From Mycobacteroides chelonae (lineage in GTDB: Bacteria; Actinomycetota; Actinomycetes; Mycobacteriales; Mycobacteriaceae): a DNA stretch of 64,000 bases. Location: contig NZ_CP050145.1 in the NCBI RefSeq assembly GCF_016767715.1, positions 1,612,001 to 1,676,000 of the forward strand. The letters run 5' to 3'. The stretch's first letter is position 1. Every line of letters starts with the position of its first letter. The notes under the pieces were generated by a model. The model was given only the letters and a program-made list of their open reading frames with translations, did not search any database and was not told where the DNA came from. The translations under genes were made by a program, and so were the position numbers. Below are positions 1 through 64,000 of this stretch, piece by piece.

Positions 1-1
1 C

Positions 2-367
2 GACCCGGTGGCCAGGCAGTTCTACGCAGAATGGGACGACGTTGCGCGGGATACCGCCCGGAATCTGCGCGCGATGTCGGTGTCGTTTCGCGAAGACCCC
101 CGCGTGGCAGAAGTCGTGGGTGAGTTGACGATTCAGAGCGACGTCTTCACCTTCGTGTGGATGCAGCATGATGTCCGGCCGCGCACGAGCGGGACCAAAC
201 GCTTCCGCCACAGCCAGGTCGGGGACATCAACCTTCACTACGACAGTTTCGCGGTAGGTGGGGCACCGGGGCAGCAGCTGCTCATCTACTCGGGCGACCC
301 TGGCAGCGCCGATGCCGATGGGCTTGAGCTGCTGGCCCGGCTTGCGCTGGACCAGCAGCCCGAATAG
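2..367 (+). CDS. MmyB-type transcriptional regulator, C-terminal part
   Basis: The reading frame is open from the window edge, so this is the 3' part of a longer gene. The 121 or so visible residues match the ligand-binding domain that follows an N-terminal helix-turn-helix in XRE/MmyB-type regulators: an Arg-rich helix (ARDTARNLRA), a short acidic linker and a sandwich with the WMQHDV...GTKRF...H pattern. The DNA-binding half lies outside the window. Family members often control an adjacent oxidoreductase, and an aldo/keto reductase starts 77 bases downstream on the same strand; that link is inference. Confidence 0.75.
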   Translation, partial: DPVARQFYAEWDDVARDTARNLRAMSVSFREDPRVAEVVGELTIQSDVFTFVWMQHDVRPRTSGTKRFRHSQVGDINLHYDSFAVGGAPGQQLLIYSGDPGSADADGLELLARLALDQQPE

Positions 368-444
368 CGGAAAACACATCCAAATCCATTTGAGGCAAAT
401 GATATTCGTCGCCTCTTGAGTTCAGATTGCGCAGGATAGATTTC

Positions 445-1335
445 GTGACGTCACAGCAGACCGCTAATGCGGGAACACTCACCATCGGTGGCGACATCAT
501 CGTCAACAGGCTCGGCTACGGCACGATGCAGCTGACCGGACCAGGTGTGTGGGGGTCGCCGCGAGATCCGGCATCGGCGGTGCGGCTGCTGAAACGCGTG
601 GTTGAGCTGGGAGTGAATTTCCTGGACACCGCCGATGCGTACGGACCGCAGACCGTCGAAGACTTGATCACCGAAGCGCTGCACCCGTACTCCCGTGATC
701 TCGTGATCGCCACAAAAGTGGGTATCGCACGCACTGGTCCGGCCGAGTGGGGCTGGATTCCGTTGGGGCGGCCCGAATACTTGCGCCAGCAGACGGAAAT
801 GAGCCTGCGGCGCCTGAAGCTAGAGCGCATCGACCTACTTCAGTTGCATCGAGTCGATCCCACTGTTCCCTTCGAAGACCAGGTCGGCGAACTCAAGCTC
901 CTGCGAGACGAAGGCAAGATCCGGCATATCGGGCTCTCAGAAGTCTCGGTGAGCCAGTTGCACGCAGCACGGCAGATCGTGCCCATTGCGTCAGTGCAAA
1001 ACCTGTTCAACCTCGCCAATCGGTCAGCGGCTGACGTGGTGGACTACGCCACTGCCCACGGCATCGCGTTCATCCCATACTTCCCGCTGGCTACCGGGGG
1101 CCTGGAAGGTCCCGGCGGTGCTCTGGATCTCGTGGCGCATGCCCACGGCCGTACCCCAGCGCAGATTGCCCTGGCATGGCTGCTTCGCCGTTCACCGATT
1201 GTGTTGCCGATCCCGGGAACATCGTCGGAAGCGCACCTCGCGCAGAACGTTGCCGCCGCAGACATCACTCTGAGCGATGCCGAGTTCGAGGCCCTTTCCG
1301 CGGCGGTACCGCCGCTGGACGACAAAGAGATTTAG
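445..1335 (+). CDS. aldo/keto reductase
   Basis: A 296-residue NADPH-dependent aldo/keto reductase with a TIM-barrel fold. The catalytic set is visible: Asp and Tyr in DTADAYG, Lys in IATKVG and His in LLQLHRVD. The C-terminal half has the usual LAWLLRRSPIVLPIPGT cofactor-binding segment. I chose the GTG at 445 because an AGGA lies 11 bases upstream; an in-frame TTG at 427 is possible. The LLM oxidoreductase begins 4 bases after its stop, so the two are probably co-transcribed. The substrate cannot be predicted. Confidence 0.9.
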   Translation: MTSQQTANAGTLTIGGDIIVNRLGYGTMQLTGPGVWGSPRDPASAVRLLKRVVELGVNFLDTADAYGPQTVEDLITEALHPYSRDLVIATKVGIARTGPAEWGWIPLGRPEYLRQQTEMSLRRLKLERIDLLQLHRVDPTVPFEDQVGELKLLRDEGKIRHIGLSEVSVSQLHAARQIVPIASVQNLFNLANRSAADVVDYATAHGIAFIPYFPLATGGLEGPGGALDLVAHAHGRTPAQIALAWLLRRSPIVLPIPGTSSEAHLAQNVAAADITLSDAEFEALSAAVPPLDDKEI

Positions 1336-1339
1336 CTTC

Positions 1340-2173
1340 ATGCGGATTGGTGTTTTCACCGCGCTCACTGACGAAAGCCTGGAGCCCGGTGAACTAGCGG
1401 TCGAGATCGAGACGCGCGGTTTCGAATCCCTTTTCGTGCCAGAGCACACGCACATTCCCGTGACGATCGAAGCGATCCATGACGGTTGGGATGAGATACC
1501 CCACGACTATTGCCGCACCCTCGACCCGTTCGTAGCGTTGTCCTTCGCGGCGGCCGCGACGAGGGATCTGCGCATCGGTACCGCTGTGGCGCTGCTTGTC
1601 CAGCGAGATCCGATCACGTTCGCCAAAGAAGCCGCGACCCTGGACAGGGCATCGGGCGGACGGCTGGAACTGGGAATCGGCGTCGGGTGGCTGCGCGAGG
1701 AGATACGAAATCACGGCACCGACCCGCGCACGCGGGTGGCATTGCAGAGCGAGCGCATCCAAGCGGTCAAGAAGATCTGGACGGAAGAAGAGGCCGAATT
1801 CCACGGCAAGTATGTGGCTTTCGGTCCGATCCGTTCCTGGCCCAAGCCTGTTCAACGACCACACCCGCCGGTGTGGTTAGGAGGCTGGGGGCCGTCTACC
1901 CACGAGCGGATACTTGACCACGCCGACGGCTGGATGGCACCGACAATGCTTGGAGTCGAAGAGCTTCAGAAGGGGATCGGCGAACTCAACCTGCTGGCAG
2001 CGCAGATGGGCAAGCCGACGGTTCCGGTGACCGCGACCATCCTGGCGCCCCGGCCTGGAGATATCGAACGCCGCGCCGACCTTGGCGTGCATCGTGTGCT
2101 GTTGGGGCTGCCGGTGGAGTCCCGCGACACCACTTTGCGCACGCTGGACCGCTTGGCCGCGCTGGCGGCGTGA
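1340..2173 (+). CDS. LLM-class F420-dependent oxidoreductase
   Basis: A 277-residue luciferase-like monooxygenase family protein of the F420-dependent type (TIGR03619-like). Supporting motifs are the N-terminal MRIGVFTALTDES strand, the FVPEHTH segment, the RIGTAVALLVQRDP and RLELGIGVGWLREE barrel strands, and HPPVWLGGWGP near the C-terminus. Mycobacteria make coenzyme F420 and carry many such enzymes. The ATG at 1340 is 4 bases after the aldo/keto reductase stop, so the pair likely forms an operon that reduces carbonyl or related substrates. The exact substrate is unknown. Confidence 0.88.
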   Translation: MRIGVFTALTDESLEPGELAVEIETRGFESLFVPEHTHIPVTIEAIHDGWDEIPHDYCRTLDPFVALSFAAAATRDLRIGTAVALLVQRDPITFAKEAATLDRASGGRLELGIGVGWLREEIRNHGTDPRTRVALQSERIQAVKKIWTEEEAEFHGKYVAFGPIRSWPKPVQRPHPPVWLGGWGPSTHERILDHADGWMAPTMLGVEELQKGIGELNLLAAQMGKPTVPVTATILAPRPGDIERRADLGVHRVLLGLPVESRDTTLRTLDRLAALAA

Positions 2174-2324
2174 GAATGTCGTGGTTCCGTCAATACCTCA
2201 TCGGATATGCCGGTGATGATTACGATGCGAACAGACTCAGCTATTCGAGCTAAGGGCGGTGTACACAGTGGACGCAGTATGGGCCACCGGGGCATCGCTG
2301 AATTGCTCGAAGGTCCTGTAAGAG

Positions 2325-3305
2325 ATGGCCGGATCCGCGGGTGTAGACGCCATCGAACTCGCGGAGTTGGAGTTTTTCGCAGGTAATCCGGCCAGTGCGC
2401 TTGCTCCGTTGGCCGAGCTTCTTTCGCCCCTTGAAGCGGCTCCCGGGCAGGTGCTGATGCGTCAGCGCGAGCCGGCCGATTGGTTCCTGCTCGTCGGCTC
2501 GGGTGGCGGCGAGATCCTTCACGCCGGCGACAACGGAGATTCGGTCGTCGCGCATCTGGTGCCCGGCATGGTCGTCGGTGAGATTGCGCTCCTGCGTGGG
2601 AACGCCCGGACGGCGACCGTTGTGGCGACCGAACCGCTTCGCGGCTGGGCCGGTGGCGGTGATGCGTTCACCGCGATGCTAGAAATCCCTGGTGTGTCAG
2701 ATGCATTGGTATCGACTGCGCGTCAACGGCTAGCCGCATTCGTCACACCTATTCCGGTGCGGCTACGCGACGGCGCCCAGTTCTACCTGCGGCCGATCCT
2801 TCCCGGTGACAGGAGGCGGCTGGCGAGGATGTCGCGACGCACGGTGTACCGCCGGTTTCTGGGAGTGCCGAACAAGCGGATGATTACCTACCTCTTCGAA
2901 GTGGACTACCGCGACCACTTCGCATGGGCACTCACCGCTGGACCCGGCGGTCTTGTCGTGGCCGATGCTCGATTCATCCGCCACCTCGATGAGCCCGATA
3001 GTGCCGAACTGGCTTTCACGGTCGGTGACGACTACCAGGGCCGTGGGATCGGAACACTGCTGATGGAGGCGTTGGCGGTGTCGGCGCATGCCGACGGTGT
3101 CCACAGATTCACGGCCTCGGTGCTCTCGGAGAACTACGCGATGCGCAGCATCCTGAATCGGTACGGTGCGCAGTGGGAATCGGATGGTCCAGGGGTGGTC
3201 ACCACAGTCATCGATGTTCCCCATCTGAGGGAACTCAGTCTTTCTTCCCAGCTGTTCCGGCAGATCCACGTCGCTACGCGGCAGGTGGTGCAAACGTTGT
3301 GTTGA
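2325..3305 (+). CDS. cAMP-regulated protein lysine acetyltransferase (KATmt/Rv0998 type)
   Basis: A 326-residue fusion of a cyclic-nucleotide-binding domain (about residues 20-140) and a GNAT acetyltransferase domain (about 150-300). The cAMP phosphate-binding cassette is visible at residues 85-98 (GEIALLRGNARTAT). The acetyl-CoA loop QGRGIG is at 238-243 and a probable catalytic Glu is E228 in AELAFTV. The same architecture occurs in M. tuberculosis Rv0998 and M. smegmatis KATms, where cAMP relieves autoinhibition and the enzyme acetylates lysines of acyl-CoA synthetases and a universal stress protein. A short AAGAG precedes the ATG. It stands alone between the oxidoreductase pair and the integrated element. 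Confidence 0.9.
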   Translation: MAGSAGVDAIELAELEFFAGNPASALAPLAELLSPLEAAPGQVLMRQREPADWFLLVGSGGGEILHAGDNGDSVVAHLVPGMVVGEIALLRGNARTATVVATEPLRGWAGGGDAFTAMLEIPGVSDALVSTARQRLAAFVTPIPVRLRDGAQFYLRPILPGDRRRLARMSRRTVYRRFLGVPNKRMITYLFEVDYRDHFAWALTAGPGGLVVADARFIRHLDEPDSAELAFTVGDDYQGRGIGTLLMEALAVSAHADGVHRFTASVLSENYAMRSILNRYGAQWESDGPGVVTTVIDVPHLRELSLSSQLFRQIHVATRQVVQTLC

Positions 3306-3409
3306 TGGTCTGACGGAGGCTCAGAGCTTGAACCCCCAGCGCTCCAGGGGCACCACAGTCCTACTCTGGCGTCAGATGACTCGACCCTGCCAAATGGATT
3401 AGGAGCAAC

Positions 3410-4018
3410 GTGGCCCCAGTAACGCGATACCCAAATCCGTTTCCGAAGGATCGCATCGAAGCCGCCACAAAAGCCGCTTCGTTAAGACAGTTGTTTGTTT
3501 ATGGGCTGTCGAGTGCACAGCGTGCGGTGACGTTTGGAGCTGAGGTTCTTGGAGGCCTTGCTGAGCCCGAGAAGGTGATTATTGATGCCGCTCTAGAGGC
3601 CTCCTGGAATGAGGTCAAAGGGATCTTGAGTGCTGACCTAGCAGCACACGTTCCTGGGTTGCTTCAACGGATAATTCCTGAAGAAGAAGAGGAGTATTCG
3701 TTTTACAATTCGGTTGTCAATGATGCTGTGGCCGCGACGGCATATGCAATCAGTGCTCTAACTGGCTCTGTTGCGACAAGCTCGGAGAGTGCGTATTACG
3801 CAGCAGAAAGTCTGTTCAACCTGGCGGACCTTGTTTTGCACCGTAACGAGATCGAGTATGTGACTGATATTACGTGCGCGCCGATTCTTGCCGCGACTCT
3901 CGGCTACATCGAATCCGATCTGGACCGAATGGAGTGCGGTATTACAGTGCCAGAACCAGCGAGCATTCGACCTCGATTGATCGCTGAGGGGCAGCACCTC
4001 GCCCGACTTGCAGACTAG
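3410..4018 (+). CDS. hypothetical protein, possibly DUF416 (YjaG)-like
   Basis: A 202-residue mostly helical acidic protein. The pattern of an early LSSAQRAVTFGAEVL helix, a central SWNEVKG helix, an acidic EEEEEYSFYNSV segment and an AAYAISAL helix resembles the DUF416/YjaG family, but this is from memory of the family pattern and could be wrong; an Imm5-like immunity protein is an alternative. The GTG start has AGGAG 4 bases upstream. Base and codon use are clearly more AT-rich than the flanking chromosome, and the gene ends 72 bases before attL, so it was probably acquired, perhaps with an earlier tRNA-linked insertion. Confidence 0.5.
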   Translation: MAPVTRYPNPFPKDRIEAATKAASLRQLFVYGLSSAQRAVTFGAEVLGGLAEPEKVIIDAALEASWNEVKGILSADLAAHVPGLLQRIIPEEEEEYSFYNSVVNDAVAATAYAISALTGSVATSSESAYYAAESLFNLADLVLHRNEIEYVTDITCAPILAATLGYIESDLDRMECGITVPEPASIRPRLIAEGQHLARLAD

Positions 4019-4080
4019 ATTGCGCCGCCGTCTGGATAGAGCTGCAGGTAACACTTTGCAGTGAGGATCTACCAGGCGCG

Positions 4081-4115
4081 CCCGGCAGGGATCGAACCTG
4101 CGACCTAGGGATTAG
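4081..4115. repeat. attL (left attachment site)
   Basis: Thirty-five bases match 20185-20219 with one mismatch (position 4090, G against A). The last 25 bases (4091-4115) are identical. This is a fragment of the tRNA-Arg(UCU) gene running from the anticodon loop through the T-arm into the acceptor stem. The sequence just outside (4078-4090) would be the displaced original tRNA 3' end. It now pairs imperfectly with the tRNA 5' strand (a C-C mismatch at tRNA positions 3/70), which fits decay after integration. Confidence 0.85.
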
Positions 4116-4233
4116 TGGTGGGGCCTGCTCGGAGGTTCTCTCTGTGTCTCGTAAATTACTGTGGCACAGCTGATTACCTCGCCGTTGGCTTCTCTATCTT
4201 TCTGCCGATTTCCCGGCGATTCTCGCTCATTTC

Positions 4234-4253
4234 CGATGAATAAACGATGGATT
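4234..4253 (+). repeat. candidate integrase arm-type site, left copy
   Basis: A 20-bp sequence with CGATGAATAA and CGATGGATT parts separated by one variable base. The same sequence in the same orientation occurs at 20124-20143 with a single mismatch. Both copies lie just inside the element, about 120 bp from attL and 50 bp from attR. That placement is what integrase arm-binding sites would show, but binding is inference. Confidence 0.5.
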
Positions 4254-4290
4254 TTCAGGTGCTCATGAAGCTGCGGTTGTGTAGGAACGC

Positions 4291-4479
4291 ATGGACAAGC
4301 GTTCTTACAACCGCAAGGAAGCCGCCGGGTACCTCGGCATCAGCCTCTACAAGCTGGACGAGCACAAACGCGCTGGCCACTTGTGCCCTCGGTATGACGG
4401 CACCGTGCCGTTGTACCCCAAGGAGGAACTGGATGCCTTCTTTGCGGGGCTGCCATCGGAACCGCCCAACCGGCGCTAG
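4291..4479 (+). CDS. small helix-turn-helix DNA-binding protein A
   Basis: A 62-residue protein of the MerR/excisionase-like helix_turn_helix_17 type: NRKEAAGYLGIS is the helix-turn-helix entry, followed by the wing segment (LCPRYDGTVPLYPKEELDAF). A second gene begins inside its 3' end and encodes a paralogue with the same core, so the two arose by tandem duplication. Possible roles are directionality factor or transcription regulator near attL. A proper excisionase candidate also exists at 18009-18233, so the role of this protein is open. Confidence 0.75.
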   Translation: MDKRSYNRKEAAGYLGISLYKLDEHKRAGHLCPRYDGTVPLYPKEELDAFFAGLPSEPPNRR

Positions 4480-4717
4480 CCCCGTTTCTCGAAAGACATC
4501 ACCGTCGTCCGATGATGTGGAGGTGGATGACTCACCTCTTGCTCTGGACTCAGAGAACGCTGCAAAACACCTGGGTATCTCGAGGGTGCTGCTGGATCGC
4601 GAGAAGCGCGCCGGCAATATCTGCCCCAAATACGTCGGGACCAAGCCGATCTATCCAATTGGGGAGCTGCAGCGCTGGCTGGATGCATTGCCGTCTGAAC
4701 CGCCAAGCAGGGGCTAA
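4433..4717 (+). CDS. small helix-turn-helix DNA-binding protein B (paralogue of A)
   Basis: I place the start at the ATG at 4433 because a perfect AGGAGG lies at 4421-4426 inside the upstream gene, giving a 94-residue product that overlaps gene A by 47 bases in another frame. Residues from about 36 onward repeat gene A: SENAAKHLGIS, then REKRAGNICPKY, then PIYPIGELQRWLDALPSEPP. The first 35 residues are a Ser/Asp-rich extension absent from gene A. The overlapping strong ribosome site suggests coupled translation. The function is unknown beyond probable DNA binding. Confidence 0.7.
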   Translation: MPSLRGCHRNRPTGASPVSRKTSPSSDDVEVDDSPLALDSENAAKHLGISRVLLDREKRAGNICPKYVGTKPIYPIGELQRWLDALPSEPPSRG

Positions 4718-4759
4718 ATCTCTGTTGCGGCAGGATTCGGTACGTGCCACCGTGGACTG

Positions 4760-4927
4760 ATGCGCAGCGAGCACAAGTCCAACGGCGATGAATGGGATGC
4801 GTTCACCGCCGCGCGGCACATGCTCATCAGCATGCGGCGCGCTGGCGTCCGCAAGAAGCTCAAGAAGCGGTCACACCGCATCGACCGCCGCCGGCAGCGT
4901 CAGCGGCGGTCGGAGAGCGACGAGTGA
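4760..4927 (+). CDS. small basic phage protein, 55 residues
   Basis: The ATG at 4760 begins a 55-residue product with the pattern MRSEHKSNGDEWDAF followed by a very basic tail (RKKLKKRSHRIDRRRQRQRR) and an acidic end. Similar short proteins with the SNGDEWDAF motif recur in actinobacteriophages, with no assigned function. Its stop overlaps the GTG of the next gene (GTGA), which supports it as a real translated gene. The basic tail suggests nucleic-acid binding. Confidence 0.65.
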   Translation: MRSEHKSNGDEWDAFTAARHMLISMRRAGVRKKLKKRSHRIDRRRQRQRRSESDE

Positions 4928-5217
4928 ACCACTACGGCTACAGCGTTCAGTGGTCACCCGAGGACGACGAATACGTCGCCGTGGTCGCAGAGTTTCCGTC
5001 CCTGTCGTGGCTGGATAAAGACCCGGTGAAAGCTCTGACTGGGCTGGTCAAACTCGTTGATGACGTGCGCACGGACATAACCCGACCCAATACAGACAGC
5101 CTCACGCGAACATCTAGATCGCGACTCGAGAGATACGCCATCAAGGGGAAGCTGAACGTGCAGGGGCGTCGTGGTCGGCAGCCTAAGACACAAAAGGACT
5201 GTCAAAACCCAGAATGA
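4924..5217 (+). CDS. HicB-like antitoxin-fold protein, atypical C-terminus
   Basis: A 97-residue protein starting with the GTG that overlaps the previous stop. Residues 1-45 match HicB-like antitoxins (HYGYSVQWSPEDDEYVAVVAEFPSL in pieces, then DPVKALTGLVKLVDDV). The usual C-terminal ribbon-helix-helix is missing: after a short KGKLNV segment the frame ends in a basic Gln/Lys-rich tail. No HicA toxin gene lies beside it. It may be a solitary regulator or a C-terminally damaged antitoxin. Its 3' end overlaps the convergent gene at 5183-5386 by 35 bases. Confidence 0.65.
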   Translation: MNHYGYSVQWSPEDDEYVAVVAEFPSLSWLDKDPVKALTGLVKLVDDVRTDITRPNTDSLTRTSRSRLERYAIKGKLNVQGRRGRQPKTQKDCQNPE

Positions 5218-5386
5218 TCCGTACCGCAACGTCTTCGATGGGTATGTCTTGATGAACCGCGATGAGATCGCGTGCCATCTCTTCTACTTCGCCTTCGTGG
5301 CGCGCTTGGGTTAGTTGGTCAATCTCGGGGACGTTGATCATCCACCACTTGCCGTCGCGGGTTACTTGAATGTCGTAGGTACGCAT
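5183..5386 (-). CDS. small HicB-like/DUF1902-like protein
   Basis: A 67-residue protein with the N-terminal pattern MRTYDIQVTRDGKWWMINVPEIDQ, followed by a Glu-rich helix (EGEVEEMARDLIAVH) and a beta strand. This is the partial RNase-H-like fold of HicB-type proteins without a DNA-binding tail. A GGAAG precedes the ATG. It follows the gene at 5394-5705 by 7 bases on the same strand, so both are probably one transcript. No HicA partner is visible. Annotators usually call this family a hypothetical protein. Confidence 0.65.
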   Translation of the reverse strand: MRTYDIQVTRDGKWWMINVPEIDQLTQARHEGEVEEMARDLIAVHQDIPIEDVAVRIILGFDSPFVS

Positions 5387-5393
5387 GAGCTTC

Positions 5394-5705
5394 CTATTCT
5401 CGCCGATACTGCCAGGGCGTCGGAGTGGATTTGATGATGTAAACCTCTCCGCGGCTCCGGCTCTCCGCTATCAGCTCGCCGCCGAGATACCGGATGCGGA
5501 CCTCCACACCAGGCTCGACCTCAAACCGGGCGTACTCCTTGCCTTCACGCAGGTCGCCGGCGATGGTTTCCGTCCAGACGCCGCGGCCCCAGTTGTGCAG
5601 CACGGTGCACGTTGTCTGACCGGTTGTGCTCTTGTCGACGTGGAGCTTGACCACACCCCGGACGCTAGACGTCGGGTATGACAAAGCCCCTCCGGCACGT
5701 GACAC
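5394..5705 (-). CDS. hypothetical protein
   Basis: I do not recognise this family. The frame encodes up to 103 residues, beta-rich (VEVRIRYLGGELIAES, GEVYIIKSTPT). The start is uncertain: the GTG at 5705 gives the longest product, while an in-frame TTG after GGAGGGG or the GTG before VKLHVDK would be shorter. It lies immediately upstream of the HicB-like gene on the same strand. It has no signal peptide or membrane segment. The position in the cargo end of the element suggests an accessory role. Confidence 0.5.
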   Translation of the reverse strand: MSRAGGALSYPTSSVRGVVKLHVDKSTTGQTTCTVLHNWGRGVWTETIAGDLREGKEYARFEVEPGVEVRIRYLGGELIAESRSRGEVYIIKSTPTPWQYRRE

Positions 5706-5725
5706 CGCCGTGATGAGATGACCGG

Positions 5726-6229
5726 GTGGGCCGCAGTAAACCGCCGCAGGTAGATCCCCTACCGTCCGATGCTCCGCATGAGGTGGAGTTCTTCAGGCGG
5801 CACTGTGACGACGACGCGGCGCAGGCTGCTCCCGGACTCGATGCGCTCCTCGGGTTCCCGGTGAATGTGCGGGCACGGCTGCTTGCAACGCTCGTCGCGG
5901 TGGCCAAGGCCCCGCCGAAGCGGTTCGCAGGCGGAGGCCAGTGGGAAGCTATGCACGGGGACATGACGGGCTACTTCGAGGCCCGTGTCACCTCTGGCAC
6001 CCCGAACGGGAAATGGCACTACCGGTTGTTCTGCATCCTCGACGACACTGCCGAGGGAAAGACCGCAGCGCTGCTTGCGGTGATCGACGGCGCCGCGAAG
6101 CGCTACCAAACCACGTTGCCGGCTTCCCGCTACGTCACGGTTCGCGAGCTGGGTGACGAGTATTTGAAGCGCAACCCGCGATCACTGGCCGCGGCGGAAG
6201 AAATCACCGCGATGATGAGCGCGAACTAG
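5726..6229 (+). CDS. HigB/RelE-superfamily toxin (Gp49-like)
   Basis: A 167-residue protein whose middle resembles phage-derived Gp49-like (HigB) toxins: VRARLLATLVAVAKAP, then WEAMHGDMTGYFEARV and HYRLFCILDD, the usual RelE-fold strands with basic and aromatic residues. The GTG start at 5726 follows a GAGATGA. The gene converges on an XRE antitoxin gene and the two stops share the four bases CTAG, an unusual arrangement because toxin and antitoxin are normally in tandem. The expected action is ribosome-dependent mRNA cleavage, inferred from the family. Confidence 0.75.
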   Translation: MGRSKPPQVDPLPSDAPHEVEFFRRHCDDDAAQAAPGLDALLGFPVNVRARLLATLVAVAKAPPKRFAGGGQWEAMHGDMTGYFEARVTSGTPNGKWHYRLFCILDDTAEGKTAALLAVIDGAAKRYQTTLPASRYVTVRELGDEYLKRNPRSLAAAEEITAMMSAN

Positions 6230-6570
6230 GCGCAGGCGCAGGCCCGCATAGGCTCGGTGATGCGGGTGCGCTCGTCCTCTGACATCGGGGTGAGTGTCAG
6301 CTTCATGCCCAGTGCGGCGGCTACCTCTGCGACGGTGCTGAGAGTCGGGTTCACCGACTCCGAGGAGAGTAGACGCCGAACGGTGCTCGCGTCAGAGCCG
6401 ATCGCACGTGCTAGCGCCGCCTTACTCAGGTTCTCCGAACCGCGAGCCTCGTCGAGCGCATTGATGATGGAGTCGATCGCCTCAATGCGCGCGGACTCCG
6501 CGGCGTATGCACGAGCGAACTCGGGGTTACGGGCCTCGAGTTCGAGCAGCGTGTTGAATGCTTCGTTCAT
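6226..6570 (-). CDS. HigA-like XRE antitoxin
   Basis: A 114-residue protein with a helical N-terminus (about 1-45) and a helix-turn-helix (about 46-95: SKAALARAIGSDASTVRRLLS then NPTLSTVAEVAAALGM in two parts). GGGGAAG precedes the ATG. It faces the HigB-like gene with overlapping stops. Family knowledge says such proteins neutralise the partner toxin and bind their own promoter. The upstream region (6571-6650) is the expected operator, but no clear inverted repeat stands out. A His/Cys-rich end (RACACA) closes the protein. Confidence 0.75.
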   Translation of the reverse strand: MNEAFNTLLELEARNPEFARAYAAESARIEAIDSIINALDEARGSENLSKAALARAIGSDASTVRRLLSSESVNPTLSTVAEVAAALGMKLTLTPMSEDERTRITEPMRACACA

Positions 6571-6984
6571 GGCTTCCCCTCTCTATCTGCTGTGCGGTAT
6601 ACCAACACCGAGACCGTAACATAAATGCCACGGTCGAAAGTAGTGTCTTTGATCACGAGCCAGTGGGGCGGTTCACCACCGCTTCATGCACGTGGTGGCG
6701 GGGGCCCTCCCCTCACTAAGGGCACCACGGCCGCATGACCCCGACGACCAGTCAATCTCGCGGTGTGTACGGAATCTGGGAGATTGGGCGATATATCGGT
6801 AGGGGGCGGGTACCGGATCTCGAGACCAGGGGGGGTGTCCCGCTTGTTACGCTACTTTACTAATTTCCGCAGATCAGGCCGTTTTTGTGGATGTAGCGTG
6901 ACATAAAAATTGTCACGGGAGAGAAATGGCGACTGCAAGCGGGGTCGCGCGGCGAGCGTGCCCCAAGGGAGGGAACGGCCCCCC
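6571..6984. other. 414-bp non-coding stretch between antitoxin and HNH genes
   Basis: No convincing gene is present. It holds the antitoxin promoter region, a 55-bp segment (6731-6785) repeated at 15336-15389, a G7 run near 6829-6835, and a short AT-rich patch (6847-6910). Its position beside the HNH nuclease gene is where many actinophages carry their cos/packaging site, so it is the best place in the element to look for one (inference). Confidence 0.5.
6731..6785 (+). repeat. dispersed repeat, copy 1 (candidate packaging-site sequence)
   Basis: About 45 of 54 positions match 15336-15389 in the same orientation, beginning with 16 identical bases CCGCATGACCCCGACG and including CCAGTCA, CTCGCG and TGTACGG blocks. 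On the minus strand both copies also encode a similar peptide (RE-x-DW-x-SGSCG), but copy 1 has no start codon in that frame. It could be a DNA site or a duplicated gene fragment. Confidence 0.6.
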
Positions 6985-7239
6985 TCACCATTGGCGCGAC
7001 GGCTTACACGACTGGCGGCGTCCAGCCGTGGCGCGGTTGCAGCCCACGTGTTCCGGGCCTTGGTGCCGCGTCCGGTCGTCGTCATCGTGTCCAAGGTCGA
7101 AGTCGGCGTCAGCTGCGATGGGTTTCCCGCAGCGCCAGCAGATGGCCTCGCCTGCTCTGACTACGGTCTCCCAGTGCTTGCGGAGCCGCCGGTGGTGGTA
7201 ACCGTACCCGCGCTGGGTGGTGGTTCCCTTCTTGGGCAT
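6985..7239 (-). CDS. HNH endonuclease
   Basis: An 84-residue HNH nuclease. The first zinc pair is in CWRCG, the HNH core is DLGHDDDDR...[13 protein letters not shown], with the second Cys in GCN. I chose the ATG at 7239 because it overlaps the upstream stop (TGATG) and is preceded by GGAGGTGAT. Small HNH proteins beside the packaging genes of HK97-like phages act with the large terminase in cutting cos DNA. Here no terminase gene is present, so a helper's terminase would have to be used if it acts in packaging. Confidence 0.85.
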
Positions 7240-8450
7240 CAGTTGATCACCTCCACTGTCGCAGCGGCGAATGCCCATCCCGAGGAGCCGTCAGGCTGGG
7301 TGACCGCACCGTCCGAGGTCGTGGTGTCCTTGGTGTTCAGTAGCAGGGACCGTGAGCTAGCAGGCCCCGCGACGACGCGGTGCGTGTAGCCAGCGGGCGC
7401 CGAACTCCACCCACCACCGTTGATAAACGCGGTGCTGTGAAAGTGCATCAGGATCGACGATCCGTCGGTGTGGGTCATGGTCACTGCGGGGGCTGTGACG
7501 TTGGCGCCCGCACCACCCACAGCAGCATGTCCACCGATGGGCGTTGTACCGACGGGGCCTGTCACCACGGCGGCGATCATCTGCTCTGCCCACGTCCACG
7601 TACCCGAGGTGGTGTTAGTGGCAGTGGCGATGAACCATGCCGTTGTCAAAGCACCTTGGCCTGCAGAGGTGTTGGTGTTGTCGATGTAGTTCCAGTTCGG
7701 AACCGTACCGCCGGCCGAAGGCTTGATAGGTGCGGTGTTCTGAGAATCGAACGCGCACAACACAATCAGGTCCCCAATCGAATGGGTCGGAATGGTGACC
7801 GAGCCTGTCGTGCTGGAGTTGGCAGAGACAAACGAGATCAGGGTGTTGTTCGTGACAATCGGGGTGCCACCCGTCACGGTGATCGTGGCAGCTGTGGGTA
7901 CCACGGTTGTGTGGATCAATGGGCGCCCACCCGTGATCGTGAGCTGCGCGGTGGGGGGCGGGTAGGTGACGTTGATCAGCGGTCGGCCACCGGTAATCGT
8001 GACTGCGCCCGCTGTGGGTGCGATGGTCTGGATGATCCGTGGCGTCCCACCCGTCACCGTGGCTGTGGCGCCGGTCGGTTGGAGGATCTTGCCCGTGATG
8101 ATCGTCGGCGTACCACCAGTGACCGTGACTGTCCCAGCTGTCGGCTGGAGCAGGTGGTTGGCGGTCTGCACAATCTCGGGGGTGGATCCGGTGACCGTGA
8201 CGCCCGCACCTGCCGGAGCGATGGTCTCCCTGAGCGACGGCGTACCGCCCGTGATGGTCAGCTGCGCGGCCAAGGGACTGACCGGGGGACCGTTCACACC
8301 GGGCCGCTCACCAATCACCGTGAGCATCGCGGGCTCGGGGAAGATATGAACGTCGGTCGTTGACACAACATTCGGGGTGCTGCCGGTGATGGTGATCGTT
8401 GCCGGTTCAACGTCGCAGATCAGCTCTGCAAACCAACCTGTTACGGCCAT
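7239..8450 (-). CDS. repeat-rich minor tail/fibre-type protein
   Basis: A 403-residue protein read from the ATG at 8450, two bases after the tape-measure stop. Residues about 15-203 hold nine imperfect repeats of 20-24 residues with the core T-[IV]-T-G-G-[TR]-P followed by an Ile/Val-rich strand. The rest (about 204-403) is a Gly/Thr/Ser-rich beta domain ending in [12 protein letters not shown]. Phages place minor tail proteins directly after the tape measure, which supports a virion-tip or fibre role. I cannot name a closer family. There is no signal peptide. Confidence 0.65.
7842..8408 (-). repeat. tandem protein-coding repeat, nine TGGTP units
   Basis: Nine in-frame units of roughly 60-72 bp encode the T-[IV]-T-G-G-[TR]-P motif. 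The units differ by many substitutions, so it is an old duplication rather than a recent slippage array. The stalk would be beta-rich and threonine-rich. Confidence 0.8.
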
Positions 8451-8451
8451 G

Positions 8452-11400
8452 TCACTGCCCCGGCATCTGGTGTTGGGCCATCTGGTGGAAGGCGATGTCC
8501 CGGCCCGTGCCATCTTCGGTGGCGCGCTGATTGTTCACGGTGATGTTCGTGGTGTTACCGCCCTGGCCATTTGGCGCGTTCGGGTCACCTTGGTTCTGGT
8601 TCTGTGGTGCGGTTGACTTGCCCGCCATGTTCGGCAGAGCCGGAGCGGCGCCAGCGATACCGCCCGCTATGCGCGAAATCCACGACTTGTTGGCCAGTTC
8701 GGAGCCGCCCGTCGGTAGGAACGTCTCCATGAGGCCCTGAACACCGATACCCGCTGTCTGACCGGCGTACTCGATAGCGCGGTTCGCGAGCTTCATGCCG
8801 GTCTGTGCGGCCTGTCCGGCACCGGGGGCTAGTAGGTCTAGGCCGCTGGCCGCTAGACCCATGGCGGTGTCAATGGTGCCGCCTGGCGTCATTCCCATCC
8901 CGCCCTTACCGACACCGGATGCTGGTGCTACACCGCCGATCTGGGAAGCGGTCTGCGATGGGCTCCAGCCTTGCGAGGGGCCGGTCATGCCGCCCGTACC
9001 ACCACCGACCGGTACGGGGTTGGTTAGACCGGGGTTGGTGTTGTCCATGCCTGGTGTCGCGTATTGCGTTGCGGGGGCGACCAGAGACGGTGTAGTCATG
9101 CCGCCACCGACGGGCATGTAGTACTGCTTGGGGAATTGCTTGTCTAGGGCGCCTGCTGCGGCGCCTCCGAGCATGGGGCCGTGGCCGCCACCTGATTCGA
9201 AGTTCATGCCGTTGGGCAGGGTCGCGGCCATGTGGCCCTGTTGACCCGGCAGCGGGTTCACCCCGACGTTGAACGCGCCAGGTTGGTATCCGGGCAGGAA
9301 CCCGAGCTTTGCAGCGCTGGCATCAGTGGCGAATGCGGTGGTGTCGAACAGTCTCGCCGGGGACGATTGCCCGCGCTGAAGTACCTCGACTAGGTCCGAC
9401 ACGGCGCCCGAGCAGTCGGCTAAGCCGTTCTGCAGATCCGATGCAGGGGCGTACTTCCCGCCATGTCCCGCGAGTGCGTACATGGCGGCAAGGTTCGGGT
9501 TCAACCCGGGCTGTAATGCCATTGACCCGATGCCCTGGGCTCCCGTGAAAGTATCACTTACTCCGGTGAATTGGGGTCCGAATGCGCCCTGTGCTCCCAG
9601 GATGCCCATCATTCCGTATCCACCCTTGGACGGGTTGGCGGCTGCGATTGCACTGAGCTGGCCCATCATTGGTGCGAATGCGAGGTTTGCGACGAACTTC
9701 ACCAGGTTCTCCGCAAGTCCACCGAGGCCCTTGGATGCGCCGAAGTCGGCGTCCAGTTTGGCGCCGATCTCGCCCATATCCTCGGTGAAGCCCTTCATCT
9801 TCTGCACCGAGCCGCGCTGCGCCTCTACGAGTTTCATCTGTGCCGAGGTGTAGGCGCGCTCGTCTTCCTGGACCTGGTTTTTGGCGCGCATCAGCTCGAG
9901 CTGGTCCGCGTTGCCCTTCTGCTCGAGCTGGATCACTTTCAGCCGGTCCTGCTCGAGAGTGTTCTTAGCGCGGAGCACGCTGGACTCGGCGTCGAACACC
10001 GCCTGTGAGTTGACGGCGCCGCCTACCACCCCGCCGGGGCCGGGGACCATTCCGGGGGTTACGAATGAGGTATTGCCGCCTACCTGGAACTGTGATGGAT
10101 CAACGTATGCGTTGGAGTCGGCTCCGCTGCCCTTCTTGGGCTTGAGGGGCGTGTTCGATACACCCACCCGTGGTGCTGGTGGCAGGTTCCCCAGCGTGGC
10201 AATGACACTGCCGAGTGGGCTGCCGAATGCGTTGAGGGCTGATCCGGTAGCGCCGAGCTGTTGCGGCGTTGTGAGTGCTGTGGGCGAGTTGGCATCCCGG
10301 TATTCGAGGTGGACGACCATGCGTCCATCGGGAAGCTGCTTAGCCTCCGCTCCGAGGGCCTTTAGCCGATTTTTGACCTCGTCTGAGTTGTCCTTAATGA
10401 CAAAGTCTTTCGGCCGATCGGGCAATTCCTCGATCTTGCCCTTGAGATCCTTAATGGCTTCGCCGTTGCGTCGGTACATCTCTTCCTGCGCTTGGGCTTC
10501 CCGCATCGAGTCGGTGAATCCGTCCCGCAATCCGCGAACACCCTCGCGGAGGTGGTCTATTCCGTCGGCGGCGGAGCGCATATTCGTACCGGCGCTGGTC
10601 ATAACATTTGACCACTTCAACAGTGCCCCGCCCGCGGTCTCCATCGCTTCACCGGTGGCCTTCATGCCCGGAATATGTTTGGAGACAGAACCAACCGCCT
10701 GCACCACGCCACCGATGGCCTTGCCGATGTTTCCGAAGACAATCCCCAGCGCATCAGCTAGATAACTACCGGCGTCAAGTATCCGTGCCGTGAATCCAAG
10801 GAACGCATCCGCCCCGGTAGCCATGGCGGAGGTGAAATCGGTGACGAACCCGATGATTTCGGGCTGGTGGGTATTGACCCACTGCACCATCCCGTCGAGC
10901 CCGGAGACTAGCTTGTTGCCGAGGTTCTGGCCGGCGGGCGTGTTGAATACGTCGAACAGTGAGAGTTTCAGCGCCTCGGTGGAGTTCTTCACTCCCTCGA
11001 CGACACCGGGCCATCCCTCCATCTGGGTTCGTGCGGTGGAAGCTGCTGTGCCAACCCGGTTGACTACCCCATAGAGTTCGTCAAACACCTGCACGGAACC
11101 GAGTAGGGGTGCCCGGATTGCGTCTGTACCGAACAGTGTGGCTAGATCCTGTTGGAACACGTCGGTGGGCATGCGGCTCTTAGCGTCCCCGAGTTGCCGG
11201 AACAGCTCTCGCATGCTGATCAACTGGCCGTTGGCGTCGTTGACCTTTAGTCCCAACTCGTCCATGGCCTGTGCCGATTGGTCGCTGGGATTGCGCAGCT
11301 GAACAAGCATCGTCTTGAGTGACGTGCCTGCATCGCTGCCCTTAATGCCCATCTTGGCGAGCATCGCGATAGCTGTTGCGGTCTCTTCGATCGATTGCCC

Positions 11401-12501
11401 GAAACCTGCTGCAACACCGCCGACTTGGGCCAGTGACAGTCCGATGCCTGCGATATCGGCGGATGATCCGTTGGCGGCATTAGCGAGCACGTCCGCGATA
11501 TGTGCCGCGTCGCCCGCCTTGAGCCCGAAGGCGTTCATAGCGTTGGCTTGAATTTCGGCAGCCTGCGCGGCGTCGACCTGTGCGGCGGTGGCCAGCTGCA
11601 TTGTTCCTCGGGCCGAGCCAATTGCCTGGTCTACGGTAAAGCCCGCTTTAGCGAGCTCGGTCATAGCGCGTGCCGCATCCGATGCCGACACACCAGCCAT
11701 GGTCGTATCCGCCCCGAGAGCGCGTGCAGCGGTGGCCATTTGCCTTGTTTGGGCATCGTTGGACTCGGTGACGCCCTTGAAGTTGTTGACCGAGCGAGAG
11801 AAGTCAATGCCCGTGTCCATGACGGACTTGAATCCGGACAACACCATTTCAGCGGCCTTGACCCCCGCCTGAATCAACCCGCCTGCCACAATTGCCGTGG
11901 CAGCACCGGCTACGAATCCCTTGCCCGCAACGGATCCGATACTGGCGAATTGGCCTACTATCCCTGAGCTTTGGCTAGTAAGGCCAGAGAAGACGCCCTG
12001 CCCGCGTGAGCCTTGCGTATCCTGCAATTGGCGGTAGGCGGCAACGGCGTCTTTGAGATTGCGGACCTCTTCGCGTCGGCTGCGATTTAGGTTCTCCGCA
12101 GTGCGGACGATCTGAGTATTAGTGCGGGCCTGCTGCTCTCGCGCTTGGGTAAGCGATTTCTCAGCCGATGCAATTGCGGATGTGTCTCCGGACTTACGCG
12201 CTGCCGCGATCCGCTTTTCATCTGAGGCGATCTTTTCGCCCAATGATGCGGCTTTATCGCGCTGCTGCTGCAATTGTGCTTCTGCGGCTTTAGCTTTCCC
12301 TGCTGAGTCTGCGATTGAATCGTAAGCCTTTTCATAGGCACGGGTCGCGGACTGCATTTTGCTTGACCCGGCAGTGAATTGGCGGGCGAACGCAGCGGAC
12401 GAGTCCCTGCCTGCATTGCCGAAGATCCGCTCAGCCTGATCTGCGGCCCGCTTGAATGACTGGGCGTCGGGCCGTGCCTCAATGGGTAGTAATACGGACA
12501 T
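8452..12501 (-). CDS. phage tail tape-measure protein
   Basis: A 1349-residue protein. Residues about 60-170 form a coiled coil (Ala/Lys/Glu/Gln-rich), followed by hydrophobic GAATAIVAGGLIQAG. The TP901-type core covers about 215-520 (AMTELAKAGFTVDQAI, then GFGQSIEETATAIAMLAKMG). Near the C-terminus an NlpC/P60-like module shows Cys1030 in LADCSGAVSDL and His1090 in GHMAATLP, as in many mycobacteriophage tape measures where it may aid cell-wall crossing. The family sets tail length. Finding it intact without a tail-tube gene is odd. The next gene follows after 2 bases. Confidence 0.92.
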   Translation of the reverse strand: MSVLLPIEARPDAQSFKRAADQAERIFGNAGRDSSAAFARQFTAGSSKMQSATRAYEKAYDSIADSAGKAKAAEAQLQQQRDKAASLGEKIASDEKRIAAARKSGDTSAIASAEKSLTQAREQQARTNTQIVRTAENLNRSRREEVRNLKDAVAAYRQLQDTQGSRGQGVFSGLTSQSSGIVGQFASIGSVAGKGFVAGAATAIVAGGLIQAGVKAAEMVLSGFKSVMDTGIDFSRSVNNFKGVTESNDAQTRQMATAARALGADTTMAGVSASDAARAMTELAKAGFTVDQAIGSARGTMQLATAAQVDAAQAAEIQANAMNAFGLKAGDAAHIADVLANAANGSSADIAGIGLSLAQVGGVAAGFGQSIEETATAIAMLAKMGIKGSDAGTSLKTMLVQLRNPSDQSAQAMDELGLKVNDANGQLISMRELFRQLGDAKSRMPTDVFQQDLATLFGTDAIRAPLLGSVQVFDELYGVVNRVGTAASTARTQMEGWPGVVEGVKNSTEALKLSLFDVFNTPAGQNLGNKLVSGLDGMVQWVNTHQPEIIGFVTDFTSAMATGADAFLGFTARILDAGSYLADALGIVFGNIGKAIGGVVQAVGSVSKHIPGMKATGEAMETAGGALLKWSNVMTSAGTNMRSAADGIDHLREGVRGLRDGFTDSMREAQAQEEMYRRNGEAIKDLKGKIEELPDRPKDFVIKDNSDEVKNRLKALGAEAKQLPDGRMVVHLEYRDANSPTALTTPQQLGATGSALNAFGSPLGSVIATLGNLPPAPRVGVSNTPLKPKKGSGADSNAYVDPSQFQVGGNTSFVTPGMVPGPGGVVGGAVNSQAVFDAESSVLRAKNTLEQDRLKVIQLEQKGNADQLELMRAKNQVQEDERAYTSAQMKLVEAQRGSVQKMKGFTEDMGEIGAKLDADFGASKGLGGLAENLVKFVANLAFAPMMGQLSAIAAANPSKGGYGMMGILGAQGAFGPQFTGVSDTFTGAQGIGSMALQPGLNPNLAAMYALAGHGGKYAPASDLQNGLADCSGAVSDLVEVLQRGQSSPARLFDTTAFATDASAAKLGFLPGYQPGAFNVGVNPLPGQQGHMAATLPNGMNFESGGGHGPMLGGAAAGALDKQFPKQYYMPVGGGMTTPSLVAPATQYATPGMDNTNPGLTNPVPVGGGTGGMTGPSQGWSPSQTASQIGGVAPASGVGKGGMGMTPGGTIDTAMGLAASGLDLLAPGAGQAAQTGMKLANRAIEYAGQTAGIGVQGLMETFLPTGGSELANKSWISRIAGGIAGAAPALPNMAGKSTAPQNQNQGDPNAPNGQGGNTTNITVNNQRATEDGTGRDIAFHQMAQHQMPGQ

Positions 12502-12549
12502 TGCATCGTGACCACATCTGGGCTGACTTGGCTTACAAGGGACTCACCC

Positions 12550-12577
12550 GGCGGGGCTGAGAGGAGGCAACCCCGCC
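12550..12577. terminator. stem-loop between capsid and tape-measure genes
   Basis: GGCGGGG pairs with CCCCGCC across a 14-base loop that contains GAGGAGG. There is no T-run, so it could be an RNA processing or attenuation structure rather than a true terminator. It sits in the 91-bp gap where a complete siphophage would have connector and tail-tube genes. Confidence 0.4.
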
Positions 12578-12592
12578 AGGCGAGTGGTCTAA

Positions 12593-14077
12593 CTAGGCAG
12601 TGGTGGCGATGTTCAGGATCTTGAACGCGCCCGGATCCACTACATCCGAACCCACGCGGTAGTACGCGTACCAGCCGCGCTGACCGGTCGGGCGACGGTT
12701 GGCGCCGAACAAATGGGGCAGAAATTCGACACGGAACCCAATTCGGTCCGTGATCACGAAGTTCTCGTAGTCCCCGTACGCCAAGACGAAGTTGTCGGCG
12801 GTGGCCGCTGCGTTCCAGGTGCCCTTCATCGCCTCTGCCTCACCAACAGGCTTTCCGAGCAGGCGTACGGGGCGGTCGCCGCCCAAGTACTCCCACAGTG
12901 CCGCACCGCCATTGGTGTCGAACTGACGAATCTTGTTGTAAAGCAAGTTGTTCGCCATCCACGACGCATTGACGCGGTGCCGCGCCGGTAGAGCGCCCTG
13001 AATGTTGTACAGATCAGCTAGCGAGAAGGTCTCTGGCGTGAGTGCGGCGGTTTCCGCAGACGTACCGTCCAGAGCGGTCACAAGGCCCGTGGGCTGTCCG
13101 ATACCCGTGCCGTTGATAAACGCCTCTGCCTCCAAGGCGTCCTTACCGGCTGCAAGCAGATTGGCGACCTCTTCTGTGACGTTGGCGCCATCCTCGAAGG
13201 CCTCGATCGAGATCGGGACAAAACCGGCTGCCTTGTAGTTCGGGATGGCTGGCTGTCCGAGGGTGGGCGAGTCATCCGACACTTCGACAGCTTCCGCGTC
13301 CCAGGACCACTGCACCGCGCCCGCCGAAACACCGTGCCACTCATCGCCTGTGGCGACAACCTGACGGGCGAACTGACGCATATCGTTGCGTGATCCGGCA
13401 GAGGTCAGAATGACGGTCGGGTCTAGCTGGAACGGCACCAGGTAGCCGCCCGACGAGTCCGTCAGCGACATAGCGCGCGCGGCGTACTCGACATCGCGGA
13501 TTGCCTGAGATTCTCCGGGGGTGAGGGTTTCTCGACGGTTTCTCGCAAGCTTGGACCACGCCCGGAGGTACTCCGGGGTACTGGTGGCCAAGACCTGCTG
13601 AGACAGGCGCCCGTCCTCGTCGTCAAAGCGCTCGATGATCTCGGTAGCAGCAGACCGTACACGGTCGCTGGCACCGGGCATGGCCTCGACGGCAGATAGT
13701 GCGCGGGAGCGGTATTCGGCGGTCAGCTGGTGCCGTTCGAGTCCGAACGGCTGCACACCGCGTAGATCCCACGGGTTTTTGTACTTGCGGGACCGGAAGT
13801 CCTCGGCGCTTCGCGGATCGCCCACCGGGTCGCGGTCGTAGTCGCCAGCGGCGCCGCGCTCCAGTAGCATCCGCCCCGAGGCTGCCCGCCGTACCTCGTC
13901 CAGAGCGGCGTCGTGCCGGAGCCCCTCTTCCCGCAGGACTTCACCACGGTCTTTGAGGGCCTTGAAGCGGAGTGCTTGGGCGTCTGTGAGGTCTCCGTCA
14001 GTGCTGTCGAGAAGCTGCTGCGCTGCGGTGCGCACCTGCTCCACGTCAGTCATGGATTCGATGTCTTTGTAGCTCAT
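12593..14077 (-). CDS. HK97-type major capsid protein
   Basis: A 494-residue protein. Residues about 1-170 are charged and helical, acting as the scaffold-like delta domain removed by the protease. The HK97 fold follows: SLTDSSGGYLVPFQLDP entry, E-loop region, spine helix and the C-terminal YGDYENFVITDRIGFRVEFLP strands. I chose the ATG at 14077; an upstream in-frame TTG at 14089 would overlap the protease gene by 7 bases. It follows the protease directly, the usual order. No portal gene precedes the pair. Confidence 0.92.
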   Translation of the reverse strand: MSYKDIESMTDVEQVRTAAQQLLDSTDGDLTDAQALRFKALKDRGEVLREEGLRHDAALDEVRRAASGRMLLERGAAGDYDRDPVGDPRSAEDFRSRKYKNPWDLRGVQPFGLERHQLTAEYRSRALSAVEAMPGASDRVRSAATEIIERFDDEDGRLSQQVLATSTPEYLRAWSKLARNRRETLTPGESQAIRDVEYAARAMSLTDSSGGYLVPFQLDPTVILTSAGSRNDMRQFARQVVATGDEWHGVSAGAVQWSWDAEAVEVSDDSPTLGQPAIPNYKAAGFVPISIEAFEDGANVTEEVANLLAAGKDALEAEAFINGTGIGQPTGLVTALDGTSAETAALTPETFSLADLYNIQGALPARHRVNASWMANNLLYNKIRQFDTNGGAALWEYLGGDRPVRLLGKPVGEAEAMKGTWNAAATADNFVLAYGDYENFVITDRIGFRVEFLPHLFGANRRPTGQRGWYAYYRVGSDVVDPGAFKILNIATTA

Positions 14078-14082
14078 GTGTT

Positions 14083-14622
14083 TTACCAATTCATTAGGTC
14101 GATCCAGGCTTGCGCCACGGATCGGGGGATCACTAGGGAATGGGCTGCTGAGCGCACGCCACCGACGACGGCGCCCTCGTATGCGGGGAAATTGACCAGG
14201 CTGACTTCCCGCAGAATCGCTTCGGTGACCGTGTGAACGTTGTCATCGTCAACCCGCTCGCGCATCAGCGAGAAACCGACAGAGAAGCTGTCGACCGTGC
14301 CCGAGCGCACGAGTTCCAGCGCTTCATCGCCAGCACGGGTCTCTGCCACTTCAAAGCTGGCATGCAACCCATCTGGCTTCTCAACCAGCTCGACAGCTCT
14401 GCCGATAGCCAATGTGCGAGAGTCGTGACTCGTCAGCAGTCTGACCTTGTGCCCGCGTTCAGCGATGGACTTACGGAAAGCGCCGTACTCGAAGCGCTCG
14501 CGGAACTGGCCGCCGTAGTCGTTGATTTCAGTCACCTGGCCATACGGCACTGCGATACCGAAAATCGTTCGGCCTGCGCCGCTGGACAATTCAGCTGTAC
14601 GGAATTTGACTTCGTAGTTCAT
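14083..14622 (-). CDS. HK97-family prohead protease
   Basis: A 179-residue serine protease of the herpesvirus-assemblin-like fold used in capsid maturation. The catalytic His lies in LLTSHDSRTLAIGRA and the Ser in TVDSFSVGF. AGGTGA precedes the ATG. It would cleave the capsid delta domain. It lies directly upstream of the capsid gene, and the stop is separated from the capsid start by 5 bases. Confidence 0.92.
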   Translation of the reverse strand: MNYEVKFRTAELSSGAGRTIFGIAVPYGQVTEINDYGGQFRERFEYGAFRKSIAERGHKVRLLTSHDSRTLAIGRAVELVEKPDGLHASFEVAETRAGDEALELVRSGTVDSFSVGFSLMRERVDDDNVHTVTEAILREVSLVNFPAYEGAVVGGVRSAAHSLVIPRSVAQAWIDLMNW

Positions 14623-14637
14623 ATGAGGTTCACCTAA

Positions 14638-14751
14638 TTAGGACGTGCGTAATCGCTTGCGTCGCATGGTGACCCATTGTCCGAGGTGGCGGCCCCTGCC
14701 GCGTTCGGCGCCCTGGTGATACCGAGCTAGATACAGGATACTCTGCGGCAC
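14638..14751 (-). CDS. possible 37-residue basic protein
   Basis: A GTG at 14751 opens a 37-residue frame (PQSILYLARYHQGAERG, then an Arg/Lys-rich end) that stops 15 bases before the protease ATG. Evidence is limited to position, coding-like composition and the otherwise gene-dense operon. The ribosome-binding site is weak. It may be spurious. Confidence 0.3.
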   Translation of the reverse strand: MPQSILYLARYHQGAERGRGRHLGQWVTMRRKRLRTS

Positions 14752-14766
14752 CGACAATCCCACCGA

Positions 14767-15051
14767 TCACCGACCACCGCCGTGTTGCATCCGCTGGCCA
14801 TCGCCCGCAGGATCACACCCCGGATGGGCGGCATGGAATGCCAGCCAGTCCCGCTCAACGTGCACCAGGACCGCCCCGGCAGCCGACAGGTAGGCGTCTT
14901 GCGAATCGCCCTCCAGCGTCAGCGTCATCCCGTCCAGGACATCGAACGCAACCCCTTGGGACACACCGGTCTGTCGTGCCACCACCCCGACGGCAAGCTC
15001 CATCATCAGCCGCCGCTCGTCGTCGGTCAGCGGTCGATTGATCGCAGTCAT
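14767..15051 (-). CDS. hypothetical phage protein, 94 residues
   Basis: A 94-residue mostly helical protein (LTDDERRLMMELAVGVVARQTG). I do not recognise the family. The start overlaps the stop of the preceding gene (ATGA), so it is translated with it. Position just upstream of the protease would be that of a terminase-small or capsid-accessory gene in related elements, but the sequence shows no such motif. Confidence 0.6.
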   Translation of the reverse strand: MTAINRPLTDDERRLMMELAVGVVARQTGVSQGVAFDVLDGMTLTLEGDSQDAYLSAAGAVLVHVERDWLAFHAAHPGCDPAGDGQRMQHGGGR

Positions 15052-15293
15052 AGACCCCCCTCAGTGAGGCGCTGCACCATCTCCCCGAACGCCCGGTCTG
15101 TGCGGGCCTGCATGGCACGCTGAGACGCCTGCACGGTGTGGAATAACTCGGCCAGCAGCGGGAAGGTCAGACGGAACACCGAGACCAGCTCGTCACGGTC
15201 CAAGTCGTTCAGGCACGCCGTTCCCTCGTCAGTGCTGAGACCAGCCTTAGCCGCGCGGATCACCGCTACGGCGGCACTCACCGGCCCGCTCAC
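15048..15293 (-). CDS. hypothetical phage protein, 81 residues
   Basis: An 81-residue helical protein starting with a GTG that overlaps the preceding stop by GTGA and ending with an ATGA overlap with the next gene. The helix VSVFRLTFPLLAELFHTVQASQRAMQ and a basic C-terminal part are the main features when read in segments. I do not recognise the family. The two-sided overlap supports it as a real gene. Confidence 0.6.
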   Translation of the reverse strand: MSGPVSAAVAVIRAAKAGLSTDEGTACLNDLDRDELVSVFRLTFPLLAELFHTVQASQRAMQARTDRAFGEMVQRLTEGGL

Positions 15294-15505
15294 CGCGCAC
15301 CACCGGGGGCGGTTAGGGCATCGTCACCAGTGGATCCGCATGACCCCGACGCCCAGTCAGCCTCGCGTTCTGTACGGGTCTGGGGATTTCGGACGGGTGT
15401 GGTGGTGTGGAAAAAACTTCGGAGAGAGATTCGTGACTGGAAGCTGGGGTCGCCCTGGCGCCACGCGTCTTGTGAGCATGGTGCCCCCGGGGGTGTGGTG
15501 ATCAT
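15290..15505 (-). CDS. small hypothetical protein carrying the dispersed repeat
   Basis: The ATG at 15505 overlaps a stop in the preceding frame (ATGA) and the frame ends in a GTGA overlap with the next gene, giving 71 residues. The middle is Ser/Arg/Thr-rich and unlike a folded protein. The C-terminal part (TEREADWASGSCG) is encoded by the 54-bp repeat found again at 6731-6785. The overlaps argue for translation; the composition argues that the DNA sequence itself may be what is selected. Confidence 0.4.
   Translation of the reverse strand: MITTPPGAPCSQDAWRQGDPSFQSRISLRSFFHTTTPVRNPQTRTEREADWASGSCGSTGDDALTAPGGAR
15336..15389 (+). repeat. dispersed repeat, copy 2
   Basis: Partner of 6731-6785, same orientation and about 80-85 percent identical by eye. 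The two copies bracket all the structural genes of the element. See the finding on candidate packaging or recombination sites. Confidence 0.6.
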
Positions 15506-15627
15506 CGCTTGTTCTCCTTGAGTCGGTCGCGGCGTGCTCGTCGTGCCTTGGCTTTGTGTCGTGGCCACTCACTGGCATCACGACGTGGTGACGGGGGTAC
15601 TGGGCATGGCCATAGGTAGGCCCTTGA
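15502..15627 (-). other. open frame continuing past the stop of the helix-turn-helix gene
   Basis: Directly after the TGA of the gene at 15628-16419 the same frame stays open for 41 codons and ends in a very basic segment (RHKAKARRARRDRLKENKR) typical of small phage proteins. There is no ATG, GTG or TTG in the frame. Either it has lost its start, needs a frameshift from the GTG that overlaps the previous stop, or is reached by stop-codon readthrough. The next ATG overlaps its stop (ATGA), which suggests it is translated. Confidence 0.35.
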
Positions 15628-16419
15628 TCACGCGGGCACCTCCGTCCGAGCCAGTAGGGCAGCGGCGATGGCGGCGTGTATGTCAGCGATGGTGACTGCG
15701 ATGGTCTGTAGTGCTTCGGCGTCCGCATCGGTGAGACGGCCCAACGCCTTGTCCCAACGCTTGTCGTAGGTCAGTGCCGTGAGTTCGTCAGTCGCGCCCT
15801 TGAGCGTCACCGTGAGCTGCCTTAGGGCGGTGGGTACTTGGACTGCACGTGCCGGGGGAGTGTCCTCGGTTGGTGCGGTCTCATCTAGTGGCTTGGGCTC
15901 TGGCTTCTTGCGCGGCTTGGGTCTCGGGTACAGCTTCCCGTCGGGTCCAACTGTCTTGTCCGTCGGCGCAGTGCCGCCACAGTCAGGTGTCCCACTATGG
16001 GACACCTCGACAGAATCACCCTCCACCACAACCGGTTCAGGATCAGGTGTCCCATCTTGGGACACCTTCGACAGGACACGCGAGACGGTCGATTTCGATG
16101 CGCCGGTGATGGTTGCGATACTCCGCACACCCATACCCCGATCGGCCAGCAGCTGCGCCATCTCCCTACGCTCGTCGCCGCCGATCTGCCAGCGGTTGCC
16201 GATGCGGTCAGCCAGATACTCTGTCCACGAACGGAACCCCATCGTCAGATGGACTTGCCCCTGCTGCGCCTCATCCAGCAGCCTGTGCAGGATGGTGAGA
16301 CGGTCACCGATGTTCTCGACGGTGCTCTTGATCCGGTTGTCCAGCACCTTGGCCTTGGCGTCATCCAGGGGGACGATGACCTCGACCTCATGCTCGTCTA
16401 CTGCTGCTACTTCACTCAT
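15628..16419 (-). CDS. helix-turn-helix, ParB-like phage DNA-binding protein
   Basis: A 263-residue protein with AGAGGAG upstream of the ATG. Residues about 40-75 match the FRSWTEYLADR region of phage regulators. A ParB/KorB-like helix-turn-helix spans about 92-118 (GMGVRSIATITGASKSTVSRVL). A proline-rich linker (about 120-195) contains two SGTPD or DGTPD repeats encoded by two perfect palindromes, and a helical C-terminal domain (about 205-263) ends it. It follows the replication-type gene. Likely roles are replication initiation, partition or operon control, with the palindromes as its own targets (inference). Confidence 0.7.
   Translation of the reverse strand: MSEVAAVDEHEVEVIVPLDDAKAKVLDNRIKSTVENIGDRLTILHRLLDEAQQGQVHLTMGFRSWTEYLADRIGNRWQIGGDERREMAQLLADRGMGVRSIATITGASKSTVSRVLSKVSQDGTPDPEPVVVEGDSVEVSHSGTPDCGGTAPTDKTVGPDGKLYPRPKPRKKPEPKPLDETAPTEDTPPARAVQVPTALRQLTVTLKGATDELTALTYDKRWDKALGRLTDADAEALQTIAVTIADIHAAIAAALLARTEVPA
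15985..16007. promoter_or_regulatory. perfect palindrome P1 inside the helix-turn-helix gene
   Basis: AGGTGTCCCA, a 3-base centre (CTA), then TGGGACACCT: ten-base arms with no mismatch. The identical arms recur at 16045-16067, exactly 60 bp away. Flanks also agree (TC before, CGACAG after, allowing one inserted base). It lies in the linker-coding part of the gene. A protein-binding site is more likely than a terminator because it is intragenic and paired. Confidence 0.75.
16045..16067. promoter_or_regulatory. perfect palindrome P2 inside the helix-turn-helix gene
   Basis: The same arms as P1 with TCT as centre. Spacing of 60 bp from P1 is close to an integral number of helical turns, so both sites would face a similar side of the DNA. 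The two centres differ while all 20 arm bases are identical, which suggests selection on the arms. Confidence 0.75.
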
Positions 16420-16452
16420 TGATCTACTCCTCTGAAAGATGTTGTGGGGGAA

Positions 16453-17028
16453 CTACTTGTATTCAAGGAATGGGTTCTCTCCGACCCCGTGCCACTCGTC
16501 GCCCGCAGCCAACGGCAAGGCGCTCTGGTGGTCGCCCTTGTCCTTGCCTCGCCTAGCAACTGGCCTAGCCTGTGTGTCCGGTCTGGATTCCGGTCGGACT
16601 TCCACCCGGACATCCGGTGGGACATCCTGCGGACTGTCCGGGTGGGACTCAGCCTCTGCGGCCTTGGCTTCGGCACGGGCCTTGGCTTCAGCACGCTGCT
16701 TGGCCTTCCGTTCCCGGTCGGCAACACGGTTATGGATGCGTGCCTGTTCTGCCGCCTCCAGCGCTTCGCGGGAGCTTTGGGTGGCCTTGAAATCGATGAT
16801 CACCCAGCCCTTATCCAGTGGGCTCCACAGCCCGTTGTCCACGAATGCCTGTGTGGCACCGGCTGCGAATTTCGGTATAGAGGCGAGGTCTTCCGGTTCG
16901 ATCACCCCGTCTGTGCGGTTGGACACCGCATAGACGAGCGAGGTGACAAACGACCTGTAGTGCCCATCGGACAGCCGGGTAAGGCGCCGGTCATGCAGCC
17001 AGCGATCAGGCACCCTTGCATCTGTCAT
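16453..17028 (-). CDS. phage replication-initiation/replisome-organiser-like protein
   Basis: A 191-residue protein. The N-terminal 80 residues (ARVPDRWLHDRRLTRLSDGHY, then SNRTDGVIEPEDLASIP and GWVIIDF) match the winged-helix-like domain found at the start of actinophage replication proteins. A long Lys/Arg/Glu/Ala coiled segment (about 85-125) and a Pro/Asp/Arg-rich disordered tail follow. Its start overlaps the preceding stop by four bases. The tail-coding DNA (about 16571-16650) is rich in short GGAC/GTCC repeats. Replication of the excised element is the inferred role. Confidence 0.6.
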   Translation of the reverse strand: MTDARVPDRWLHDRRLTRLSDGHYRSFVTSLVYAVSNRTDGVIEPEDLASIPKFAAGATQAFVDNGLWSPLDKGWVIIDFKATQSSREALEAAEQARIHNRVADRERKAKQRAEAKARAEAKAAEAESHPDSPQDVPPDVRVEVRPESRPDTQARPVARRGKDKGDHQSALPLAAGDEWHGVGENPFLEYK

Positions 17029-17339
17029 CCAGCTCGCCTCGCCCCATCCCGAGCGTCGGCGCGGTTGTTGATGGCGGTATCTATGGAGTCACGAACTTGC
17101 TCCGCCTGCTCCACTGTCAGGGCGACATCCAGCACTCGCTCACCGTCCACGTTGGCCGACAACAGGATCTCGTCATCGAACTGCCCGGCGAGATCGACCA
17201 TCGCCCAAACGCCGATCTCGGTTCTTTCACCGCCGCGGTGTTGAGCGAGTGTCGTGAGGGTGTCGCTCCAGTGCTCCTCGTCTCGGCGGTTATGTGGTGA
17301 TGTGCACCAGCTGTATGTACATGTCGACACGGCGTTCAC
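17025..17339 (-). CDS. hypothetical phage protein, 104 residues
   Basis: Starts and ends with four-base overlaps in the early operon. The N-terminus has CTYSWCTSPH, a Cys-x5-Cys-like pair of a kind seen in small actinophage proteins, and the C-terminal half has the LTVEQAEQVRDSIDTAI helix. I recognise the general type but not a function. A zinc-binding role for the two Cys and His is possible. Confidence 0.6.
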   Translation of the reverse strand: MNAVSTCTYSWCTSPHNRRDEEHWSDTLTTLAQHRGGERTEIGVWAMVDLAGQFDDEILLSANVDGERVLDVALTVEQAEQVRDSIDTAINNRADARDGARRAG

Positions 17340-17854
17340 CGCCCCAGTTCCATTGCGCGGGCGATGATGTGAATCTGAGCCAGATTGCGCGTGGCCTCAC
17401 CGAGATGGATAAGCGACTGCACTGTGGCTCGCATGTCGTTGTCCTTGAAATCCAGATCAGGGAGGATTTCCAGCAGCTCTCGGTCGGTCATCTCGGTGAG
17501 GTCGAGGGAGCCGCACCACTGGTCCGCCAGATTGGCGGCGTCCGTCAATGCCTTCGCCAGTACTCGGGCGTCGGTAACGGTCAGTGCGCTGTCATAGAGG
17601 TAGACGCGCGGCGACAAACTGGGGTCGTCGGTGACGACAGTTCCGTCCGGGCGCTGAGCAATAACGGCCTGAATGTTGCGGTCTGCCAGATGATCAGGCA
17701 AGGGCATGTCGTTGGACCAGATCAGGCGGGCCAGCAGCCCGTCGCCGTGGTCCTCGAACTGTGCCTCGCTCATCTCCGCGTCAGCGCCAGCGGGGAGCGG
17801 TACGTCAGTCGGCCGGGCATCTTGCCGTTGACTAGTTTGGGATGTAGCGTTCAT
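17336..17854 (-). CDS. hypothetical phage protein, 172 residues
   Basis: I chose the ATG at 17854, which overlaps the preceding TAA (TAATG) and has AAGGAG upstream, over longer frames. The product is acidic with a disordered N-terminus, a central beta region (AVIAQRPDGTVV, SPRVYLYDSAL) and C-terminal helices (LAKALTDAANLADQW). I do not recognise a function. It is part of the tightly coupled early operon. Confidence 0.6.
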   Translation of the reverse strand: MNATSQTSQRQDARPTDVPLPAGADAEMSEAQFEDHGDGLLARLIWSNDMPLPDHLADRNIQAVIAQRPDGTVVTDDPSLSPRVYLYDSALTVTDARVLAKALTDAANLADQWCGSLDLTEMTDRELLEILPDLDFKDNDMRATVQSLIHLGEATRNLAQIHIIARAMELGR

Positions 17855-18009
17855 TAGAGAACTCCTTGATTTTGGAATCGGGATTCGAAACGGGCCTCGC
17901 CCGGCGCGCCAACGCCGGGGACAACGGGGTCCGTTTTCTTTAGGTCTTCGGTGCGGTCGTCGTCGATCAGTCCCATGTCGGGAAAGTGCTCGTGCGGGTA
18001 TGTCCGCAT
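17854..18009 (-). CDS. small hypothetical protein, 51 residues
   Basis: The ATG overlaps the excisionase stop (TGATG) and the TAA overlaps the next ATG (TAATG), so it is coupled on both sides, strong evidence that it is translated. The product is acidic, with GLIDDDRTEDLKKTDP in the middle. There is no recognisable domain. Confidence 0.6.
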   Translation of the reverse strand: MRTYPHEHFPDMGLIDDDRTEDLKKTDPVVPGVGAPGEARFESRFQNQGVL

Positions 18010-18233
18010 CAGGCGACACTTCCGCCGGTGAATGAAGCGTTCTCCCAAGCGATAACGTCGGACAGTCGGTAGCGCACGTGTCCGCCGAACTTGTAAAACT
18101 TTGGTCCGCGGCCTTGCGACGACCACTGTGCGAGCGTCTTTGGGCTGATTTTGTTTCTGACACCCAGCTCGACTCGTGTGAGCCAGGTGTCTTCGGGCGG
18201 TGTCTCTACCGCCCTCTTCTCCGCGCCTGTCAT
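18009..18233 (-). CDS. excisionase / MerR-type helix-turn-helix protein
   Basis: A 74-residue protein with the helix_turn_helix_17 layout: TRVELGVRNKISPKTLAQW, then GRGPKFYKFGGHVRYRLSDVIAWE in two parts, the R-YR-DV-W pattern of Xis-like proteins. It is the first gene of the minus-strand operon and diverges from the repressor and integrase. Such proteins bend attachment-site DNA during excision. Directionality factor is the most likely job; early regulator is the alternative. Confidence 0.8.
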   Translation of the reverse strand: MTGAEKRAVETPPEDTWLTRVELGVRNKISPKTLAQWSSQGRGPKFYKFGGHVRYRLSDVIAWENASFTGGSVA

Positions 18234-18270
18234 CTGGATTCTGGCCTTCCTGGATTTGGCTGTTGTGGGT

Positions 18271-18302
18271 ACATACGCAGTTCGTATCGATTCCGCGTAT
18301 GT
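18271..18302. promoter_or_regulatory. operator candidate in the repressor/excisionase divergent promoter
   Basis: ACATACGC at 18271-18278 and GCGTATGT at 18295-18302 form a perfect inverted repeat across 16 bases. A third half-site CGTAT at 18284-18288 makes a second inverted pair with ATACG (18274-18278), and the two CGTAT copies are 12 bp apart, about one helical turn. The block lies between the two divergent start codons, where a lysogenic repressor would bind. Confidence 0.55.
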
Positions 18303-18359
18303 TCACTCAGGCTACGCCGATCGCGTACAGTCCCGCAATATCCCGGTAAGCTGCGTGTC

Positions 18360-18974
18360 ATGACGCAACCAAGTTGGGCGGAAGGCCAGGCGGCACAGAT
18401 CGCGGCCGAGGTTCGACGGCTCCGGGGAAAGAGGTCAGCGCAGTGGTTGTCCGACCGGACGATGGAGCTCGGCCATACCGTCACCCGGTCTGTTATTACG
18501 GACCTGGAGAACGGTCGCCGGAAGTACGTGACAATCGCTGAGCTGATCGTCTTGGCTGCGGCGCTGGATACCTATCCAATCGCCCTGTTGTATCCGCCCC
18601 CATACGGAGAACTGGTGCGGATCCTGCCGAATGTGGCAGCCGGGCGACCGGAACAGTTATCTGCTGGGTTGCCGAAACATGATGCTGTTGAATGGTTCTC
18701 GGGGAACGAGCCCACCGCCGAGATGGTCCATAGGGTGGTCGTCGGTGGCGACAAGAATGGACTAAAAGAGAATGTCCAGGCCTTCCGGGCTGCCGGCGAA
18801 ATTCCTTCGCTTGAGAGGCAATTAGCGGAGTCGTCAGCTCACTACGCGGACAGGTTTACTCAGTATGGAGCCGATGACCCCGTTGCGGGGGCGCTGTTTG
18901 AGCAGATCGAATTCCTGCGGGGTCACTTGAGCGATCTTCGCGAGATGGCTGGGATGGAAGGCGATGGCGGGTAG
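18360..18974 (+). CDS. XRE-family repressor-like regulator
   Basis: A 204-residue protein. Residues about 8-75 hold the helix-turn-helix (QWLSDRTMELGHTVTRSVITDLENGRR in segments), as in immunity-type regulators of actinobacterial integrated elements. The C-terminal part is helical with a probable coiled segment (SLERQLAESSAHYADRF; EFLRGHLSDLREM). It overlaps the integrase start by 11 bases, so the two are co-transcribed, and it diverges from the excisionase operon. Control of the lysogenic state is inferred from position. Confidence 0.75.
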   Translation: MTQPSWAEGQAAQIAAEVRRLRGKRSAQWLSDRTMELGHTVTRSVITDLENGRRKYVTIAELIVLAAALDTYPIALLYPPPYGELVRILPNVAAGRPEQLSAGLPKHDAVEWFSGNEPTAEMVHRVVVGGDKNGLKENVQAFRAAGEIPSLERQLAESSAHYADRFTQYGADDPVAGALFEQIEFLRGHLSDLREMAGMEGDGG

Positions 18975-20133
18975 GCCTCCGCTGCGGATTGGGCAGCACG
19001 GAAAGATCACGCGAACGGCATTGGGCGGGGGAGTGTGGTTGGCGCGCTGCCGATTCCGGGACTCCGATGGGGTTACTAGAATTGTGGAGAGGCGCGGCCC
19101 TGAGGGCGATCAGCGCGGCAAGGGCGCTGAGGATGCACTCATTGAGGCTCTGGCCACACGTAGGCCGCCGGGGTCCGCGGATGAGATCACACTCGACTCG
19201 AAGGTGATTGATCTTGTGAATGCTCATATCGATCGCCTCGAAGAAGACGGACGAGCAACGCGGACCGTCGACACGTATCGCTATGCATCATCCAAGTTGT
19301 CCAAGTTTCTAGGTGGTGTCCGGGTGGGGGAGGCGACGGCTGCTCGATGCGACGCAGCGATTAGGTCAATGAAGACAGCGCACGGCCCAACCATGGCACG
19401 GCAGTCACGGACGATCATGAAGGGCGGCCTGCAGCTTGCGGTGATGGCGACTGTGCTGGGTGCCAATCCGGTCCGCGATGTGTCACCGATCAGCGCGGGG
19501 GAATCGACCAAGGGGGCCGCTGGGCTTACCCGTGAGCAACTGAAAGGACTGCTGTCTAGCATCCGTGAGTCTGAGTACTGTCGATCTCGAGACCTATCTG
19601 ACCCCATCGTCATCTTCATCGCCACAGGCCTGCGGCGGTCGGAACTCTTGGGCCTACGGTGGGCGGATTTCAATGAGAAGCAAAGAACCCTCACCGTCAG
19701 CGGCAATGTGGTCAGGGTTGCGGGTAAAGGGTTGGTTCGGTTCGACGGTGCGAAGACCAAGCTGAGTCGAAGAACCGTGTCGCTGCCCAAATTCGCTGTT
19801 GAGGTCCTATGCCGGCGCCGTCAGGTTCCGTTCGTAGGGGAGCAGGATGTGATCTTCGCGTCGTCGACAGGAACGCTCCGAGACCCGGACAACTTCGGTG
19901 CGCAGTGGCGCAAGGTGCGTGATGACCTCGGGGTAGCTGATGTCACCAGCCACTCATTCCGAAAGTCCATCGGTACCCTGATCGATGAAGACGGGATGTC
20001 GGCCCGCGTGGGGGCTGACCAGCTGGGACACTCCAAGGTATCGATGACGCAAGACCGCTACATGGTTCGTGGACGTGTGCACAAAGAGGTTGCCGAGATG
20101 CTCGATCGAGAGCTTGGCATAAGCGATGAATAA
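18964..20133 (+). CDS. int: tyrosine integrase
   Basis: A 389-residue site-specific recombinase. An N-terminal arm-binding region (about 1-75), a SAM-like core-binding domain (about 78-175) and the catalytic domain (about 185-375) are present. The catalytic set is visible: Arg in ATGLRRSELLGL (about 224), Lys265, His330 and Arg333 in HSFRKS, His356 in LGH and Tyr366 in DRYM. It ends 61 bp from the att core in tRNA-Arg, the normal layout. A candidate arm-type site overlaps its stop codon. Confidence 0.95.
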   Translation: MAGRPPLRIGQHGKITRTALGGGVWLARCRFRDSDGVTRIVERRGPEGDQRGKGAEDALIEALATRRPPGSADEITLDSKVIDLVNAHIDRLEEDGRATRTVDTYRYASSKLSKFLGGVRVGEATAARCDAAIRSMKTAHGPTMARQSRTIMKGGLQLAVMATVLGANPVRDVSPISAGESTKGAAGLTREQLKGLLSSIRESEYCRSRDLSDPIVIFIATGLRRSELLGLRWADFNEKQRTLTVSGNVVRVAGKGLVRFDGAKTKLSRRTVSLPKFAVEVLCRRRQVPFVGEQDVIFASSTGTLRDPDNFGAQWRKVRDDLGVADVTSHSFRKSIGTLIDEDGMSARVGADQLGHSKVSMTQDRYMVRGRVHKEVAEMLDRELGISDE

Positions 20134-20143
20134 GCGATGGATT
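20124..20143 (+). repeat. candidate integrase arm-type site, right copy
   Basis: Matches 4234-4253 with one mismatch and in the same orientation. It overlaps the integrase stop codon and lies 52 bp inside attR. See the left copy. Confidence 0.5.
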
Positions 20144-20180
20144 GCATCTATATACGCTTCTAGAAATATGTTCTGAGCTG

Positions 20181-20254
20181 CGCCCCCGGCAGGAATCGAA
20201 CCTGCGACCTAGGGATTAGAAGGCCCTTGCTCTATCCAACTGAGCTACGGAGGC
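20181..20254 (-). tRNA. tRNA-Arg (anticodon TCT)
   Basis: A 74-base cloverleaf on the minus strand: acceptor GCCTCCG with CGGGGGC, D-arm GCTC/GAGC, anticodon loop CTTCTAA with TCT at 34-36, T-arm GCAGG/CCTGC. The last anticodon-stem pair (31-39) is C-T, as I read it. CCA is not encoded. The gene remains functional because the integrated element rebuilds its 3' end. Confidence 0.93.
20185..20219. repeat. attR (right attachment site)
   Basis: Partner of attL. The identical 25-bp core is 20195-20219 and lies in the anticodon loop to T-arm part of tRNA-Arg. The element therefore supplies the last 14 bases of the tRNA gene (20181-20194) and restores a fully paired acceptor stem. Confidence 0.85.
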
Positions 20255-20327
20255 ATGCGGCGCTAGCCGGACCGCAGTCTATCGAACCGGTGACCGTGCG
20301 GATCGCATCTCGCCATACCCTTGACTG

Positions 20328-22334
20328 GTGACCACCACCTCCACGGCCAGCAAGACCGATTCGCCGATCTGGACGATCGTCGTCGGCCTTGCGGCACTGG
20401 CGGGCCTGGTCGCGGCCGCTATCGGCGCGTTGTCACTGGCAGAGGCCCTGCTCGCGACGGGTCTGCCCAACCCTGGCCCCGTCACCTCGTACGGTCTGCC
20501 GTTCGTGCGCGCGACCGCCGAAATCGTCGCCGTAGTTGCCGTCGGTGCGTTCCTGCTCACGGCCTTCTTCGTCCCACCGCAGTCCACCGGCGTGCTCGAC
20601 GTGGATGGCTACCGCTCGCTGCGCGTCGGCACCGCGGCATCGACTGCGCTTGCGGTGCTCTCGGCGGTCATGGTGCCGTTGTCGATCTCCGATGTGGCCG
20701 GCCAGCCGGTGAGGGATTTCGGGCTCGGGGAGCTGTGGACGCTCGCCGGTGAGATCGAAACCGTGAATGCCTGGCGCTGGATGGCCTTCATCGCTGCCGG
20801 GGTCGCGATCGCCAGCCGGGTGGTGCTGCGCTGGTCGTGGACACCGCTGCTCGTGGTCGGGTCGGTGGCGACGCTGATGCCGCTGGCCCTGGTGGGGCAT
20901 TCGGCCACCGGCGGCGCACATGACCTGGGCACCAACAGCCTCATCATCCATTTGGTATCGGCCGCGTTGTGGGCCGGCGGTCTGGTCGCACTACTGATCC
21001 ACGCGCTGCGCGGCGGCGGTTATCTGGACGTGGCCACACGCCGGTTCTCCACGCTGGCCCTGTGGTGCTATGTCGCGATCGGGCTCAGCGGAATCATCAA
21101 CGCGCTTATCCGGGTGCAGCTTTCGGACCTGTTCACCACCCGCTACGGCTGGCTGCTGGTGGGCAAGGCCACCGCGCTGCTGGTTCTCGGTGTCTTGGGG
21201 TATCTACAGCGGCGATCGGCGATCACGGCACTGAGTGAGGAACCGCAGAACCGTCGACCGCTGATCCGGCTCGCCGGGATGGAGGCCGTCATCTTCGCGG
21301 TCACGTTCGGTATCGCCGTCGGACTGGGCCGCACCCCACCGCCGCCTCCGGTCAATCTCAACCCTTCACCGGTCGAGGTCGCTATCGGCTATACGCTCGA
21401 CGGGCCGCCGACCCCGCAGCGACTGCTGTTCGACTGGCGCTTCGATCTCATCTTCGGAACGGCCGCCATCGTTTTCGCGGTCACCTACTTGGTGGGTGTC
21501 CGTCGCCTCAAGGCCCGTGGCGACGCATGGCCCGTGGGGCGCACCATCGCCTGGCTGTCCGGCTGTGCCTTTCTGCTCATCGCCACATCCTCGGGTGTCG
21601 GCCGGTACATGCCCGCGATGTTCAGCATGCACATGGTGGCGCACATGATGCTCTCGATGCTGGTGCCCGTGCTGCTGGTCCTCGGTGGCCCCATCACGCT
21701 GCTACTTCGCGTGTTACCCGCTGCAGGCAAGGGGGATCCGCCGGGTCTGCGTGAATGGGTGCAGCTGCTGTTGCACAGCAGCTTCTCTCGCTTCCTGACC
21801 CATCCACTGGTGGCGACATCGCTGTTCATCGGCGGGTTCTACGGCCTGTATCTCAGCGGGCTCTACGACGCCGCCGTCGATGTGCATGCTGCGCACCTGG
21901 CGATGAATCTGCACTTCCTGCTCAGCGGATACCTGTTCTATTGGGTGGTCATCGGCATCGACCCGTCGCCGCGGCGCCTGCCGCCAGTGGCCAAGCTGGG
22001 CATCGTGCTGGTGTCGCTGCCGCTGCATGCCTTCTTCGGCGTCATCTTGATGGGCACGAAATCGATTCTGGGCGAAAAGTTCTACAGCAATCTGGCACTG
22101 CCGTGGCGGATCGACCTGGCCTCCGACCAACACATGGGCGGCGCCATCACCTGGGCAACGGGAGAGCTGCCGTTGCTGGTGGTCATGATCGCCCTGGTCA
22201 TCCAGTGGTCGCGTTCGGACGAACGGCTGGCCCGCAGACAGGACCGCGCCGCCGACCGTGACGACGACGCAGACCTGGCCGCCTACAACGCCATGCTCGC
22301 CAAAATGGCCCAGCTGGACGAGAACTCGCGTTAG
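20328..22334 (+). CDS. CopD/CtaG-type membrane protein (cytochrome c oxidase assembly/copper)
   Basis: A 668-residue polytopic membrane protein. The N-terminal half (about 1-340) has CopD-like segments (GHSATGGAHDLG, IIHLVSAALWAGGLVALL). The C-terminal half (about 370-650) is a CtaG/caa3-assembly domain with MHMVAHMMLSMLVPVLLVLGG in parts and further His-rich membrane helices. The same fusion occurs in M. tuberculosis Rv0102. It is thought to handle copper for haem-copper oxidase assembly. The GTG at 20328 is the start. It converges with the amidase gene, the two stops sharing TTAG. Confidence 0.88.
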   Translation: MTTTSTASKTDSPIWTIVVGLAALAGLVAAAIGALSLAEALLATGLPNPGPVTSYGLPFVRATAEIVAVVAVGAFLLTAFFVPPQSTGVLDVDGYRSLRVGTAASTALAVLSAVMVPLSISDVAGQPVRDFGLGELWTLAGEIETVNAWRWMAFIAAGVAIASRVVLRWSWTPLLVVGSVATLMPLALVGHSATGGAHDLGTNSLIIHLVSAALWAGGLVALLIHALRGGGYLDVATRRFSTLALWCYVAIGLSGIINALIRVQLSDLFTTRYGWLLVGKATALLVLGVLGYLQRRSAITALSEEPQNRRPLIRLAGMEAVIFAVTFGIAVGLGRTPPPPPVNLNPSPVEVAIGYTLDGPPTPQRLLFDWRFDLIFGTAAIVFAVTYLVGVRRLKARGDAWPVGRTIAWLSGCAFLLIATSSGVGRYMPAMFSMHMVAHMMLSMLVPVLLVLGGPITLLLRVLPAAGKGDPPGLREWVQLLLHSSFSRFLTHPLVATSLFIGGFYGLYLSGLYDAAVDVHAAHLAMNLHFLLSGYLFYWVVIGIDPSPRRLPPVAKLGIVLVSLPLHAFFGVILMGTKSILGEKFYSNLALPWRIDLASDQHMGGAITWATGELPLLVVMIALVIQWSRSDERLARRQDRAADRDDDADLAAYNAMLAKMAQLDENSR

Positions 22335-23974
22335 CTCACCGCGCCCGCAGCGATGGCCGCCGGCCAGCTGCCATGTTCGCTGATGTCGATACCTGCCTGC
22401 GCGGCGGCACCGTCACACCCAAAGCCGGTGCGCCACACGCCGTCTTCGCACTCCACCTTGCCCAGCAGCATGGGCTCGGGCAGCTGCGCGAGGAAAGTGC
22501 CCAGTGCGGCAGGGGATAGGCGCCAGATTTCTCCGCCGATGCTCACCCCGTCCTCTTCCGAGCGGGTCAGGCCAGGCTTAGGGGGAGTGGTGCGCAGCGC
22601 CGCCATCCGGTACTTCGAAGCGGTACGGACCGGACCTACCCAGCGGGCACCCAGATCGGTGAGCTGAAACTCCAAGGGACCGCCCTTGAGATGCGCGCCG
22701 AACACCGCAAGCTCATAGGACAAGGTGATCGCGGTCGGCCAAACATCTTGTTCTGCAGCATCTCCGGTGATCAGAGCGGCGATGTCCAAGGCCGCCGCAT
22801 CATCGAAGGCGCGTGCCAGGACCGTCACCCCGAACTGGGCGTCACCGGCGGTACCGGCGGGCACCGCGACCGCGCACAGGTCGAACAGGTTGCAGAAGTT
22901 GGTGTAGGTGCCCATCGTCGCGTTGACACCGATCGGGTCGGCCTGCACCTGTTCGATCGTCGGATGCAGCGGCGCCGTGGGTACCAACAGCGCATCCGCG
23001 CCCGCCAGGGTGGCCATGGCCTCGTCGCGCAGGCGCTGCACCTCGGCGCGATCGCGCACCAAGCGGTGTGCGGGGATATCACGTGCACCGGAAACAATCT
23101 GCGCAACAGTGGGATCGAGTGCCGCCCCGGGATTGGCGTCGATGAACTCGCCGACGGCCGCGTAACGCTCACTGACCAGAGCGCCCTCGTACAGCAATTT
23201 CGCGGCGGCAAGGAACGGGGCCAGATCGATCTCGACGATCGTCGCGCCCGCCGCGCGTAGACGCTCTACGGCCGCCTGAAAAGCGTTGCCCCACAACTTG
23301 TCGAGTGCGGGCAGCTCACGCGGGACGGCGACGGTGGGCTGAGGAGGCGCCGCAAGCCGGGTGTTGGCGGGCCAGAGCCGGGGCCCTGACGCGGCACCCA
23401 TGGCGGCCATCGCCCGATTGGCGGTAGCCAGTGACGCGGCGAAAATAGTTACACAGTCATATGATTCACAGGCCGGGACCACGCCTTCGGTGGAGATGAC
23501 GCCGACGGTCGGTTTGATCCCGACAATGCCCTGCAGCCCCGCCGGGACGCGCCCCGAGCCGGCGGTGTCGGTACCGATCGCGATATCGGCCTCGCCGGTG
23601 GCTACGGCTACGGCGGAACCCGAGCTGGAGCCACCGCTGATGTATTCGGGACGGCGTGAATCCGGCACCGGGCCGTACGGGGAGCGCGTACCGACGAGCC
23701 CGGTCGCGAACTGGTCCAGGTTGGTCTTGCCGACGACAACGGCACCGGCCGCGCGCAAGGCCGCGACCACCGGTGCATCGTGCTCGGGAATGTAGGCGTA
23801 CTCCGGACAGGCGGCCGTGGTCGGCACGCCACCGACGTCTACGTTGTCCTTCACCGCGAGCCGAATACCGGCCAACGTCCCTGATGAGGCATGCAATTCG
23901 GCGGCGATGTCGTCCTCGGGGCGCTGCATGATCCAAACCGTCATGTCAAGCAAGGTACGGGGGGCCGGACTCAT
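22331..23974 (-). CDS. allophanate hydrolase-like amidase
   Basis: A 547-residue amidase-signature enzyme with the Ser-cisSer-Lys triad: Lys in AVKDNVDVGG, cis-Ser in SGGSSSGSAVAVA and nucleophile Ser in GTDTAGSGRVPAG. The C-terminal 120 residues (YELAVFGAHLKGGPL onward) match the extra domain of AtzF-type allophanate hydrolases, which turn allophanate into ammonia and carbon dioxide. No urea carboxylase is nearby, so the physiological substrate is uncertain. I chose the ATG at 23974; a GTG at 24016 is the alternative. Confidence 0.85.
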   Translation of the reverse strand: MSPAPRTLLDMTVWIMQRPEDDIAAELHASSGTLAGIRLAVKDNVDVGGVPTTAACPEYAYIPEHDAPVVAALRAAGAVVVGKTNLDQFATGLVGTRSPYGPVPDSRRPEYISGGSSSGSAVAVATGEADIAIGTDTAGSGRVPAGLQGIVGIKPTVGVISTEGVVPACESYDCVTIFAASLATANRAMAAMGAASGPRLWPANTRLAAPPQPTVAVPRELPALDKLWGNAFQAAVERLRAAGATIVEIDLAPFLAAAKLLYEGALVSERYAAVGEFIDANPGAALDPTVAQIVSGARDIPAHRLVRDRAEVQRLRDEAMATLAGADALLVPTAPLHPTIEQVQADPIGVNATMGTYTNFCNLFDLCAVAVPAGTAGDAQFGVTVLARAFDDAAALDIAALITGDAAEQDVWPTAITLSYELAVFGAHLKGGPLEFQLTDLGARWVGPVRTASKYRMAALRTTPPKPGLTRSEEDGVSIGGEIWRLSPAALGTFLAQLPEPMLLGKVECEDGVWRTGFGCDGAAAQAGIDISEHGSWPAAIAAGAVS

Positions 23975-24134
23975 CGGCCAGTTGTCCCCAATCTCGCATC
24001 CATCCACAGCTGTCACCGGAACGTGCCCACATGTCGGTCCGCGGTGTCGGTGCGTGGCGGGTTACTGGAGTGGCCAAGGGCACCCGTTCGGCGGTGCCGA
24101 GAAGAGATATAGAGATTGAGGAAAGGCACGAACC

Positions 24135-24617
24135 ATGTTTGAAACTCCAGTGACTGTGATCGGCTCCATCGTCGGAGACCTCAAGCGGCGCCAGGTCGGC
24201 TCCGACGAAATGATCAAGTTCCGCGTCGCCAGTAATGCACGCCGACGGCGTGACGACGGCAGTTGGGTGAATTCGAACTCTCTCTTCGTCAATGTCACCT
24301 GCTGGGGACGTCTGGTCACCGGGGTGGGTGCCGCGCTGGGGAAGGGAGCACCGGTGATCGTGCACGGTCATCTGCACACCAGCGAGTTCGAGGACAAGGA
24401 CGGCAACCGCCGTCAGGTCACGGAGATGAAGGCGATCGCCGTCGGGCCTGATCTATCGCGGACCATCGCGCGGATCGAGAAGGTCGGCTACACCGGCAAG
24501 CAGGAGGGCGCTGAGGCGCCGGAGCAACCCGATCCCGGCGCCGAAGACGCCACCCCGGAGCTCTCGGAAACCGACGAGAGCAGCGAGGAGTCGGTGAACC
24601 TGCGCCTTAGCGCGTGA
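24135..24617 (+). CDS. single-stranded DNA-binding protein paralogue (SsbB/Rv2478c type)
   Basis: A 160-residue protein with one OB-fold (about 1-110: VTVIGSIVGDLKRRQVG, then NSLFVNVTCWGRL, then GAPVIVHGHLHTSEFEDKDG). The C-terminal tail is acidic but lacks the DDDxPF tip of the replicative SSB, as in the mycobacterial second SSB. It lies immediately before ettA, exactly as Rv2478c-Rv2477c. The start follows GAGGAAAGG. A role in stress or competence-like DNA handling is suggested for paralogous SSBs, not shown here. Confidence 0.9.
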   Translation: MFETPVTVIGSIVGDLKRRQVGSDEMIKFRVASNARRRRDDGSWVNSNSLFVNVTCWGRLVTGVGAALGKGAPVIVHGHLHTSEFEDKDGNRRQVTEMKAIAVGPDLSRTIARIEKVGYTGKQEGAEAPEQPDPGAEDATPELSETDESSEESVNLRLSA

Positions 24618-24735
24618 TCTGCGAGCTGACACCGGCGACCGCGCGGTCGCCTCTCACCTAGGATGGTTCGGGCAGCCCACCAGAATGGTCGTGAGCTGCG
24701 GCTAAAGAACTTAGAGGAGAGGCGACAGCGCGGCA

Positions 24736-26409
24736 ATGGCTGAGTACATCTACACGATGATGAAAGTCCGCAAGGCGCATGGCGACAAGGTCATCCTCGA
24801 CGATGTCACCCTGAACTTCCTGCCCGGCGCCAAGATTGGTGTGGTCGGTCCTAACGGTGCCGGTAAATCCAGCGTCCTGAAGATCATGGCCGGGCTGGAC
24901 AAGCCGAACAACGGCGAAGCATTCCTGGCCAACGGGGCCAGCGTCGGAATCCTGATGCAGGAGCCGGAGCTGGACGAAACGAAGACGGTGCGCGAGAACG
25001 TCGAGGCCGGCGTCGCGCTCAAGGGCAAGCTGAATCGGTACAACGAGGTCGCCGAATTGATGGCCACCGACTACTCCGATGAACTCATGGAAGAGATGGG
25101 CAAGCTCCAGGAAGAGCTGGACGCCGCCGATGCCTGGGACATTGACTCGCAGCTGGAGCAGGCCATGGACGCGCTGCGCTGCCCGCCACCGGACGAGCCC
25201 GTGACACATCTGTCCGGGGGCGAGCGCCGCCGGGTCGCGCTGTGCAAGCTGCTGCTGTCCAAGCCTGATCTGCTGCTGCTCGACGAGCCCACCAACCACT
25301 TGGACGCCGAAAGCGTGCTGTGGCTTGAACAGCACCTGGCCAGCTACCCGGGTGCCATCCTGGCCGTCACCCACGACCGGTACTTCCTGGACAACGTGGC
25401 CGAGTGGATCCTCGAGCTGGACCGCGGCCGCGCGTACCCCTATGAGGGCAACTACTCCACCTACCTGGAGAAGAAGGCCGAGCGCATCGCCGTACAGGGG
25501 CGCAAGGACGCCAAGCTGCACAAGCGCCTGCAGGAAGAGCTCGCATGGGTGCGTTCAGGCGCCAAGGCCCGTCAAGCCAAGAACAAGGCACGGCTCGGGC
25601 GCTACGAGGAGATGGCCGCCGAGGCGGAGAAGACGCGGAAGCTCGACTTCGAGGAAATCCAGATTCCCACCGGCCCGCGCCTGGGCAATGTGGTGGTCGA
25701 GGTGAGTCATCTCGACAAGGGATTCGAGGAACGCGCCCTCATCAAAGATCTCTCGTTCACGCTGCCCCGTAACGGCATCGTCGGCGTGATCGGCCCCAAC
25801 GGTGTCGGTAAGACCACCCTGTTCAAGACCATCGTCGGGTTGGAGAATCCCGATGGCGGCGAGGTCAAGGTGGGCGAGACCGTCAAGCTGAGCTACGTCG
25901 ACCAGAGCCGTGCCGGTATCGATCCCAAGAAGAACGTCTGGGAGGTTGTTTCCGATGGGCTCGACCACATTGTGGTCGGTCAGAATGAAATGCCTTCGCG
26001 GGCTTATGTTTCCGCATTCGGCTTCAAGGGGCCGGATCAGCAGAAGCCTGCGGGCGTACTCTCCGGCGGTGAGCGCAACCGTCTGAACCTGGCGTTGACC
26101 CTCAAGCAGGGCGGCAATCTGATCCTGCTCGACGAGCCCACCAACGACCTGGACGTCGAAACCCTGAGCTCACTGGAAAACGCGCTTGAGCAGTTCCCGG
26201 GCTGCGCGGTCGTCATCTCGCACGACCGGTGGTTCCTGGACCGCACCTGTACGCACATCCTGGCGTGGGAGGGAAGCGACGATAACCCTGCTTCCTGGTT
26301 CTGGTTTGAAGGCAACTTCCAGGCCTACGAAGAGAACAAAGTGGAACGTTTGGGTATCGATGCAGCCAGACCTCATAGAGTTACCCACCGCCGCCTGACA
26401 CGCGACTAG
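24736..26409 (+). CDS. ettA: energy-dependent translational throttle protein EttA (ABC-F ATPase)
   Basis: A 557-residue ABC-F protein with two ATPase domains. The Walker A motifs are GPNGAGKSS (about 37) and GPNGVGKTT (about 354), the signature motifs LSGGERRR and LSGGERNR, and the Walker B motifs end in LLDEPTNHLD and LLDEPTNDLD. The interdomain linker (about 240-310) is Lys/Arg/Glu-rich. EttA binds the ribosomal E site and gates entry into elongation by ADP/ATP ratio. Corresponds to Rv2477c. It precedes the glutamate dehydrogenase gene. Confidence 0.95.
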   Translation: MAEYIYTMMKVRKAHGDKVILDDVTLNFLPGAKIGVVGPNGAGKSSVLKIMAGLDKPNNGEAFLANGASVGILMQEPELDETKTVRENVEAGVALKGKLNRYNEVAELMATDYSDELMEEMGKLQEELDAADAWDIDSQLEQAMDALRCPPPDEPVTHLSGGERRRVALCKLLLSKPDLLLLDEPTNHLDAESVLWLEQHLASYPGAILAVTHDRYFLDNVAEWILELDRGRAYPYEGNYSTYLEKKAERIAVQGRKDAKLHKRLQEELAWVRSGAKARQAKNKARLGRYEEMAAEAEKTRKLDFEEIQIPTGPRLGNVVVEVSHLDKGFEERALIKDLSFTLPRNGIVGVIGPNGVGKTTLFKTIVGLENPDGGEVKVGETVKLSYVDQSRAGIDPKKNVWEVVSDGLDHIVVGQNEMPSRAYVSAFGFKGPDQQKPAGVLSGGERNRLNLALTLKQGGNLILLDEPTNDLDVETLSSLENALEQFPGCAVVISHDRWFLDRTCTHILAWEGSDDNPASWFWFEGNFQAYEENKVERLGIDAARPHRVTHRRLTRD

Positions 26410-26462
26410 GGTGAGATTGCGTGCCGAAACCCGGTACGCAAACTCGGCCAGGAGCGTTCTGC

Positions 26463-29400
26463 GTGACTGTTAACACAGGGACCACAACTTCCGAAAACAC
26501 GCCATCTGCCAATGGATCTGGCGTGCCCACCATCGAGGCGCTGAGCGCTGCGTTCAGCCACGCCCGGTATGCGGGGGAGATGGATTGGGACGAGGTGGTC
26601 GACGCAGATGGGCACACCGCGACACCGGCGCCGCCGGTGCGCGAGGCCCTCATGCGCGCGCTGCTGCGGCTGGCCGCACGGCGAGCGCCGCACGAGATAA
26701 CGATGGCCACCTACCGCAACGGTGACGACGCGGGGCTGGGAACCGCTCTACAACTGGTCACCGATTACACGCCGTTGCTGACCGAATCCATCACGGTGCT
26801 GCTGCGCCGTCAAGGTGTGGCGATCGTCGACCTGATGGACCCGGTCTTCACCGTGAAACGTGCCGCCGACGGCACGCTGCTGTCGGCGGTCCCGGTGGAA
26901 AACCTGCAAAGCGATATCGCGCCCGATACCGAGTGCTGGATCCACCTGCAGCTGCCGCCCTCCATCGACGCCGAGCGTCTGGGATTCATCGAAACGCAGC
27001 TACCGCACACCCTGGAGGACGGCAGCCACGTCGCGGCGGATACCGATGCCATGCGCGATGCGGTTGTCGAGCTGGCCGGCGCTCTGGACGCCTCGGCCGG
27101 TAGCGCCAGGTTCTCGTCCGCCGAGCTGACTGAGGTCGCCAACCTGCTGCGCTGGCTCGTCGACGGAAACTTCACCATATTGGGCTACCAGCGCTGCACC
27201 GTCGAGAACGGTCGCGCAACCGCTGACGAGTCGAGTCGGCTTGGCCTGCTCAAACGCCGCGAAGAGGTACTGCCGCAGCTCACCCACAACGACCAGCTAC
27301 TGGTCCTCGCGCAGGCCACCACACCCACCTATCTGCGATACGCCATCTATCCGAACATCGTGGTGATCAGACAAGAAGACGGCAACGGTCCGGCCGTCGA
27401 GCATCGCCTTGTCGGTGTCTTCACTGTCGCCGCGACCAACGCCGATGTGCTGGCCATCCCGGTGATCTCCGACCGCGTGCATCAGGTGCTCGGCCGCTCA
27501 GATGCCAGCCAGGACTCGTTGGCGGGCCACATGCTGATCGAGTTCATGCAGAACCTGCCTCGTGCCGAGCTATTCGCATCGAGTGTCGATCGGCTCTACG
27601 ACGTGGTGACCGCCGTGAGAAACATTGGCGCGCATCCGGGTTCGCTACTGTTCCTGCGCGCCGACGAGTTGGGGAACTTCGTCACGGCGCTGGTGTACCT
27701 GCCTCGCGACCGCTACACCACCACCGTGCGGCTGGCCATGCAAGACATCTTGGTGCGCGAACTCGGCGGTACCGGTATCGACTACACCGCTCGTGTCAGT
27801 GAATCACCCTGGGCATTGGTCCATTTCACCGTCCGCATGCCGGAGAACAGCCTGCACGGCAGCGTCGACACCTCGGAAGCCAACCGGGTACGCATCCAGG
27901 CGTTGCTCACCCAGACCACCCGGACCTGGAGTGATCGTCTGGTCCGCGCGGTGCGCCCCGATTCACCGATCGACCGCGCCTGCGCGGAGCGGTACTCGGT
28001 CATCCTGCCTGAGGTCTTCAAGACGAATGTGCCGCCCGCAGAGGCCATTGCCGATATCGCAAGAATCGAAGGGCTGCAAGAGAACTCCATCGACCTGGCC
28101 TATGACGCCGACGAGCTGGGCGCCGGCGTGCTCAGCATGTACCTCGGTGGTCGCTCGGCCTCCCTGAGCCAGGTGCTGCCGGTGTTGCACAGCATGGGTG
28201 TCGATGTGCTCGAAGAACGCCCGTATCACTTCACCCGGCCGGACGGTCTGGCGGTCTCGCTGTACGCATTCCGCATCGTGGTGCACCCGGCGATCACCCG
28301 CACCTTCGATGCCGAGGGCACCGCGCGCCGCGCCGAACTGCTCACCAACGCCATCGACGATGTGTGGCACGGCCGTGTCGAAATCGACAGATTCAACGAG
28401 TTGGTGCTGCGCGCCGGGCTCACGGCTGGACAGATCACCATCCTGCGCGGTTATGCCAAGTACCTCCGGCAGGCCGGCTTCCCCTACAGCCAGGCGCATA
28501 TCGAGACGGTCCTGGCCGATAACTCCCAGACCGCACGCGATTTCGTCGAACTGTTCGAAGCCCGGTTCGACCCCGCCGTGACCGACGACACGCTGGCCGA
28601 TGCCAAGGCCGCCCAAGTGCTCGCCGAGATCGACAAAGTGGTCAGTCTGGATACCGACCGGGTGCTGCGCGCGTTCTTCGGCCTGATCCAGGCCACTTTG
28701 CGTACCAACTACTTTGTGACCAAGCCGGATTCGGCGCGTGCCAACGGTGTGCTGTCTTTCAAGCTCAACCCGCGCGAGATCACCGAGCTGCCCGAGCCAC
28801 GGCCCCGTTTCGAGATCTTCGTGTACTCCCCAAGGGTGGAGGGAGTGCACCTGCGCTTCGGCCCGGTCGCCCGCGGCGGGCTGCGCTGGTCGGACCGCCG
28901 CGAGGACTTCCGCACCGAGATCCTGGGTCTGGTCAAGGCACAGGCCGTGAAGAACGCGGTCATCGTTCCGGTTGGCGCCAAGGGCGGATTCGTCGTCAAG
29001 AATCCGCCAGCCAGCACCGGCGACGCCGCCGTCGACCGCGACGCGTTCCGCGCCGAGGGCGTCGAGTGCTACCGGCGCTTTATCAGCGGTCTGCTCGATA
29101 TCACCGACAACCGCGACCGCGCCACCAATGCGGTCGTGCCTCCCGAGGGAGTGCGGCGCCGCGACGGCGACGACCCCTACCTCGTTGTCGCCGCGGACAA
29201 GGGCACCGCCACCTTCTCCGATATCGCCAACGATGTCGCCCTGTCGTACGGGTTCTGGCTCGGCGACGCGTTCGCCTCGGGCGGCTCCGTCGGCTACGAC
29301 CACAAGGCCATGGGCATCACCGCCCGCGGCGCCTGGGAGAGCGTGAAACGCCACTTCCTGGAAATGGGGATCGACACCCAGACACAGGATTTCACTGTCG

Positions 29401-31307
29401 CCGGCGTCGGCGACATGAGCGGAGACGTCTTCGGCAACGGCATGCTGCTGTCCCAGCACATCAAGCTGGTGGCCGCCTTCGACCACCGGGACATCTTCTT
29501 AGACCCGAACCCCGATCCGGCATCGTCCTGGGCTGAACGTAAGAGGATGTTCGCGCTGGAACGCTCCAGCTGGGCCGACTACAACTCGGCGCTCATCAGC
29601 CCAGGTGGCGGTGTCTTCAGTAAGGCACAAAAATCCATACCGATCAGCCCCGAGGTTCGTGACGCGCTCGGAATCGACAGCGACGTCAAGGAGATGACAC
29701 CTCCGCAGCTCGTCCGCGCGATCCTGCTGGCCCCGGTCGATCTGTTCTTCAACGGCGGCATCGGCACCTACGTCAAGGCCGAGAGCGAATCGCACGCCGA
29801 CGTGGGGGACAAGGCCAACGATGCCGTGCGCGTCAATGGAAACCAAGTGCGCGCCCGAGTGATCGGCGAAGGTGGCAACCTTGGCCTGACATCGCGGGGC
29901 CGTATCGAGTTCGAACTCAACGGCGGTCGGGTCAACACCGACGCACTGGACAACTCCGCCGGAGTGGACTGCTCGGACCACGAGGTCAACATCAAGATCC
30001 TGATCGATTCGCTGGTCAGCGCCGGCAAGGTCGAAGCCTCCGAACGGACGGCATTGCTGGAGTCGATGACCGACGATGTTGCCACCCTTGTGTTGGCCGA
30101 CAACGAATCCCAGAACAACCTCATGGGCACCAGCCGGGCCAACGCGGCCTCACTGCTGAGCGTGCACGCGCGCCAGATCGCCTACCTGGTTGCCGAACGT
30201 GGACTCGATCGTGAACTGGAGGCGTTGCCTTCCGAGAAGGAGATCGAGCGCCGCGCGGCACTCGGGATCGGTTTGACCTCACCGGAATTGGCGACCCTCA
30301 TGGCACACGTCAAGCTCGGGCTCAAGGACGATCTGCTGGCCAGCGACGCCCCGGATCAAGAGGTCACGCTGCGCCGCATGGTGCACTACTTCCCGAACGT
30401 GCTGCGTGAACGATTCGACGCGGAGATCCGCCAGCATCCGCTGCGCAAAGAGATCTACGCCACCATGCTGGTCAACTCGGTGGTCGACTGCGGCGGAATC
30501 ACCTACGTGTACCGGCTCTTCGAGGACGCCGGAACGGGTTCGGTGGACGGGCTCAAGACGTATGTGGCCGTGGAGGCCATCTTCGGACTGCGCTCATTGT
30601 GGGACCGCATCCGGCATGCCGATGTGCCAGTGGCGGTTTCGGATCGGCTGACGCTGGACATGCGGCGCCTGCTGGACCGCGCCTCGCGGTGGCTCATCAG
30701 CTACCGGCCGCAGCCTCTGGCTGTCGGCGCCGAGATCAACCGGTTCGCGCAGGGTATCGCCGAGCTGACCCCAATGCTCACCACGTGGCTGCGTGGTCAC
30801 GACCTGGAGATCGTCACCAAGCAGGCCGAAGACCTGATGGAGCTGGGCGTTCCGGCCGATCTTGCCCGTGATGTGGCCGGCTGCCTGTACGGCTTCAGCC
30901 TGCTGGACATCATCGACATCGCCGACATCGCCGATCGTGACGGTGCGGAGGTTGCCGATCTGTACTTCACCCTGATGGACGACCTGCGGGTGGACGATCT
31001 GCTGACTGCGGTCTCCCAGCTCGAGCGCAATGACCGTTGGCATTCCCTGGCCCGGTTGGCGATCCGTGACGACATCTACTCCTCGTTGCGGGCGCTCACC
31101 ATGGATGTGCTCTCCGTCGGCGAGCCCGATGAGACCGGCGAGCAGAAGATCGCCGAGTGGGAGTTCACCAATGCCTCGCGCCTGGAACGGGCCCGAGGCA
31201 CGCTCGCGGAGATCTTCGCGTCGGGTGAACCGGACCTGGCGACGTTGTCGGTGGCAGCACGCCAGATCAGAGGGATGATCAGGAGCAGCATCAGCGGTCC
31301 TGCATGA
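26463..31307 (+). CDS. gdh: NAD-specific glutamate dehydrogenase, large (L_180-type) class
   Basis: A 1614-residue enzyme (M. tuberculosis Rv2476c is 1624). It oxidises glutamate to 2-oxoglutarate with NAD. The N-terminal half holds ACT-like and helical regulatory regions; the catalytic domain (about 800-1250) shows [28 protein letters not shown] with the catalytic Lys, and [14 protein letters not shown] for NAD binding. I chose the GTG at 26463, 8 bases after AGGAG; an earlier GTG at 26421 is weaker. Mycobacterial homologues are controlled by GarA, which links this step to the korAB step also present in the window. Confidence 0.95.
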
Positions 31308-31314
31308 TGGTGCG

Positions 31315-31773
31315 ATGAGCGTTAGCGAAGAGCAGCAGACACCGATGAGCATCGACGACAAGCCAGGTTATGTCGCGGCGGTGCCGGTCCGCTGGTCCGA
31401 TATCGACATGTACCAGCACGTGAACCACGCGACGATGGTGACGATCCTGGAAGAAGCGCGAGTGCCGTTCCTGCGGGACGTGTTTGGCGCCGAGATCACC
31501 ACCACTGGCCTGCTCATCGCCGATGTCCACGTGAAATACAAGGGGCAGGTGCGGCTCGCCGACTCTCCACTGCAGGTGACCATGTGGGTCTCGAAGATCA
31601 GAGCGGTGGACTTCACGATCAACTACGAGGTGCGTTCGGTGAACGCGGCGCCGGATTCCAAACCCGCGGTGATCGCGGACACCCAGCTGGTGACTTTTCA
31701 CCTGGACAGCCAAACCCTGTTGCGTCTCACCGATACCCATCGCGAGTACCTGCAACGCTGGTCGCGACCGTGA
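31315..31773 (+). CDS. hotdog-fold acyl-CoA thioesterase (Rv2475c type)
   Basis: A 152-residue 4HBT-family protein. The hallmark is VRWSDIDMYQHVNHATMV, with the Asp and His-Asn of the active-site helix. VHVKYKGQVRLAD and TMWVSKI are the expected beta strands. It hydrolyses acyl-CoA of unknown chain. It starts 7 bases after the glutamate dehydrogenase stop, and its own stop overlaps the next start (GTGA), so three genes are likely co-transcribed. Confidence 0.88.
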   Translation: MSVSEEQQTPMSIDDKPGYVAAVPVRWSDIDMYQHVNHATMVTILEEARVPFLRDVFGAEITTTGLLIADVHVKYKGQVRLADSPLQVTMWVSKIRAVDFTINYEVRSVNAAPDSKPAVIADTQLVTFHLDSQTLLRLTDTHREYLQRWSRP

Positions 31774-32417
31774 CCGAGGCCCCGCTGCGGGTGCCCGACG
31801 CCTACGACCGCAAGGACCTGGCGACGTTCCTTACCCGCGCCGCACGACTGGACGAGTCCGCAGTGGTGCGGCTGCGTCTTCGAGACGACGGCCGGATAGT
31901 CGTCTGGACCGCAACACAATTCGACGTGCTGGCCTGCCGCGCCGTGCGCGGTGAGCTGAGAACCCCCGATATCACCGCCGCCGTCGACGAAGTGCTGCGT
32001 GGCCTACAGGCCCCGGACGCAGACGGCTACGTGCACACGGGTTTCCCGATGGACTCGGTGTGGCGGGGTGCGTTGCCCGCCGATAGCGGATTTGAGTATC
32101 TGGACGACATTCCGGCACGGACAGTGCTCGAACTGGCGCAGCGCGGGGGAGAGCTGGCACGCGAACACGGTAGTGCCCATGGTCCACCGGTGTCGCTGCT
32201 GGACCAATCCGTCGTGACGGTCGATGGAACCGATGGCCGACCGGTCGACGTGCCGATGCGATGCGTATTTGCTTTGGCAGCAATGGGATTTGTGCCCACC
32301 AACCCCGCAGAGGATGAACCGGTGCGGGTGCGCGCCGTGCCCGCATGGTTACGGCTGGACGCCCGCTTCGGGTCGGTGTACCGCCGCCGGACCGATCTGT
32401 CGCTATCGGTCCGCTAG
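31770..32417 (+). CDS. conserved mycobacterial protein (Rv2474c type)
   Basis: A 215-residue soluble protein starting with the GTG that overlaps the thioesterase stop. The composition is regular, with FVPTNPAEDEPVRVRAVPAW near the C-terminus. I know it only as the conserved neighbour of this thioesterase in mycobacteria (Rv2474c). No catalytic motif is evident. The gene converges with aglA and the stop codons overlap by four bases. Confidence 0.75.
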   Translation: MTEAPLRVPDAYDRKDLATFLTRAARLDESAVVRLRLRDDGRIVVWTATQFDVLACRAVRGELRTPDITAAVDEVLRGLQAPDADGYVHTGFPMDSVWRGALPADSGFEYLDDIPARTVLELAQRGGELAREHGSAHGPPVSLLDQSVVTVDGTDGRPVDVPMRCVFALAAMGFVPTNPAEDEPVRVRAVPAWLRLDARFGSVYRRRTDLSLSVR

Positions 32418-34003
32418 ACGATCCAGGCCGCGGTATTGCGTGGCAGCTTGCCGTTGACGAGCGGTCCGCTGGTCAGGATGACCTCGCCCGCAGGCAAGTC
32501 CACCAGGTCACTGCTGACATTCAGGGCGCAGGTCAGCCCGCCGCCCTTGACGCGGAACGCCAGCGCGCCCGGCGGGCTGCCATACCACTCCAGGCTGGTG
32601 CCGTTGAATTCTTTTCGGTTCTTGCGTAATTCGATGGCACGCCGGTACAGCGACAGCGTGGAATCGGCCTGTTCCAGCTGATGTTCGACGGTGAAGTCTG
32701 CCCAGCCGTGAGGCATCGGCAGCCAGGTCTGATCGTTGGACGAGAAGCCATACGGGGGATCGGTGCCCTCCCAAGGGATCGGAACCCGGCAGCCGTCGCG
32801 ACCCCGTTCGGTGTGGCCGGAGCGTTCCCATACCGGGTCCTGCAGGGCCTCGTCGGGTAGATCCACATTCGGCAGCCCCAGTTCGGAACCGTTGTAGATG
32901 AACACAGTTCCGGGCAGTGCCAGCATCACCAGGGCCATAGCCCGGGCCCGCCATTGGCCGATCTGGCCGTTGCCGTAGCGCGTCACCTCGCGCTCCACGT
33001 CATGGTTGGACAGCGTCCAGGTGGGGGTTGCGCCTACGGAATCGACTGCAGCAAGCGAATTTTCGATGGCGGCGCGGATCTTGTCCGCGTCGAAGTCAGC
33101 CTCTACCAGCTTGAAGTTGAATCCGAGATGCAGCTCGTCGGGCCTGACGTACTCGGCGAAGCGAGTGTTGTCGTTGACCCAGATCTCGCCGACGGCAACA
33201 ACATCGCGGTACTGGTCGAGCACCTTGCGGATCTTGCGGTGGTACTCGTGTACGCCCTCGTTGTTGAAACGTGGGTCCTCATCGGCGATGTGCAGCATCG
33301 AGGTTTCGGTGTCCTCGATATCGGGGAGGCCCGGCGGCTTGGCCATGCCATGGGCGACATCGAGCCGGAAGCCGTCAATGCCACGGTCCAGCCAGAACCG
33401 CAGGGTCTCGGCGAAGTCATCGAACACTTCCGGGTTGTCCCAGTTGACATCTGGCTGTTCCGGGGCGAACAAATGCAGGTACCACTGGCCGGGTGTGCCA
33501 TCGGGCTCGGTCACCCGGGTCCAGGCCGGACCGCCGAACACCGAGGGCCAATTGTTAGGCGGCAGTTCGCCGTTGACGCCCTTGCCGTCGCGGAAGATGT
33601 AACGCGAGCGAGCCTCACTGCCAGGTTCGGCGGCGAGGGCCTCGATGAACCAGCGATGCTCGGAGCTGGTGTGATTGGGCACCAGGTCCATGATGACCTT
33701 GATGTTGTGGCGGTGGGCGGAGGCGATGAGCCGGTGCATCGCGATCGATCCACCGAACAACGGGTCGATCTCCCGGGGGTTCGACACGTCGTAGCCGTGG
33801 TCGGCCATTGGAGATTTGGTAACGGGATTTAGCCAGATCCCTTGGATGCCGAGCAAATCAAGGTAGCCGAGTTTTGCTGATATGCCATCGAGATCACCTA
33901 CGCCATCGCCGTCGCTGTCGCCGAACGAGCGTGGGTAGATCTGGTAGAAGACGGCTCGCGACCACCAGGGGTCGTCATGTTGGCCCAAGTAGGCGGCGGT
34001 CAC
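32414..34003 (-). CDS. aglA: alpha-glucosidase, GH13 (AglA type)
   Basis: A 529-residue glycoside hydrolase family 13 enzyme (Rv2471-like). Conserved regions: DLVPNHTS, GFRLDVAHG with the nucleophile Asp, VGEIW with the acid Glu and LSNHDVERE with the transition-state Asp. It should release glucose from alpha-1,4- or alpha-1,6-linked oligosaccharides or sucrose-type substrates in the cytoplasm, as there is no signal peptide. The glbO gene lies 52 bases upstream in the same direction. Confidence 0.92.
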   Translation of the reverse strand: MTAAYLGQHDDPWWSRAVFYQIYPRSFGDSDGDGVGDLDGISAKLGYLDLLGIQGIWLNPVTKSPMADHGYDVSNPREIDPLFGGSIAMHRLIASAHRHNIKVIMDLVPNHTSSEHRWFIEALAAEPGSEARSRYIFRDGKGVNGELPPNNWPSVFGGPAWTRVTEPDGTPGQWYLHLFAPEQPDVNWDNPEVFDDFAETLRFWLDRGIDGFRLDVAHGMAKPPGLPDIEDTETSMLHIADEDPRFNNEGVHEYHRKIRKVLDQYRDVVAVGEIWVNDNTRFAEYVRPDELHLGFNFKLVEADFDADKIRAAIENSLAAVDSVGATPTWTLSNHDVEREVTRYGNGQIGQWRARAMALVMLALPGTVFIYNGSELGLPNVDLPDEALQDPVWERSGHTERGRDGCRVPIPWEGTDPPYGFSSNDQTWLPMPHGWADFTVEHQLEQADSTLSLYRRAIELRKNRKEFNGTSLEWYGSPPGALAFRVKGGGLTCALNVSSDLVDLPAGEVILTSGPLVNGKLPRNTAAWIV

Positions 34004-34055
34004 GGTTGATCATTCTGCACCACGACAGCGCTGGCCTCGAATCGCGATCGACGTA

Positions 34056-34463
34056 TCAGAAGGGTGAGTTGACCATCGACTGCGCCGCCATCTCCAGGTA
34101 GCTCCACAGCTGGGTGCGATGGTCGTCGTCAAGGGTGTTCCGGTCGATGGAGTCAACGGCGGTCCGCATGCAGCGCAGCCACGCGTCTCGCTCGATGGGG
34201 CCGATCCGATACGGCGCGTGGCGCATCCGCAGTCGAGGATGTCCGCGCTGGTCGGAGTAGGTGCGTGGGCCGCCCCAATACTGTTCCAGAAACATCCGCA
34301 GGCGATCCTCGGCACCGGTGAGGTCTTCCTCCGGATACAGGGGCCGCAGCACCTCATCGTCGGCGACAAGCTCGTAGAAACGAGCCACGATCGCATGGAA
34401 AGTGGCGGCGCCACCGACGGCGTCGTAGAAGTTTTCAGGGGTGGGGGCTGCCACGTCGTCCAT
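34056..34463 (-). CDS. glbO: truncated haemoglobin, group II (GlbO)
   Basis: A 135-residue truncated haemoglobin. The pattern [22 protein letters not shown], then LRPLYPEED, then QYWGGP and [14 protein letters not shown] with the proximal His and WLRCM with the distal-side Trp marks group II (trHbO). In M. tuberculosis GlbO (Rv2470) binds oxygen tightly and may assist respiration or peroxidase chemistry. I chose the ATG at 34463; a GTG at 34478 would add five residues. Confidence 0.93.
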
Positions 34464-34583
34464 TGTGCCGGTACGCACTTGGGTTGGTCAGCCGGGTTGG
34501 TTACGCGATGTTCATTGGATTGACCTGCGAACACGGCGCAAATTGTCGTGCGAAGACCGCCGAATCGTGGTGCACTGGTTGTA

Positions 34584-35252
34584 ATGGTGCAACACAAGAA
34601 GAGCCGCGGGCACCGGCATAACAGTGCCAGCGCTGGGCCGACCCAGAACGGGTCGGCCCGAATACTGCACAGTGTCCCAGGGACGAGGGTCCCCGGGGCC
34701 ATCCCCCCACAGCAATCCAACGACGCCGGTTCCCTATGGGGCCGGCGTCGTGTGTTATTGCTGAACTCCACATATGAGCCGCTCACAGCGCTGCCGATGC
34801 GCCGTGCGGTGATCATGCTGCTGTGCGGCAAGGCCGATGTGGTGCACGACGATCCGGGTGCTCCCGTCATCCATTCGGCCACCAAGTCGGTGGCGGTGCC
34901 CTCGGTGATCAGGCTCAGGACCTTCGTGCGTGTGCCTTACCGGGCCCGGGTTCCGATGACGCGGGCCGCGCTGATGCATCGCGATCGGTTCCGCTGCGCG
35001 TACTGCGGTGGACGTGCCGACACCATCGATCACGTCATCCCGCGCAGTAAGGGCGGCGCGCATTCCTGGGAGAACTGCGTGGCCTGCTGTTCGTCGTGTA
35101 ATCACCGCAAGGCCGACCGGCTGCTGGCGGACTTGGGCTGGGCGTTGCACACCACACCGATGCCGCCGAAGGGCCAGCACTGGCGGCTGCTGTCGTCGGT
35201 CAAGGAACTCGACCCGGCATGGGTCCGATATCTAGGGGAGGGCGCGGCATGA
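34584..35252 (+). CDS. HNH endonuclease family protein (Rv2469c type)
   Basis: A 222-residue protein. The C-terminal half is an HNH domain: FRCAYCGG, TIDHVIPRSKGG and NCVACCSSCNHRKADR, giving four zinc Cys. The N-terminal part carries LLLNSTYEPLTALPMRRAV, conserved in this actinobacterial family. The ATG at 34584 gives a start (MVQHKKS) that matches the Rv2469c pattern. DNA nicking or repair is presumed. Unlike the element's HNH gene this is a core gene in conserved synteny. Confidence 0.88.
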   Translation: MVQHKKSRGHRHNSASAGPTQNGSARILHSVPGTRVPGAIPPQQSNDAGSLWGRRRVLLLNSTYEPLTALPMRRAVIMLLCGKADVVHDDPGAPVIHSATKSVAVPSVIRLRTFVRVPYRARVPMTRAALMHRDRFRCAYCGGRADTIDHVIPRSKGGAHSWENCVACCSSCNHRKADRLLADLGWALHTTPMPPKGQHWRLLSSVKELDPAWVRYLGEGAA

Positions 35253-35283
35253 CTTCCCGGCGCGGTCGGCTACGGTTTGCATC

Positions 35284-35550
35284 GTGAGCTTTCTCAACAG
35301 CCCCACATACATCGGGATGCCGGTCTGGGTAGCCCTGATCACGCCGGTCTTCTTTGTGCTCGTCGGATTGTGGACGATGCGCAAGAAGGGCCCGCACCCC
35401 GCGACCTTCAATATGAACGACGGCTGGACGCACGCCCCGATCCTGTGGGCCGCTGTCGACGAGAACATTGGTGACGCGCACGGGCATGGCCACGGCCATG
35501 GACACGCAGGCACCGAGGCGATTGGAGGGTCCGCAAGTGGCAAGTGGTGA
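35284..35550 (+). CDS. small membrane protein, CtaJ-like (aa3 oxidase subunit)
   Basis: An 88-residue protein with one transmembrane helix (about 11-30, [19 protein letters not shown]), a soluble middle and a His-Gly repeat (HGHGHGHGH) near the C-terminus. From memory, the gene in this position next to the DUF5130 gene in M. smegmatis encodes a subunit of the cytochrome bcc-aa3 supercomplex (CtaJ). I am moderately sure of that link. It overlaps the next gene by 14 bases. The GTG at 35284 is the start. Confidence 0.65.
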
Positions 35551-36004
35551 AGTCATCAAGACTGCTCCCGCCGATCTGCCGCGCGGGTGGGCCGAGACCA
35601 TCAGCGGACGTCTCTCGGGGGTTACCGAGCCGGGCGCGCTGTCGGTTGAGTACCCGTTCCCCAACTACGAGCTGGCCACACTCGACGATGCGCTGACCTA
35701 CGGGTCGCGTCAGTCGAAGGCGCGATTTTCCGTGTACATCGGCGATCTGGGATCGGACACCGCCGCCGGAGCACGCGACGTGTTCCTGAAGGTGCCGACG
35801 CCGGATGAGGCCGTGCTGATCGCGGTGTCGCCCAACCAGCATGTCGTGGAGGTCGTCTACGGCGAGGGACTCAAGGGTCGCGGTGCCGAGTCGGCCGCCG
35901 ACCTGGGGGTCGCTGCTGCTGTGGCGTCGTTCAAGGAAGGCAATCTGCTCGACGGGATCATCAGCGCGGTGCGCGTGATGAGCGCCGCCATCTCGCGCCC
36001 CTGA
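35537..36004 (+). CDS. DUF5130 protein (Rv2468c type; possible supercomplex factor PRSAF1)
   Basis: A 155-residue protein read from the GTG at 35537, with GGAGGG 7 bases upstream. The pattern [30 protein letters not shown] and [13 protein letters not shown] marks the DUF5130 (TPM-related) family when read in pieces. Its M. smegmatis counterpart has been reported as a component associated with the bcc-aa3 respiratory supercomplex (from memory). Overlap with the CtaJ-like gene fits a shared role. A hairpin follows 20 bases after the stop. Confidence 0.72.
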
Positions 36005-36023
36005 TCCCCACCTCTCTCTGCGC

Positions 36024-36081
36024 CGAGCGCATACCGCATGCATGCGAAATCTCTGAAATCGTTGCGTCTGGTATGCGCTCG
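36024..36081. repeat. palindromic repeat element, copy 1
   Basis: CGAGCGCATACC at 36024-36035 pairs perfectly with GGTATGCGCTCG at 36070-36081 across 34 bases. A related copy lies at 36952-37013, on the other side of the nuclease-like gene. It may act as a terminator for the DUF5130 gene, but duplication around a single gene suggests a small mobile or REP-like repeat. Confidence 0.65.
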
Positions 36082-36116
36082 ATGCTTTTGTCGGTGGCCT
36101 GTCGCATGATTCGGCG

Positions 36117-36986
36117 ATGGGGAGCGGGGTAATCCTTGGGAGCGAGGCGATTCGCGCGGGTTTGGTGACCCGGCATGAGCTGTCAACGACGTACGTGGCC
36201 AGGCACAAGGACGTCTACGTTCTGCGGGGCATCGCGGTAACGCCGACCATCCGTGCGGAGGCGGCATGGCTGCGATCGCGTAGGCAGGGGGTGCTTGCAG
36301 GGTTCTCTGCGGCAGCACTGCACGGGGCGCAGTGGGTTGACCCATCTCGACCGGCGGAGATTGTTGACGACCACAACCGGCGTCGCGAGCCAGGCGTAGT
36401 GACTCTTCGATGCACCCTCCAGGACGACGAGGTGTGTGTAATCGGCGGGATGCGGACCACGACTGCGGCTCGCACCGCGGTTGATCTCGCCTGCCGCTAT
36501 CCGCAGGACGTCGCGGTGGCCGCGCTGGACTCTCTTGTGCGCGCTACGCAACTCGCACTGTCAGACGTCGCTGAACTCGCGTCGCGACACCCGGGTATGC
36601 GTGGCATTCGTCGGGCGCATGTAGCGCTTGATCTGGTGGATGCCGGGGCGCAGTCGCCTAAGGAGACCTGGCTGCGGCTGCTGCTGATACGGGCCGGGTT
36701 GCCGTGCCCTGCCACGCAGGTCATGGTGCATAACGGCGACTTCGTTGCGCTCGCGTACATCGACATGGGGTGGGAGGACCTCATGGTCGGCGTCGAGTAC
36801 GACGGAGACCAGCACCGCAGCGACCGTCGGCAATACCTCAAGGACATCAAGCGTCTGGAGATGCTCGAGGGCATGGGCTGGCTGATTGTCAGGGTGGTCG
36901 CGGAAGACCACCCCGACGACATCATCCGGCGCGTGCGTGACGCCCTGGCTCGCCGAGCGCATACCGCAGGCAGGCGAATCGCGTGA
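36117..36986 (+). CDS. PD-(D/E)XK (DUF559/Vsr-like) nuclease-fold protein
   Basis: A 289-residue protein. The N-terminal part (about 1-95) resembles the winged helix of AbiEi-type antitoxin proteins (LVTRHELSTTYVARHKDVYVLRG in segments). The C-terminal third is a restriction-like nuclease fold with Glu in SPKETWLRLL, Asp in YIDMGW, VEYDGDQH and a GMGWLIVRVV strand. This two-domain type is common and multicopy in mycobacteria, with unknown function. It is flanked on both sides by related palindromic repeats, the right one partly within its last codons. That suggests it moves or is maintained as a unit. Confidence 0.7.
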   Translation: MGSGVILGSEAIRAGLVTRHELSTTYVARHKDVYVLRGIAVTPTIRAEAAWLRSRRQGVLAGFSAAALHGAQWVDPSRPAEIVDDHNRRREPGVVTLRCTLQDDEVCVIGGMRTTTAARTAVDLACRYPQDVAVAALDSLVRATQLALSDVAELASRHPGMRGIRRAHVALDLVDAGAQSPKETWLRLLLIRAGLPCPATQVMVHNGDFVALAYIDMGWEDLMVGVEYDGDQHRSDRRQYLKDIKRLEMLEGMGWLIVRVVAEDHPDDIIRRVRDALARRAHTAGRRIA

Positions 36987-37013
36987 AAGGCCTGCGCTTG
37001 GTATGCACTCGGC
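36952..37013. repeat. palindromic repeat element, copy 2
   Basis: GCCGAGCGCATACC at 36952-36965 pairs with GGTATGCACTCGGC at 37000-37013 with one mismatch, and an inner CGCAGGC/GCCTGCG pair extends the stem. It covers the last codons and stop of the nuclease-fold gene and lies between convergent genes, so it could also terminate both. Confidence 0.65.
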
Positions 37014-37029
37014 GTCAAACGAAGGGCCG

Positions 37030-39591
37030 CTACTGGGCGTCGAACTCGCGGGCCCGCAGTGACCGGACGATGCCCGCGCGCCCCTCGGAGACCAGACGAC
37101 GCAGCGCCGACGGGATCTCCTTGGCCAAGAAGCCATCTGCTGACTCCACCGCACGCTGCGAGATGTCCCACGACGGGTACAAACCGATCACCACGGTCTG
37201 CGCCACCTCGCTGGAACGCCGCGCCCACACATCCTCGATGACATCGAAGTAGCGACCCGCGAACGGTGCCAGCAGCTCAGCCTGTCCGGGCTGCACGATT
37301 CCCGCGATGACCGAACGCGCGGTGATGTTCGGCAGCGTGTCATCGTCGATGACCTGCTTCCACGCCGCCTCTTTCACCTCGGCGACCGGCCTGGCCGCGC
37401 GGGCCTGGGCCGCCTGACGCTTGCCTGCGGCCGTCGGGTCGCGCTCCAGCTCGGCATCGATGAACACCGATGCGTCCGGCTCCAGTGCTCCGGAGGCCGC
37501 CAGCGCGTTCACGATTCGCCACCGTAGGTCGGTGTCCACCGTCAGGCCGGGCAGATCCAGCGACGCCGGATCGGAGTCCAGCAGCGCCTGTAGCACGACG
37601 GTATGCCCCGCCGACAACACCGAGTTGGTGAAGGCATTCACGAATGCCAGCTGGTGATCCGAGCCTGCCTCGGCGGCGCGCGCCAGTTCCAGCAGACGGT
37701 CGGCGAACGCCGGCCAGCCATGCTCGCGTGCCCACTCGGGCTCCACATACGAGCTCAACGCCGTCTGCGCCTGCAGCAGCAGACGCTGCGCCACACCGAC
37801 TTCCGACTCGGCGTGCACGCCCGAGGACACCAGTGCCACGAAGTCTCGCGCCCGCAGCTCGGCCTCGCGGGTCATCTCCCAGGCCGCCGACCACGCGAGC
37901 GTGCGCGGCAGCGGCTCGGCGATATCGGCTACCCGCGAGAGCACCGTCTGAAGTGACTCGTCGTCCAGGCGCAGCGAGCAGTAGGTCAGATCGTCGTCGT
38001 TGACGATGATCAGCTTCCCTCGGGAAACACCAACCAGCCCGGGCACATCCGTCGACGGTCCTTCGACGTCCAACTCAAGCCGGTGGGCGCGCACCAGCTT
38101 GCCGTCCACGTCGTCGTAGATTCCGACGGCCAGGCGGTGCACCCGGGTCTCGCCGGCACCCGGGGCGGCCCCGGACTGCTTGACGGCGAACCGGGTGAAC
38201 CTGCCGTCCGCGTCCACCTCGAAGTCGGGGGAGAGCGTATTCAGTCCGGTGGTCTTGAGCCACTGCGTGCCCCAGTCCGACAGATCGCGTCCCGAGGCCT
38301 CTTCCAGCGCACCCAGCAGATCGTCGAACGTCGCGTTGCCGAACGCGTGGTCGCGGAAGTACGACCGGAGGCCGGCCAAGAAATTCTCCAAACCGACATA
38401 CGCCACAAGCTGTTTGAGCACACTGGCGCCCTTGGCGTAGGTGATGCCGTCGAAGTTCACCTCCACAGCGGCCAGATCGGGGATGTCGGCGGCGACCGGA
38501 TGGGTCGACGGCAGCTGATCCTGGCGGTACGCCCACGACTTCTCGACATTGGCGAACGTGGTCCATGCCTCGGTGTACTCGGTGGCCTCCGCCTGGCACA
38601 GCACCGAGGCGAAGGTCGCGAAGGACTCGTTGAGCCACAGGTCATCCCACCAACGCATGGTGACCAGATCGCCGAACCACATGTGCGCCATCTCGTGCAG
38701 CACGGTCTCGGCACGTCGCTCATAGGAGTACTTGGTGACCTTGGAGCGGAAGACGTAGTCCTCCAGGAAGGTCACCGCACCGGCGTTCTCCATGGCGCCG
38801 GCGTTGAACTCGGGCACGAACAGCTGGTCGTACTTGCCGAACGCGTACGGAGTGCCAAAGTTCTTGTGATAGAAGCCGAATCCCTGCTTGGTTTCGGTGA
38901 AAAGCCGGTCGGCGTCCATGAACTCCGACAGTGAGGCGCGGCAGTAGATGCCCAGGTCGATGGTTCCGTGGTCATCGGAGTACACGTCGTTCCATCGCGC
39001 GTACGGCCCGGCGATCAGCGCGACCAGGTAGGTGCTCATCTTGGCGGTGGTCGCGAAGGTGTGCACACCGTCGGCAACCGATAGCGGGGCACCGTTGGAG
39101 ATCACCTGCCAATGCGCCGGGGCGGTCACCGTGACATCGAAGGCAGCCTTGAGATCGGGCTGATCGAAGCACGCGAACATGCGCTTGGCATCGGCGGTTT
39201 CGAACTGCGAGTACAGGTACACCTCGTCGTCCACCGGGTCCACGAAGCGGTGCAGACCTTCACCGGTGTGCGAGTACTCGAGGTCAGCCTCGACCACCAC
39301 GGTGTTCGTGGCGGCCAGCCCGTCGAGCGTGATGCCGTTCTCCTCGTCGTACCCGCTGACGTCTAGTTCGACGCCGTTGAGCTCGGCGCGGCGCACGGTG
39401 CGGGCCGCGATATCGATAACCGTTGAGGCCCCCGGCTGCGCGGTGAAGGTGACGGTGGTCGACGAGTGAAAGGTTTCTTCGCTCGGACCGCCGTTACCGT
39501 CGGTGAGGTCGAGGGTTATCGCGTAATGCTCGACATCGATCGCAGCGGCGCGGGCCGCGGCCTGGTCACGGGTGAGGTTGGGGAGTGCCAC
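37030..39591 (-). CDS. pepN: aminopeptidase N (M1 family)
   Basis: An 853-residue zinc metallopeptidase (Rv2467, 861 residues). The substrate-anchoring GAMENAG motif and the zinc site HEMAHMWFGDLVTMRW...NESFA (HExxH with the third ligand Glu) are present, with the transition-state Tyr region downstream and a helical C-terminal ERAP1-like domain. It removes N-terminal residues from peptides in the cytoplasm. I chose the GTG at 39591 (ALPNLTRDQ), since the upstream extension has no homology-like features and overlaps the divergent gene's promoter. Confidence 0.94.
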   Translation of the reverse strand: MALPNLTRDQAAARAAAIDVEHYAITLDLTDGNGGPSEETFHSSTTVTFTAQPGASTVIDIAARTVRRAELNGVELDVSGYDEENGITLDGLAATNTVVVEADLEYSHTGEGLHRFVDPVDDEVYLYSQFETADAKRMFACFDQPDLKAAFDVTVTAPAHWQVISNGAPLSVADGVHTFATTAKMSTYLVALIAGPYARWNDVYSDDHGTIDLGIYCRASLSEFMDADRLFTETKQGFGFYHKNFGTPYAFGKYDQLFVPEFNAGAMENAGAVTFLEDYVFRSKVTKYSYERRAETVLHEMAHMWFGDLVTMRWWDDLWLNESFATFASVLCQAEATEYTEAWTTFANVEKSWAYRQDQLPSTHPVAADIPDLAAVEVNFDGITYAKGASVLKQLVAYVGLENFLAGLRSYFRDHAFGNATFDDLLGALEEASGRDLSDWGTQWLKTTGLNTLSPDFEVDADGRFTRFAVKQSGAAPGAGETRVHRLAVGIYDDVDGKLVRAHRLELDVEGPSTDVPGLVGVSRGKLIIVNDDDLTYCSLRLDDESLQTVLSRVADIAEPLPRTLAWSAAWEMTREAELRARDFVALVSSGVHAESEVGVAQRLLLQAQTALSSYVEPEWAREHGWPAFADRLLELARAAEAGSDHQLAFVNAFTNSVLSAGHTVVLQALLDSDPASLDLPGLTVDTDLRWRIVNALAASGALEPDASVFIDAELERDPTAAGKRQAAQARAARPVAEVKEAAWKQVIDDDTLPNITARSVIAGIVQPGQAELLAPFAGRYFDVIEDVWARRSSEVAQTVVIGLYPSWDISQRAVESADGFLAKEIPSALRRLVSEGRAGIVRSLRAREFDAQ

Positions 39592-39694
39592 GTACCCAAC
39601 GTAGCCGGTAGACGCGTCGGGAACACGGCGGCGGGAACGTGAGTTGGGACAAACTGGAGCTAACCCTGCCCGACTCACATCCGAAAGGCGCGCA

Positions 39695-40312
39695 ATGTCT
39701 GCAGACAAGAAGGATCTCGCCGAGTTCTGGTTCGACCCGCTATGTCCGTGGTGCTGGATCACCTCGCGGTGGATCCTGGAGGTCCAGAAGGTTCGCGATA
39801 TCGACGTGAAATTCCGGGTGATGAGTCTGGCCGTCCTCAACGAGGGCCGCGAGGACCTGCCGGAGCGCTACCAGGAACTGATGAAGACGGCCTGGGGACC
39901 GGTGCGGGTGGCTATCGCCGCCGAGCAGGCCAAGGGCCCCGAGATCCTCGAGCCGCTGTACACCGCGCTGGGGACCCGGATCCACAACCAGGACAACAAG
40001 GACCTCCCGGCGGTCATCGCGGAGTCCCTTGCCGAGGTGGGCCTGCCCGCCGAGCTGGCCGACGCGGCCGAGTCGACCGAGTACGACGCGGCGCTACGCG
40101 AGAGCCACCACGCCGGCATGGACAAGGTGGGCCCGGACGTGGGCACCCCGACGATCCACGTCAATGGTGTGGCCTTCTTCGGTCCGGTGATCTCCAAGAT
40201 CCCGCGTGGTGAAGAGGCGGGGAAGCTCTGGGATGCGTCGGTGATCTTTGCCTCGTACCCGCACTTCTTCGAGCTCAAGCGCACCCGCACCGAGCCGCCG
40301 ACGTTCGACTAG
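39695..40312 (+). CDS. mycothiol-dependent DsbA-family reductase (Rv2466c type)
   Basis: A 205-residue thioredoxin-fold protein with a CPWC active site near the N-terminus ([13 protein letters not shown]) and the cis-Pro region in GTPTIHVNG. The helical insertion between them is typical of DsbA/FrnE relatives. Rv2466c is a mycothiol-dependent nitroreductase/mycoredoxin-like enzyme, induced by oxidative stress under SigH. It diverges from pepN and converges with the M48 peptidase gene, with stops overlapping by four bases. Confidence 0.9.
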
Positions 40313-41265
40313 TAGCGCGGCGGCGGATTGTCGAAGGTGTACGCCTGCTGATGCGGCAGGTAGCCGTGCGGTATCGGCGGCGGCGCGGGCGGTAGCAGCG
40401 GCGGCACCGGAGGAATGGGAGTCGGCGGCAGCAGCTTGGGACGGAAGAACAACGACCCGGCCTGCTGCCGATTCCGCAGCGCCGCCGCGCGCCAGGTGTG
40501 CACAGGGTGGCTGGAGAGCATGTTGACCAGCCAGACGAAGAACCCCGTCTCCAGGGTGGCGCGGTTGGCCAGTGTGTCGAACTCGACCCGCTTGAGCAAG
40601 TACTTACCGGCCGCCATGACGCCGATGGCTCCCTGAATTCCGGTGGGGCGCATGGCGTATCCGTGGTTGTCGGCGGTGTACTCCATGGACCGCGACAGCG
40701 AGGTGCCCAGGAATGGGACGAAGTTCATCGCGGTCTGGGCGAACTGTCGCCAATAGGAGGCGTGCCCGGCGGCGATGTGGCCGACCTCGTGCCCGATGAT
40801 GAAGGCCAGGGCCTCCGGATCGCGCGCCTCGCCGCCGATCTCGAACAGGTCGCTGTAGACCACGACGAACCGGCGGAAGCCGTGGCCGCTGGCGAAGGCG
40901 TTAATCTGGCCGTTGCCCAGCACGACGTAAGCGTCGGGCAGCTCCTGCAGACCGAAACGCTGCGCTGCCTCGGCGACCAGCGCGTACCCCTCGGGGAACT
41001 GGGTGGGGGACATCTTCACGCCGTTCACCCGCTGCTGCCCGTAGAGAATGCCTCGACCCAGATACAAGGTCAGGGGGGTGGCGGCCAGCGCGACGATGAT
41101 GATGTTCAGATCGGCGTTCTCGGGGTCGGCGAGATACCCGACGATGCTGAAAATCGCACCGATGTACAGCAGCACTGTGAACAGGATCACGACGACGAGC
41201 AACCCGATCTCCCAGGGATGTCGACGTGGGGGATAGGTGTACTGGGGCAGTCCGACCGGGTACAT
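40309..41265 (-). CDS. M48-family membrane zinc peptidase
   Basis: A 318-residue protein. Two membrane segments lie at about 17-40 ([19 protein letters not shown]) and 50-70. The zinc motif is HEVGH in [15 protein letters not shown], with the third ligand Glu in [13 protein letters not shown] proline-rich C-terminal tail follows. M48 enzymes such as HtpX take part in membrane protein quality control. I chose the ATG at 41265; a GTG three codons upstream is possible. It is not in the M. tuberculosis order I remember, so it may be a local insertion. Confidence 0.85.
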
Positions 41266-41312
41266 GCGCGCCACGGTAACCGACCGCAGGGCAACCTGAC
41301 ACAATCAGCGGC

Positions 41313-41792
41313 ATGCGCGTCTATGTCGGAGCCGATCACGCCGGATACGAGTTGAAGCAGAAGATCATCGAGCATCTTCGTGGCCGCGGCCACGAGCCGG
41401 TGGACTGCGGTGCCTTTGAGCTGGACCCGCAGGACGACTACCCGGCGTTCTGTATCGATGCCGCGCGGCGCACCGTCGCCGATCCGGGCAGCCTCGGCAT
41501 CGTGCTGGGCGGTTCGGGTAACGGTGAGCAGATCGCGGCCAACAAGGTCCCCGGCGCCCGATGTGCGCTGGCCTGGAGCCTGGAGACTGCGGTACTGGCC
41601 CGCGAGCACAACAACGCCCAACTGATCGGCATCGGCGGCCGCATGCACACCGTGCCGGAGGCACTGGCCATCGTCGATGCCTTCCTTGCGGCCAAGTGGT
41701 CCGAGGAGCCGAGGCACCAGCGCCGCATCGACATCCTGGCCGAGTACGAGACCACCCACGAAGCGCCGCCGGTACCGGGCGCCAACGCGTAA
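41313..41792 (+). CDS. rpiB: ribose-5-phosphate isomerase B
   Basis: A 159-residue RpiB/LacAB enzyme (Rv2465c). The N-terminal VGADHAGYELK loop, the phosphate-binding GIVLGGSGNGEQIAANK segment and REHNNAQLIGIGGRM are all present. In mycobacteria the usual catalytic Cys of RpiB is replaced, with Glu in GSGNGE as base, which fits what is seen here. It interconverts ribose-5-phosphate and ribulose-5-phosphate. The nei2 gene follows after 6 bases. Confidence 0.95.
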   Translation: MRVYVGADHAGYELKQKIIEHLRGRGHEPVDCGAFELDPQDDYPAFCIDAARRTVADPGSLGIVLGGSGNGEQIAANKVPGARCALAWSLETAVLAREHNNAQLIGIGGRMHTVPEALAIVDAFLAAKWSEEPRHQRRIDILAEYETTHEAPPVPGANA

Positions 41793-41798
41793 ACGCCT

Positions 41799-42596
41799 GT
41801 GCCGGAGGGGCATACCCTGCACCGGCTGGCGCGGCTGCACCAGCGCCGGTTCGCCGGTTCGGCGGTGGCTGTCAGTAGTCCGCAAGGCCGATTCGCTGAA
41901 GGGGCGGCCGCGGTCAACGGACGCACCTTGGTGAAGGCCCATGCCTGGGGCAAGCATCTGTTCCACGATTACGGCCCGGCCGGTGTGGTGCATGTGCACC
42001 TGGGGCTGTACGGCACGTTCACCGAGCTGCCGGTGCCGATGGGTGTGCCGGTGGGGCAGGTGCGGATGCGCATCGAGGGCCCGCAGTTCGGTACCGATCT
42101 GCGGGGCGCGACGGCATGTGAGCTCATCGACGCGCCGCAGGTCGACGCCATCCTGGCGCGCCTGGGTCCCGACCCGCTGCGCCCCCGATCCGACCCGTCA
42201 TCCGCCTTCGAGCGGATCGCTAAGTCGCACAGGCCAATCGGTGCGCTGCTGATGGACCAGAAGATCATCGCCGGGGTCGGCAATGTGTATCGCAGCGAGG
42301 TGTTGTTCCGCCAGCGGATCGACCCGTACCGGCCCGGCAGCCACCTGCAATCCGAGGAACTCGCCGCGTTGTGGGATGACCTTGTGGACCGCATGCGAGT
42401 CGGGCTGCGCGTCGGGAAGATCGTTGTCGTTGACCCCGAATACGACCATGGCGAGCCCTCGTACGCACCGGACCGCCCGCGCACCTACGTGTATCGGCGC
42501 GCGGGTGCGCCGTGCCGGGTGTGCGGCACTCCGATCCTCACCGCGGAGATGGACGCGCGAAACCTGTTCTGGTGTCCCTCATGTCAAAACGCGTGA
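41799..42596 (+). CDS. nei2: Fpg/Nei-family DNA glycosylase (Nei2)
   Basis: A 265-residue base-excision repair enzyme (Rv2464c). The N-terminal PEGHTLHRLA places the catalytic Pro2 and Glu3 after Met removal. The helix-two-turn-helix is in ALLMDQKIIAGVGNVYRSE, and the C-terminal zinc finger is CRVCGTPI...FWCPSCQ. It should excise oxidised pyrimidines and nick the strand. The GTG start lies 6 bases after rpiB, so both are one operon. Confidence 0.93.
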   Translation: MPEGHTLHRLARLHQRRFAGSAVAVSSPQGRFAEGAAAVNGRTLVKAHAWGKHLFHDYGPAGVVHVHLGLYGTFTELPVPMGVPVGQVRMRIEGPQFGTDLRGATACELIDAPQVDAILARLGPDPLRPRSDPSSAFERIAKSHRPIGALLMDQKIIAGVGNVYRSEVLFRQRIDPYRPGSHLQSEELAALWDDLVDRMRVGLRVGKIVVVDPEYDHGEPSYAPDRPRTYVYRRAGAPCRVCGTPILTAEMDARNLFWCPSCQNA

Positions 42597-42674
42597 TGTC
42601 AGCCGCGGTGACGTGTCGAGTTGTAAGCTGCACTGAGTGGGACCGCGAGTACCAATAACCCGAAAGGGGAGCTC

Positions 42675-43337
42675 ATGACGCGACCGGGTGCGCCATTGGG
42701 AAAGCTCATGGCGCGCGCGGTGCGCGGACTGGGTTCGCACCCCGAACCCGACGATATCGAGATCCGGTTGCTGGACGCCGCCATTGAAGTACTGGCCGAG
42801 CGAGGCACACAGACGGCCACTATTGATGAGGTAGCGCGGCGGGCGAAAGTGGGCCGCGCCACAGTATTTCGGCGATTCTCCAGCAAGGATCAATTGTTCG
42901 AGCGGGCTCTTGCTCAAGAAATGCAGAAGTTCCTGGACGAACTGCAGGAACGCGCGGGCGGTTTCGACGACATCGGCGAGCGGGTCGCCGAGGGGTTCGC
43001 GGTCTGCATCGAGGTTGTGAATCACCCTCTGCTGCGCGGTGATTCACTCGTCGCCCGGATGACGGCGATAGAAGCGATCACTCAGGGCGACCCTGCCCCC
43101 ATCGAGCTGGCACGGAACTATCTCGCCGCGCAGATCGACCAGATGCGGGCCGAAGGGCGTATTCCGCCGGGTGACTCCAGGCGGCAGGTCGACGTCTTGA
43201 TTCATCTGGTGTTGGGATACATGGCCTCGCCCGCGACAACGATCGACCTCGGTAACACCGAAGAGGTGCGTGCGCTGGCGCGCGAGACATTCGCGCCGAT
43301 CCTGCTGGCGCCCAATGTGCCCGTCAACGCGCAATAG
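42675..43337 (+). CDS. TetR/AcrR-family regulator
   Basis: A 220-residue repressor. The helix-turn-helix lies at about 50-85 (TATIDEVARRAKVGRATVFRRF, in two parts), after a non-standard 35-residue N-terminal extension. The C-terminal ligand domain is helical. AAAGGGGAG precedes the ATG. No obvious target gene adjoins it in a divergent sense; the nearest upstream is nei2. The ligand is unknown. Confidence 0.85.
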   Translation: MTRPGAPLGKLMARAVRGLGSHPEPDDIEIRLLDAAIEVLAERGTQTATIDEVARRAKVGRATVFRRFSSKDQLFERALAQEMQKFLDELQERAGGFDDIGERVAEGFAVCIEVVNHPLLRGDSLVARMTAIEAITQGDPAPIELARNYLAAQIDQMRAEGRIPPGDSRRQVDVLIHLVLGYMASPATTIDLGNTEEVRALARETFAPILLAPNVPVNAQ

Positions 43338-43343
43338 CGCGCC

Positions 43344-44177
43344 CTAGAAGTCGCCGAAGTCCCCACCGAAGTCGCCGCCGCCGCTGTCCCAGCCACCGCC
43401 TTGGTCCCAGCCTCCGCCGCTTTGATCCCAGCCGGCTTGATCGGCTCCGCCTGAACCCTGATCCCAACCGCCCTGATTTGCGCCGCCGTCGTTGCCTGCG
43501 TTCAGGCCGGCGTCGTATCCGTCCGAATAGCCCTGGCCGAAACCGCTTTCGAAGCCCGAGGCGCCGTACCCGACGCCGTGCATGCCGGAGAAAAGCGAGT
43601 TGAACAGCAGCGCCGAACCCACGCCCCAGGCACCGGCGACAAGAGCGGGCTTCCACCATGGTTCGGAGTACCAGCCCGCGGGTACGGGACGTCCGGCGAC
43701 GGTGCCGCCGGGGTAGTAGTTGGGGGTGCGGCCCGACGGCTCCGGGGAAGCCTCGATCTCGCGTCCCTCGAAGTTGATCCGCCGATCCTCGCTGACGGAT
43801 CCGGCCTTGCTCTGCCCGGCGGTGGAGGGAAGTTCGGGTCCGGGGTCCATGCCCATGGCCAGGCGAGCCGCTCGTACGTAGTACAGCCCCTCGATGGCGC
43901 TTTCCTTGGCCAGCGTTGCCTGCGCGGGGGTCCGGGCCTGCTCGATGGCTGAGGACGCCGCGGTATAGCGCTCGGAGGCGTCGGCGAGTGCCTGCCGGGA
44001 CGCGTCATCGTTCCCGCTCAGTCCCAGCACCTGACCGCCGAGGCGTTCGGTGAGGCGGCGGGCGTCGGCCTTGGCGTCCTCGAGCTGGTCGCCACGACGG
44101 CGGCTCGATCCCTGTGTGTAGATGATCGCGCCGCCGACGATCACGCCGAGGAGAAGCAGGCCCAGGATGATTTCCAT
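43344..44177 (-). CDS. DUF1542-like membrane-anchored protein with Gly/Trp/Asp-rich tail
   Basis: A 277-residue protein. Residues 4-20 form a membrane helix (ILGLLLLGVIVGGAIIY), followed by a helical region (LEDAKADARRLTERLGG). A second hydrophobic stretch (about 175-195) precedes a low-complexity C-terminus built from repeats of GGWDQ and GGDFGG. The family is conserved in mycobacteria without known function. A tRNA-Gly gene lies just upstream on the same strand. Confidence 0.65.
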   Translation of the reverse strand: MEIILGLLLLGVIVGGAIIYTQGSSRRRGDQLEDAKADARRLTERLGGQVLGLSGNDDASRQALADASERYTAASSAIEQARTPAQATLAKESAIEGLYYVRAARLAMGMDPGPELPSTAGQSKAGSVSEDRRINFEGREIEASPEPSGRTPNYYPGGTVAGRPVPAGWYSEPWWKPALVAGAWGVGSALLFNSLFSGMHGVGYGASGFESGFGQGYSDGYDAGLNAGNDGGANQGGWDQGSGGADQAGWDQSGGGWDQGGGWDSGGGDFGGDFGDF

Positions 44178-44201
44178 GGCACCTACGGTACTGATGTGTG
44201 G

Positions 44202-44272
44202 AGCGGGTGACGGGAATCGAACCCGCGTAGCTAGTTTGGAAGACTAGGGCTCTACCATTGAGCTACACCCGC
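44202..44272 (-). tRNA. tRNA-Gly (anticodon TCC)
   Basis: A 71-base cloverleaf: acceptor GCGGGTG/CACCCGC, D-arm GCTC/GAGC, anticodon stem CTAGT/ACTAG with loop CTTCCAA giving TCC, T-arm GCGGG/CCCGT. CCA is not encoded. Confidence 0.95.
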
Positions 44273-44414
44273 ATGCTTGCGAGGTTGTCCCGCACGCGCT
44301 GACGAATGTACAGCGCCGGGGCGGATCAAATCCAATTCATGCCGTTGCATGTCGAGGCCGTAAGATCGCTTGGTCTCGTACGGAGTCTTGGACGAAGTAT
44401 GGACGCAGGTCCGA

Positions 44415-44488
44415 CGGGGTGTAGCGCAGCTTGGTAGCGCATCCGCTTTGGGAGCGGAGGGTCGCAGGTTCAAATCCTGTCACCCCGA
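44415..44488 (+). tRNA. tRNA-Pro (anticodon TGG)
   Basis: A 74-base cloverleaf: acceptor CGGGGTG/CACCCCG, anticodon stem TCCGC/GCGGA with loop TTTGGGA giving TGG, T-arm GCAGG/CCTGT with TTCAAAT loop. It lies 66 bases before tig, the usual mycobacterial order. Confidence 0.95.
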
Positions 44489-44554
44489 CAGCACGACAGC
44501 ACGAAGAACCGCAGGTCACGACGATCTGCCGCGAACCATAAAGGAGCACTGCAC

Positions 44555-46024
44555 GTGAAGAGCACCGTCGAAAAGCTGAGCCCGACCCGGGTTCGCATCA
44601 ACGTCGAGGTTCCCTTCGCAGAGCTCGAACCAGATTTTTCAAAGGCCTACAAGGAGCTCGCCCAGCAGGTCCGCCTGCCCGGTTTCCGCCCCGGCAAGGC
44701 CCCCGCGAAGCTGCTCGAGGCACGCGTCGGCCGCGCCGCGGTGCTGGAGCAGGTCGTCAACTCGGCGCTCCCGGGCCGCTACAGCGAGGCCGTCACCGCG
44801 TCCGACGTCAAGCCGCTCGGACAGCCGGAGATCGAGGTCACCAAGATCGAGGACGGCCAGGAGCTGACCTTCACCGCCGAGGTGGATGTGCGTCCCGAGA
44901 TCGAGCTGCCCGACCTGAGCACCGTCGCGGTCACGGTTGAGCCCGTCACGGTCGAGGACACCGAGGTTGACGCCGAGCTGGAAGCGCTGCGCGCGCGGTT
45001 CGGCACTCTCAAGGGTGTCGAGCGTGCCGCCGAGAACGGCGACTTCGTCTCGATCGACCTGTCGGCCACCGTGGACGGCAAGGAGGTCGAGGAGGCCTCG
45101 ACCACTGGCCTGTCTCATGAGATCGGCTCCGGACAGCTGATCGACGGCCTCGACGAGGCCATCATCGGCCTGAAGTCCGGCGAGGAGAAGGTGTTCACCA
45201 CCAAGCTGGCCGCCGGCGAATTCGCCGGACAGGATGCCGAGGTCACCGTCAAGGTCGGCTCCGTCAAGGAGCGTGAGCTTCCTGCCGCTGACGACGATTT
45301 CGCCCAGCTGGCAAGCGAATTCGACACCATCGGCGAGCTCAAGGACAGCCTCATCGAGCAGGTGAAGGGTCGCAAGCGCATCGCGCAGGCCGACGAGATC
45401 CGTAACGAGACCATCACCGCGCTGCTCGACCAGATCGAGATCCCGGTGCCCGAGAAGATCCTCGAAGAGCAGATCGGCAACAGCCTGCACGAGGCCGTCC
45501 ACGGTCTGGACCACAACGAGGAGCGCCTCAACGAGCTGCTCGAAGAGCAGGGCACCTCGCGTGAAGAGTTCGACAAGGACATGCGCGAGTCCGCCACCAA
45601 GTCGATCAAGACCGAGCTGCTGCTCGACGTGATCGCCGACAAGTTCGACATCAACGTCGACCAGCAGGACCTCACCGAGCGTCTGGTCCTGATGTCGCGT
45701 CAGTACGGCATCGAGCCGCAGCAGCTGATCCAGTACCTGACCCAGCAGCAGCAGCTGCCCGGCCTGTACGTCGACGTGCGCCGCGGTAAGGCCATCGCCG
45801 AGGTCATCCGCCAGGCCAAGGTGACCGACTCCACCGGCGCGAACGTGGACGTCGACTCCGTGCTGGGGCCGCGTCGCGGTGGGGCTGACGAGGCCGCTGC
45901 CGAGCCTGATGCCGAGGAGAAGCCGGTCAAGGCCAAGAAGAGCGCGGACAGCGAGAAAACAGACAAGTCCGAAAAGGCCGAGAAGAAGGCCAAGAAGAAG
46001 AGCAAGGACGACGACGCCGAGTAG
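44555..46024 (+). CDS. tig: trigger factor
   Basis: A 489-residue ribosome-associated chaperone and peptidyl-prolyl isomerase. The ribosome-binding loop GFRPGKAP is at about 44-51. The FKBP-like domain spans about 155-240 (GDFVSIDL, then [17 protein letters not shown]) and a helical C-terminal chaperone domain follows. The last 60 residues are a long Lys/Asp/Glu/Ala-rich tail ([11 protein letters not shown]). GTG start, AAGGAG upstream. It precedes clpP1, linking folding and degradation. Confidence 0.96.
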
Positions 46025-46033
46025 TCCGCGTCA

Positions 46034-46044
46034 CGCTCTGAGCG
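46034..46044. promoter_or_regulatory. ClgR-like box upstream of clpP1
   Basis: CGCT, three bases (CTG), AGCG followed by AAC: this fits the ClgR consensus CGCY-NAN-RGCG-WWS except for the central A. ClgR activates clpP1P2 in mycobacteria and corynebacteria. It lies 113 bases before the clpP1 start, just after tig. Palindromes of this size also arise by chance in GC-rich DNA. Confidence 0.45.
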
Positions 46045-46156
46045 AACTCGCCCGTGGCGGGGAGTGCGCAGCACCCGATGTTGGTTAATGTCGGCAGTAC
46101 ACGGAATTGGTTTCTTAAGCGAAATCCCGAAGAGCTAGACGAAGGCAGGTTGCACA

Positions 46157-46759
46157 GTGACTGAAATGCGTTCGGCGACAGCCGGGCTCAACCTGATCGA
46201 CTCGGTGTATGAGCGTCTGCTCTCCGAGCGCATTATTTTCCTGGGCCAGCAGGTGGACGACGACATCGCCAACAAGCTGTGCGCGCAGATTCTGCTGCTG
46301 ACGGCCGAGGACCCCACCAAGGACATCCACCTGTACATCAACTCTCCGGGTGGGTCGATCAGCGCCGGCATGGCGATCTTCGACACCATGGAGCTGTCGG
46401 AGTGCGATATCGCCACCTACGCGATGGGCATGGCGGCCTCGATGGGTGAGTTCCTGTTGGCGGCCGGTACCAAGGGCAAGCGCCACGCGCTGCCGCACGC
46501 CCGCATCCTCATGCACCAGCCGCTCGGTGGTGTCACCGGAAGCGCCTCGGACATCGCGATCCAGGCCGAGCAGTTCACGGTCATCAAGAAGGAAATGTTC
46601 CGCCTCAACGCCGAATTCACCGGCAAGAGTGTCGAACAGATCGAGGCCGATTCGGACCGCGACCGCTGGTTCACCGCGCCGGAGGCATTGGAGTACGGGT
46701 TCGTCGACAAGATCATCACCCGCGGCGATCTCAACGGCAGCAAGGGAGCATCCAAGTGA
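46157..46759 (+). CDS. clpP1: ATP-dependent Clp protease subunit ClpP1
   Basis: A 200-residue serine protease subunit. The triad is Ser95 in GMAASMGE, His120 in LMHQPLGG and Asp169 in DRDRWF. It forms a hetero-tetradecamer with ClpP2 that works with ClpX or ClpC1 and is essential in M. tuberculosis. GTG start after GAAGGCAGG. Its stop overlaps the clpP2 GTG by four bases, so the subunits are made in a coupled way. Confidence 0.97.
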
Positions 46760-47409
46760 TCTCGAAGCACCTCAACCCCGAGTTGGCGCCCCAAGCGCGC
46801 TACATCCTGCCCTCGTTCATCGAGCACTCGAGCTTCGGTGTCAAAGAGTCGAACCCGTACAACAAGCTGTTCGAGGAGCGCATCATCTTCCTCGGCGTGC
46901 AGGTGGACGACGCCTCGGCCAACGACATCATGGCCCAGCTGCTGGTGCTTGAGTCGCTGGATCCCGACCGTGAGATCACCATGTACATCAACTCCCCGGG
47001 TGGTTCGTTCACCTCGTTGATGGCGATCTACGACACCATGCAGTACGTCCGCTCCGACATCCGCACAGTGGTGCTGGGCCAGGCCGCCTCGGCCGCCGCG
47101 GTGCTGCTCGCCGCCGGTACCCCCGGCAAGCGGATGGCGCTGCCGAACGCGCGCGTCCTCATCCATCAGCCCGCGCTGTCCGGTGTGATCCAGGGTCAGT
47201 TCACCGACCTGGAGATCCAGGCCAAGGAGATCGAGCGCATGCGGGTGCTGCAGGAGACGACCCTGTCCCGGCACACCGGTAAGGATGCGGAGATCATCCG
47301 TAAGGACACCGACCGCGACAAGATCTTCACGGCCGAGGAGGCCAAGGAGTACGGGATCATCGACGTCGTCCTGGAGTACCGCAAGCTCTCCGCGCAGGCA
47401 GCTTCGTAG
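46756..47409 (+). CDS. clpP2: ATP-dependent Clp protease subunit ClpP2
   Basis: A 217-residue ClpP paralogue. The triad is Ser112 in [10 protein letters not shown], His137 in LIHQPALSG and Asp188 in DTDRDKIF. The N-terminal 15-20 residues form the processed propeptide ([14 protein letters not shown]). Together with ClpP1 it makes the mixed ring. The start codon GTG overlaps the clpP1 stop. Confidence 0.97.
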
Positions 47410-47651
47410 CTGCCTGCCGGCGGGCTCGGATAACAGTTGCAACACACCGGTCTCGGGTGCGCGTCATCGGCGGCTTCGGTCGGTGCGAGGCGATATGTTC
47501 TCCAGCACGGCAGGGTGTAAATGCCGTCGGTGCTATTCGGTTTATCGGTCGCGGGGTGTCCGGTATAGCGGGTAGCGTCGTGACCAACAGGTCAGAGGAC
47601 GTGCTGACACCACGATCCACCACCATGTGACAGGAAGTAGGACTGGCCACC

Positions 47652-48932
<1,281 letters not shown>

Positions 48933-48938
48933 TTCGCC

Positions 48939-49562
48939 GTGCTGAGCGCCATGGAGCTGGCGCGGGCCGAACGTATCGACCTCGCCGATTTTCTGGCGGG
49001 TCTAACCCCCGAACAGTGGGATGCGCCGTCGCTGTGTACCCAGTGGCGGGTGCGCGATGTGGTGACACACATGATCGGGTACGAGGACCTCAGCCGGGCA
49101 GAGTTCTACTCGCGCGTGGCCAAGGCGGGTTTCAACCCGAATAAGGCCAACGCGAACCGTGTTGCCGAACTGGCCGGGCGGACCCCCGCGCAGTTGCTGG
49201 AAATGGTTCGGGCGGCGGAAGTACCGGGAGTGTTGACATCGGGATTTGGCGGCCGGATTGCCTTGCTGGACGGCATCGTCCATCAACAGGACATCCGTCG
49301 CCCGCTGGGGATCCCGCGCGAGATTCCGGGGGAGCGGATGCGCGTCGCCATGGATTTCGCGCGCTGGGCACCCCCGATCCGGGGCGCGTTGCGCGCCCGC
49401 GGTGTGCGGCTTGTGGCTACCGACCTCGACTGGTCACGCGGCAGCGGGCCCGAGGTCACCGGCCCCGCTGAGGCGCTGCTGATGGCGATGGCCGCGCGGC
49501 CCTGCGCGCTCGCAGATCTCGAAGGCCCGGGTAAATCGACCCTGGCGCAACATATTTCGTAA
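48939..49562 (+). CDS. maleylpyruvate isomerase-family (mycothiol-dependent, DinB-like) protein
   Basis: A 207-residue four-helix protein of the TIGR03083 family. The early SLCTQWRVRDVVTHMIGYED segment supplies the conserved Trp and His, and VHQQDIRRPLG provides further His/Asp metal ligands. Family members use mycothiol as cofactor for isomerase or detoxification reactions. The GTG is 6 bases after clpX; an ATG at 48951 is an equally plausible start. The substrate is unknown. Confidence 0.8.
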   Translation: MLSAMELARAERIDLADFLAGLTPEQWDAPSLCTQWRVRDVVTHMIGYEDLSRAEFYSRVAKAGFNPNKANANRVAELAGRTPAQLLEMVRAAEVPGVLTSGFGGRIALLDGIVHQQDIRRPLGIPREIPGERMRVAMDFARWAPPIRGALRARGVRLVATDLDWSRGSGPEVTGPAEALLMAMAARPCALADLEGPGKSTLAQHIS

Positions 49563-49582
49563 ACCCTCGTAAGCTGGTAGTG

Positions 49583-50122
49583 ATGTCCACCGAGTTCATG
49601 AGCCAGCCGACGCTGGAGGGGCCAACGCTCACCCTGCGTCCATTGGCAGACGACGACCTTGAGCCGCTCTACCGTGCGGCCAGCGATCCGCTCATTTGGG
49701 CGCAGCACCCGAGCTCGGACCGTCACCAGCGGCCGGTCTTCGAGAAATGGTTTGTGGAGGCCCTCGCCGCAAAATCGCTTGTCATCATCGATCACTCCAC
49801 CGGGGAGATGATCGGCTCATCCCGTTTTTACGAGTGGGACCCGGACAAGCGCGAGGTCGCGATCGGGTACACGTTCCTCACTCGCGAGTACTGGGGCGGC
49901 ACGGTGAATGCTGAGCTCAAGACGCTCATGCTGGACTACGCGTTCATCAACGCCGACCTGGTGTGGTTCCACGTGGCTGCCGACAATCTGCGGTCGCAGA
50001 AGGCGCTCGCCAAGATCGGTGCCCACGAGCACCACCGCCAGAAGCGTGAGATCAACGGCGCGCTGGAGGATTACGTGTACTTCACCATCACCGCCGCCGA
50101 CTGGCGAGACGCCTCCGACTGA
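49583..50122 (+). CDS. GNAT-family N-acetyltransferase
   Basis: A 179-residue acetyltransferase of the RimJ/RimL-like subgroup. LEGPTLTLRPLADDDLEPLYRAASDP is the typical N-terminal strand-helix unit (in segments), EVAIGYTFLTREYWGG is the central strand with the acetyl-CoA loop, and VAADNLRSQKALAKIGA is the conserved C-terminal helix. It may modify a small molecule or a protein N-terminus. A strong bidirectional terminator follows at once. Confidence 0.85.
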   Translation: MSTEFMSQPTLEGPTLTLRPLADDDLEPLYRAASDPLIWAQHPSSDRHQRPVFEKWFVEALAAKSLVIIDHSTGEMIGSSRFYEWDPDKREVAIGYTFLTREYWGGTVNAELKTLMLDYAFINADLVWFHVAADNLRSQKALAKIGAHEHHRQKREINGALEDYVYFTITAADWRDASD

Positions 50123-50157
50123 GCGCGACGTCCACTGCGAAGTGGAACGTCGCGCTC
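50121..50157. terminator. bidirectional stem-loop terminator
   Basis: GAGCGCGACGTCCACT pairs with the complementary strand of 50141-50157 around a GCGA loop, with a single bulged base. It overlaps the GNAT stop codon and lies 14 bases before the end of the convergent small gene, so it can stop transcription from both sides. Confidence 0.8.
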
Positions 50158-50170
50158 AGCCGATGACCGA

Positions 50171-50398
50171 TCAGTGCGTAGCCGGATCCTCGTCAACGTC
50201 CACGGCGTCCCGAGACTGATCCTGCTCGGCGCGCTTGGCCGCCTCGCGCATCTCGAAGGCGTCGGTGGCGATCTCGCCGATCTGCCGGGTGACATCAACC
50301 ACCGCGTTGGTGATGATCTTGGCGATTTCGCCGACGTGCTCGGCGGTTGACGACACGACCTCTTGGGCCAGGTCCTTGTTGCGTTCGAACTTGCTCAC
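50171..50398 (-). CDS. small conserved mycobacterial protein, 75 residues
   Basis: A helical 75-residue protein (SKFERNKDLAQEVVSSTAEHVGEIAKII in segments), then FEMREAAKRAEQDQ and an acidic end. I chose the GTG at 50398 because AGGTGA lies just upstream. The gene begins 14 bases after the desaturase stop, so it may be part of that operon. It is likely a soluble or membrane-surface helical hairpin. Function unknown. Confidence 0.6.
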   Translation of the reverse strand: MSKFERNKDLAQEVVSSTAEHVGEIAKIITNAVVDVTRQIGEIATDAFEMREAAKRAEQDQSRDAVDVDEDPATH

Positions 50399-50411
50399 CA
50401 CGTCACCTAAC

Positions 50412-51587
50412 TTACGCGTCGACCAGCTCACCGCGCTCGTCGACGACAACGACCTCTGATTCGGCGGCCGCTTCCTTGCGCTTGTCCCGCTCGATGTGCA
50501 CGACGAGCTCCTCGTCGTCGCGGAACCAGCCGTTAGGCAAGGACAGGCGAGCGATCTTCTTCCAGGTGGACGAGAGCTGGGCGAAGAGGCCCCCCGTGTT
50601 GTAGGGCAGGCCGTACTTCTGGCACAGCTCGCGCACCTCGGTGGCCATCTCCGGATAGCGATTGGCCGGCAGATCCGGGAACAGGTGATGCTCGATCTGG
50701 TGGGACAGGTTGCCGCTCATGATGTGAAACAGCCTGCTGCCCTCGATGTTCGCCGAACCAAGCAACTGCCGGATGTACCACTCGCCGCGCGTTTCGTTGG
50801 CGGTCTCCTCCTTGGAGAAGGTCTGGGTGCCGGACGGGAAATGCCCGCAGAAGATGATCGAGAACGTCCACACGTTGCGCACGAAGTTGGCGGACAAGTT
50901 GCCCAGGAAGGTGATCGGAAACAGCGGGCCGGTCAGCGCCGGGAAGATCACGTAGTCCTTGAGAACCTGCTTACTGGCCTTGCGCCACATGCCCTTGATC
51001 AACGGCTTGAGGTCGTACCATTTGCGCTTGCCCCTCACGATGTTCTCGGCCTCAAGCTCGTGCACCATGACGCCCCACTCGAAGAACACCATCAGGGCGG
51101 TCGCCCAGGCCAGGTTGCCCAGGTAGTACGGGTTCCACTTCTGCTCGGGCGCCATCCGCAGGATGCCGTAACCCACGTCGCGGTCCATGTCGACGATGTT
51201 GGTGTAGGTGTGGTGCATGTAGTTGTGCGAGTGTCGCCACTGGTCGGCGGGGCACACGGTGTCCCATTCGAACTCGCGTGAGTTGAGGCCCTTTTCGCGC
51301 ATCCAGTCGTACTGGCCGTGCATGACGTTGTGGCCGATCTCCATGTTGTCGAGGATCTTGGAGACGGACAGTGCGCCCACCGCGGCGAGCCACACGGGCG
51401 GGATGAACCCCAGGTACATCAGGGCGCGCCCGGCGGCCTCACAGCCGCGTTGTGTCTTGATGATCGAGTAGATGTACTCGCGATCACGCTCGCCCAGATC
51501 GGCGACAATGCGGTCGCGCAATTCATCGAGATCCCTGCCCAGCGCCTCGATATCCGATGCGCTGATGGTGATTTCGTTGCTTGGCAT
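50412..51587 (-). CDS. desA3: acyl-CoA delta-9 fatty acid desaturase (DesA3 type)
   Basis: A 391-residue membrane di-iron desaturase. The three histidine boxes are HNVMH (about 90), HNYMHHTY (about 124) and HQIEHH (about 301). Several hydrophobic segments span the membrane. DesA3 (Rv3229c) converts stearoyl-CoA to oleoyl-CoA using electrons from a partner reductase (Rv3230c), which lies immediately upstream here. AAGGAGGG precedes the ATG. Confidence 0.92.
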   Translation of the reverse strand: MPSNEITISASDIEALGRDLDELRDRIVADLGERDREYIYSIIKTQRGCEAAGRALMYLGFIPPVWLAAVGALSVSKILDNMEIGHNVMHGQYDWMREKGLNSREFEWDTVCPADQWRHSHNYMHHTYTNIVDMDRDVGYGILRMAPEQKWNPYYLGNLAWATALMVFFEWGVMVHELEAENIVRGKRKWYDLKPLIKGMWRKASKQVLKDYVIFPALTGPLFPITFLGNLSANFVRNVWTFSIIFCGHFPSGTQTFSKEETANETRGEWYIRQLLGSANIEGSRLFHIMSGNLSHQIEHHLFPDLPANRYPEMATEVRELCQKYGLPYNTGGLFAQLSSTWKKIARLSLPNGWFRDDEELVVHIERDKRKEAAAESEVVVVDERGELVDA

Positions 51588-51610
51588 CTGGTTGCCCTCC
51601 TTGGGGTCTG

Positions 51611-52702
51611 TTAGAGGTTGATCGACACGTCACCGACGGGGGCGGTGATGCAGAGCTGGATGTGCTGATCGGGGTCGTCGTTCTCATCGCCGGTGCGCAG
51701 GTTCCGGGTGCATCCGGATGTCTTGACCGCCGTGCAGGCGAAGCAGATCCCCATCCGGCAGCCGAATTCGGGTTGCAGTCCGGCGGCCTCGGCCTGTTCG
51801 AGGATCGGCCTGCCGTCGTTTTCGGCGGTGATGCCGGAGGTGGCGAATCGCAGCACGCCTCCGGCCTCCCCAGTGGTGCTCGACGTGGTGACATAGAACT
51901 CTTCGGTGTGCAGACGGTCGGAGAGTCCACGCTCGGAGTACAGGGTGCTCACCGCGTCGTGCAGCGAGGGCGGCCCGCACAGGAACGTCTGGGCATCGGC
52001 GCTCCAGGGCGCGAGCGCATCGAGCTGCTCGGCACTGAAGTGCCGGCCGCCCTCACGGGTGTACACCGTGTGCACCGTCACCGAGGGCACCTCGCCGAGA
52101 GCGGTGAGCTCGCGTGCGTAGGCGTTTTCCGCGGCGGTCGGCGCGTAGTAGAGCACCGCGAGCTGCCCGGGGTATCCATTGCCGATGAGAGTTCTCGCCA
52201 TTGAGAGAACGGGTGTAATCCCACTACCCGCGGCGATTAGAACTGTCCGAATGGGGCGCGGCGAGGGAAGGACGAATGTGCCGGCGGCCGGAGTGATGCT
52301 GTACACGTCACCCACTGCGGCGTGCTTGTACAGGTAGTTCGACACCAGCCCTTCGGGCCTGCGGGCAATGGTCAGCTCGATGAGGTCGCGGGTGTCGTCG
52401 GCGCCGGACGGCGAGAAGCAGCGGACGTGGCGCACGCCATCGATCACGACACCCAGCTGTACGAACTGACCTGCACGAAAGCCCTTGAACTGGTGGGTTG
52501 TGCGCAAGGTCAAGGTCACCGATCGGGTGGTGCGGCGCTGCACGCGAACGACGCGGGCGCGAGCCTCTTCCCAGGTGATCATCGGGTCGACCAGTTCGAG
52601 ATACCGGTCGACGGCGTGCGGGGTGAGGGCGGCGGTCAACAACCGGCCCAGTGATGACTCGGGAGTGAGGATTCGTCGGGTGGCTTTAGTTAGAAATGTC
52701 AT
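51611..52702 (-). CDS. desaturase-partner ferredoxin reductase (Rv3230c type)
   Basis: A 363-residue fusion of an FAD-binding ferredoxin-reductase domain (about 45-135), NAD(P) domain (about 145-260, TVLIAAGSGITPVLSMA) and a C-terminal plant-type 2Fe-2S domain (about 280-363) with CRMGICFACTAVKTSGC and a last Cys in QLCITAP. It passes electrons from NADPH to the desaturase encoded 23 bases downstream. I chose the ATG at 52702 with GGAGGGAG upstream. Confidence 0.92.
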   Translation of the reverse strand: MTFLTKATRRILTPESSLGRLLTAALTPHAVDRYLELVDPMITWEEARARVVRVQRRTTRSVTLTLRTTHQFKGFRAGQFVQLGVVIDGVRHVRCFSPSGADDTRDLIELTIARRPEGLVSNYLYKHAAVGDVYSITPAAGTFVLPSPRPIRTVLIAAGSGITPVLSMARTLIGNGYPGQLAVLYYAPTAAENAYARELTALGEVPSVTVHTVYTREGGRHFSAEQLDALAPWSADAQTFLCGPPSLHDAVSTLYSERGLSDRLHTEEFYVTTSSTTGEAGGVLRFATSGITAENDGRPILEQAEAAGLQPEFGCRMGICFACTAVKTSGCTRNLRTGDENDDPDQHIQLCITAPVGDVSINL

Positions 52703-52815
52703 TCGAACTCCCTCCGTTAGGTTAACGAATGTACACTGAAATTGTGAACCAACTTGCCCCCACTGAGTCAAGCCGTAATCACCGTGTCGGTCATCACAGC
52801 GATACAGTGATCGCC
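52703..52815. promoter_or_regulatory. divergent promoter region, desaturase operon versus TetR gene
   Basis: 113 bp separate the two divergent starts. A near-inverted repeat (GGTTAAC at about 52722 and GTGAACC at about 52744, one mismatch) flanks 17 bases close to the reductase start. TCACAGCGATACAGTGA at 52794-52810, with TCAC/GTGA ends, lies beside the TetR start. Either could be the TetR operator. The resemblance to a DesT-like fatty-acid circuit is inference. Confidence 0.4.
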
Positions 52816-53463
52816 ATGACCAGTCGTCGAGAGCGGAGCTCTCATGCGGGCGCCTCCGCGCGACGTGACTCGGTTCGCGGTGAGCAGAAACTGCGCACCC
52901 GCACCGCATTGATGGAAGCCGCCCTTGAGCTTTCGCGTACTCAGGCGTTCTCGGGACTGAGCCTGCGTGATGTCGCCCGTGGCGCGGGAATCTCGCCGAC
53001 GGCCTTCTACCGGCACTTCGCTTCCCTGGATGACCTGGGTGTCGCGCTGGCCGAAGAGGGAATGCGCATCGCCCGGGGGATCGCCCGGGAGATACGCCGG
53101 CGCGAACCGGCGACGTTGGCCGAAGCCATGCGCATCCTTGCCGAGCAGGTTCAGGAAAGCCCTGATCAGCTGCGGTTTGTCGTCACCGAGCGGTACACCG
53201 CACCCACCGAGGTGCGCAGGGCCGTGAACATCGAGATGCGGCTGCTCGCCGGCGAGCTGGCGATCGACCTGGCGCGTCGCGAAAAGATGCGGCTCTGGGA
53301 TTCGGCCGATCTCACGACGGCCGCCAGCCTGCTGCTATCGATCGGCGCCAACGCGGTGGCCGAGTTGGTGCAGCCCGACGCCGACACCAACGATGTCGTC
53401 GACAGCGCCACCAGCGCCCTGACCATGGCCTTCGTCGGCCTGCAGAATTGGCGCTCCAGTTAG
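52816..53463 (+). CDS. TetR-family regulator, probable desaturase repressor
   Basis: A 215-residue TetR protein. The helix-turn-helix is at about 45-80 (LSLRDVARGAGISPTAFYRHFASLDDLG in segments). It diverges from the desaturase/reductase operon. DesT of Pseudomonas is a TetR protein that controls just such a desaturase-reductase pair in response to acyl-CoA saturation. By position this is a functional analogue, not proven homologue. The ATG at 52816 is chosen from the family start; the frame is open further upstream. Confidence 0.8.
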   Translation: MTSRRERSSHAGASARRDSVRGEQKLRTRTALMEAALELSRTQAFSGLSLRDVARGAGISPTAFYRHFASLDDLGVALAEEGMRIARGIAREIRRREPATLAEAMRILAEQVQESPDQLRFVVTERYTAPTEVRRAVNIEMRLLAGELAIDLARREKMRLWDSADLTTAASLLLSIGANAVAELVQPDADTNDVVDSATSALTMAFVGLQNWRSS

Positions 53464-53636
53464 TGTGAGGGCCCGCTAGTCCCAGCGCCCGATTCACCGA
53501 GTCGCTGGTGCAACCGGTCGCGGATCTCATCGACCGTGTACGCCTCGCGTTTGCGTTGATCGCGGGCGACCAGCACGCCTCCCGCTGCCACCCCGACAGC
53601 CCCGGCGAGCCCGAGCCACTTCCACATGTTGGCCAT
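53460..53636 (-). CDS. small membrane protein, 58 residues
   Basis: The ATG at 53636 opens MANMWKWLGLAGAVGVAAGG, a single membrane helix, followed by DQRKREAYTVDEIRDRLHQRLGE (in parts), a charged cytoplasmic helix. It overlaps the TetR stop by four bases on the opposite strand. The regular amphipathic tail and positive-inside charges favour a real gene. Similar tiny proteins occur in mycobacteria, with no known role. Confidence 0.6.
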   Translation of the reverse strand: MANMWKWLGLAGAVGVAAGGVLVARDQRKREAYTVDEIRDRLHQRLGESGAGTSGPSH

Positions 53637-53658
53637 CGCTCCAGGCTACGGTGCGGGA

Positions 53659-54363
53659 ATGAGTGAGATAGGAGCCGTGTCGATCGACGAGGCGCTCGAT
53701 GCGACGCGGACGGGCGACATCTGGGTGTTCCGTGGACGGTCGGGTCCCGATCGCCTTATCCAGACCTTGTCGAACAGCCCGGTCAACCATGTCGGTATGA
53801 CGGTCGCCATCGATGATCTGCCGCCGCTGATGTGGCATGCCGAACTCGGTAACAAGCTCACCGATGTCTGGACCGGCGATAACCATCGGGGGGTGCAACT
53901 GCACGATGCGCGTGAGGCGATCGAGCGATGGGCGCACGTGTATGGACAGCGGTGCTGGCTGCGGCAGCTGAGCCCGCGGATAACCCGCGAGCAGGAAGAC
54001 ATCGCACTGCGCGTGGTGGCCCGGATGGACGGGACGCCATTTCCGGCTACCGCGCGGCTGACCGGTCGCTGGATGCGGGGCCGGCTTCCTACGGTCAGCG
54101 ATCTCACGCGGGGACTTCCCTTCGTGCACAAGAAGGTTCGCGAGGTGGCCGAGCGGGACATCACGAAAAAACGGCAAGCCGGGCTGGAGACGGCGTTCTG
54201 CGCCGAGACGGTGGCGATCACTCTCGAGGAGATGGGGTTGCTCATCACCGAGAAGCGCTCGAACTACTTCGATCCGGGGTCGTTCTGGAGCGGTGATGAT
54301 CTACCGCTGGCGCCGGGCTACTCACTGGGCAGGGAGATCGCCGTCGAGGTGCCGGAGGCTTAG
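53659..54363 (+). CDS. YiiX-like permuted papain-fold (NlpC/P60 superfamily) protein
   Basis: A 234-residue soluble protein. The segment [11 protein letters not shown] supplies a His in the first strand, and [17 protein letters not shown] a Cys at the start of a helix, the order expected in permuted NlpC/P60 enzymes of the YiiX/YebB type. Such proteins may cleave amide or thioester bonds. Mycobacterial relatives are uncharacterised. The ATG at 53659 gives the shortest natural start ([12 protein letters not shown]). It converges with fdhD, with overlapping stops. Confidence 0.55.
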
Positions 54364-55181
54364 AGCACCCGATCCGCCCGGGTGTAAACGTTCATGCTGT
54401 CCTCACGCAGGAACGCCACCAGCGTCATCCCGGACTGTGCCGCGAGATCCACAGCCAACGAGGACGGCGCCGACACCGCGGCCAGGATGGGAATGCCCGC
54501 CATGGTGGCCTTCTGGGCGAGCTCGAAGGAGGCCCGCCCGCTGACCAACAGTGTGGTCCCGGTGAGGGGCACCTTGCCGTTTTCGAGAGCCCACCCGATG
54601 ACCTTGTCCACCGCGTTGTGCCGGCCGATGTCCTCGCGGACCGCCAACATGGCGCCGTCCGTGGTGAACAGTGCCGCGGCATGCAGCCCGCCGGTGGTCG
54701 CGAAAACCTTTTGCGCCGAGCGAAGTTTGTCGGGCAGTCCCGCCAGCGTGGTCGATTCGATGGTGGACGGGTCGTCGCCGGGGGAGAAGCGGCTGATGGT
54801 GCGCACCGCCTCCAGCGATCCCTTGCCGCAGACACCACAGGACGAGGTGGTGTAGAAGTTTCTCGTCACCGCCGGGTCGGGGGCGGGAACGCCAGGGGCG
54901 AGGGTCACATCCAGGACGTTGTAGGTGTTCAGGCCGTCGGGCCCTTCGCCCTGGCAGTAGCGCACGGTCAGCAGATCGTCGCGGCCGGCGATGACCCCTT
55001 CGGTGAGCAGGAATCCTTGGGTGAGTTCGACATCCGATCCAGGGGTGCGCATGGTGACGGCTACTGGCTGCCCATTGACCCGGATCTCCAGGGGCTCCTC
55101 GACGACGAGAGTCTCGCTGCGCTCGCCCCGTCCGACCCCGTCGATGCGGCGTATCTTGCGCCTGTCGGTGACCCTACCCAC
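54360..55181 (-). CDS. fdhD: formate dehydrogenase accessory sulfurtransferase FdhD
   Basis: A 273-residue protein that passes sulfur from a cysteine desulfurase to the molybdenum cofactor of formate-dehydrogenase-type enzymes. The CxxC site is in [10 protein letters not shown], and [12 protein letters not shown] and [14 protein letters not shown] are conserved. I chose the GTG at 55181 from the family start ([12 protein letters not shown]). It overlaps the 3' end of the molybdo-oxidoreductase gene by 8 bases, so both are co-translated, as in Rv2899c-Rv2900c. Confidence 0.93.
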
Positions 55182-57519
55182 GAGCCACCAGACGGATAAC
55201 GACGGCCTTCGACACCGGGGTGTTGGACCGTTCTGCAACGTGGTCTAGGGGCACAAGTGGATTGGTCTCTGGATAGTAGGCGGCGGCGTTACCGCGCGGG
55301 GTGGAGTACGGCACCACCAGAAAGTCCTCGGCGCGCCGCTCTTCGAGCGCTCCATCGGCGCCCGGGTACTCGGACACCAGATCAATTCGCGCGCCCTCGG
55401 ATAACCCAAATGCGGCAAGGTCTTCGGGATTGACGAAGACCACCCGGCGGCCGCCCTTGACGCCGCGGTAGCGGTCGTCGAGGCCGTAGATGGTGGTGTT
55501 GTACTGGTCATGGCTGCGCAGTGTCTGCAGCACCAGACGGCCTGCCGGTACCGGCACCCACTCCAGTGGTGCCGCAGAGAAATTGGCCTTACCCGTGTGC
55601 GTGGGAAATTGGCGATCGTCGCGCGGTGGATGCGGCAATGCGAACCCATCCGGTTGGCGGACCTTGGTGTTGTAGTCGGCGCATCCGGGTACCACCCGCG
55701 AGATGGCATCGCGGATGGTGTCGTAGTCGTCGGCAAACCTCTCCCACGGCACCGGGTGTACCGGCCCCAGGACGATGCGCGCCAGTTGACAGACGATGGC
55801 GACCTCGCTGCGTAGCACAGTGCTCGGCGGATGCAGACTGCCCCGTGAGAGGTGCACCATGGACATCGAATCTTCCACGGAGACAAGTTGTTTACCCGTC
55901 TCTTGGATGTCGCGATCGGTCCGTCCGAGAGTGGGCAGGATCAGCGCGGTGCGCCCATTCACCAGATGGCTGCGATTGAGCTTGGTGGAGATCTGCACGG
56001 TCAGTGCGCAATTGCGCAGCGCGGATTCGGTGACAGCGGTGTCGGGGGTGGCAGAGGCGAAATTTCCACCCATGCCGATGAAGACCGAGACCTTGCCGTC
56101 CCGCATGGCCCGGATCGCGTCCACCGTGTCGAGCCCGTGCTTGCGGGGAGTCTCGATGCCGAACTCGGAATCCAATGCAGCTAGGAAGGATTCGGGCATT
56201 TTCTCCCAGATGCCCATGGTGCGGTCACCCTGGACGTTCGAGTGACCGCGCACCGGGCACACCCCGGCACCCGGCTTGCCGATCATGCCGCGCATCAGCA
56301 GCAGGTTGGTCGCCTCAGCGATGGTGGCGACCGCATGCCGGTGCTGGGTCAGGCCCATGGCCCAGCAGAAGATGGTGCGCTGTGATTCGGCCAGGAGTGT
56401 GGCAACCGTGGTCAGTTGCTCCATGTCGATACCCGTTGCCTGCGTGACGGTGTCCCAATCAACCGTCCGTGTCCGCGCGGCCCATTCCTCGTATCCTGCG
56501 CAGTGCTCCTCGATGAATTGCCGGTCGACGATGCTGCCGGGGTTCGCGTCGTCGGCCTCCAGCAGCAGTCTGCCAAGCCCTGCGAAGAGCGCCATGTCGC
56601 CGCCGAGCCGGATCTGTACGAACTCGTCGGCGATGGACACACCGTGCCCGACCACGCCGTTGACCTTCTGCGGGTCCTTGAACCGGAGCAGTCCGGCCTC
56701 GGGGAGCGGGTTGACGGCAATGATCTTGGCGCCGTTCGCCTTTGCCTTCTCCAGCACCGAAAGCATGCGCGGATGGTTGGTGCCAGGATTTTGGCCGGCG
56801 ATGAGAATGACGTCCGCGTGCTCGATATCGGGTACCGACACCGAGCCCTTGCCGATTCCGATCGAGTCCGTCAGCGCGGTGCCCGAGGACTCGTGGCACA
56901 TGTTGGAACAGTCGGGCAGGTTGTTGGTGCCCAGGCTGCGGACCAGCAGCTGGTAGCAGAACGCGGCTTCATTACTGGTGCGCCCTGAGGTGTAGAAAAC
57001 CAGCCGGTCCGGATCGGCGGCCGCCCTGATCTCATCGGCGATGAGCGCGTACGCGTCGTCCCAATCAATGGGCCGGTAATGGGATTCGCCGGGGCGCAGC
57101 ACCATGGGGTGGGTGAGACGGCCTTGTTGGCTGAGCCAGTACTCGGGTAGTTCGCGGAGTTCCTCGACCGAGTGCTGGGCGAAAAATTCAGGGGTGACCG
57201 TGCGTTTGGTGGCCTCTTCGGCGACTGCCTTGGCGCCGTTCTCACAGAACTCGGCAAGTTTGCGGTGCCCCGGGGTTTCAGGCCAGGCACATCCGGGACA
57301 GTCAAACCCGTGACGTTGATTCAGCTTGGACAGCGTTGCGACGGTGCGCAATGGACCCATCTGTTCGAGGCCGCGTTGCAGGGAAACGCCGACCGCGGTC
57401 ATTCCCGCGGCGACGTCCTTCGCGCCGGTGACGGCGATATCGGGTTCGCCGATCTCGGCTGGCCCGGCTTCCTCGTGCTGGCCAACCGTCGGTATCCGGT
57501 GCCCGGTCATGCTTCCCAT
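55174..57519 (-). CDS. FdhF-type molybdopterin oxidoreductase (YdeP/TIGR01701-like)
   Basis: A 781-residue molybdo-bis-MGD enzyme (Rv2900c type). The N-terminal [12 protein letters not shown] is typical of this subgroup, not a four-Cys cluster. The Mo ligand is probably the Cys of SNMCHESSG. Cofactor-binding segments [31 protein letters not shown] and the C-terminal [11 protein letters not shown] domain follow. It is usually labelled formate dehydrogenase but activity is unproven. I chose the ATG at 57519; 57510 is possible. FdhD overlaps its end, and mobA lies 5 kb away. Confidence 0.9.
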
Positions 57520-57838
57520 TCTGGACCCGTTGTCGAGCCGGGGTGTCACAACCCTCGGATGGCCGGCCTGCGGTGACGGCACCACAAGGTAACCAAGCAG
57601 ATGCTTGGCCCCTCCCTGTGATTTGCCTCACGTCTACTGGCGGGTAGTGGGGCAACGGCACAGGCCAGGCGGCAGGGCAGAACTCGACAGGTGTCAAGTT
57701 TTATGCCTGCCGCTATGGCCTCGTCAAGGTCAACGGTATGAAAGTGCAATAATCGGTACCGAGAGTGACAGAAAACTCTGCGGAATGGTGGCGTACGTAC
57801 CGTCACCGCCAGAGTTCGTCGTGAAAGGTAGGTCACCG
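57520..57838. other. intergenic region between the molybdo-oxidoreductase and korA
   Basis: 319 bp between divergent genes, with no supported gene. It contains a GACA-GG-TGTC palindrome near 57688 and a relatively AT-rich stretch (about 57695-57790) with CAATAAT, a possible -10 for korA. Both promoters are expected here. Confidence 0.4.
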
Positions 57839-59746
57839 GTGGGCGACGGAGCCGTATCGGAGAAGCTGGAAAAGGTCGTCATCCGGTTTGCTGGAGATTC
57901 TGGTGACGGTATGCAGCTCACCGGAGACCGATTCACCTCTGAGGCTGCCGTCTTCGGCAATGACCTCGCGACCCAGCCGAACTATCCCGCAGAGATCCGG
58001 GCTCCTCAGGGCACGCTCCCGGGTGTTTCGTCCTTCCAGATCCAGATTGCCGACTACGACATCCTCACTGCGGGCGACCGGCCCGACGTGTTGGTGGCGA
58101 TGAATCCGGCGGCGCTCAAGGCCAACATCGGCGACCTGCCGCGCGGCGGCATGGTGATCGCCAATTCCGATGAGTTCACCAAGCGCAACCTGGCCAAGGT
58201 CGGCTATCAGTCCGACCCGCTGGAGCACGACGACATGTCGGATTACGTCGTTTACCAGGTTCCGATGACCACGCTGGCGCTCGGCGCCGTCGAGCCTGCC
58301 GGAGTCTCCAAGAAGGACGGCGCACGCACCAAGAACATGTTCGCGTTGGGGCTGCTGTCCTGGATGTACCACCGCCCACTCGAGGGCACCGAGCAGTTCC
58401 TGCGTGAGAAGTTCGCGAAGAAGCCCGATGTGGCCGAGGCCAACATCCTGGCCTTCCGTGCCGGCTGGAACTACGGCGAAACCACGGAAGCCTTCGGCAC
58501 CACGTACGAGGTGGCCAAGGCATCGCTGCCGCCGGGCGAGTACCGACAGGTTTCCGGTAACACCGCGATGGCTTACGGCGTTGTGGCGGCGGGCCGGCTC
58601 GCGAACACCAAGGTGGTGCTGGGCACCTACCCGATCACCCCGGCGTCGGACATCCTGCACGAGCTGAGCAAGTACAAGAACTTCGATGTGCTGACCTTCC
58701 AGGCCGAGGATGAGATCGCCGGAATCGGAGCGGCTCTGGGGGCTTCGTTCGGTGGTGCCCTGGGTGTCACCAGCACCTCCGGCCCCGGTGTGGCGCTCAA
58801 GAGCGAGGCCGTGGGTCTGGCGGTCATGACAGAGCTGCCGCTGCTGGTCATCGACGTGCAGCGCGGCGGACCGTCGACGGGCCTGCCCACCAAGACCGAG
58901 CAGGCCGACCTGTTGCAGGCGCTGTACGGCCGCAATGGTGAATCGCCGATCGCGGTGCTCGCACCGCGTTCGCCTTCGGACTGCTTCGACATCGCCATCG
59001 AGGCGGTGCGCATCGCGTTGATCTACCGGACCCCGGTGATGATCCTGTCCGACGGCGCGATCGCCAACGGCTCTGAGCCGTGGGCGATCCCGGACATCGC
59101 GAGCTATCCGGCGATTGAGCACACCTTCGCCTCGCCCGACCAGGACTTCGCACCCTACAACCGAGATCCGGAGACGCTGGCCCGCCAGTTCGCCGTTCCG
59201 GGCACTCCGGGCCTGGAGCACCGTATCGGTGGCCTGGAGAAGGCCAACGGTTCGGGCAACATCTCCTACGACCCGGCCAACCACGACTTGATGGTGCGGT
59301 TGCGCCAGCTCAAGATCGACGGAATCACCGTGCCGGACTTGGAGGTTGATGATCCCACCGGTGACGCACAACTGCTGATGATCGGGTGGGGCAGCTCCTA
59401 CGGCCCCATCGGCGAGGCATGCCGGCGCGCCCGCCGCAAGGGACTCAAGGTGGCTCACGCTCACCTGCGCCATCTCAATCCGTTCCCGGGGAACCTGGGC
59501 GAGGTGCTGCGCAAGTACCCGAAGGTCGTCGCGCCGGAGATGAACCTCGGACAGTTGTCGCTGCTGCTGCGTGGCAAGTTCCTGGTGGATGTGCAGTCGG
59601 TGACGAAGGTGCAGGGTATGGCCTTCCTCGCTGATGAGGTCGAAGAAATCATCGATGCGGCCCTGGACGGGTCGCTCGCCGAAAAGGAAAGCCAGAAGGC
59701 CGTTCTCGCGCGTGAATCCGCGGTGGCCGTAGGGGATCGAGCATGA
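57839..59746 (+). CDS. korA: 2-oxoglutarate:ferredoxin oxidoreductase, alpha subunit
   Basis: A 635-residue subunit with a fused gamma domain (about 1-190, VIRFAGDSGDGMQLTGDRF) and alpha/pyrimidine-binding domain (about 230-570: AYGVVAAGRLANTKVVLGTYPITPASDILHEL in segments). With KorB it converts 2-oxoglutarate to succinyl-CoA using ferredoxin, the mycobacterial alternative to 2-oxoglutarate dehydrogenase that is oxygen-tolerant. I chose the GTG at 57839 with AAAGGTAGG upstream (Rv2455c is 653 residues). Confidence 0.93.
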   Translation: MGDGAVSEKLEKVVIRFAGDSGDGMQLTGDRFTSEAAVFGNDLATQPNYPAEIRAPQGTLPGVSSFQIQIADYDILTAGDRPDVLVAMNPAALKANIGDLPRGGMVIANSDEFTKRNLAKVGYQSDPLEHDDMSDYVVYQVPMTTLALGAVEPAGVSKKDGARTKNMFALGLLSWMYHRPLEGTEQFLREKFAKKPDVAEANILAFRAGWNYGETTEAFGTTYEVAKASLPPGEYRQVSGNTAMAYGVVAAGRLANTKVVLGTYPITPASDILHELSKYKNFDVLTFQAEDEIAGIGAALGASFGGALGVTSTSGPGVALKSEAVGLAVMTELPLLVIDVQRGGPSTGLPTKTEQADLLQALYGRNGESPIAVLAPRSPSDCFDIAIEAVRIALIYRTPVMILSDGAIANGSEPWAIPDIASYPAIEHTFASPDQDFAPYNRDPETLARQFAVPGTPGLEHRIGGLEKANGSGNISYDPANHDLMVRLRQLKIDGITVPDLEVDDPTGDAQLLMIGWGSSYGPIGEACRRARRKGLKVAHAHLRHLNPFPGNLGEVLRKYPKVVAPEMNLGQLSLLLRGKFLVDVQSVTKVQGMAFLADEVEEIIDAALDGSLAEKESQKAVLARESAVAVGDRA

Positions 59747-60840
59747 CTGACGTTTTGAACGGAATCAACGGAATCAGTGGCCTGGCCGGTACCGATCTGG
59801 GCCTGACGGCCAATGCTCTGGTGCCGACCACCGATGTGGAGCAGAAGTCGAAGGACTTCACCTCGGATCAGGAAGTGCGCTGGTGCCCCGGTTGCGGTGA
59901 CTACGTCATCCTCAACACCATCCGTGGATTCCTGCCGGAGCTCGGGCTCAAGCGCGAGAACATCGTGTTCATCAGCGGCATTGGCTGCTCGAGCCGGTTC
60001 CCGTACTACCTGGATACCTACGGTATGCACTCGATCCACGGGCGTGCCCCGGCCATCGCGACGGGCCTGGCGCTGGCTCGAGAGGACCTTTCGGTATGGG
60101 TGGTGACCGGTGACGGTGACGCGCTGTCCATCGGCGGTAACCATCTGATCCACACCCTGCGCCGCAACGTGAATCTGACGATCCTGTTGTTCAACAACCG
60201 GATCTACGGCCTCACCAAGGGCCAGTACTCGCCGACCTCGGAGACCGGCAAGGTCACCAAGTCGACCCCGATGGGTTCGCTGGACTACCCCTTCAACCCG
60301 GTGTCGCTGGCCCTGGGGGCCGAGGCCACGTTCGTGGGACGGGCCCTGGATTCGGATAAGAAGGGTCTCTCGGAGGTGCTGCGTGCCGCGGCCGCGCACC
60401 GCGGTTCGGCCCTGGTCGAGATCCTGCAGGACTGCCCGATCTTCAACGACGGGTCCTTTGACCTGCTGCGTAAGGAAGGCGCCGAGCAGCGCGTCATCAA
60501 CGTGAGCCACGGCCAGCCGATCACCTTCGGTGCTGAGGGCGAACTCTGCGTCATCCGTTCGGGTTTCGGACTCGAAGTAGCCAAGACCGCGGATGTGAAG
60601 GCCGAGGACATTGTGGTGCACGACGCGCACTCGGATGACCCGGCCTACGCCTTCGCGCTGTCGCGGTTGTCCGAGCAGGATCTGGAGCACACCGTGATGG
60701 GTGTGTTCCGCAGCGTGCAGCGGCCGACGTACGACGATCTGGCCCGTGAGCAGCTGACCACCGCTGCGGCCGCCAAGCCGAGCGACACCGCGGCGCTGCA
60801 GGCGCTGCTGACCGGTCGCGACACCTGGACCGTCAGCTAG
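59743..60840 (+). CDS. korB: 2-oxoglutarate:ferredoxin oxidoreductase, beta subunit
   Basis: A 365-residue thiamine-diphosphate-binding subunit (Rv2454c). Motifs: VRWCPGCGDYVILN near residue 46, GIGCSSRFPYY, and the TPP signature GDGDALSIGGNHLIHTLRRN with NNRIYG. The ATG overlaps the korA stop (ATGA). A strong Rho-independent terminator follows 8 bases after its stop. Confidence 0.94.
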   Translation: MTDVLNGINGISGLAGTDLGLTANALVPTTDVEQKSKDFTSDQEVRWCPGCGDYVILNTIRGFLPELGLKRENIVFISGIGCSSRFPYYLDTYGMHSIHGRAPAIATGLALAREDLSVWVVTGDGDALSIGGNHLIHTLRRNVNLTILLFNNRIYGLTKGQYSPTSETGKVTKSTPMGSLDYPFNPVSLALGAEATFVGRALDSDKKGLSEVLRAAAAHRGSALVEILQDCPIFNDGSFDLLRKEGAEQRVINVSHGQPITFGAEGELCVIRSGFGLEVAKTADVKAEDIVVHDAHSDDPAYAFALSRLSEQDLEHTVMGVFRSVQRPTYDDLAREQLTTAAAAKPSDTAALQALLTGRDTWTVS

Positions 60841-60848
60841 GTGCTGGC

Positions 60849-60878
60849 GTGCTGCCGAGGAAATAGCGTCGGCAGCAC
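60849..60878 (+). terminator. Rho-independent terminator of korAB
   Basis: GTGCTGCCGA and TCGGCAGCAC form a perfect 10-bp stem around GGAAATAGCG, followed by GCATTTT. Confidence 0.88.
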
Positions 60879-61032
60879 GCATTTTGGCTTCTTTGTCGTC
60901 CGCTCGTTCGGATGCTTCGGCGTCTCCTCGCGCGCAATGTGCGGTTGCTCTCGTAGGATGCAGGGACGTTGATGTTCCGGGCCGCCGGTGTGGAACGCAA
61001 CCTTCATGCCCTAGATGCGAGGTGAGAAGGCC

Positions 61033-61341
61033 GTGAGGCAGTCGCTGATTGCGATAGCAGCAGTAGTGGCGATGATCGGTGTCTCGTTGGGGGGCGCAGA
61101 CACCGCGGCAGCCGCTCCGTCGGGTGGCAACGCCAACGATGTCATCAACGAGCTCAAGGCCAACGGGTATCGGGTGATCATCACTCGAAGCGGGGGTGGC
61201 GACCTGAGCAAGTGCACGGTCACCTCTGTGGAGAAGCAGTCCCCGGTGACGGATGTGGGGGCGGGCCGCGATGCGCAGAACTATCCGACCACCGTCCCGG
61301 TGACTTCGCGCAAGATCGCTGTCGTCGCATTGCGCTGCTAG
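61033..61341 (+). CDS. small secreted mycobacterial protein
   Basis: A 102-residue protein with a Sec signal peptide (about 1-30: RQSLIAIAAVVAMIGVSLGGADTAAAAP in segments, cleavage after AAAA). The mature part has NANDVINELKANGYRVIIT and two Cys (SKCTV and the last residue but none), suggesting one disulfide. Similar small exported proteins without known function are common in mycobacteria. I chose the GTG at 61033 with AGGTGAGAAGG upstream. Confidence 0.75.
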   Translation: MRQSLIAIAAVVAMIGVSLGGADTAAAAPSGGNANDVINELKANGYRVIITRSGGGDLSKCTVTSVEKQSPVTDVGAGRDAQNYPTTVPVTSRKIAVVALRC

Positions 61342-62440
<1,099 letters not shown>

Positions 62441-62464
62441 ACCCCGAGCAACAGAGATCTATTT

Positions 62465-62518
62465 CAACAAGCCATCAAGAGCGGAACCTTCGGTGACCCG
62501 CCTCTTGGTGGCTTGTTG
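62465..62518 (+). terminator. long stem-loop terminator after the rpf gene
   Basis: CAACAAGCCATCAAGAGCGG at 62465-62484 pairs with the 62498-62518 segment (ending GGTGGCTTGTTG) with one mismatch and one bulge, loop about 13 bases. No T-run follows, as is common in mycobacteria. Confidence 0.75.
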
Positions 62519-62541
62519 GCATCTGTGCGTACCTTTCTTCC

Positions 62542-63108
62542 ATGAACCAACTCGCGGCGGTGGTGCTCACCGGCGGGGCGTCGCGCCGTATGGGGCGCGA
62601 TAAGGCGGCCATCCGCTGGGGTGGGCAGACGCTGACACAATGCATCGTGCAGACGGTGGGTTCACGATGCGCACCGGTGATCGTGGTGCGCGCGCCGTTT
62701 CAGGACATTGCCGATGTGGACGCGGTCATCATCGCCGACCGTGAGCCCGGCCAGGGTCCACTGGTGGCGCTGGGGCAGGGGCTACGGGCCGCCGCGCACG
62801 TGGGCGCGCGCAGAGCCTTTGTCTGCGCCGTCGATATGCCGCTGGTGCGCGCGGCACTCATCGAGGAGCTCGCAACCGGCACCGGCCGCATCGTCCTTGC
62901 CACTGCCGAGGGCCGGGATCACTACCTGGCCGCCGTCTACGACGTAGGCCTATGCGACACCATTGATGAATTGACCAATGCCGGGGAACGCCGACTCGGT
63001 GCACTCGTTGAGCACGTTGGTGCGCAACGAATTTCGATATCCGACCCGAATTGGGTCGTGAACGTGAACACAGAGGCGGAGCTGAACGCGTTGCCACCTC
63101 TACCCTGA
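62542..63108 (+). CDS. mobA: molybdenum cofactor guanylyltransferase
   Basis: A 188-residue nucleotidyltransferase (Rv2453c) that joins GMP to molybdopterin to make the MGD cofactor. The signature LTGGASRRMGRDKA (nucleotide-binding loop) is at 9-22, and DMPLVRAALIEEL provides the metal-binding Asp. The C-terminal WVVNVNTEAEL is typical. It serves enzymes such as the molybdo-oxidoreductase encoded upstream in this window. The YibE/F-like gene starts 5 bases after its stop. Confidence 0.92.
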   Translation: MNQLAAVVLTGGASRRMGRDKAAIRWGGQTLTQCIVQTVGSRCAPVIVVRAPFQDIADVDAVIIADREPGQGPLVALGQGLRAAAHVGARRAFVCAVDMPLVRAALIEELATGTGRIVLATAEGRDHYLAAVYDVGLCDTIDELTNAGERRLGALVEHVGAQRISISDPNWVVNVNTEAELNALPPLP

Positions 63109-63113
63109 CAGGC

Positions 63114-64000
63114 GTGTCGCATTCTCATAGCCATTCCCACGCGATGTCGACTGGGCCGGCGCCTCTCGGATCCAACGCGGCCCGGATCGTGGTGGGCCTG
63201 CTCGCCACGATGGGTGTCGCGGTTCTCATCGGGCTGGTGACGTTGTGGCCTGAGCACCGCACCGTGGACATTCCGCTGCCCTACCAAAACGCGCACGGTG
63301 GCGCGGTGACCACGGAGTCGGGAACGGTGCTCTCGACGCGCCTCGGCGAATGCGGCAGTCCATCCACCGGGCAGGTGCTGACCGCCGATCCCACCGGGGG
63401 ACAGACCCCCGAATCAACATGTGCGCTCGACCTGATCGCCATCACGTCCGGCCCGAATTCGGGTGCGAAGACCCAGCTGGAATTCACCTCTGGCGGGGGA
63501 CAACCGACTCTTGCCGCGGGCGAGCACATCCGGATCACCAGACAGGTCGACGCGCAGGGCGCCACCACCTACAGCTTCTACGACTACGAACGCACCTGGC
63601 CGCTGGTCGCTGTCGCCGCGGCGTTCGCGATCGTCATCTGCCTGGTGGCGCGCTGGCGTGGGCTCCGCGCGTTGGTGGGCATCCTGGTGGCGTTCCTGGT
63701 GCTGGCGGTGTTCCTGCTTCCGGCGCTGCGGGACGGCGGGCCCGCCTTGCCACTGGCCCTGGTCGCGTCGGCGACGATCCTGTTCGTGGTCATCTACCTT
63801 GCCCACGGTGTCAGCATGCGTACCAGTGCGGCGCTCCTGGGCACGCTCACCGCGATGCTTTTCGCGGCGGCCCTGTCCTGGGCCGTCATCGAGGTGACGC
63901 ACCTGACCGGTCTGTCCGACGAGCAGAACAACGAAGTCGCCGCGTACATGGGGGGAGTGTCGATATCGGGGCTGCTGCTGGCCGGGTTCATCATCGGTTC
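63114..64000 (+). CDS. YibE/F-family membrane protein, N-terminal part
   Basis: The frame opens with GTG at 63114 and runs off the window (295 codons visible). The N-terminus is His-rich (SHSHSHSHAM), followed by a membrane helix (about 23-45), an extracytoplasmic domain with a few Cys (LGECGSPS, ESTCALDL) and then clustered membrane helices from about residue 160 (WPLVAVAAAFAIVICLVARW and so on). The layout matches YibE/F proteins, membrane permease-like proteins of unknown function. Probably co-transcribed with mobA. Confidence 0.8.
   Translation, partial: MSHSHSHSHAMSTGPAPLGSNAARIVVGLLATMGVAVLIGLVTLWPEHRTVDIPLPYQNAHGGAVTTESGTVLSTRLGECGSPSTGQVLTADPTGGQTPESTCALDLIAITSGPNSGAKTQLEFTSGGGQPTLAAGEHIRITRQVDAQGATTYSFYDYERTWPLVAVAAAFAIVICLVARWRGLRALVGILVAFLVLAVFLLPALRDGGPALPLALVASATILFVVIYLAHGVSMRTSAALLGTLTAMLFAAALSWAVIEVTHLTGLSDEQNNEVAAYMGGVSISGLLLAGFIIG

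What the first reader, a model, noticed from the sequence alone, without database searches (positions are those of the whole stretch)
4091..20219. Possible satellite that carries capsid, protease and a tape-measure gene but no portal, terminase or tail tube
Seen: an intact 16.1-kb integrated element with HK97 protease, capsid, a 1349-residue tape-measure protein, a tail-type protein and an HNH nuclease. A portal, terminase, connectors, tail tube and lysis genes are absent. Known: phiRv1/phiRv2 and capsid-forming satellites carry capsid and protease and use a helper for the rest, but tape-measure genes are not part of that usual set. Inference: this element may redirect both capsid size and tail length of a helper phage. 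The overlap-coupled, uninterrupted gene order argues against random decay; a single deletion in a prophage ancestor is the main alternative.
Basis: partly seen in the sequence, partly recalled or inferred. Interest (0 to 1): 0.8.

Follow-up and report, generated by a model that had tools for sequence, protein, structure and literature searches.

The report
Satellite carrying its own tape measure
A 16-kb mobile element in a mycobacterium carries its own virus-shell genes and its own tail-ruler gene but appears to borrow the rest of the virus particle from a helper phage, and the same odd combination turns up in several related elements.

Summary
An integrated element (att 4076-4115 / 20180-20219, in tRNA-Arg) encodes integrase, repressor, protease, HK97 capsid, a 1349-aa tape measure protein (TMP), a minor tail protein and HNH. 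No portal, large terminase, connector, tail tube, tail chaperone or lysis gene was recognised; no portal or large terminase was found in the host genome with the queries tried. It is not a one-off deletion: relatives L122-L125 keep the same capsid-TMP-minor tail block, three of them with a distant integrase (29%), and TMP dN/dS against satellite L123 is 0.06. Eight further elements (six mycobacterial, one Gordonia, one uncultured actinobacterium) carry capsid plus TMP of other phage lineages, one with TMP upstream of capsid. Of 55 capsid places in 396 mycobacterial genomes: 7 TMP satellites, 29 TMP-less, 10 prophages, 4 cut, 5 broken. Best explanation: a satellite building chimeric particles (own shell and TMP; helper portal, motor, tail tube). 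Tail-length redirection is not supported here: TMP length equals that of its closest prophage relative. Satellite TMPs and chimeric tails are in print for Vibrio PLEs and putative tmp genes for some cf-PICIs (2026), so this is a new variant.

The parts
4076..4115 (.). left attachment site, copy of the tRNA-Arg 3' part
4291..4479 (+). excisionase-like HTH protein, 62 aa (a second excisionase-like HTH in frame 4247-4717)
   Evidence: PHROGs; identical protein in L123
4760..4927 (+). 55-aa protein, unknown (phrog_16066)
   Evidence: 98% in L123
5183..5386 (-). HicB-like antitoxin, 67 aa
   Evidence: phrog_8245
5394..5705 (-). unknown, accessory
   Evidence: 78% in L123
5783..6229 (+). unknown, possible toxin partner of the XRE protein (inference)
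   Evidence: no family hit
6226..6570 (-). XRE-type HTH regulator/antitoxin
   Evidence: HTH_3
6985..7239 (-). HNH endonuclease, 84 aa
   Evidence: phrog_1808; also in L123, L124, L125, not found in L122
7239..8450 (-). minor tail protein, 403 aa (beta repeats plus C-terminal beta domain)
   Evidence: prophiGD02-2 gp102 55% full length; AF2
8452..12501 (-). tape measure protein, 1349 aa
   Evidence: prophiGD02-2 gp96 79.6%; dN/dS 0.06 against L123
12502..12592 (-). 91-nt capsid-TMP spacer with predicted hairpin
12593..14077 (-). HK97-fold major capsid protein, 494 aa
14083..14622 (-). prohead protease, satellite type, 179 aa
14767..15051 (-). conserved satellite protein, 94 aa
   Evidence: 55-58% in TMP-less satellites L040, L070
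15048..15293 (-). conserved satellite protein, 81 aa, all-helical prediction
15628..16419 (-). HTH DNA-binding protein, 263 aa
16453..17028 (-). replication-initiation-like protein, 191 aa
   Evidence: phrog_2447
17025..17339 (-). small early gene, unknown
   Evidence: no hit
17336..17773 (-). small early gene, unknown
   Evidence: no hit
17854..18009 (-). small early gene, 51 aa, unknown
   Evidence: no hit; 76% in L123
18009..18233 (-). excisionase/regulator-like HTH, 74 aa
   Evidence: phrog_66; 56% in L040
18360..18974 (+). repressor-like HTH protein
   Evidence: HTH_3 below cut-off; 92% in L123
18964..20133 (+). tyrosine integrase
   Evidence: 66% L040, 63% L059
20180..20219 (.). right attachment site inside tRNA-Arg(tct) 20180-20254

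Best explanation
The element is a phage satellite that makes a hybrid particle. On helper infection it excises and replicates, makes its own protease, capsid, TMP, a minor tail protein and HNH, and takes portal, terminase, connectors, tail tube, tail chaperone, tail tip and lysis from a helper with a compatible tail, most plausibly a phage of the prophiGD02-2 lineage, in particular the L157/L206 type that has an Eyre-like capsid and portal. Its TMP replaces the helper's inside a helper-type tail of about normal length, as Vibrio PLEs do. Shown here: gene content, recurrence, purifying selection, repeated exchange of TMP between phages and satellites, no portal or large terminase in the host genome by the queries tried. 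Inferred: induction, packaging, particle composition, helper identity.
For: (1) Same capsid-[91-97 nt hairpin spacer]-TMP-minor tail block in L122, L123 and L124/L125 (identical TMP); L123 has integrase 96% identical, L122/L124/L125 only 29%. HNH is in the window, L123, L124 and L125. (2) Window-L123 TMP: 1349 codons, 93.4% aa identity, dS 0.63, dN/dS 0.06, one gap column; capsid, TMP and minor tail share dS 0.61-0.63 while integrase is 0.23. (3) TMP right after capsid in L051, L052, L053, L059, L060, L063, one gene after it in Gordonia L077, upstream of it in L083. (4) TMP tree of 27 rows: 7 satellite/phage label changes, 7 forced by supported branches. (5) Satellite backbone (integrase 66%, protease 61%, 14767 gene 55%) shared with TMP-less satellite L040. 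(6) No portal/TerL hit in own genome; no second intact TMP of this kind. (7) Prophages with 92-100% identical connector, tube and chaperone genes carry either a GD02-type capsid (L204, portal 88% to GD02) or an Eyre-type capsid (L157/L206, portal 70% to Eyre), so such tails already occur with a capsid of this branch. (8) PLE precedent: satellite TMP incorporated, TMP deletion cuts transduction 96-99.9% (PMC12987554).
Against: No induction, particle or excision data. No packaging site shared with phages found in the one stretch tried (6571-6984). In the prophages portal changes together with capsid, so the helper must have a portal that accepts this capsid; untested. TMP and capsid are not always inherited together: L122-L124 have dS 0.35 for capsid, 0.22 for minor tail but 0.79 for TMP. 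No tail chaperone was found, so reliance on the helper's is assumed.
Confidence: 0.68

Rival explanations
1. Reduced prophage: ancestors were full prophages that lost portal, terminase and the connector-to-chaperone segment by deletion, and the remnant persists with or without mobility.
For: L052 capsid and TMP are both closest to one prophage (L067); an L157/L206-like prophage has both an Eyre-type capsid and a GD02-type TMP; gene order mostly follows phage order.
Against: Recurs with intact frames in many elements; TMP is far closer to phage (path 0.24-0.26) than capsid is (0.92), so one event from one phage would need a later capsid swap; protease and integrase belong to the TMP-less satellite type; L083 has TMP upstream of capsid; TMP dN/dS 0.06.
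Confidence: 0.14
2. TMP as a weapon: the element expresses TMP and minor tail protein mainly to poison assembly of a helper or rival phage, not to build its own tails.
For: Other defences act on TMP (Tab, PMC10884400; Rta, PMC12987554); the best phage matches of the four satellite TMPs searched come from phages of the same host genus.
Against: TMP is full length, 84-100% identical to L123 in every 75-residue bin, and as long as phage TMP; a decoy would hardly need that. That TMP comes with capsid is no argument, because these elements were found through the capsid; TMP without capsid was not looked for.
Confidence: 0.12
3. TMP and minor tail protein chosen for cell entry: they set the DNA-entry route or host preference of satellite particles. 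Compatible with the best explanation; it answers why rather than how.
For: A minor tail protein accompanies TMP in the window group and in L051 (phrog_7565); HK97 TMP is linked to inner-membrane entry factors (recalled; title seen in the reference list of PMC10884400).
Against: No minor tail gene was recognised next to TMP in L053, L059, L060, L063 and L077 with the panel used.
Confidence: 0.3

Closest known systems
PLE satellites of Vibrio cholerae (Mathur et al., Nature 2026, PMC12987554; outline, abstract, sections 6, 8, 9 and passages seen)
   Same: Satellite-encoded TMP that would sit in an otherwise helper-made tail; some tail partners also encoded
   Different: PLEs use helper capsid, encode a tail chaperone and sometimes a baseplate hub, and serve a contractile phage; this element encodes capsid and protease and no recognised chaperone
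cf-PICIs (capsid-forming PICIs; seen only as a reference title and in the ED Fig. 10 legend of PMC12987554)
   Same: Own capsid; the legend reports putative tmp genes in a sampling of cf-PICIs
   Different: cf-PICIs as recalled carry a full capsid and packaging set and need only tails; here portal and terminase were not found
Candidate mycobacterial PICIs including phiRv1/phiRv2 (PMC10654092, passages seen)
   Same: Integrase plus capsid; protease, 14767-type gene and integrase related to TMP-less satellites found here
   Different: TMP-less elements found here carry another capsid branch (20 of 20 placed form one clade); 'tape measure' and 'minor tail' do not occur in that paper's main text
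Prophage prophiGD02-2 and kin of M. abscessus
   Same: Closest lineage of TMP (79.6%, same length) and minor tail protein (55%); HNH 59-63%
   Different: Full phage with portal, terminase, connectors, tube, chaperones and lysis genes

Membership tests
Phage satellite (PICI-like, broad sense) | Integrated element with own integrase and regulator, structurally incomplete | tested here: met
Phage satellite (PICI-like, broad sense) | Induced and transferred by a helper phage | not testable with these tools
   no experiment
cf-PICI | Own capsid gene | tested here: met
cf-PICI | Own portal and terminase, only tails taken from helper (recalled) | tested here: not met
   none found by Pfam/PHROGs or six-frame search; sequence-based, not structural
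PLE | Own TMP with tail chaperone | tested here: not met
   TMP yes, chaperone none found
PLE | Uses helper capsid | tested here: not met
   own capsid
TMP-less mycobacterial capsid satellites (phiRv-like by recall) | Capsid in the clade of the TMP-less satellites | tested here: not met
   capsid tree: the window lies with phage and TMP-satellite capsids; phiRv1/phiRv2 themselves were not placed
TMP-less mycobacterial capsid satellites (phiRv-like by recall) | Satellite-type protease and integrase | tested here: met
   61% and 66% to L040
Complete prophage | Portal, large terminase, tail tube | tested here: not met
Decaying prophage | Disrupted frames or relaxed selection | tested here: not met
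   intact frames; against L123 dN/dS is 0.06 for TMP, 0.24 for capsid, 0.24 for minor tail

The most novel reading that the evidence does not exclude
Actinobacteria host a class of satellites that encode the two body-plan proteins of the virion, shell and tape measure, and borrow interfaces and motors. The TMP is repeatedly recaptured from phages of the local host genus, so each satellite stays matched to the helper tail it parasitises. TMP carriage goes with phage-type capsids (10 of 12 non-prophage elements on that side of the capsid tree, the other 2 cut by a contig end) and not with the TMP-less capsid clade (0 of 20, 1 more cut).
Probability: 0.5. Interest if true: 0.78.

Novelty: new variant of a known kind. 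Interest (0 to 1): 0.64.

Why it matters
It would take chimeric-tail parasitism from Vibrio PLEs to Actinobacteria and to satellites that also make their own shell. Repeated TMP capture offers a natural test of why a satellite needs its own tape measure (tail dedication, escape from a helper factor, or cell entry), because tail length should not change here relative to the closest phage. It also gives a concrete helper hypothesis (the prophiGD02-2 / L157 lineage) and a gene-order signature, capsid directly followed by TMP, for finding more.

Tried and rejected
Tail-length redirection: rejected relative to the closest phage, because TMP length is equal. Other satellites may differ: L059/L060 (1136/1170 aa) are shorter than sister prophage L064 (1235), L051 (1526) shorter than L054 (1955), L077 (1344) shorter than Eyre (1449). 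Shared packaging site: noncoding 6571-6984 had no phage match at E up to 1; no other stretch was tried. Resident helper: none by the portal, TerL and TMP queries tried in G000; G200, host of L051, has one terminase-like hit on another contig. The portal query had no positive control; the TerL query had four (G100, G377, G355, G087), all found. Post-capsid hairpin as a satellite invention: rejected, phages have it too, and L052's spacer folds weakly. Minor tail fold: N-terminal half low confidence, Foldseek best E 0.042, VIA-align matches mostly span residues 1-203, so inconclusive. TMP-like hits in TMP-less loci L263 and L266 are 228- and 207-aa proteins matching one phage TMP only and were not counted; a six-frame search of the 29 TMP-less loci with 27 TMPs gave only that L263 stretch, and with 45 portal/terminase/connector/tail/lysis references nothing. 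The same 45 references against 12 TMP satellites gave only a weak lysin match inside the L053 TMP. L035's 1064-aa gene downstream of capsid had no TMP hit. Defence library: only weak HTH matches. TMP trees mix mosaic domains; 1477 of 3047 columns kept; 74 of 500 label shuffles were as low as the observed 7 changes, so satellite TMPs are not clearly clustered.
Full report
WHAT IS THERE. The element lies between 25-bp exact repeats (4091-4115, 20195-20219), 95% alike over 4076-4115 / 20180-20219, at the 3' part of tRNA-Arg(tct). The host genome is a single contig of 5,061,177 bp; the closest named minor-tail proteins come from Mycobacteroides chelonae, so I infer the chelonae-abscessus group. 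Integrase and repressor read rightward; the early genes, protease, capsid, TMP, minor tail protein and HNH read leftward. No portal, large terminase, connector, tail tube, chaperone or lysis gene was recognised by PHROGs (21 called genes and three further ORFs), Pfam (20 proteins) or a six-frame search with 45 reference proteins from four phages.

ORIGIN OF THE PARTS. TMP is 79.6% identical to gp96 of prophiGD02-2 and has the same length, 1349 aa. The minor tail protein is 55% identical over its full length to gp102 of the same prophage; there gp97-gp101 lie between the two genes, here none. The capsid's best phage match is Gordonia phage Eyre and kin (60-64%), and in the tree it sits at path 0.92 from the nearest phage capsid, against 0.24-0.26 for TMP. 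Protease (61%), integrase (66%), the 14767-15051 gene (55%) and the 18009-18233 gene (56%) match a TMP-less satellite, L040. A single deletion in one prophage does not give this mixture easily.

CLOSE RELATIVES. In IMG/VR, L122 (15.8 kb), L123 (16.1 kb) and L124/L125 (identical TMP) share capsid (74-80%), TMP (82-93%) and minor tail protein, with the same junctions: 91-97 nt between capsid and TMP with a conserved hairpin, and TMP immediately followed by the minor tail gene. L123 shares integrase (96%) and repressor (92%); the integrases of L122, L124 and L125 are only 29% identical. HNH is present in L123 (87%), L124 and L125 (65%) and was not found in L122. Between window and L123 the structural genes have equal dS (capsid 0.61, TMP 0.63, minor tail 0.62) and dN/dS of 0.24, 0.06 and 0.24; integrase has dS 0.23 and dN/dS 0.08, repressor 0.37 and 0.12, HNH 0.71 and 0.17 (Nei-Gojobori). 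TMP is the lowest of the six genes compared in this pair, integrase close behind; protease could be compared only with L122 (0.15). So in this pair the block diverged as a unit, apart from the integration genes. In L122-L124 it did not: dS is 0.35 for capsid, 0.22 for minor tail and 0.79 for TMP, which points to TMP exchange. Several other pairs are near synonymous saturation. Differences fixed between the four satellite TMPs and three prophage TMPs (46) lie only in residue bins 1-75, 676-825 and 976-1200.

RECURRENCE. Capsid search of 396 mycobacterial genomes: 49 with a match, 58 rows, 55 distinct places. I read all 55 (40, and the window). By a local reference panel (phmmer): 7 TMP satellites (window, L051, L052, L053, L059, L060, L063), 10 prophages, 29 capsid elements without TMP, 4 cut by a contig end at the capsid (L055, L065, L069, L260), 5 with broken or partial capsid (L266-L270). 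The 29 were checked again in six frames. L052's TMP is itself cut by the contig end at 583 aa. Of 125 loci from the genome and viral collections (45; 80, the best of 511), sorted 97 as phages without the signature and printed 28, three of them without a called capsid. Of those 28, eight have capsid directly followed by TMP: L122-L125, plus L089, L093, L105, L116, whose contig lengths equal those of L051, L059, L052, L053. Two further kinds appeared: L077 (Gordonia tangerina; one 96-aa gene between capsid and TMP) and L083 (uncultured actinobacterium; TMP upstream of capsid, contig ends after capsid). Named contigs include M. interjectum and M. parafortuitum. Att repeats: L063 39 bp in tRNA-Gly, giving 15.5 kb; L077 22 bp in tRNA-Arg, giving 14.7 kb; none of at least 16 nt in seven other loci tested, some of whose ends are not held.

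REPEATED CAPTURE. In the TMP tree (27 rows, 11 satellite) the satellite label needs 7 changes, 7 forced by supported branches; a change may be a gain or a return to phage, and L063 sits on a long branch. The window, L122, L123 and L124 form one clade beside prophiGD02-2 and L206; L059/L060 sit beside prophage L064, L051 beside L054, L077 beside Gordonia phage Eyre, L083 with L056/L126. Best phage matches share the host genus: Mycobacterium phages for the window, L063 and L059, Gordonia phages for L077; the phage collection is rich in both. In the capsid tree (49 rows) the 20 TMP-less satellites placed (of 29) form one clade (100/100), and the 10 TMP satellites placed lie among phage capsids, with 5 changes, 4 forced. 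Of the three cut loci placed, L055 and L065 fall on the phage side and L069 on the TMP-less side, TMP unknown. The association is strong but rests on one TMP-less clade. L077, L083 and L125 were not in that tree.

HELPER. No portal or large terminase was found in the own genome (GD02 portal, PF05133, PF04860, PF03354, and Eyre TerL, which matched all four positive-control genomes), and no second intact TMP of this kind (one short fragment with stops). Other terminase and TMP families were not tried. Prophage L157/L206 (one contig) combines an Eyre-type capsid (60% to the window) and a portal 70% identical to Eyre's and 67% to GD02's with GD02-type terminase, connector and tail genes (92-99%); L204 has nearly the same tail genes with the GD02 capsid and a portal 88% identical to GD02's. 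So tails of this lineage occur with capsids of both branches, portal changing with capsid, and an L157-type phage is the best helper candidate.

MECHANISM. Best reading: a chimeric particle, own shell and TMP in a helper tail. Close precedent: PLE satellites encode TMP and chaperone, place their TMP in otherwise ICP1 tails, and lose 96-99.9% of transduction without it (PMC12987554, sections 6, 8, 9 seen). [quoted passage not shown] 10, legend only seen). Its text has no hit for mycobacteria or actinobacteria. The mycobacterial PICI survey PMC10654092 (passages seen) does not mention tape measure or minor tail in its main text; its supplementary element lists were not available to me, so these elements may be listed there as candidate PICIs. 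Paper searches for the combination; open-licence full texts only. The capsid-TMP spacer hairpin also follows capsid genes in phages; I infer that it keeps TMP output below capsid output. L051 adds a small terminase subunit (phrog_83, 2e-40) and a minor tail protein, so packaging specificity may be carried differently in each element.

LIMITS. Absence of portal and terminase rests on sequence profiles and similarity, not folds. Gene calls are from a simple script that missed some genes (HNH in L124/L125, the portal in L157), hence the six-frame checks. Classes rest on a panel of four annotated phages plus the window's own proteins. Elements were found through the capsid, so TMP satellites without capsid would be missed. 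No experimental data.

Noticed in passing
L083:5079-11287: TMP gene upstream of the capsid gene in a satellite-like contig of an uncultured actinobacterium, the reverse of phage order
   Followed up: partly
L157/L206 versus L204: Prophages with nearly identical terminase, connector and tail genes carry two different portal-protease-capsid cassettes (Eyre-type and GD02-type)
   Followed up: partly
L051:3837-4340 and 1501-3837: TMP satellite of M. interjectum also carries a terminase small subunit and a 778-aa minor tail protein downstream of TMP
   Followed up: partly
L122:14431-15843, L125:15090-16502: 100-aa and 369-aa genes near the element end that look like the ESX-secreted toxin (PEST) cassettes described for mycobacterial prophages; judged by eye only
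   Followed up: no
window 44199-44489: tRNA-Gly(tcc) next to tRNA-Pro(tgg), the same tRNA pair beside which the L063 satellite is integrated; no element was looked for here
   Followed up: no
window 3410-4018: Gene just left of the element in a stretch of lower GC (0.56), no defence-family match; possibly another insertion beside the same tRNA site
   Followed up: no
L059, L060, L063, L123, L124 upstream of capsid: Two protease-like genes in a row: a diverged satellite type and a shortened phage type matching only the protease part of the GD02 MuF fusion
   Followed up: no
L048:10852-11253: TMP-less capsid satellite with a small-terminase-like gene directly after capsid
   Followed up: no
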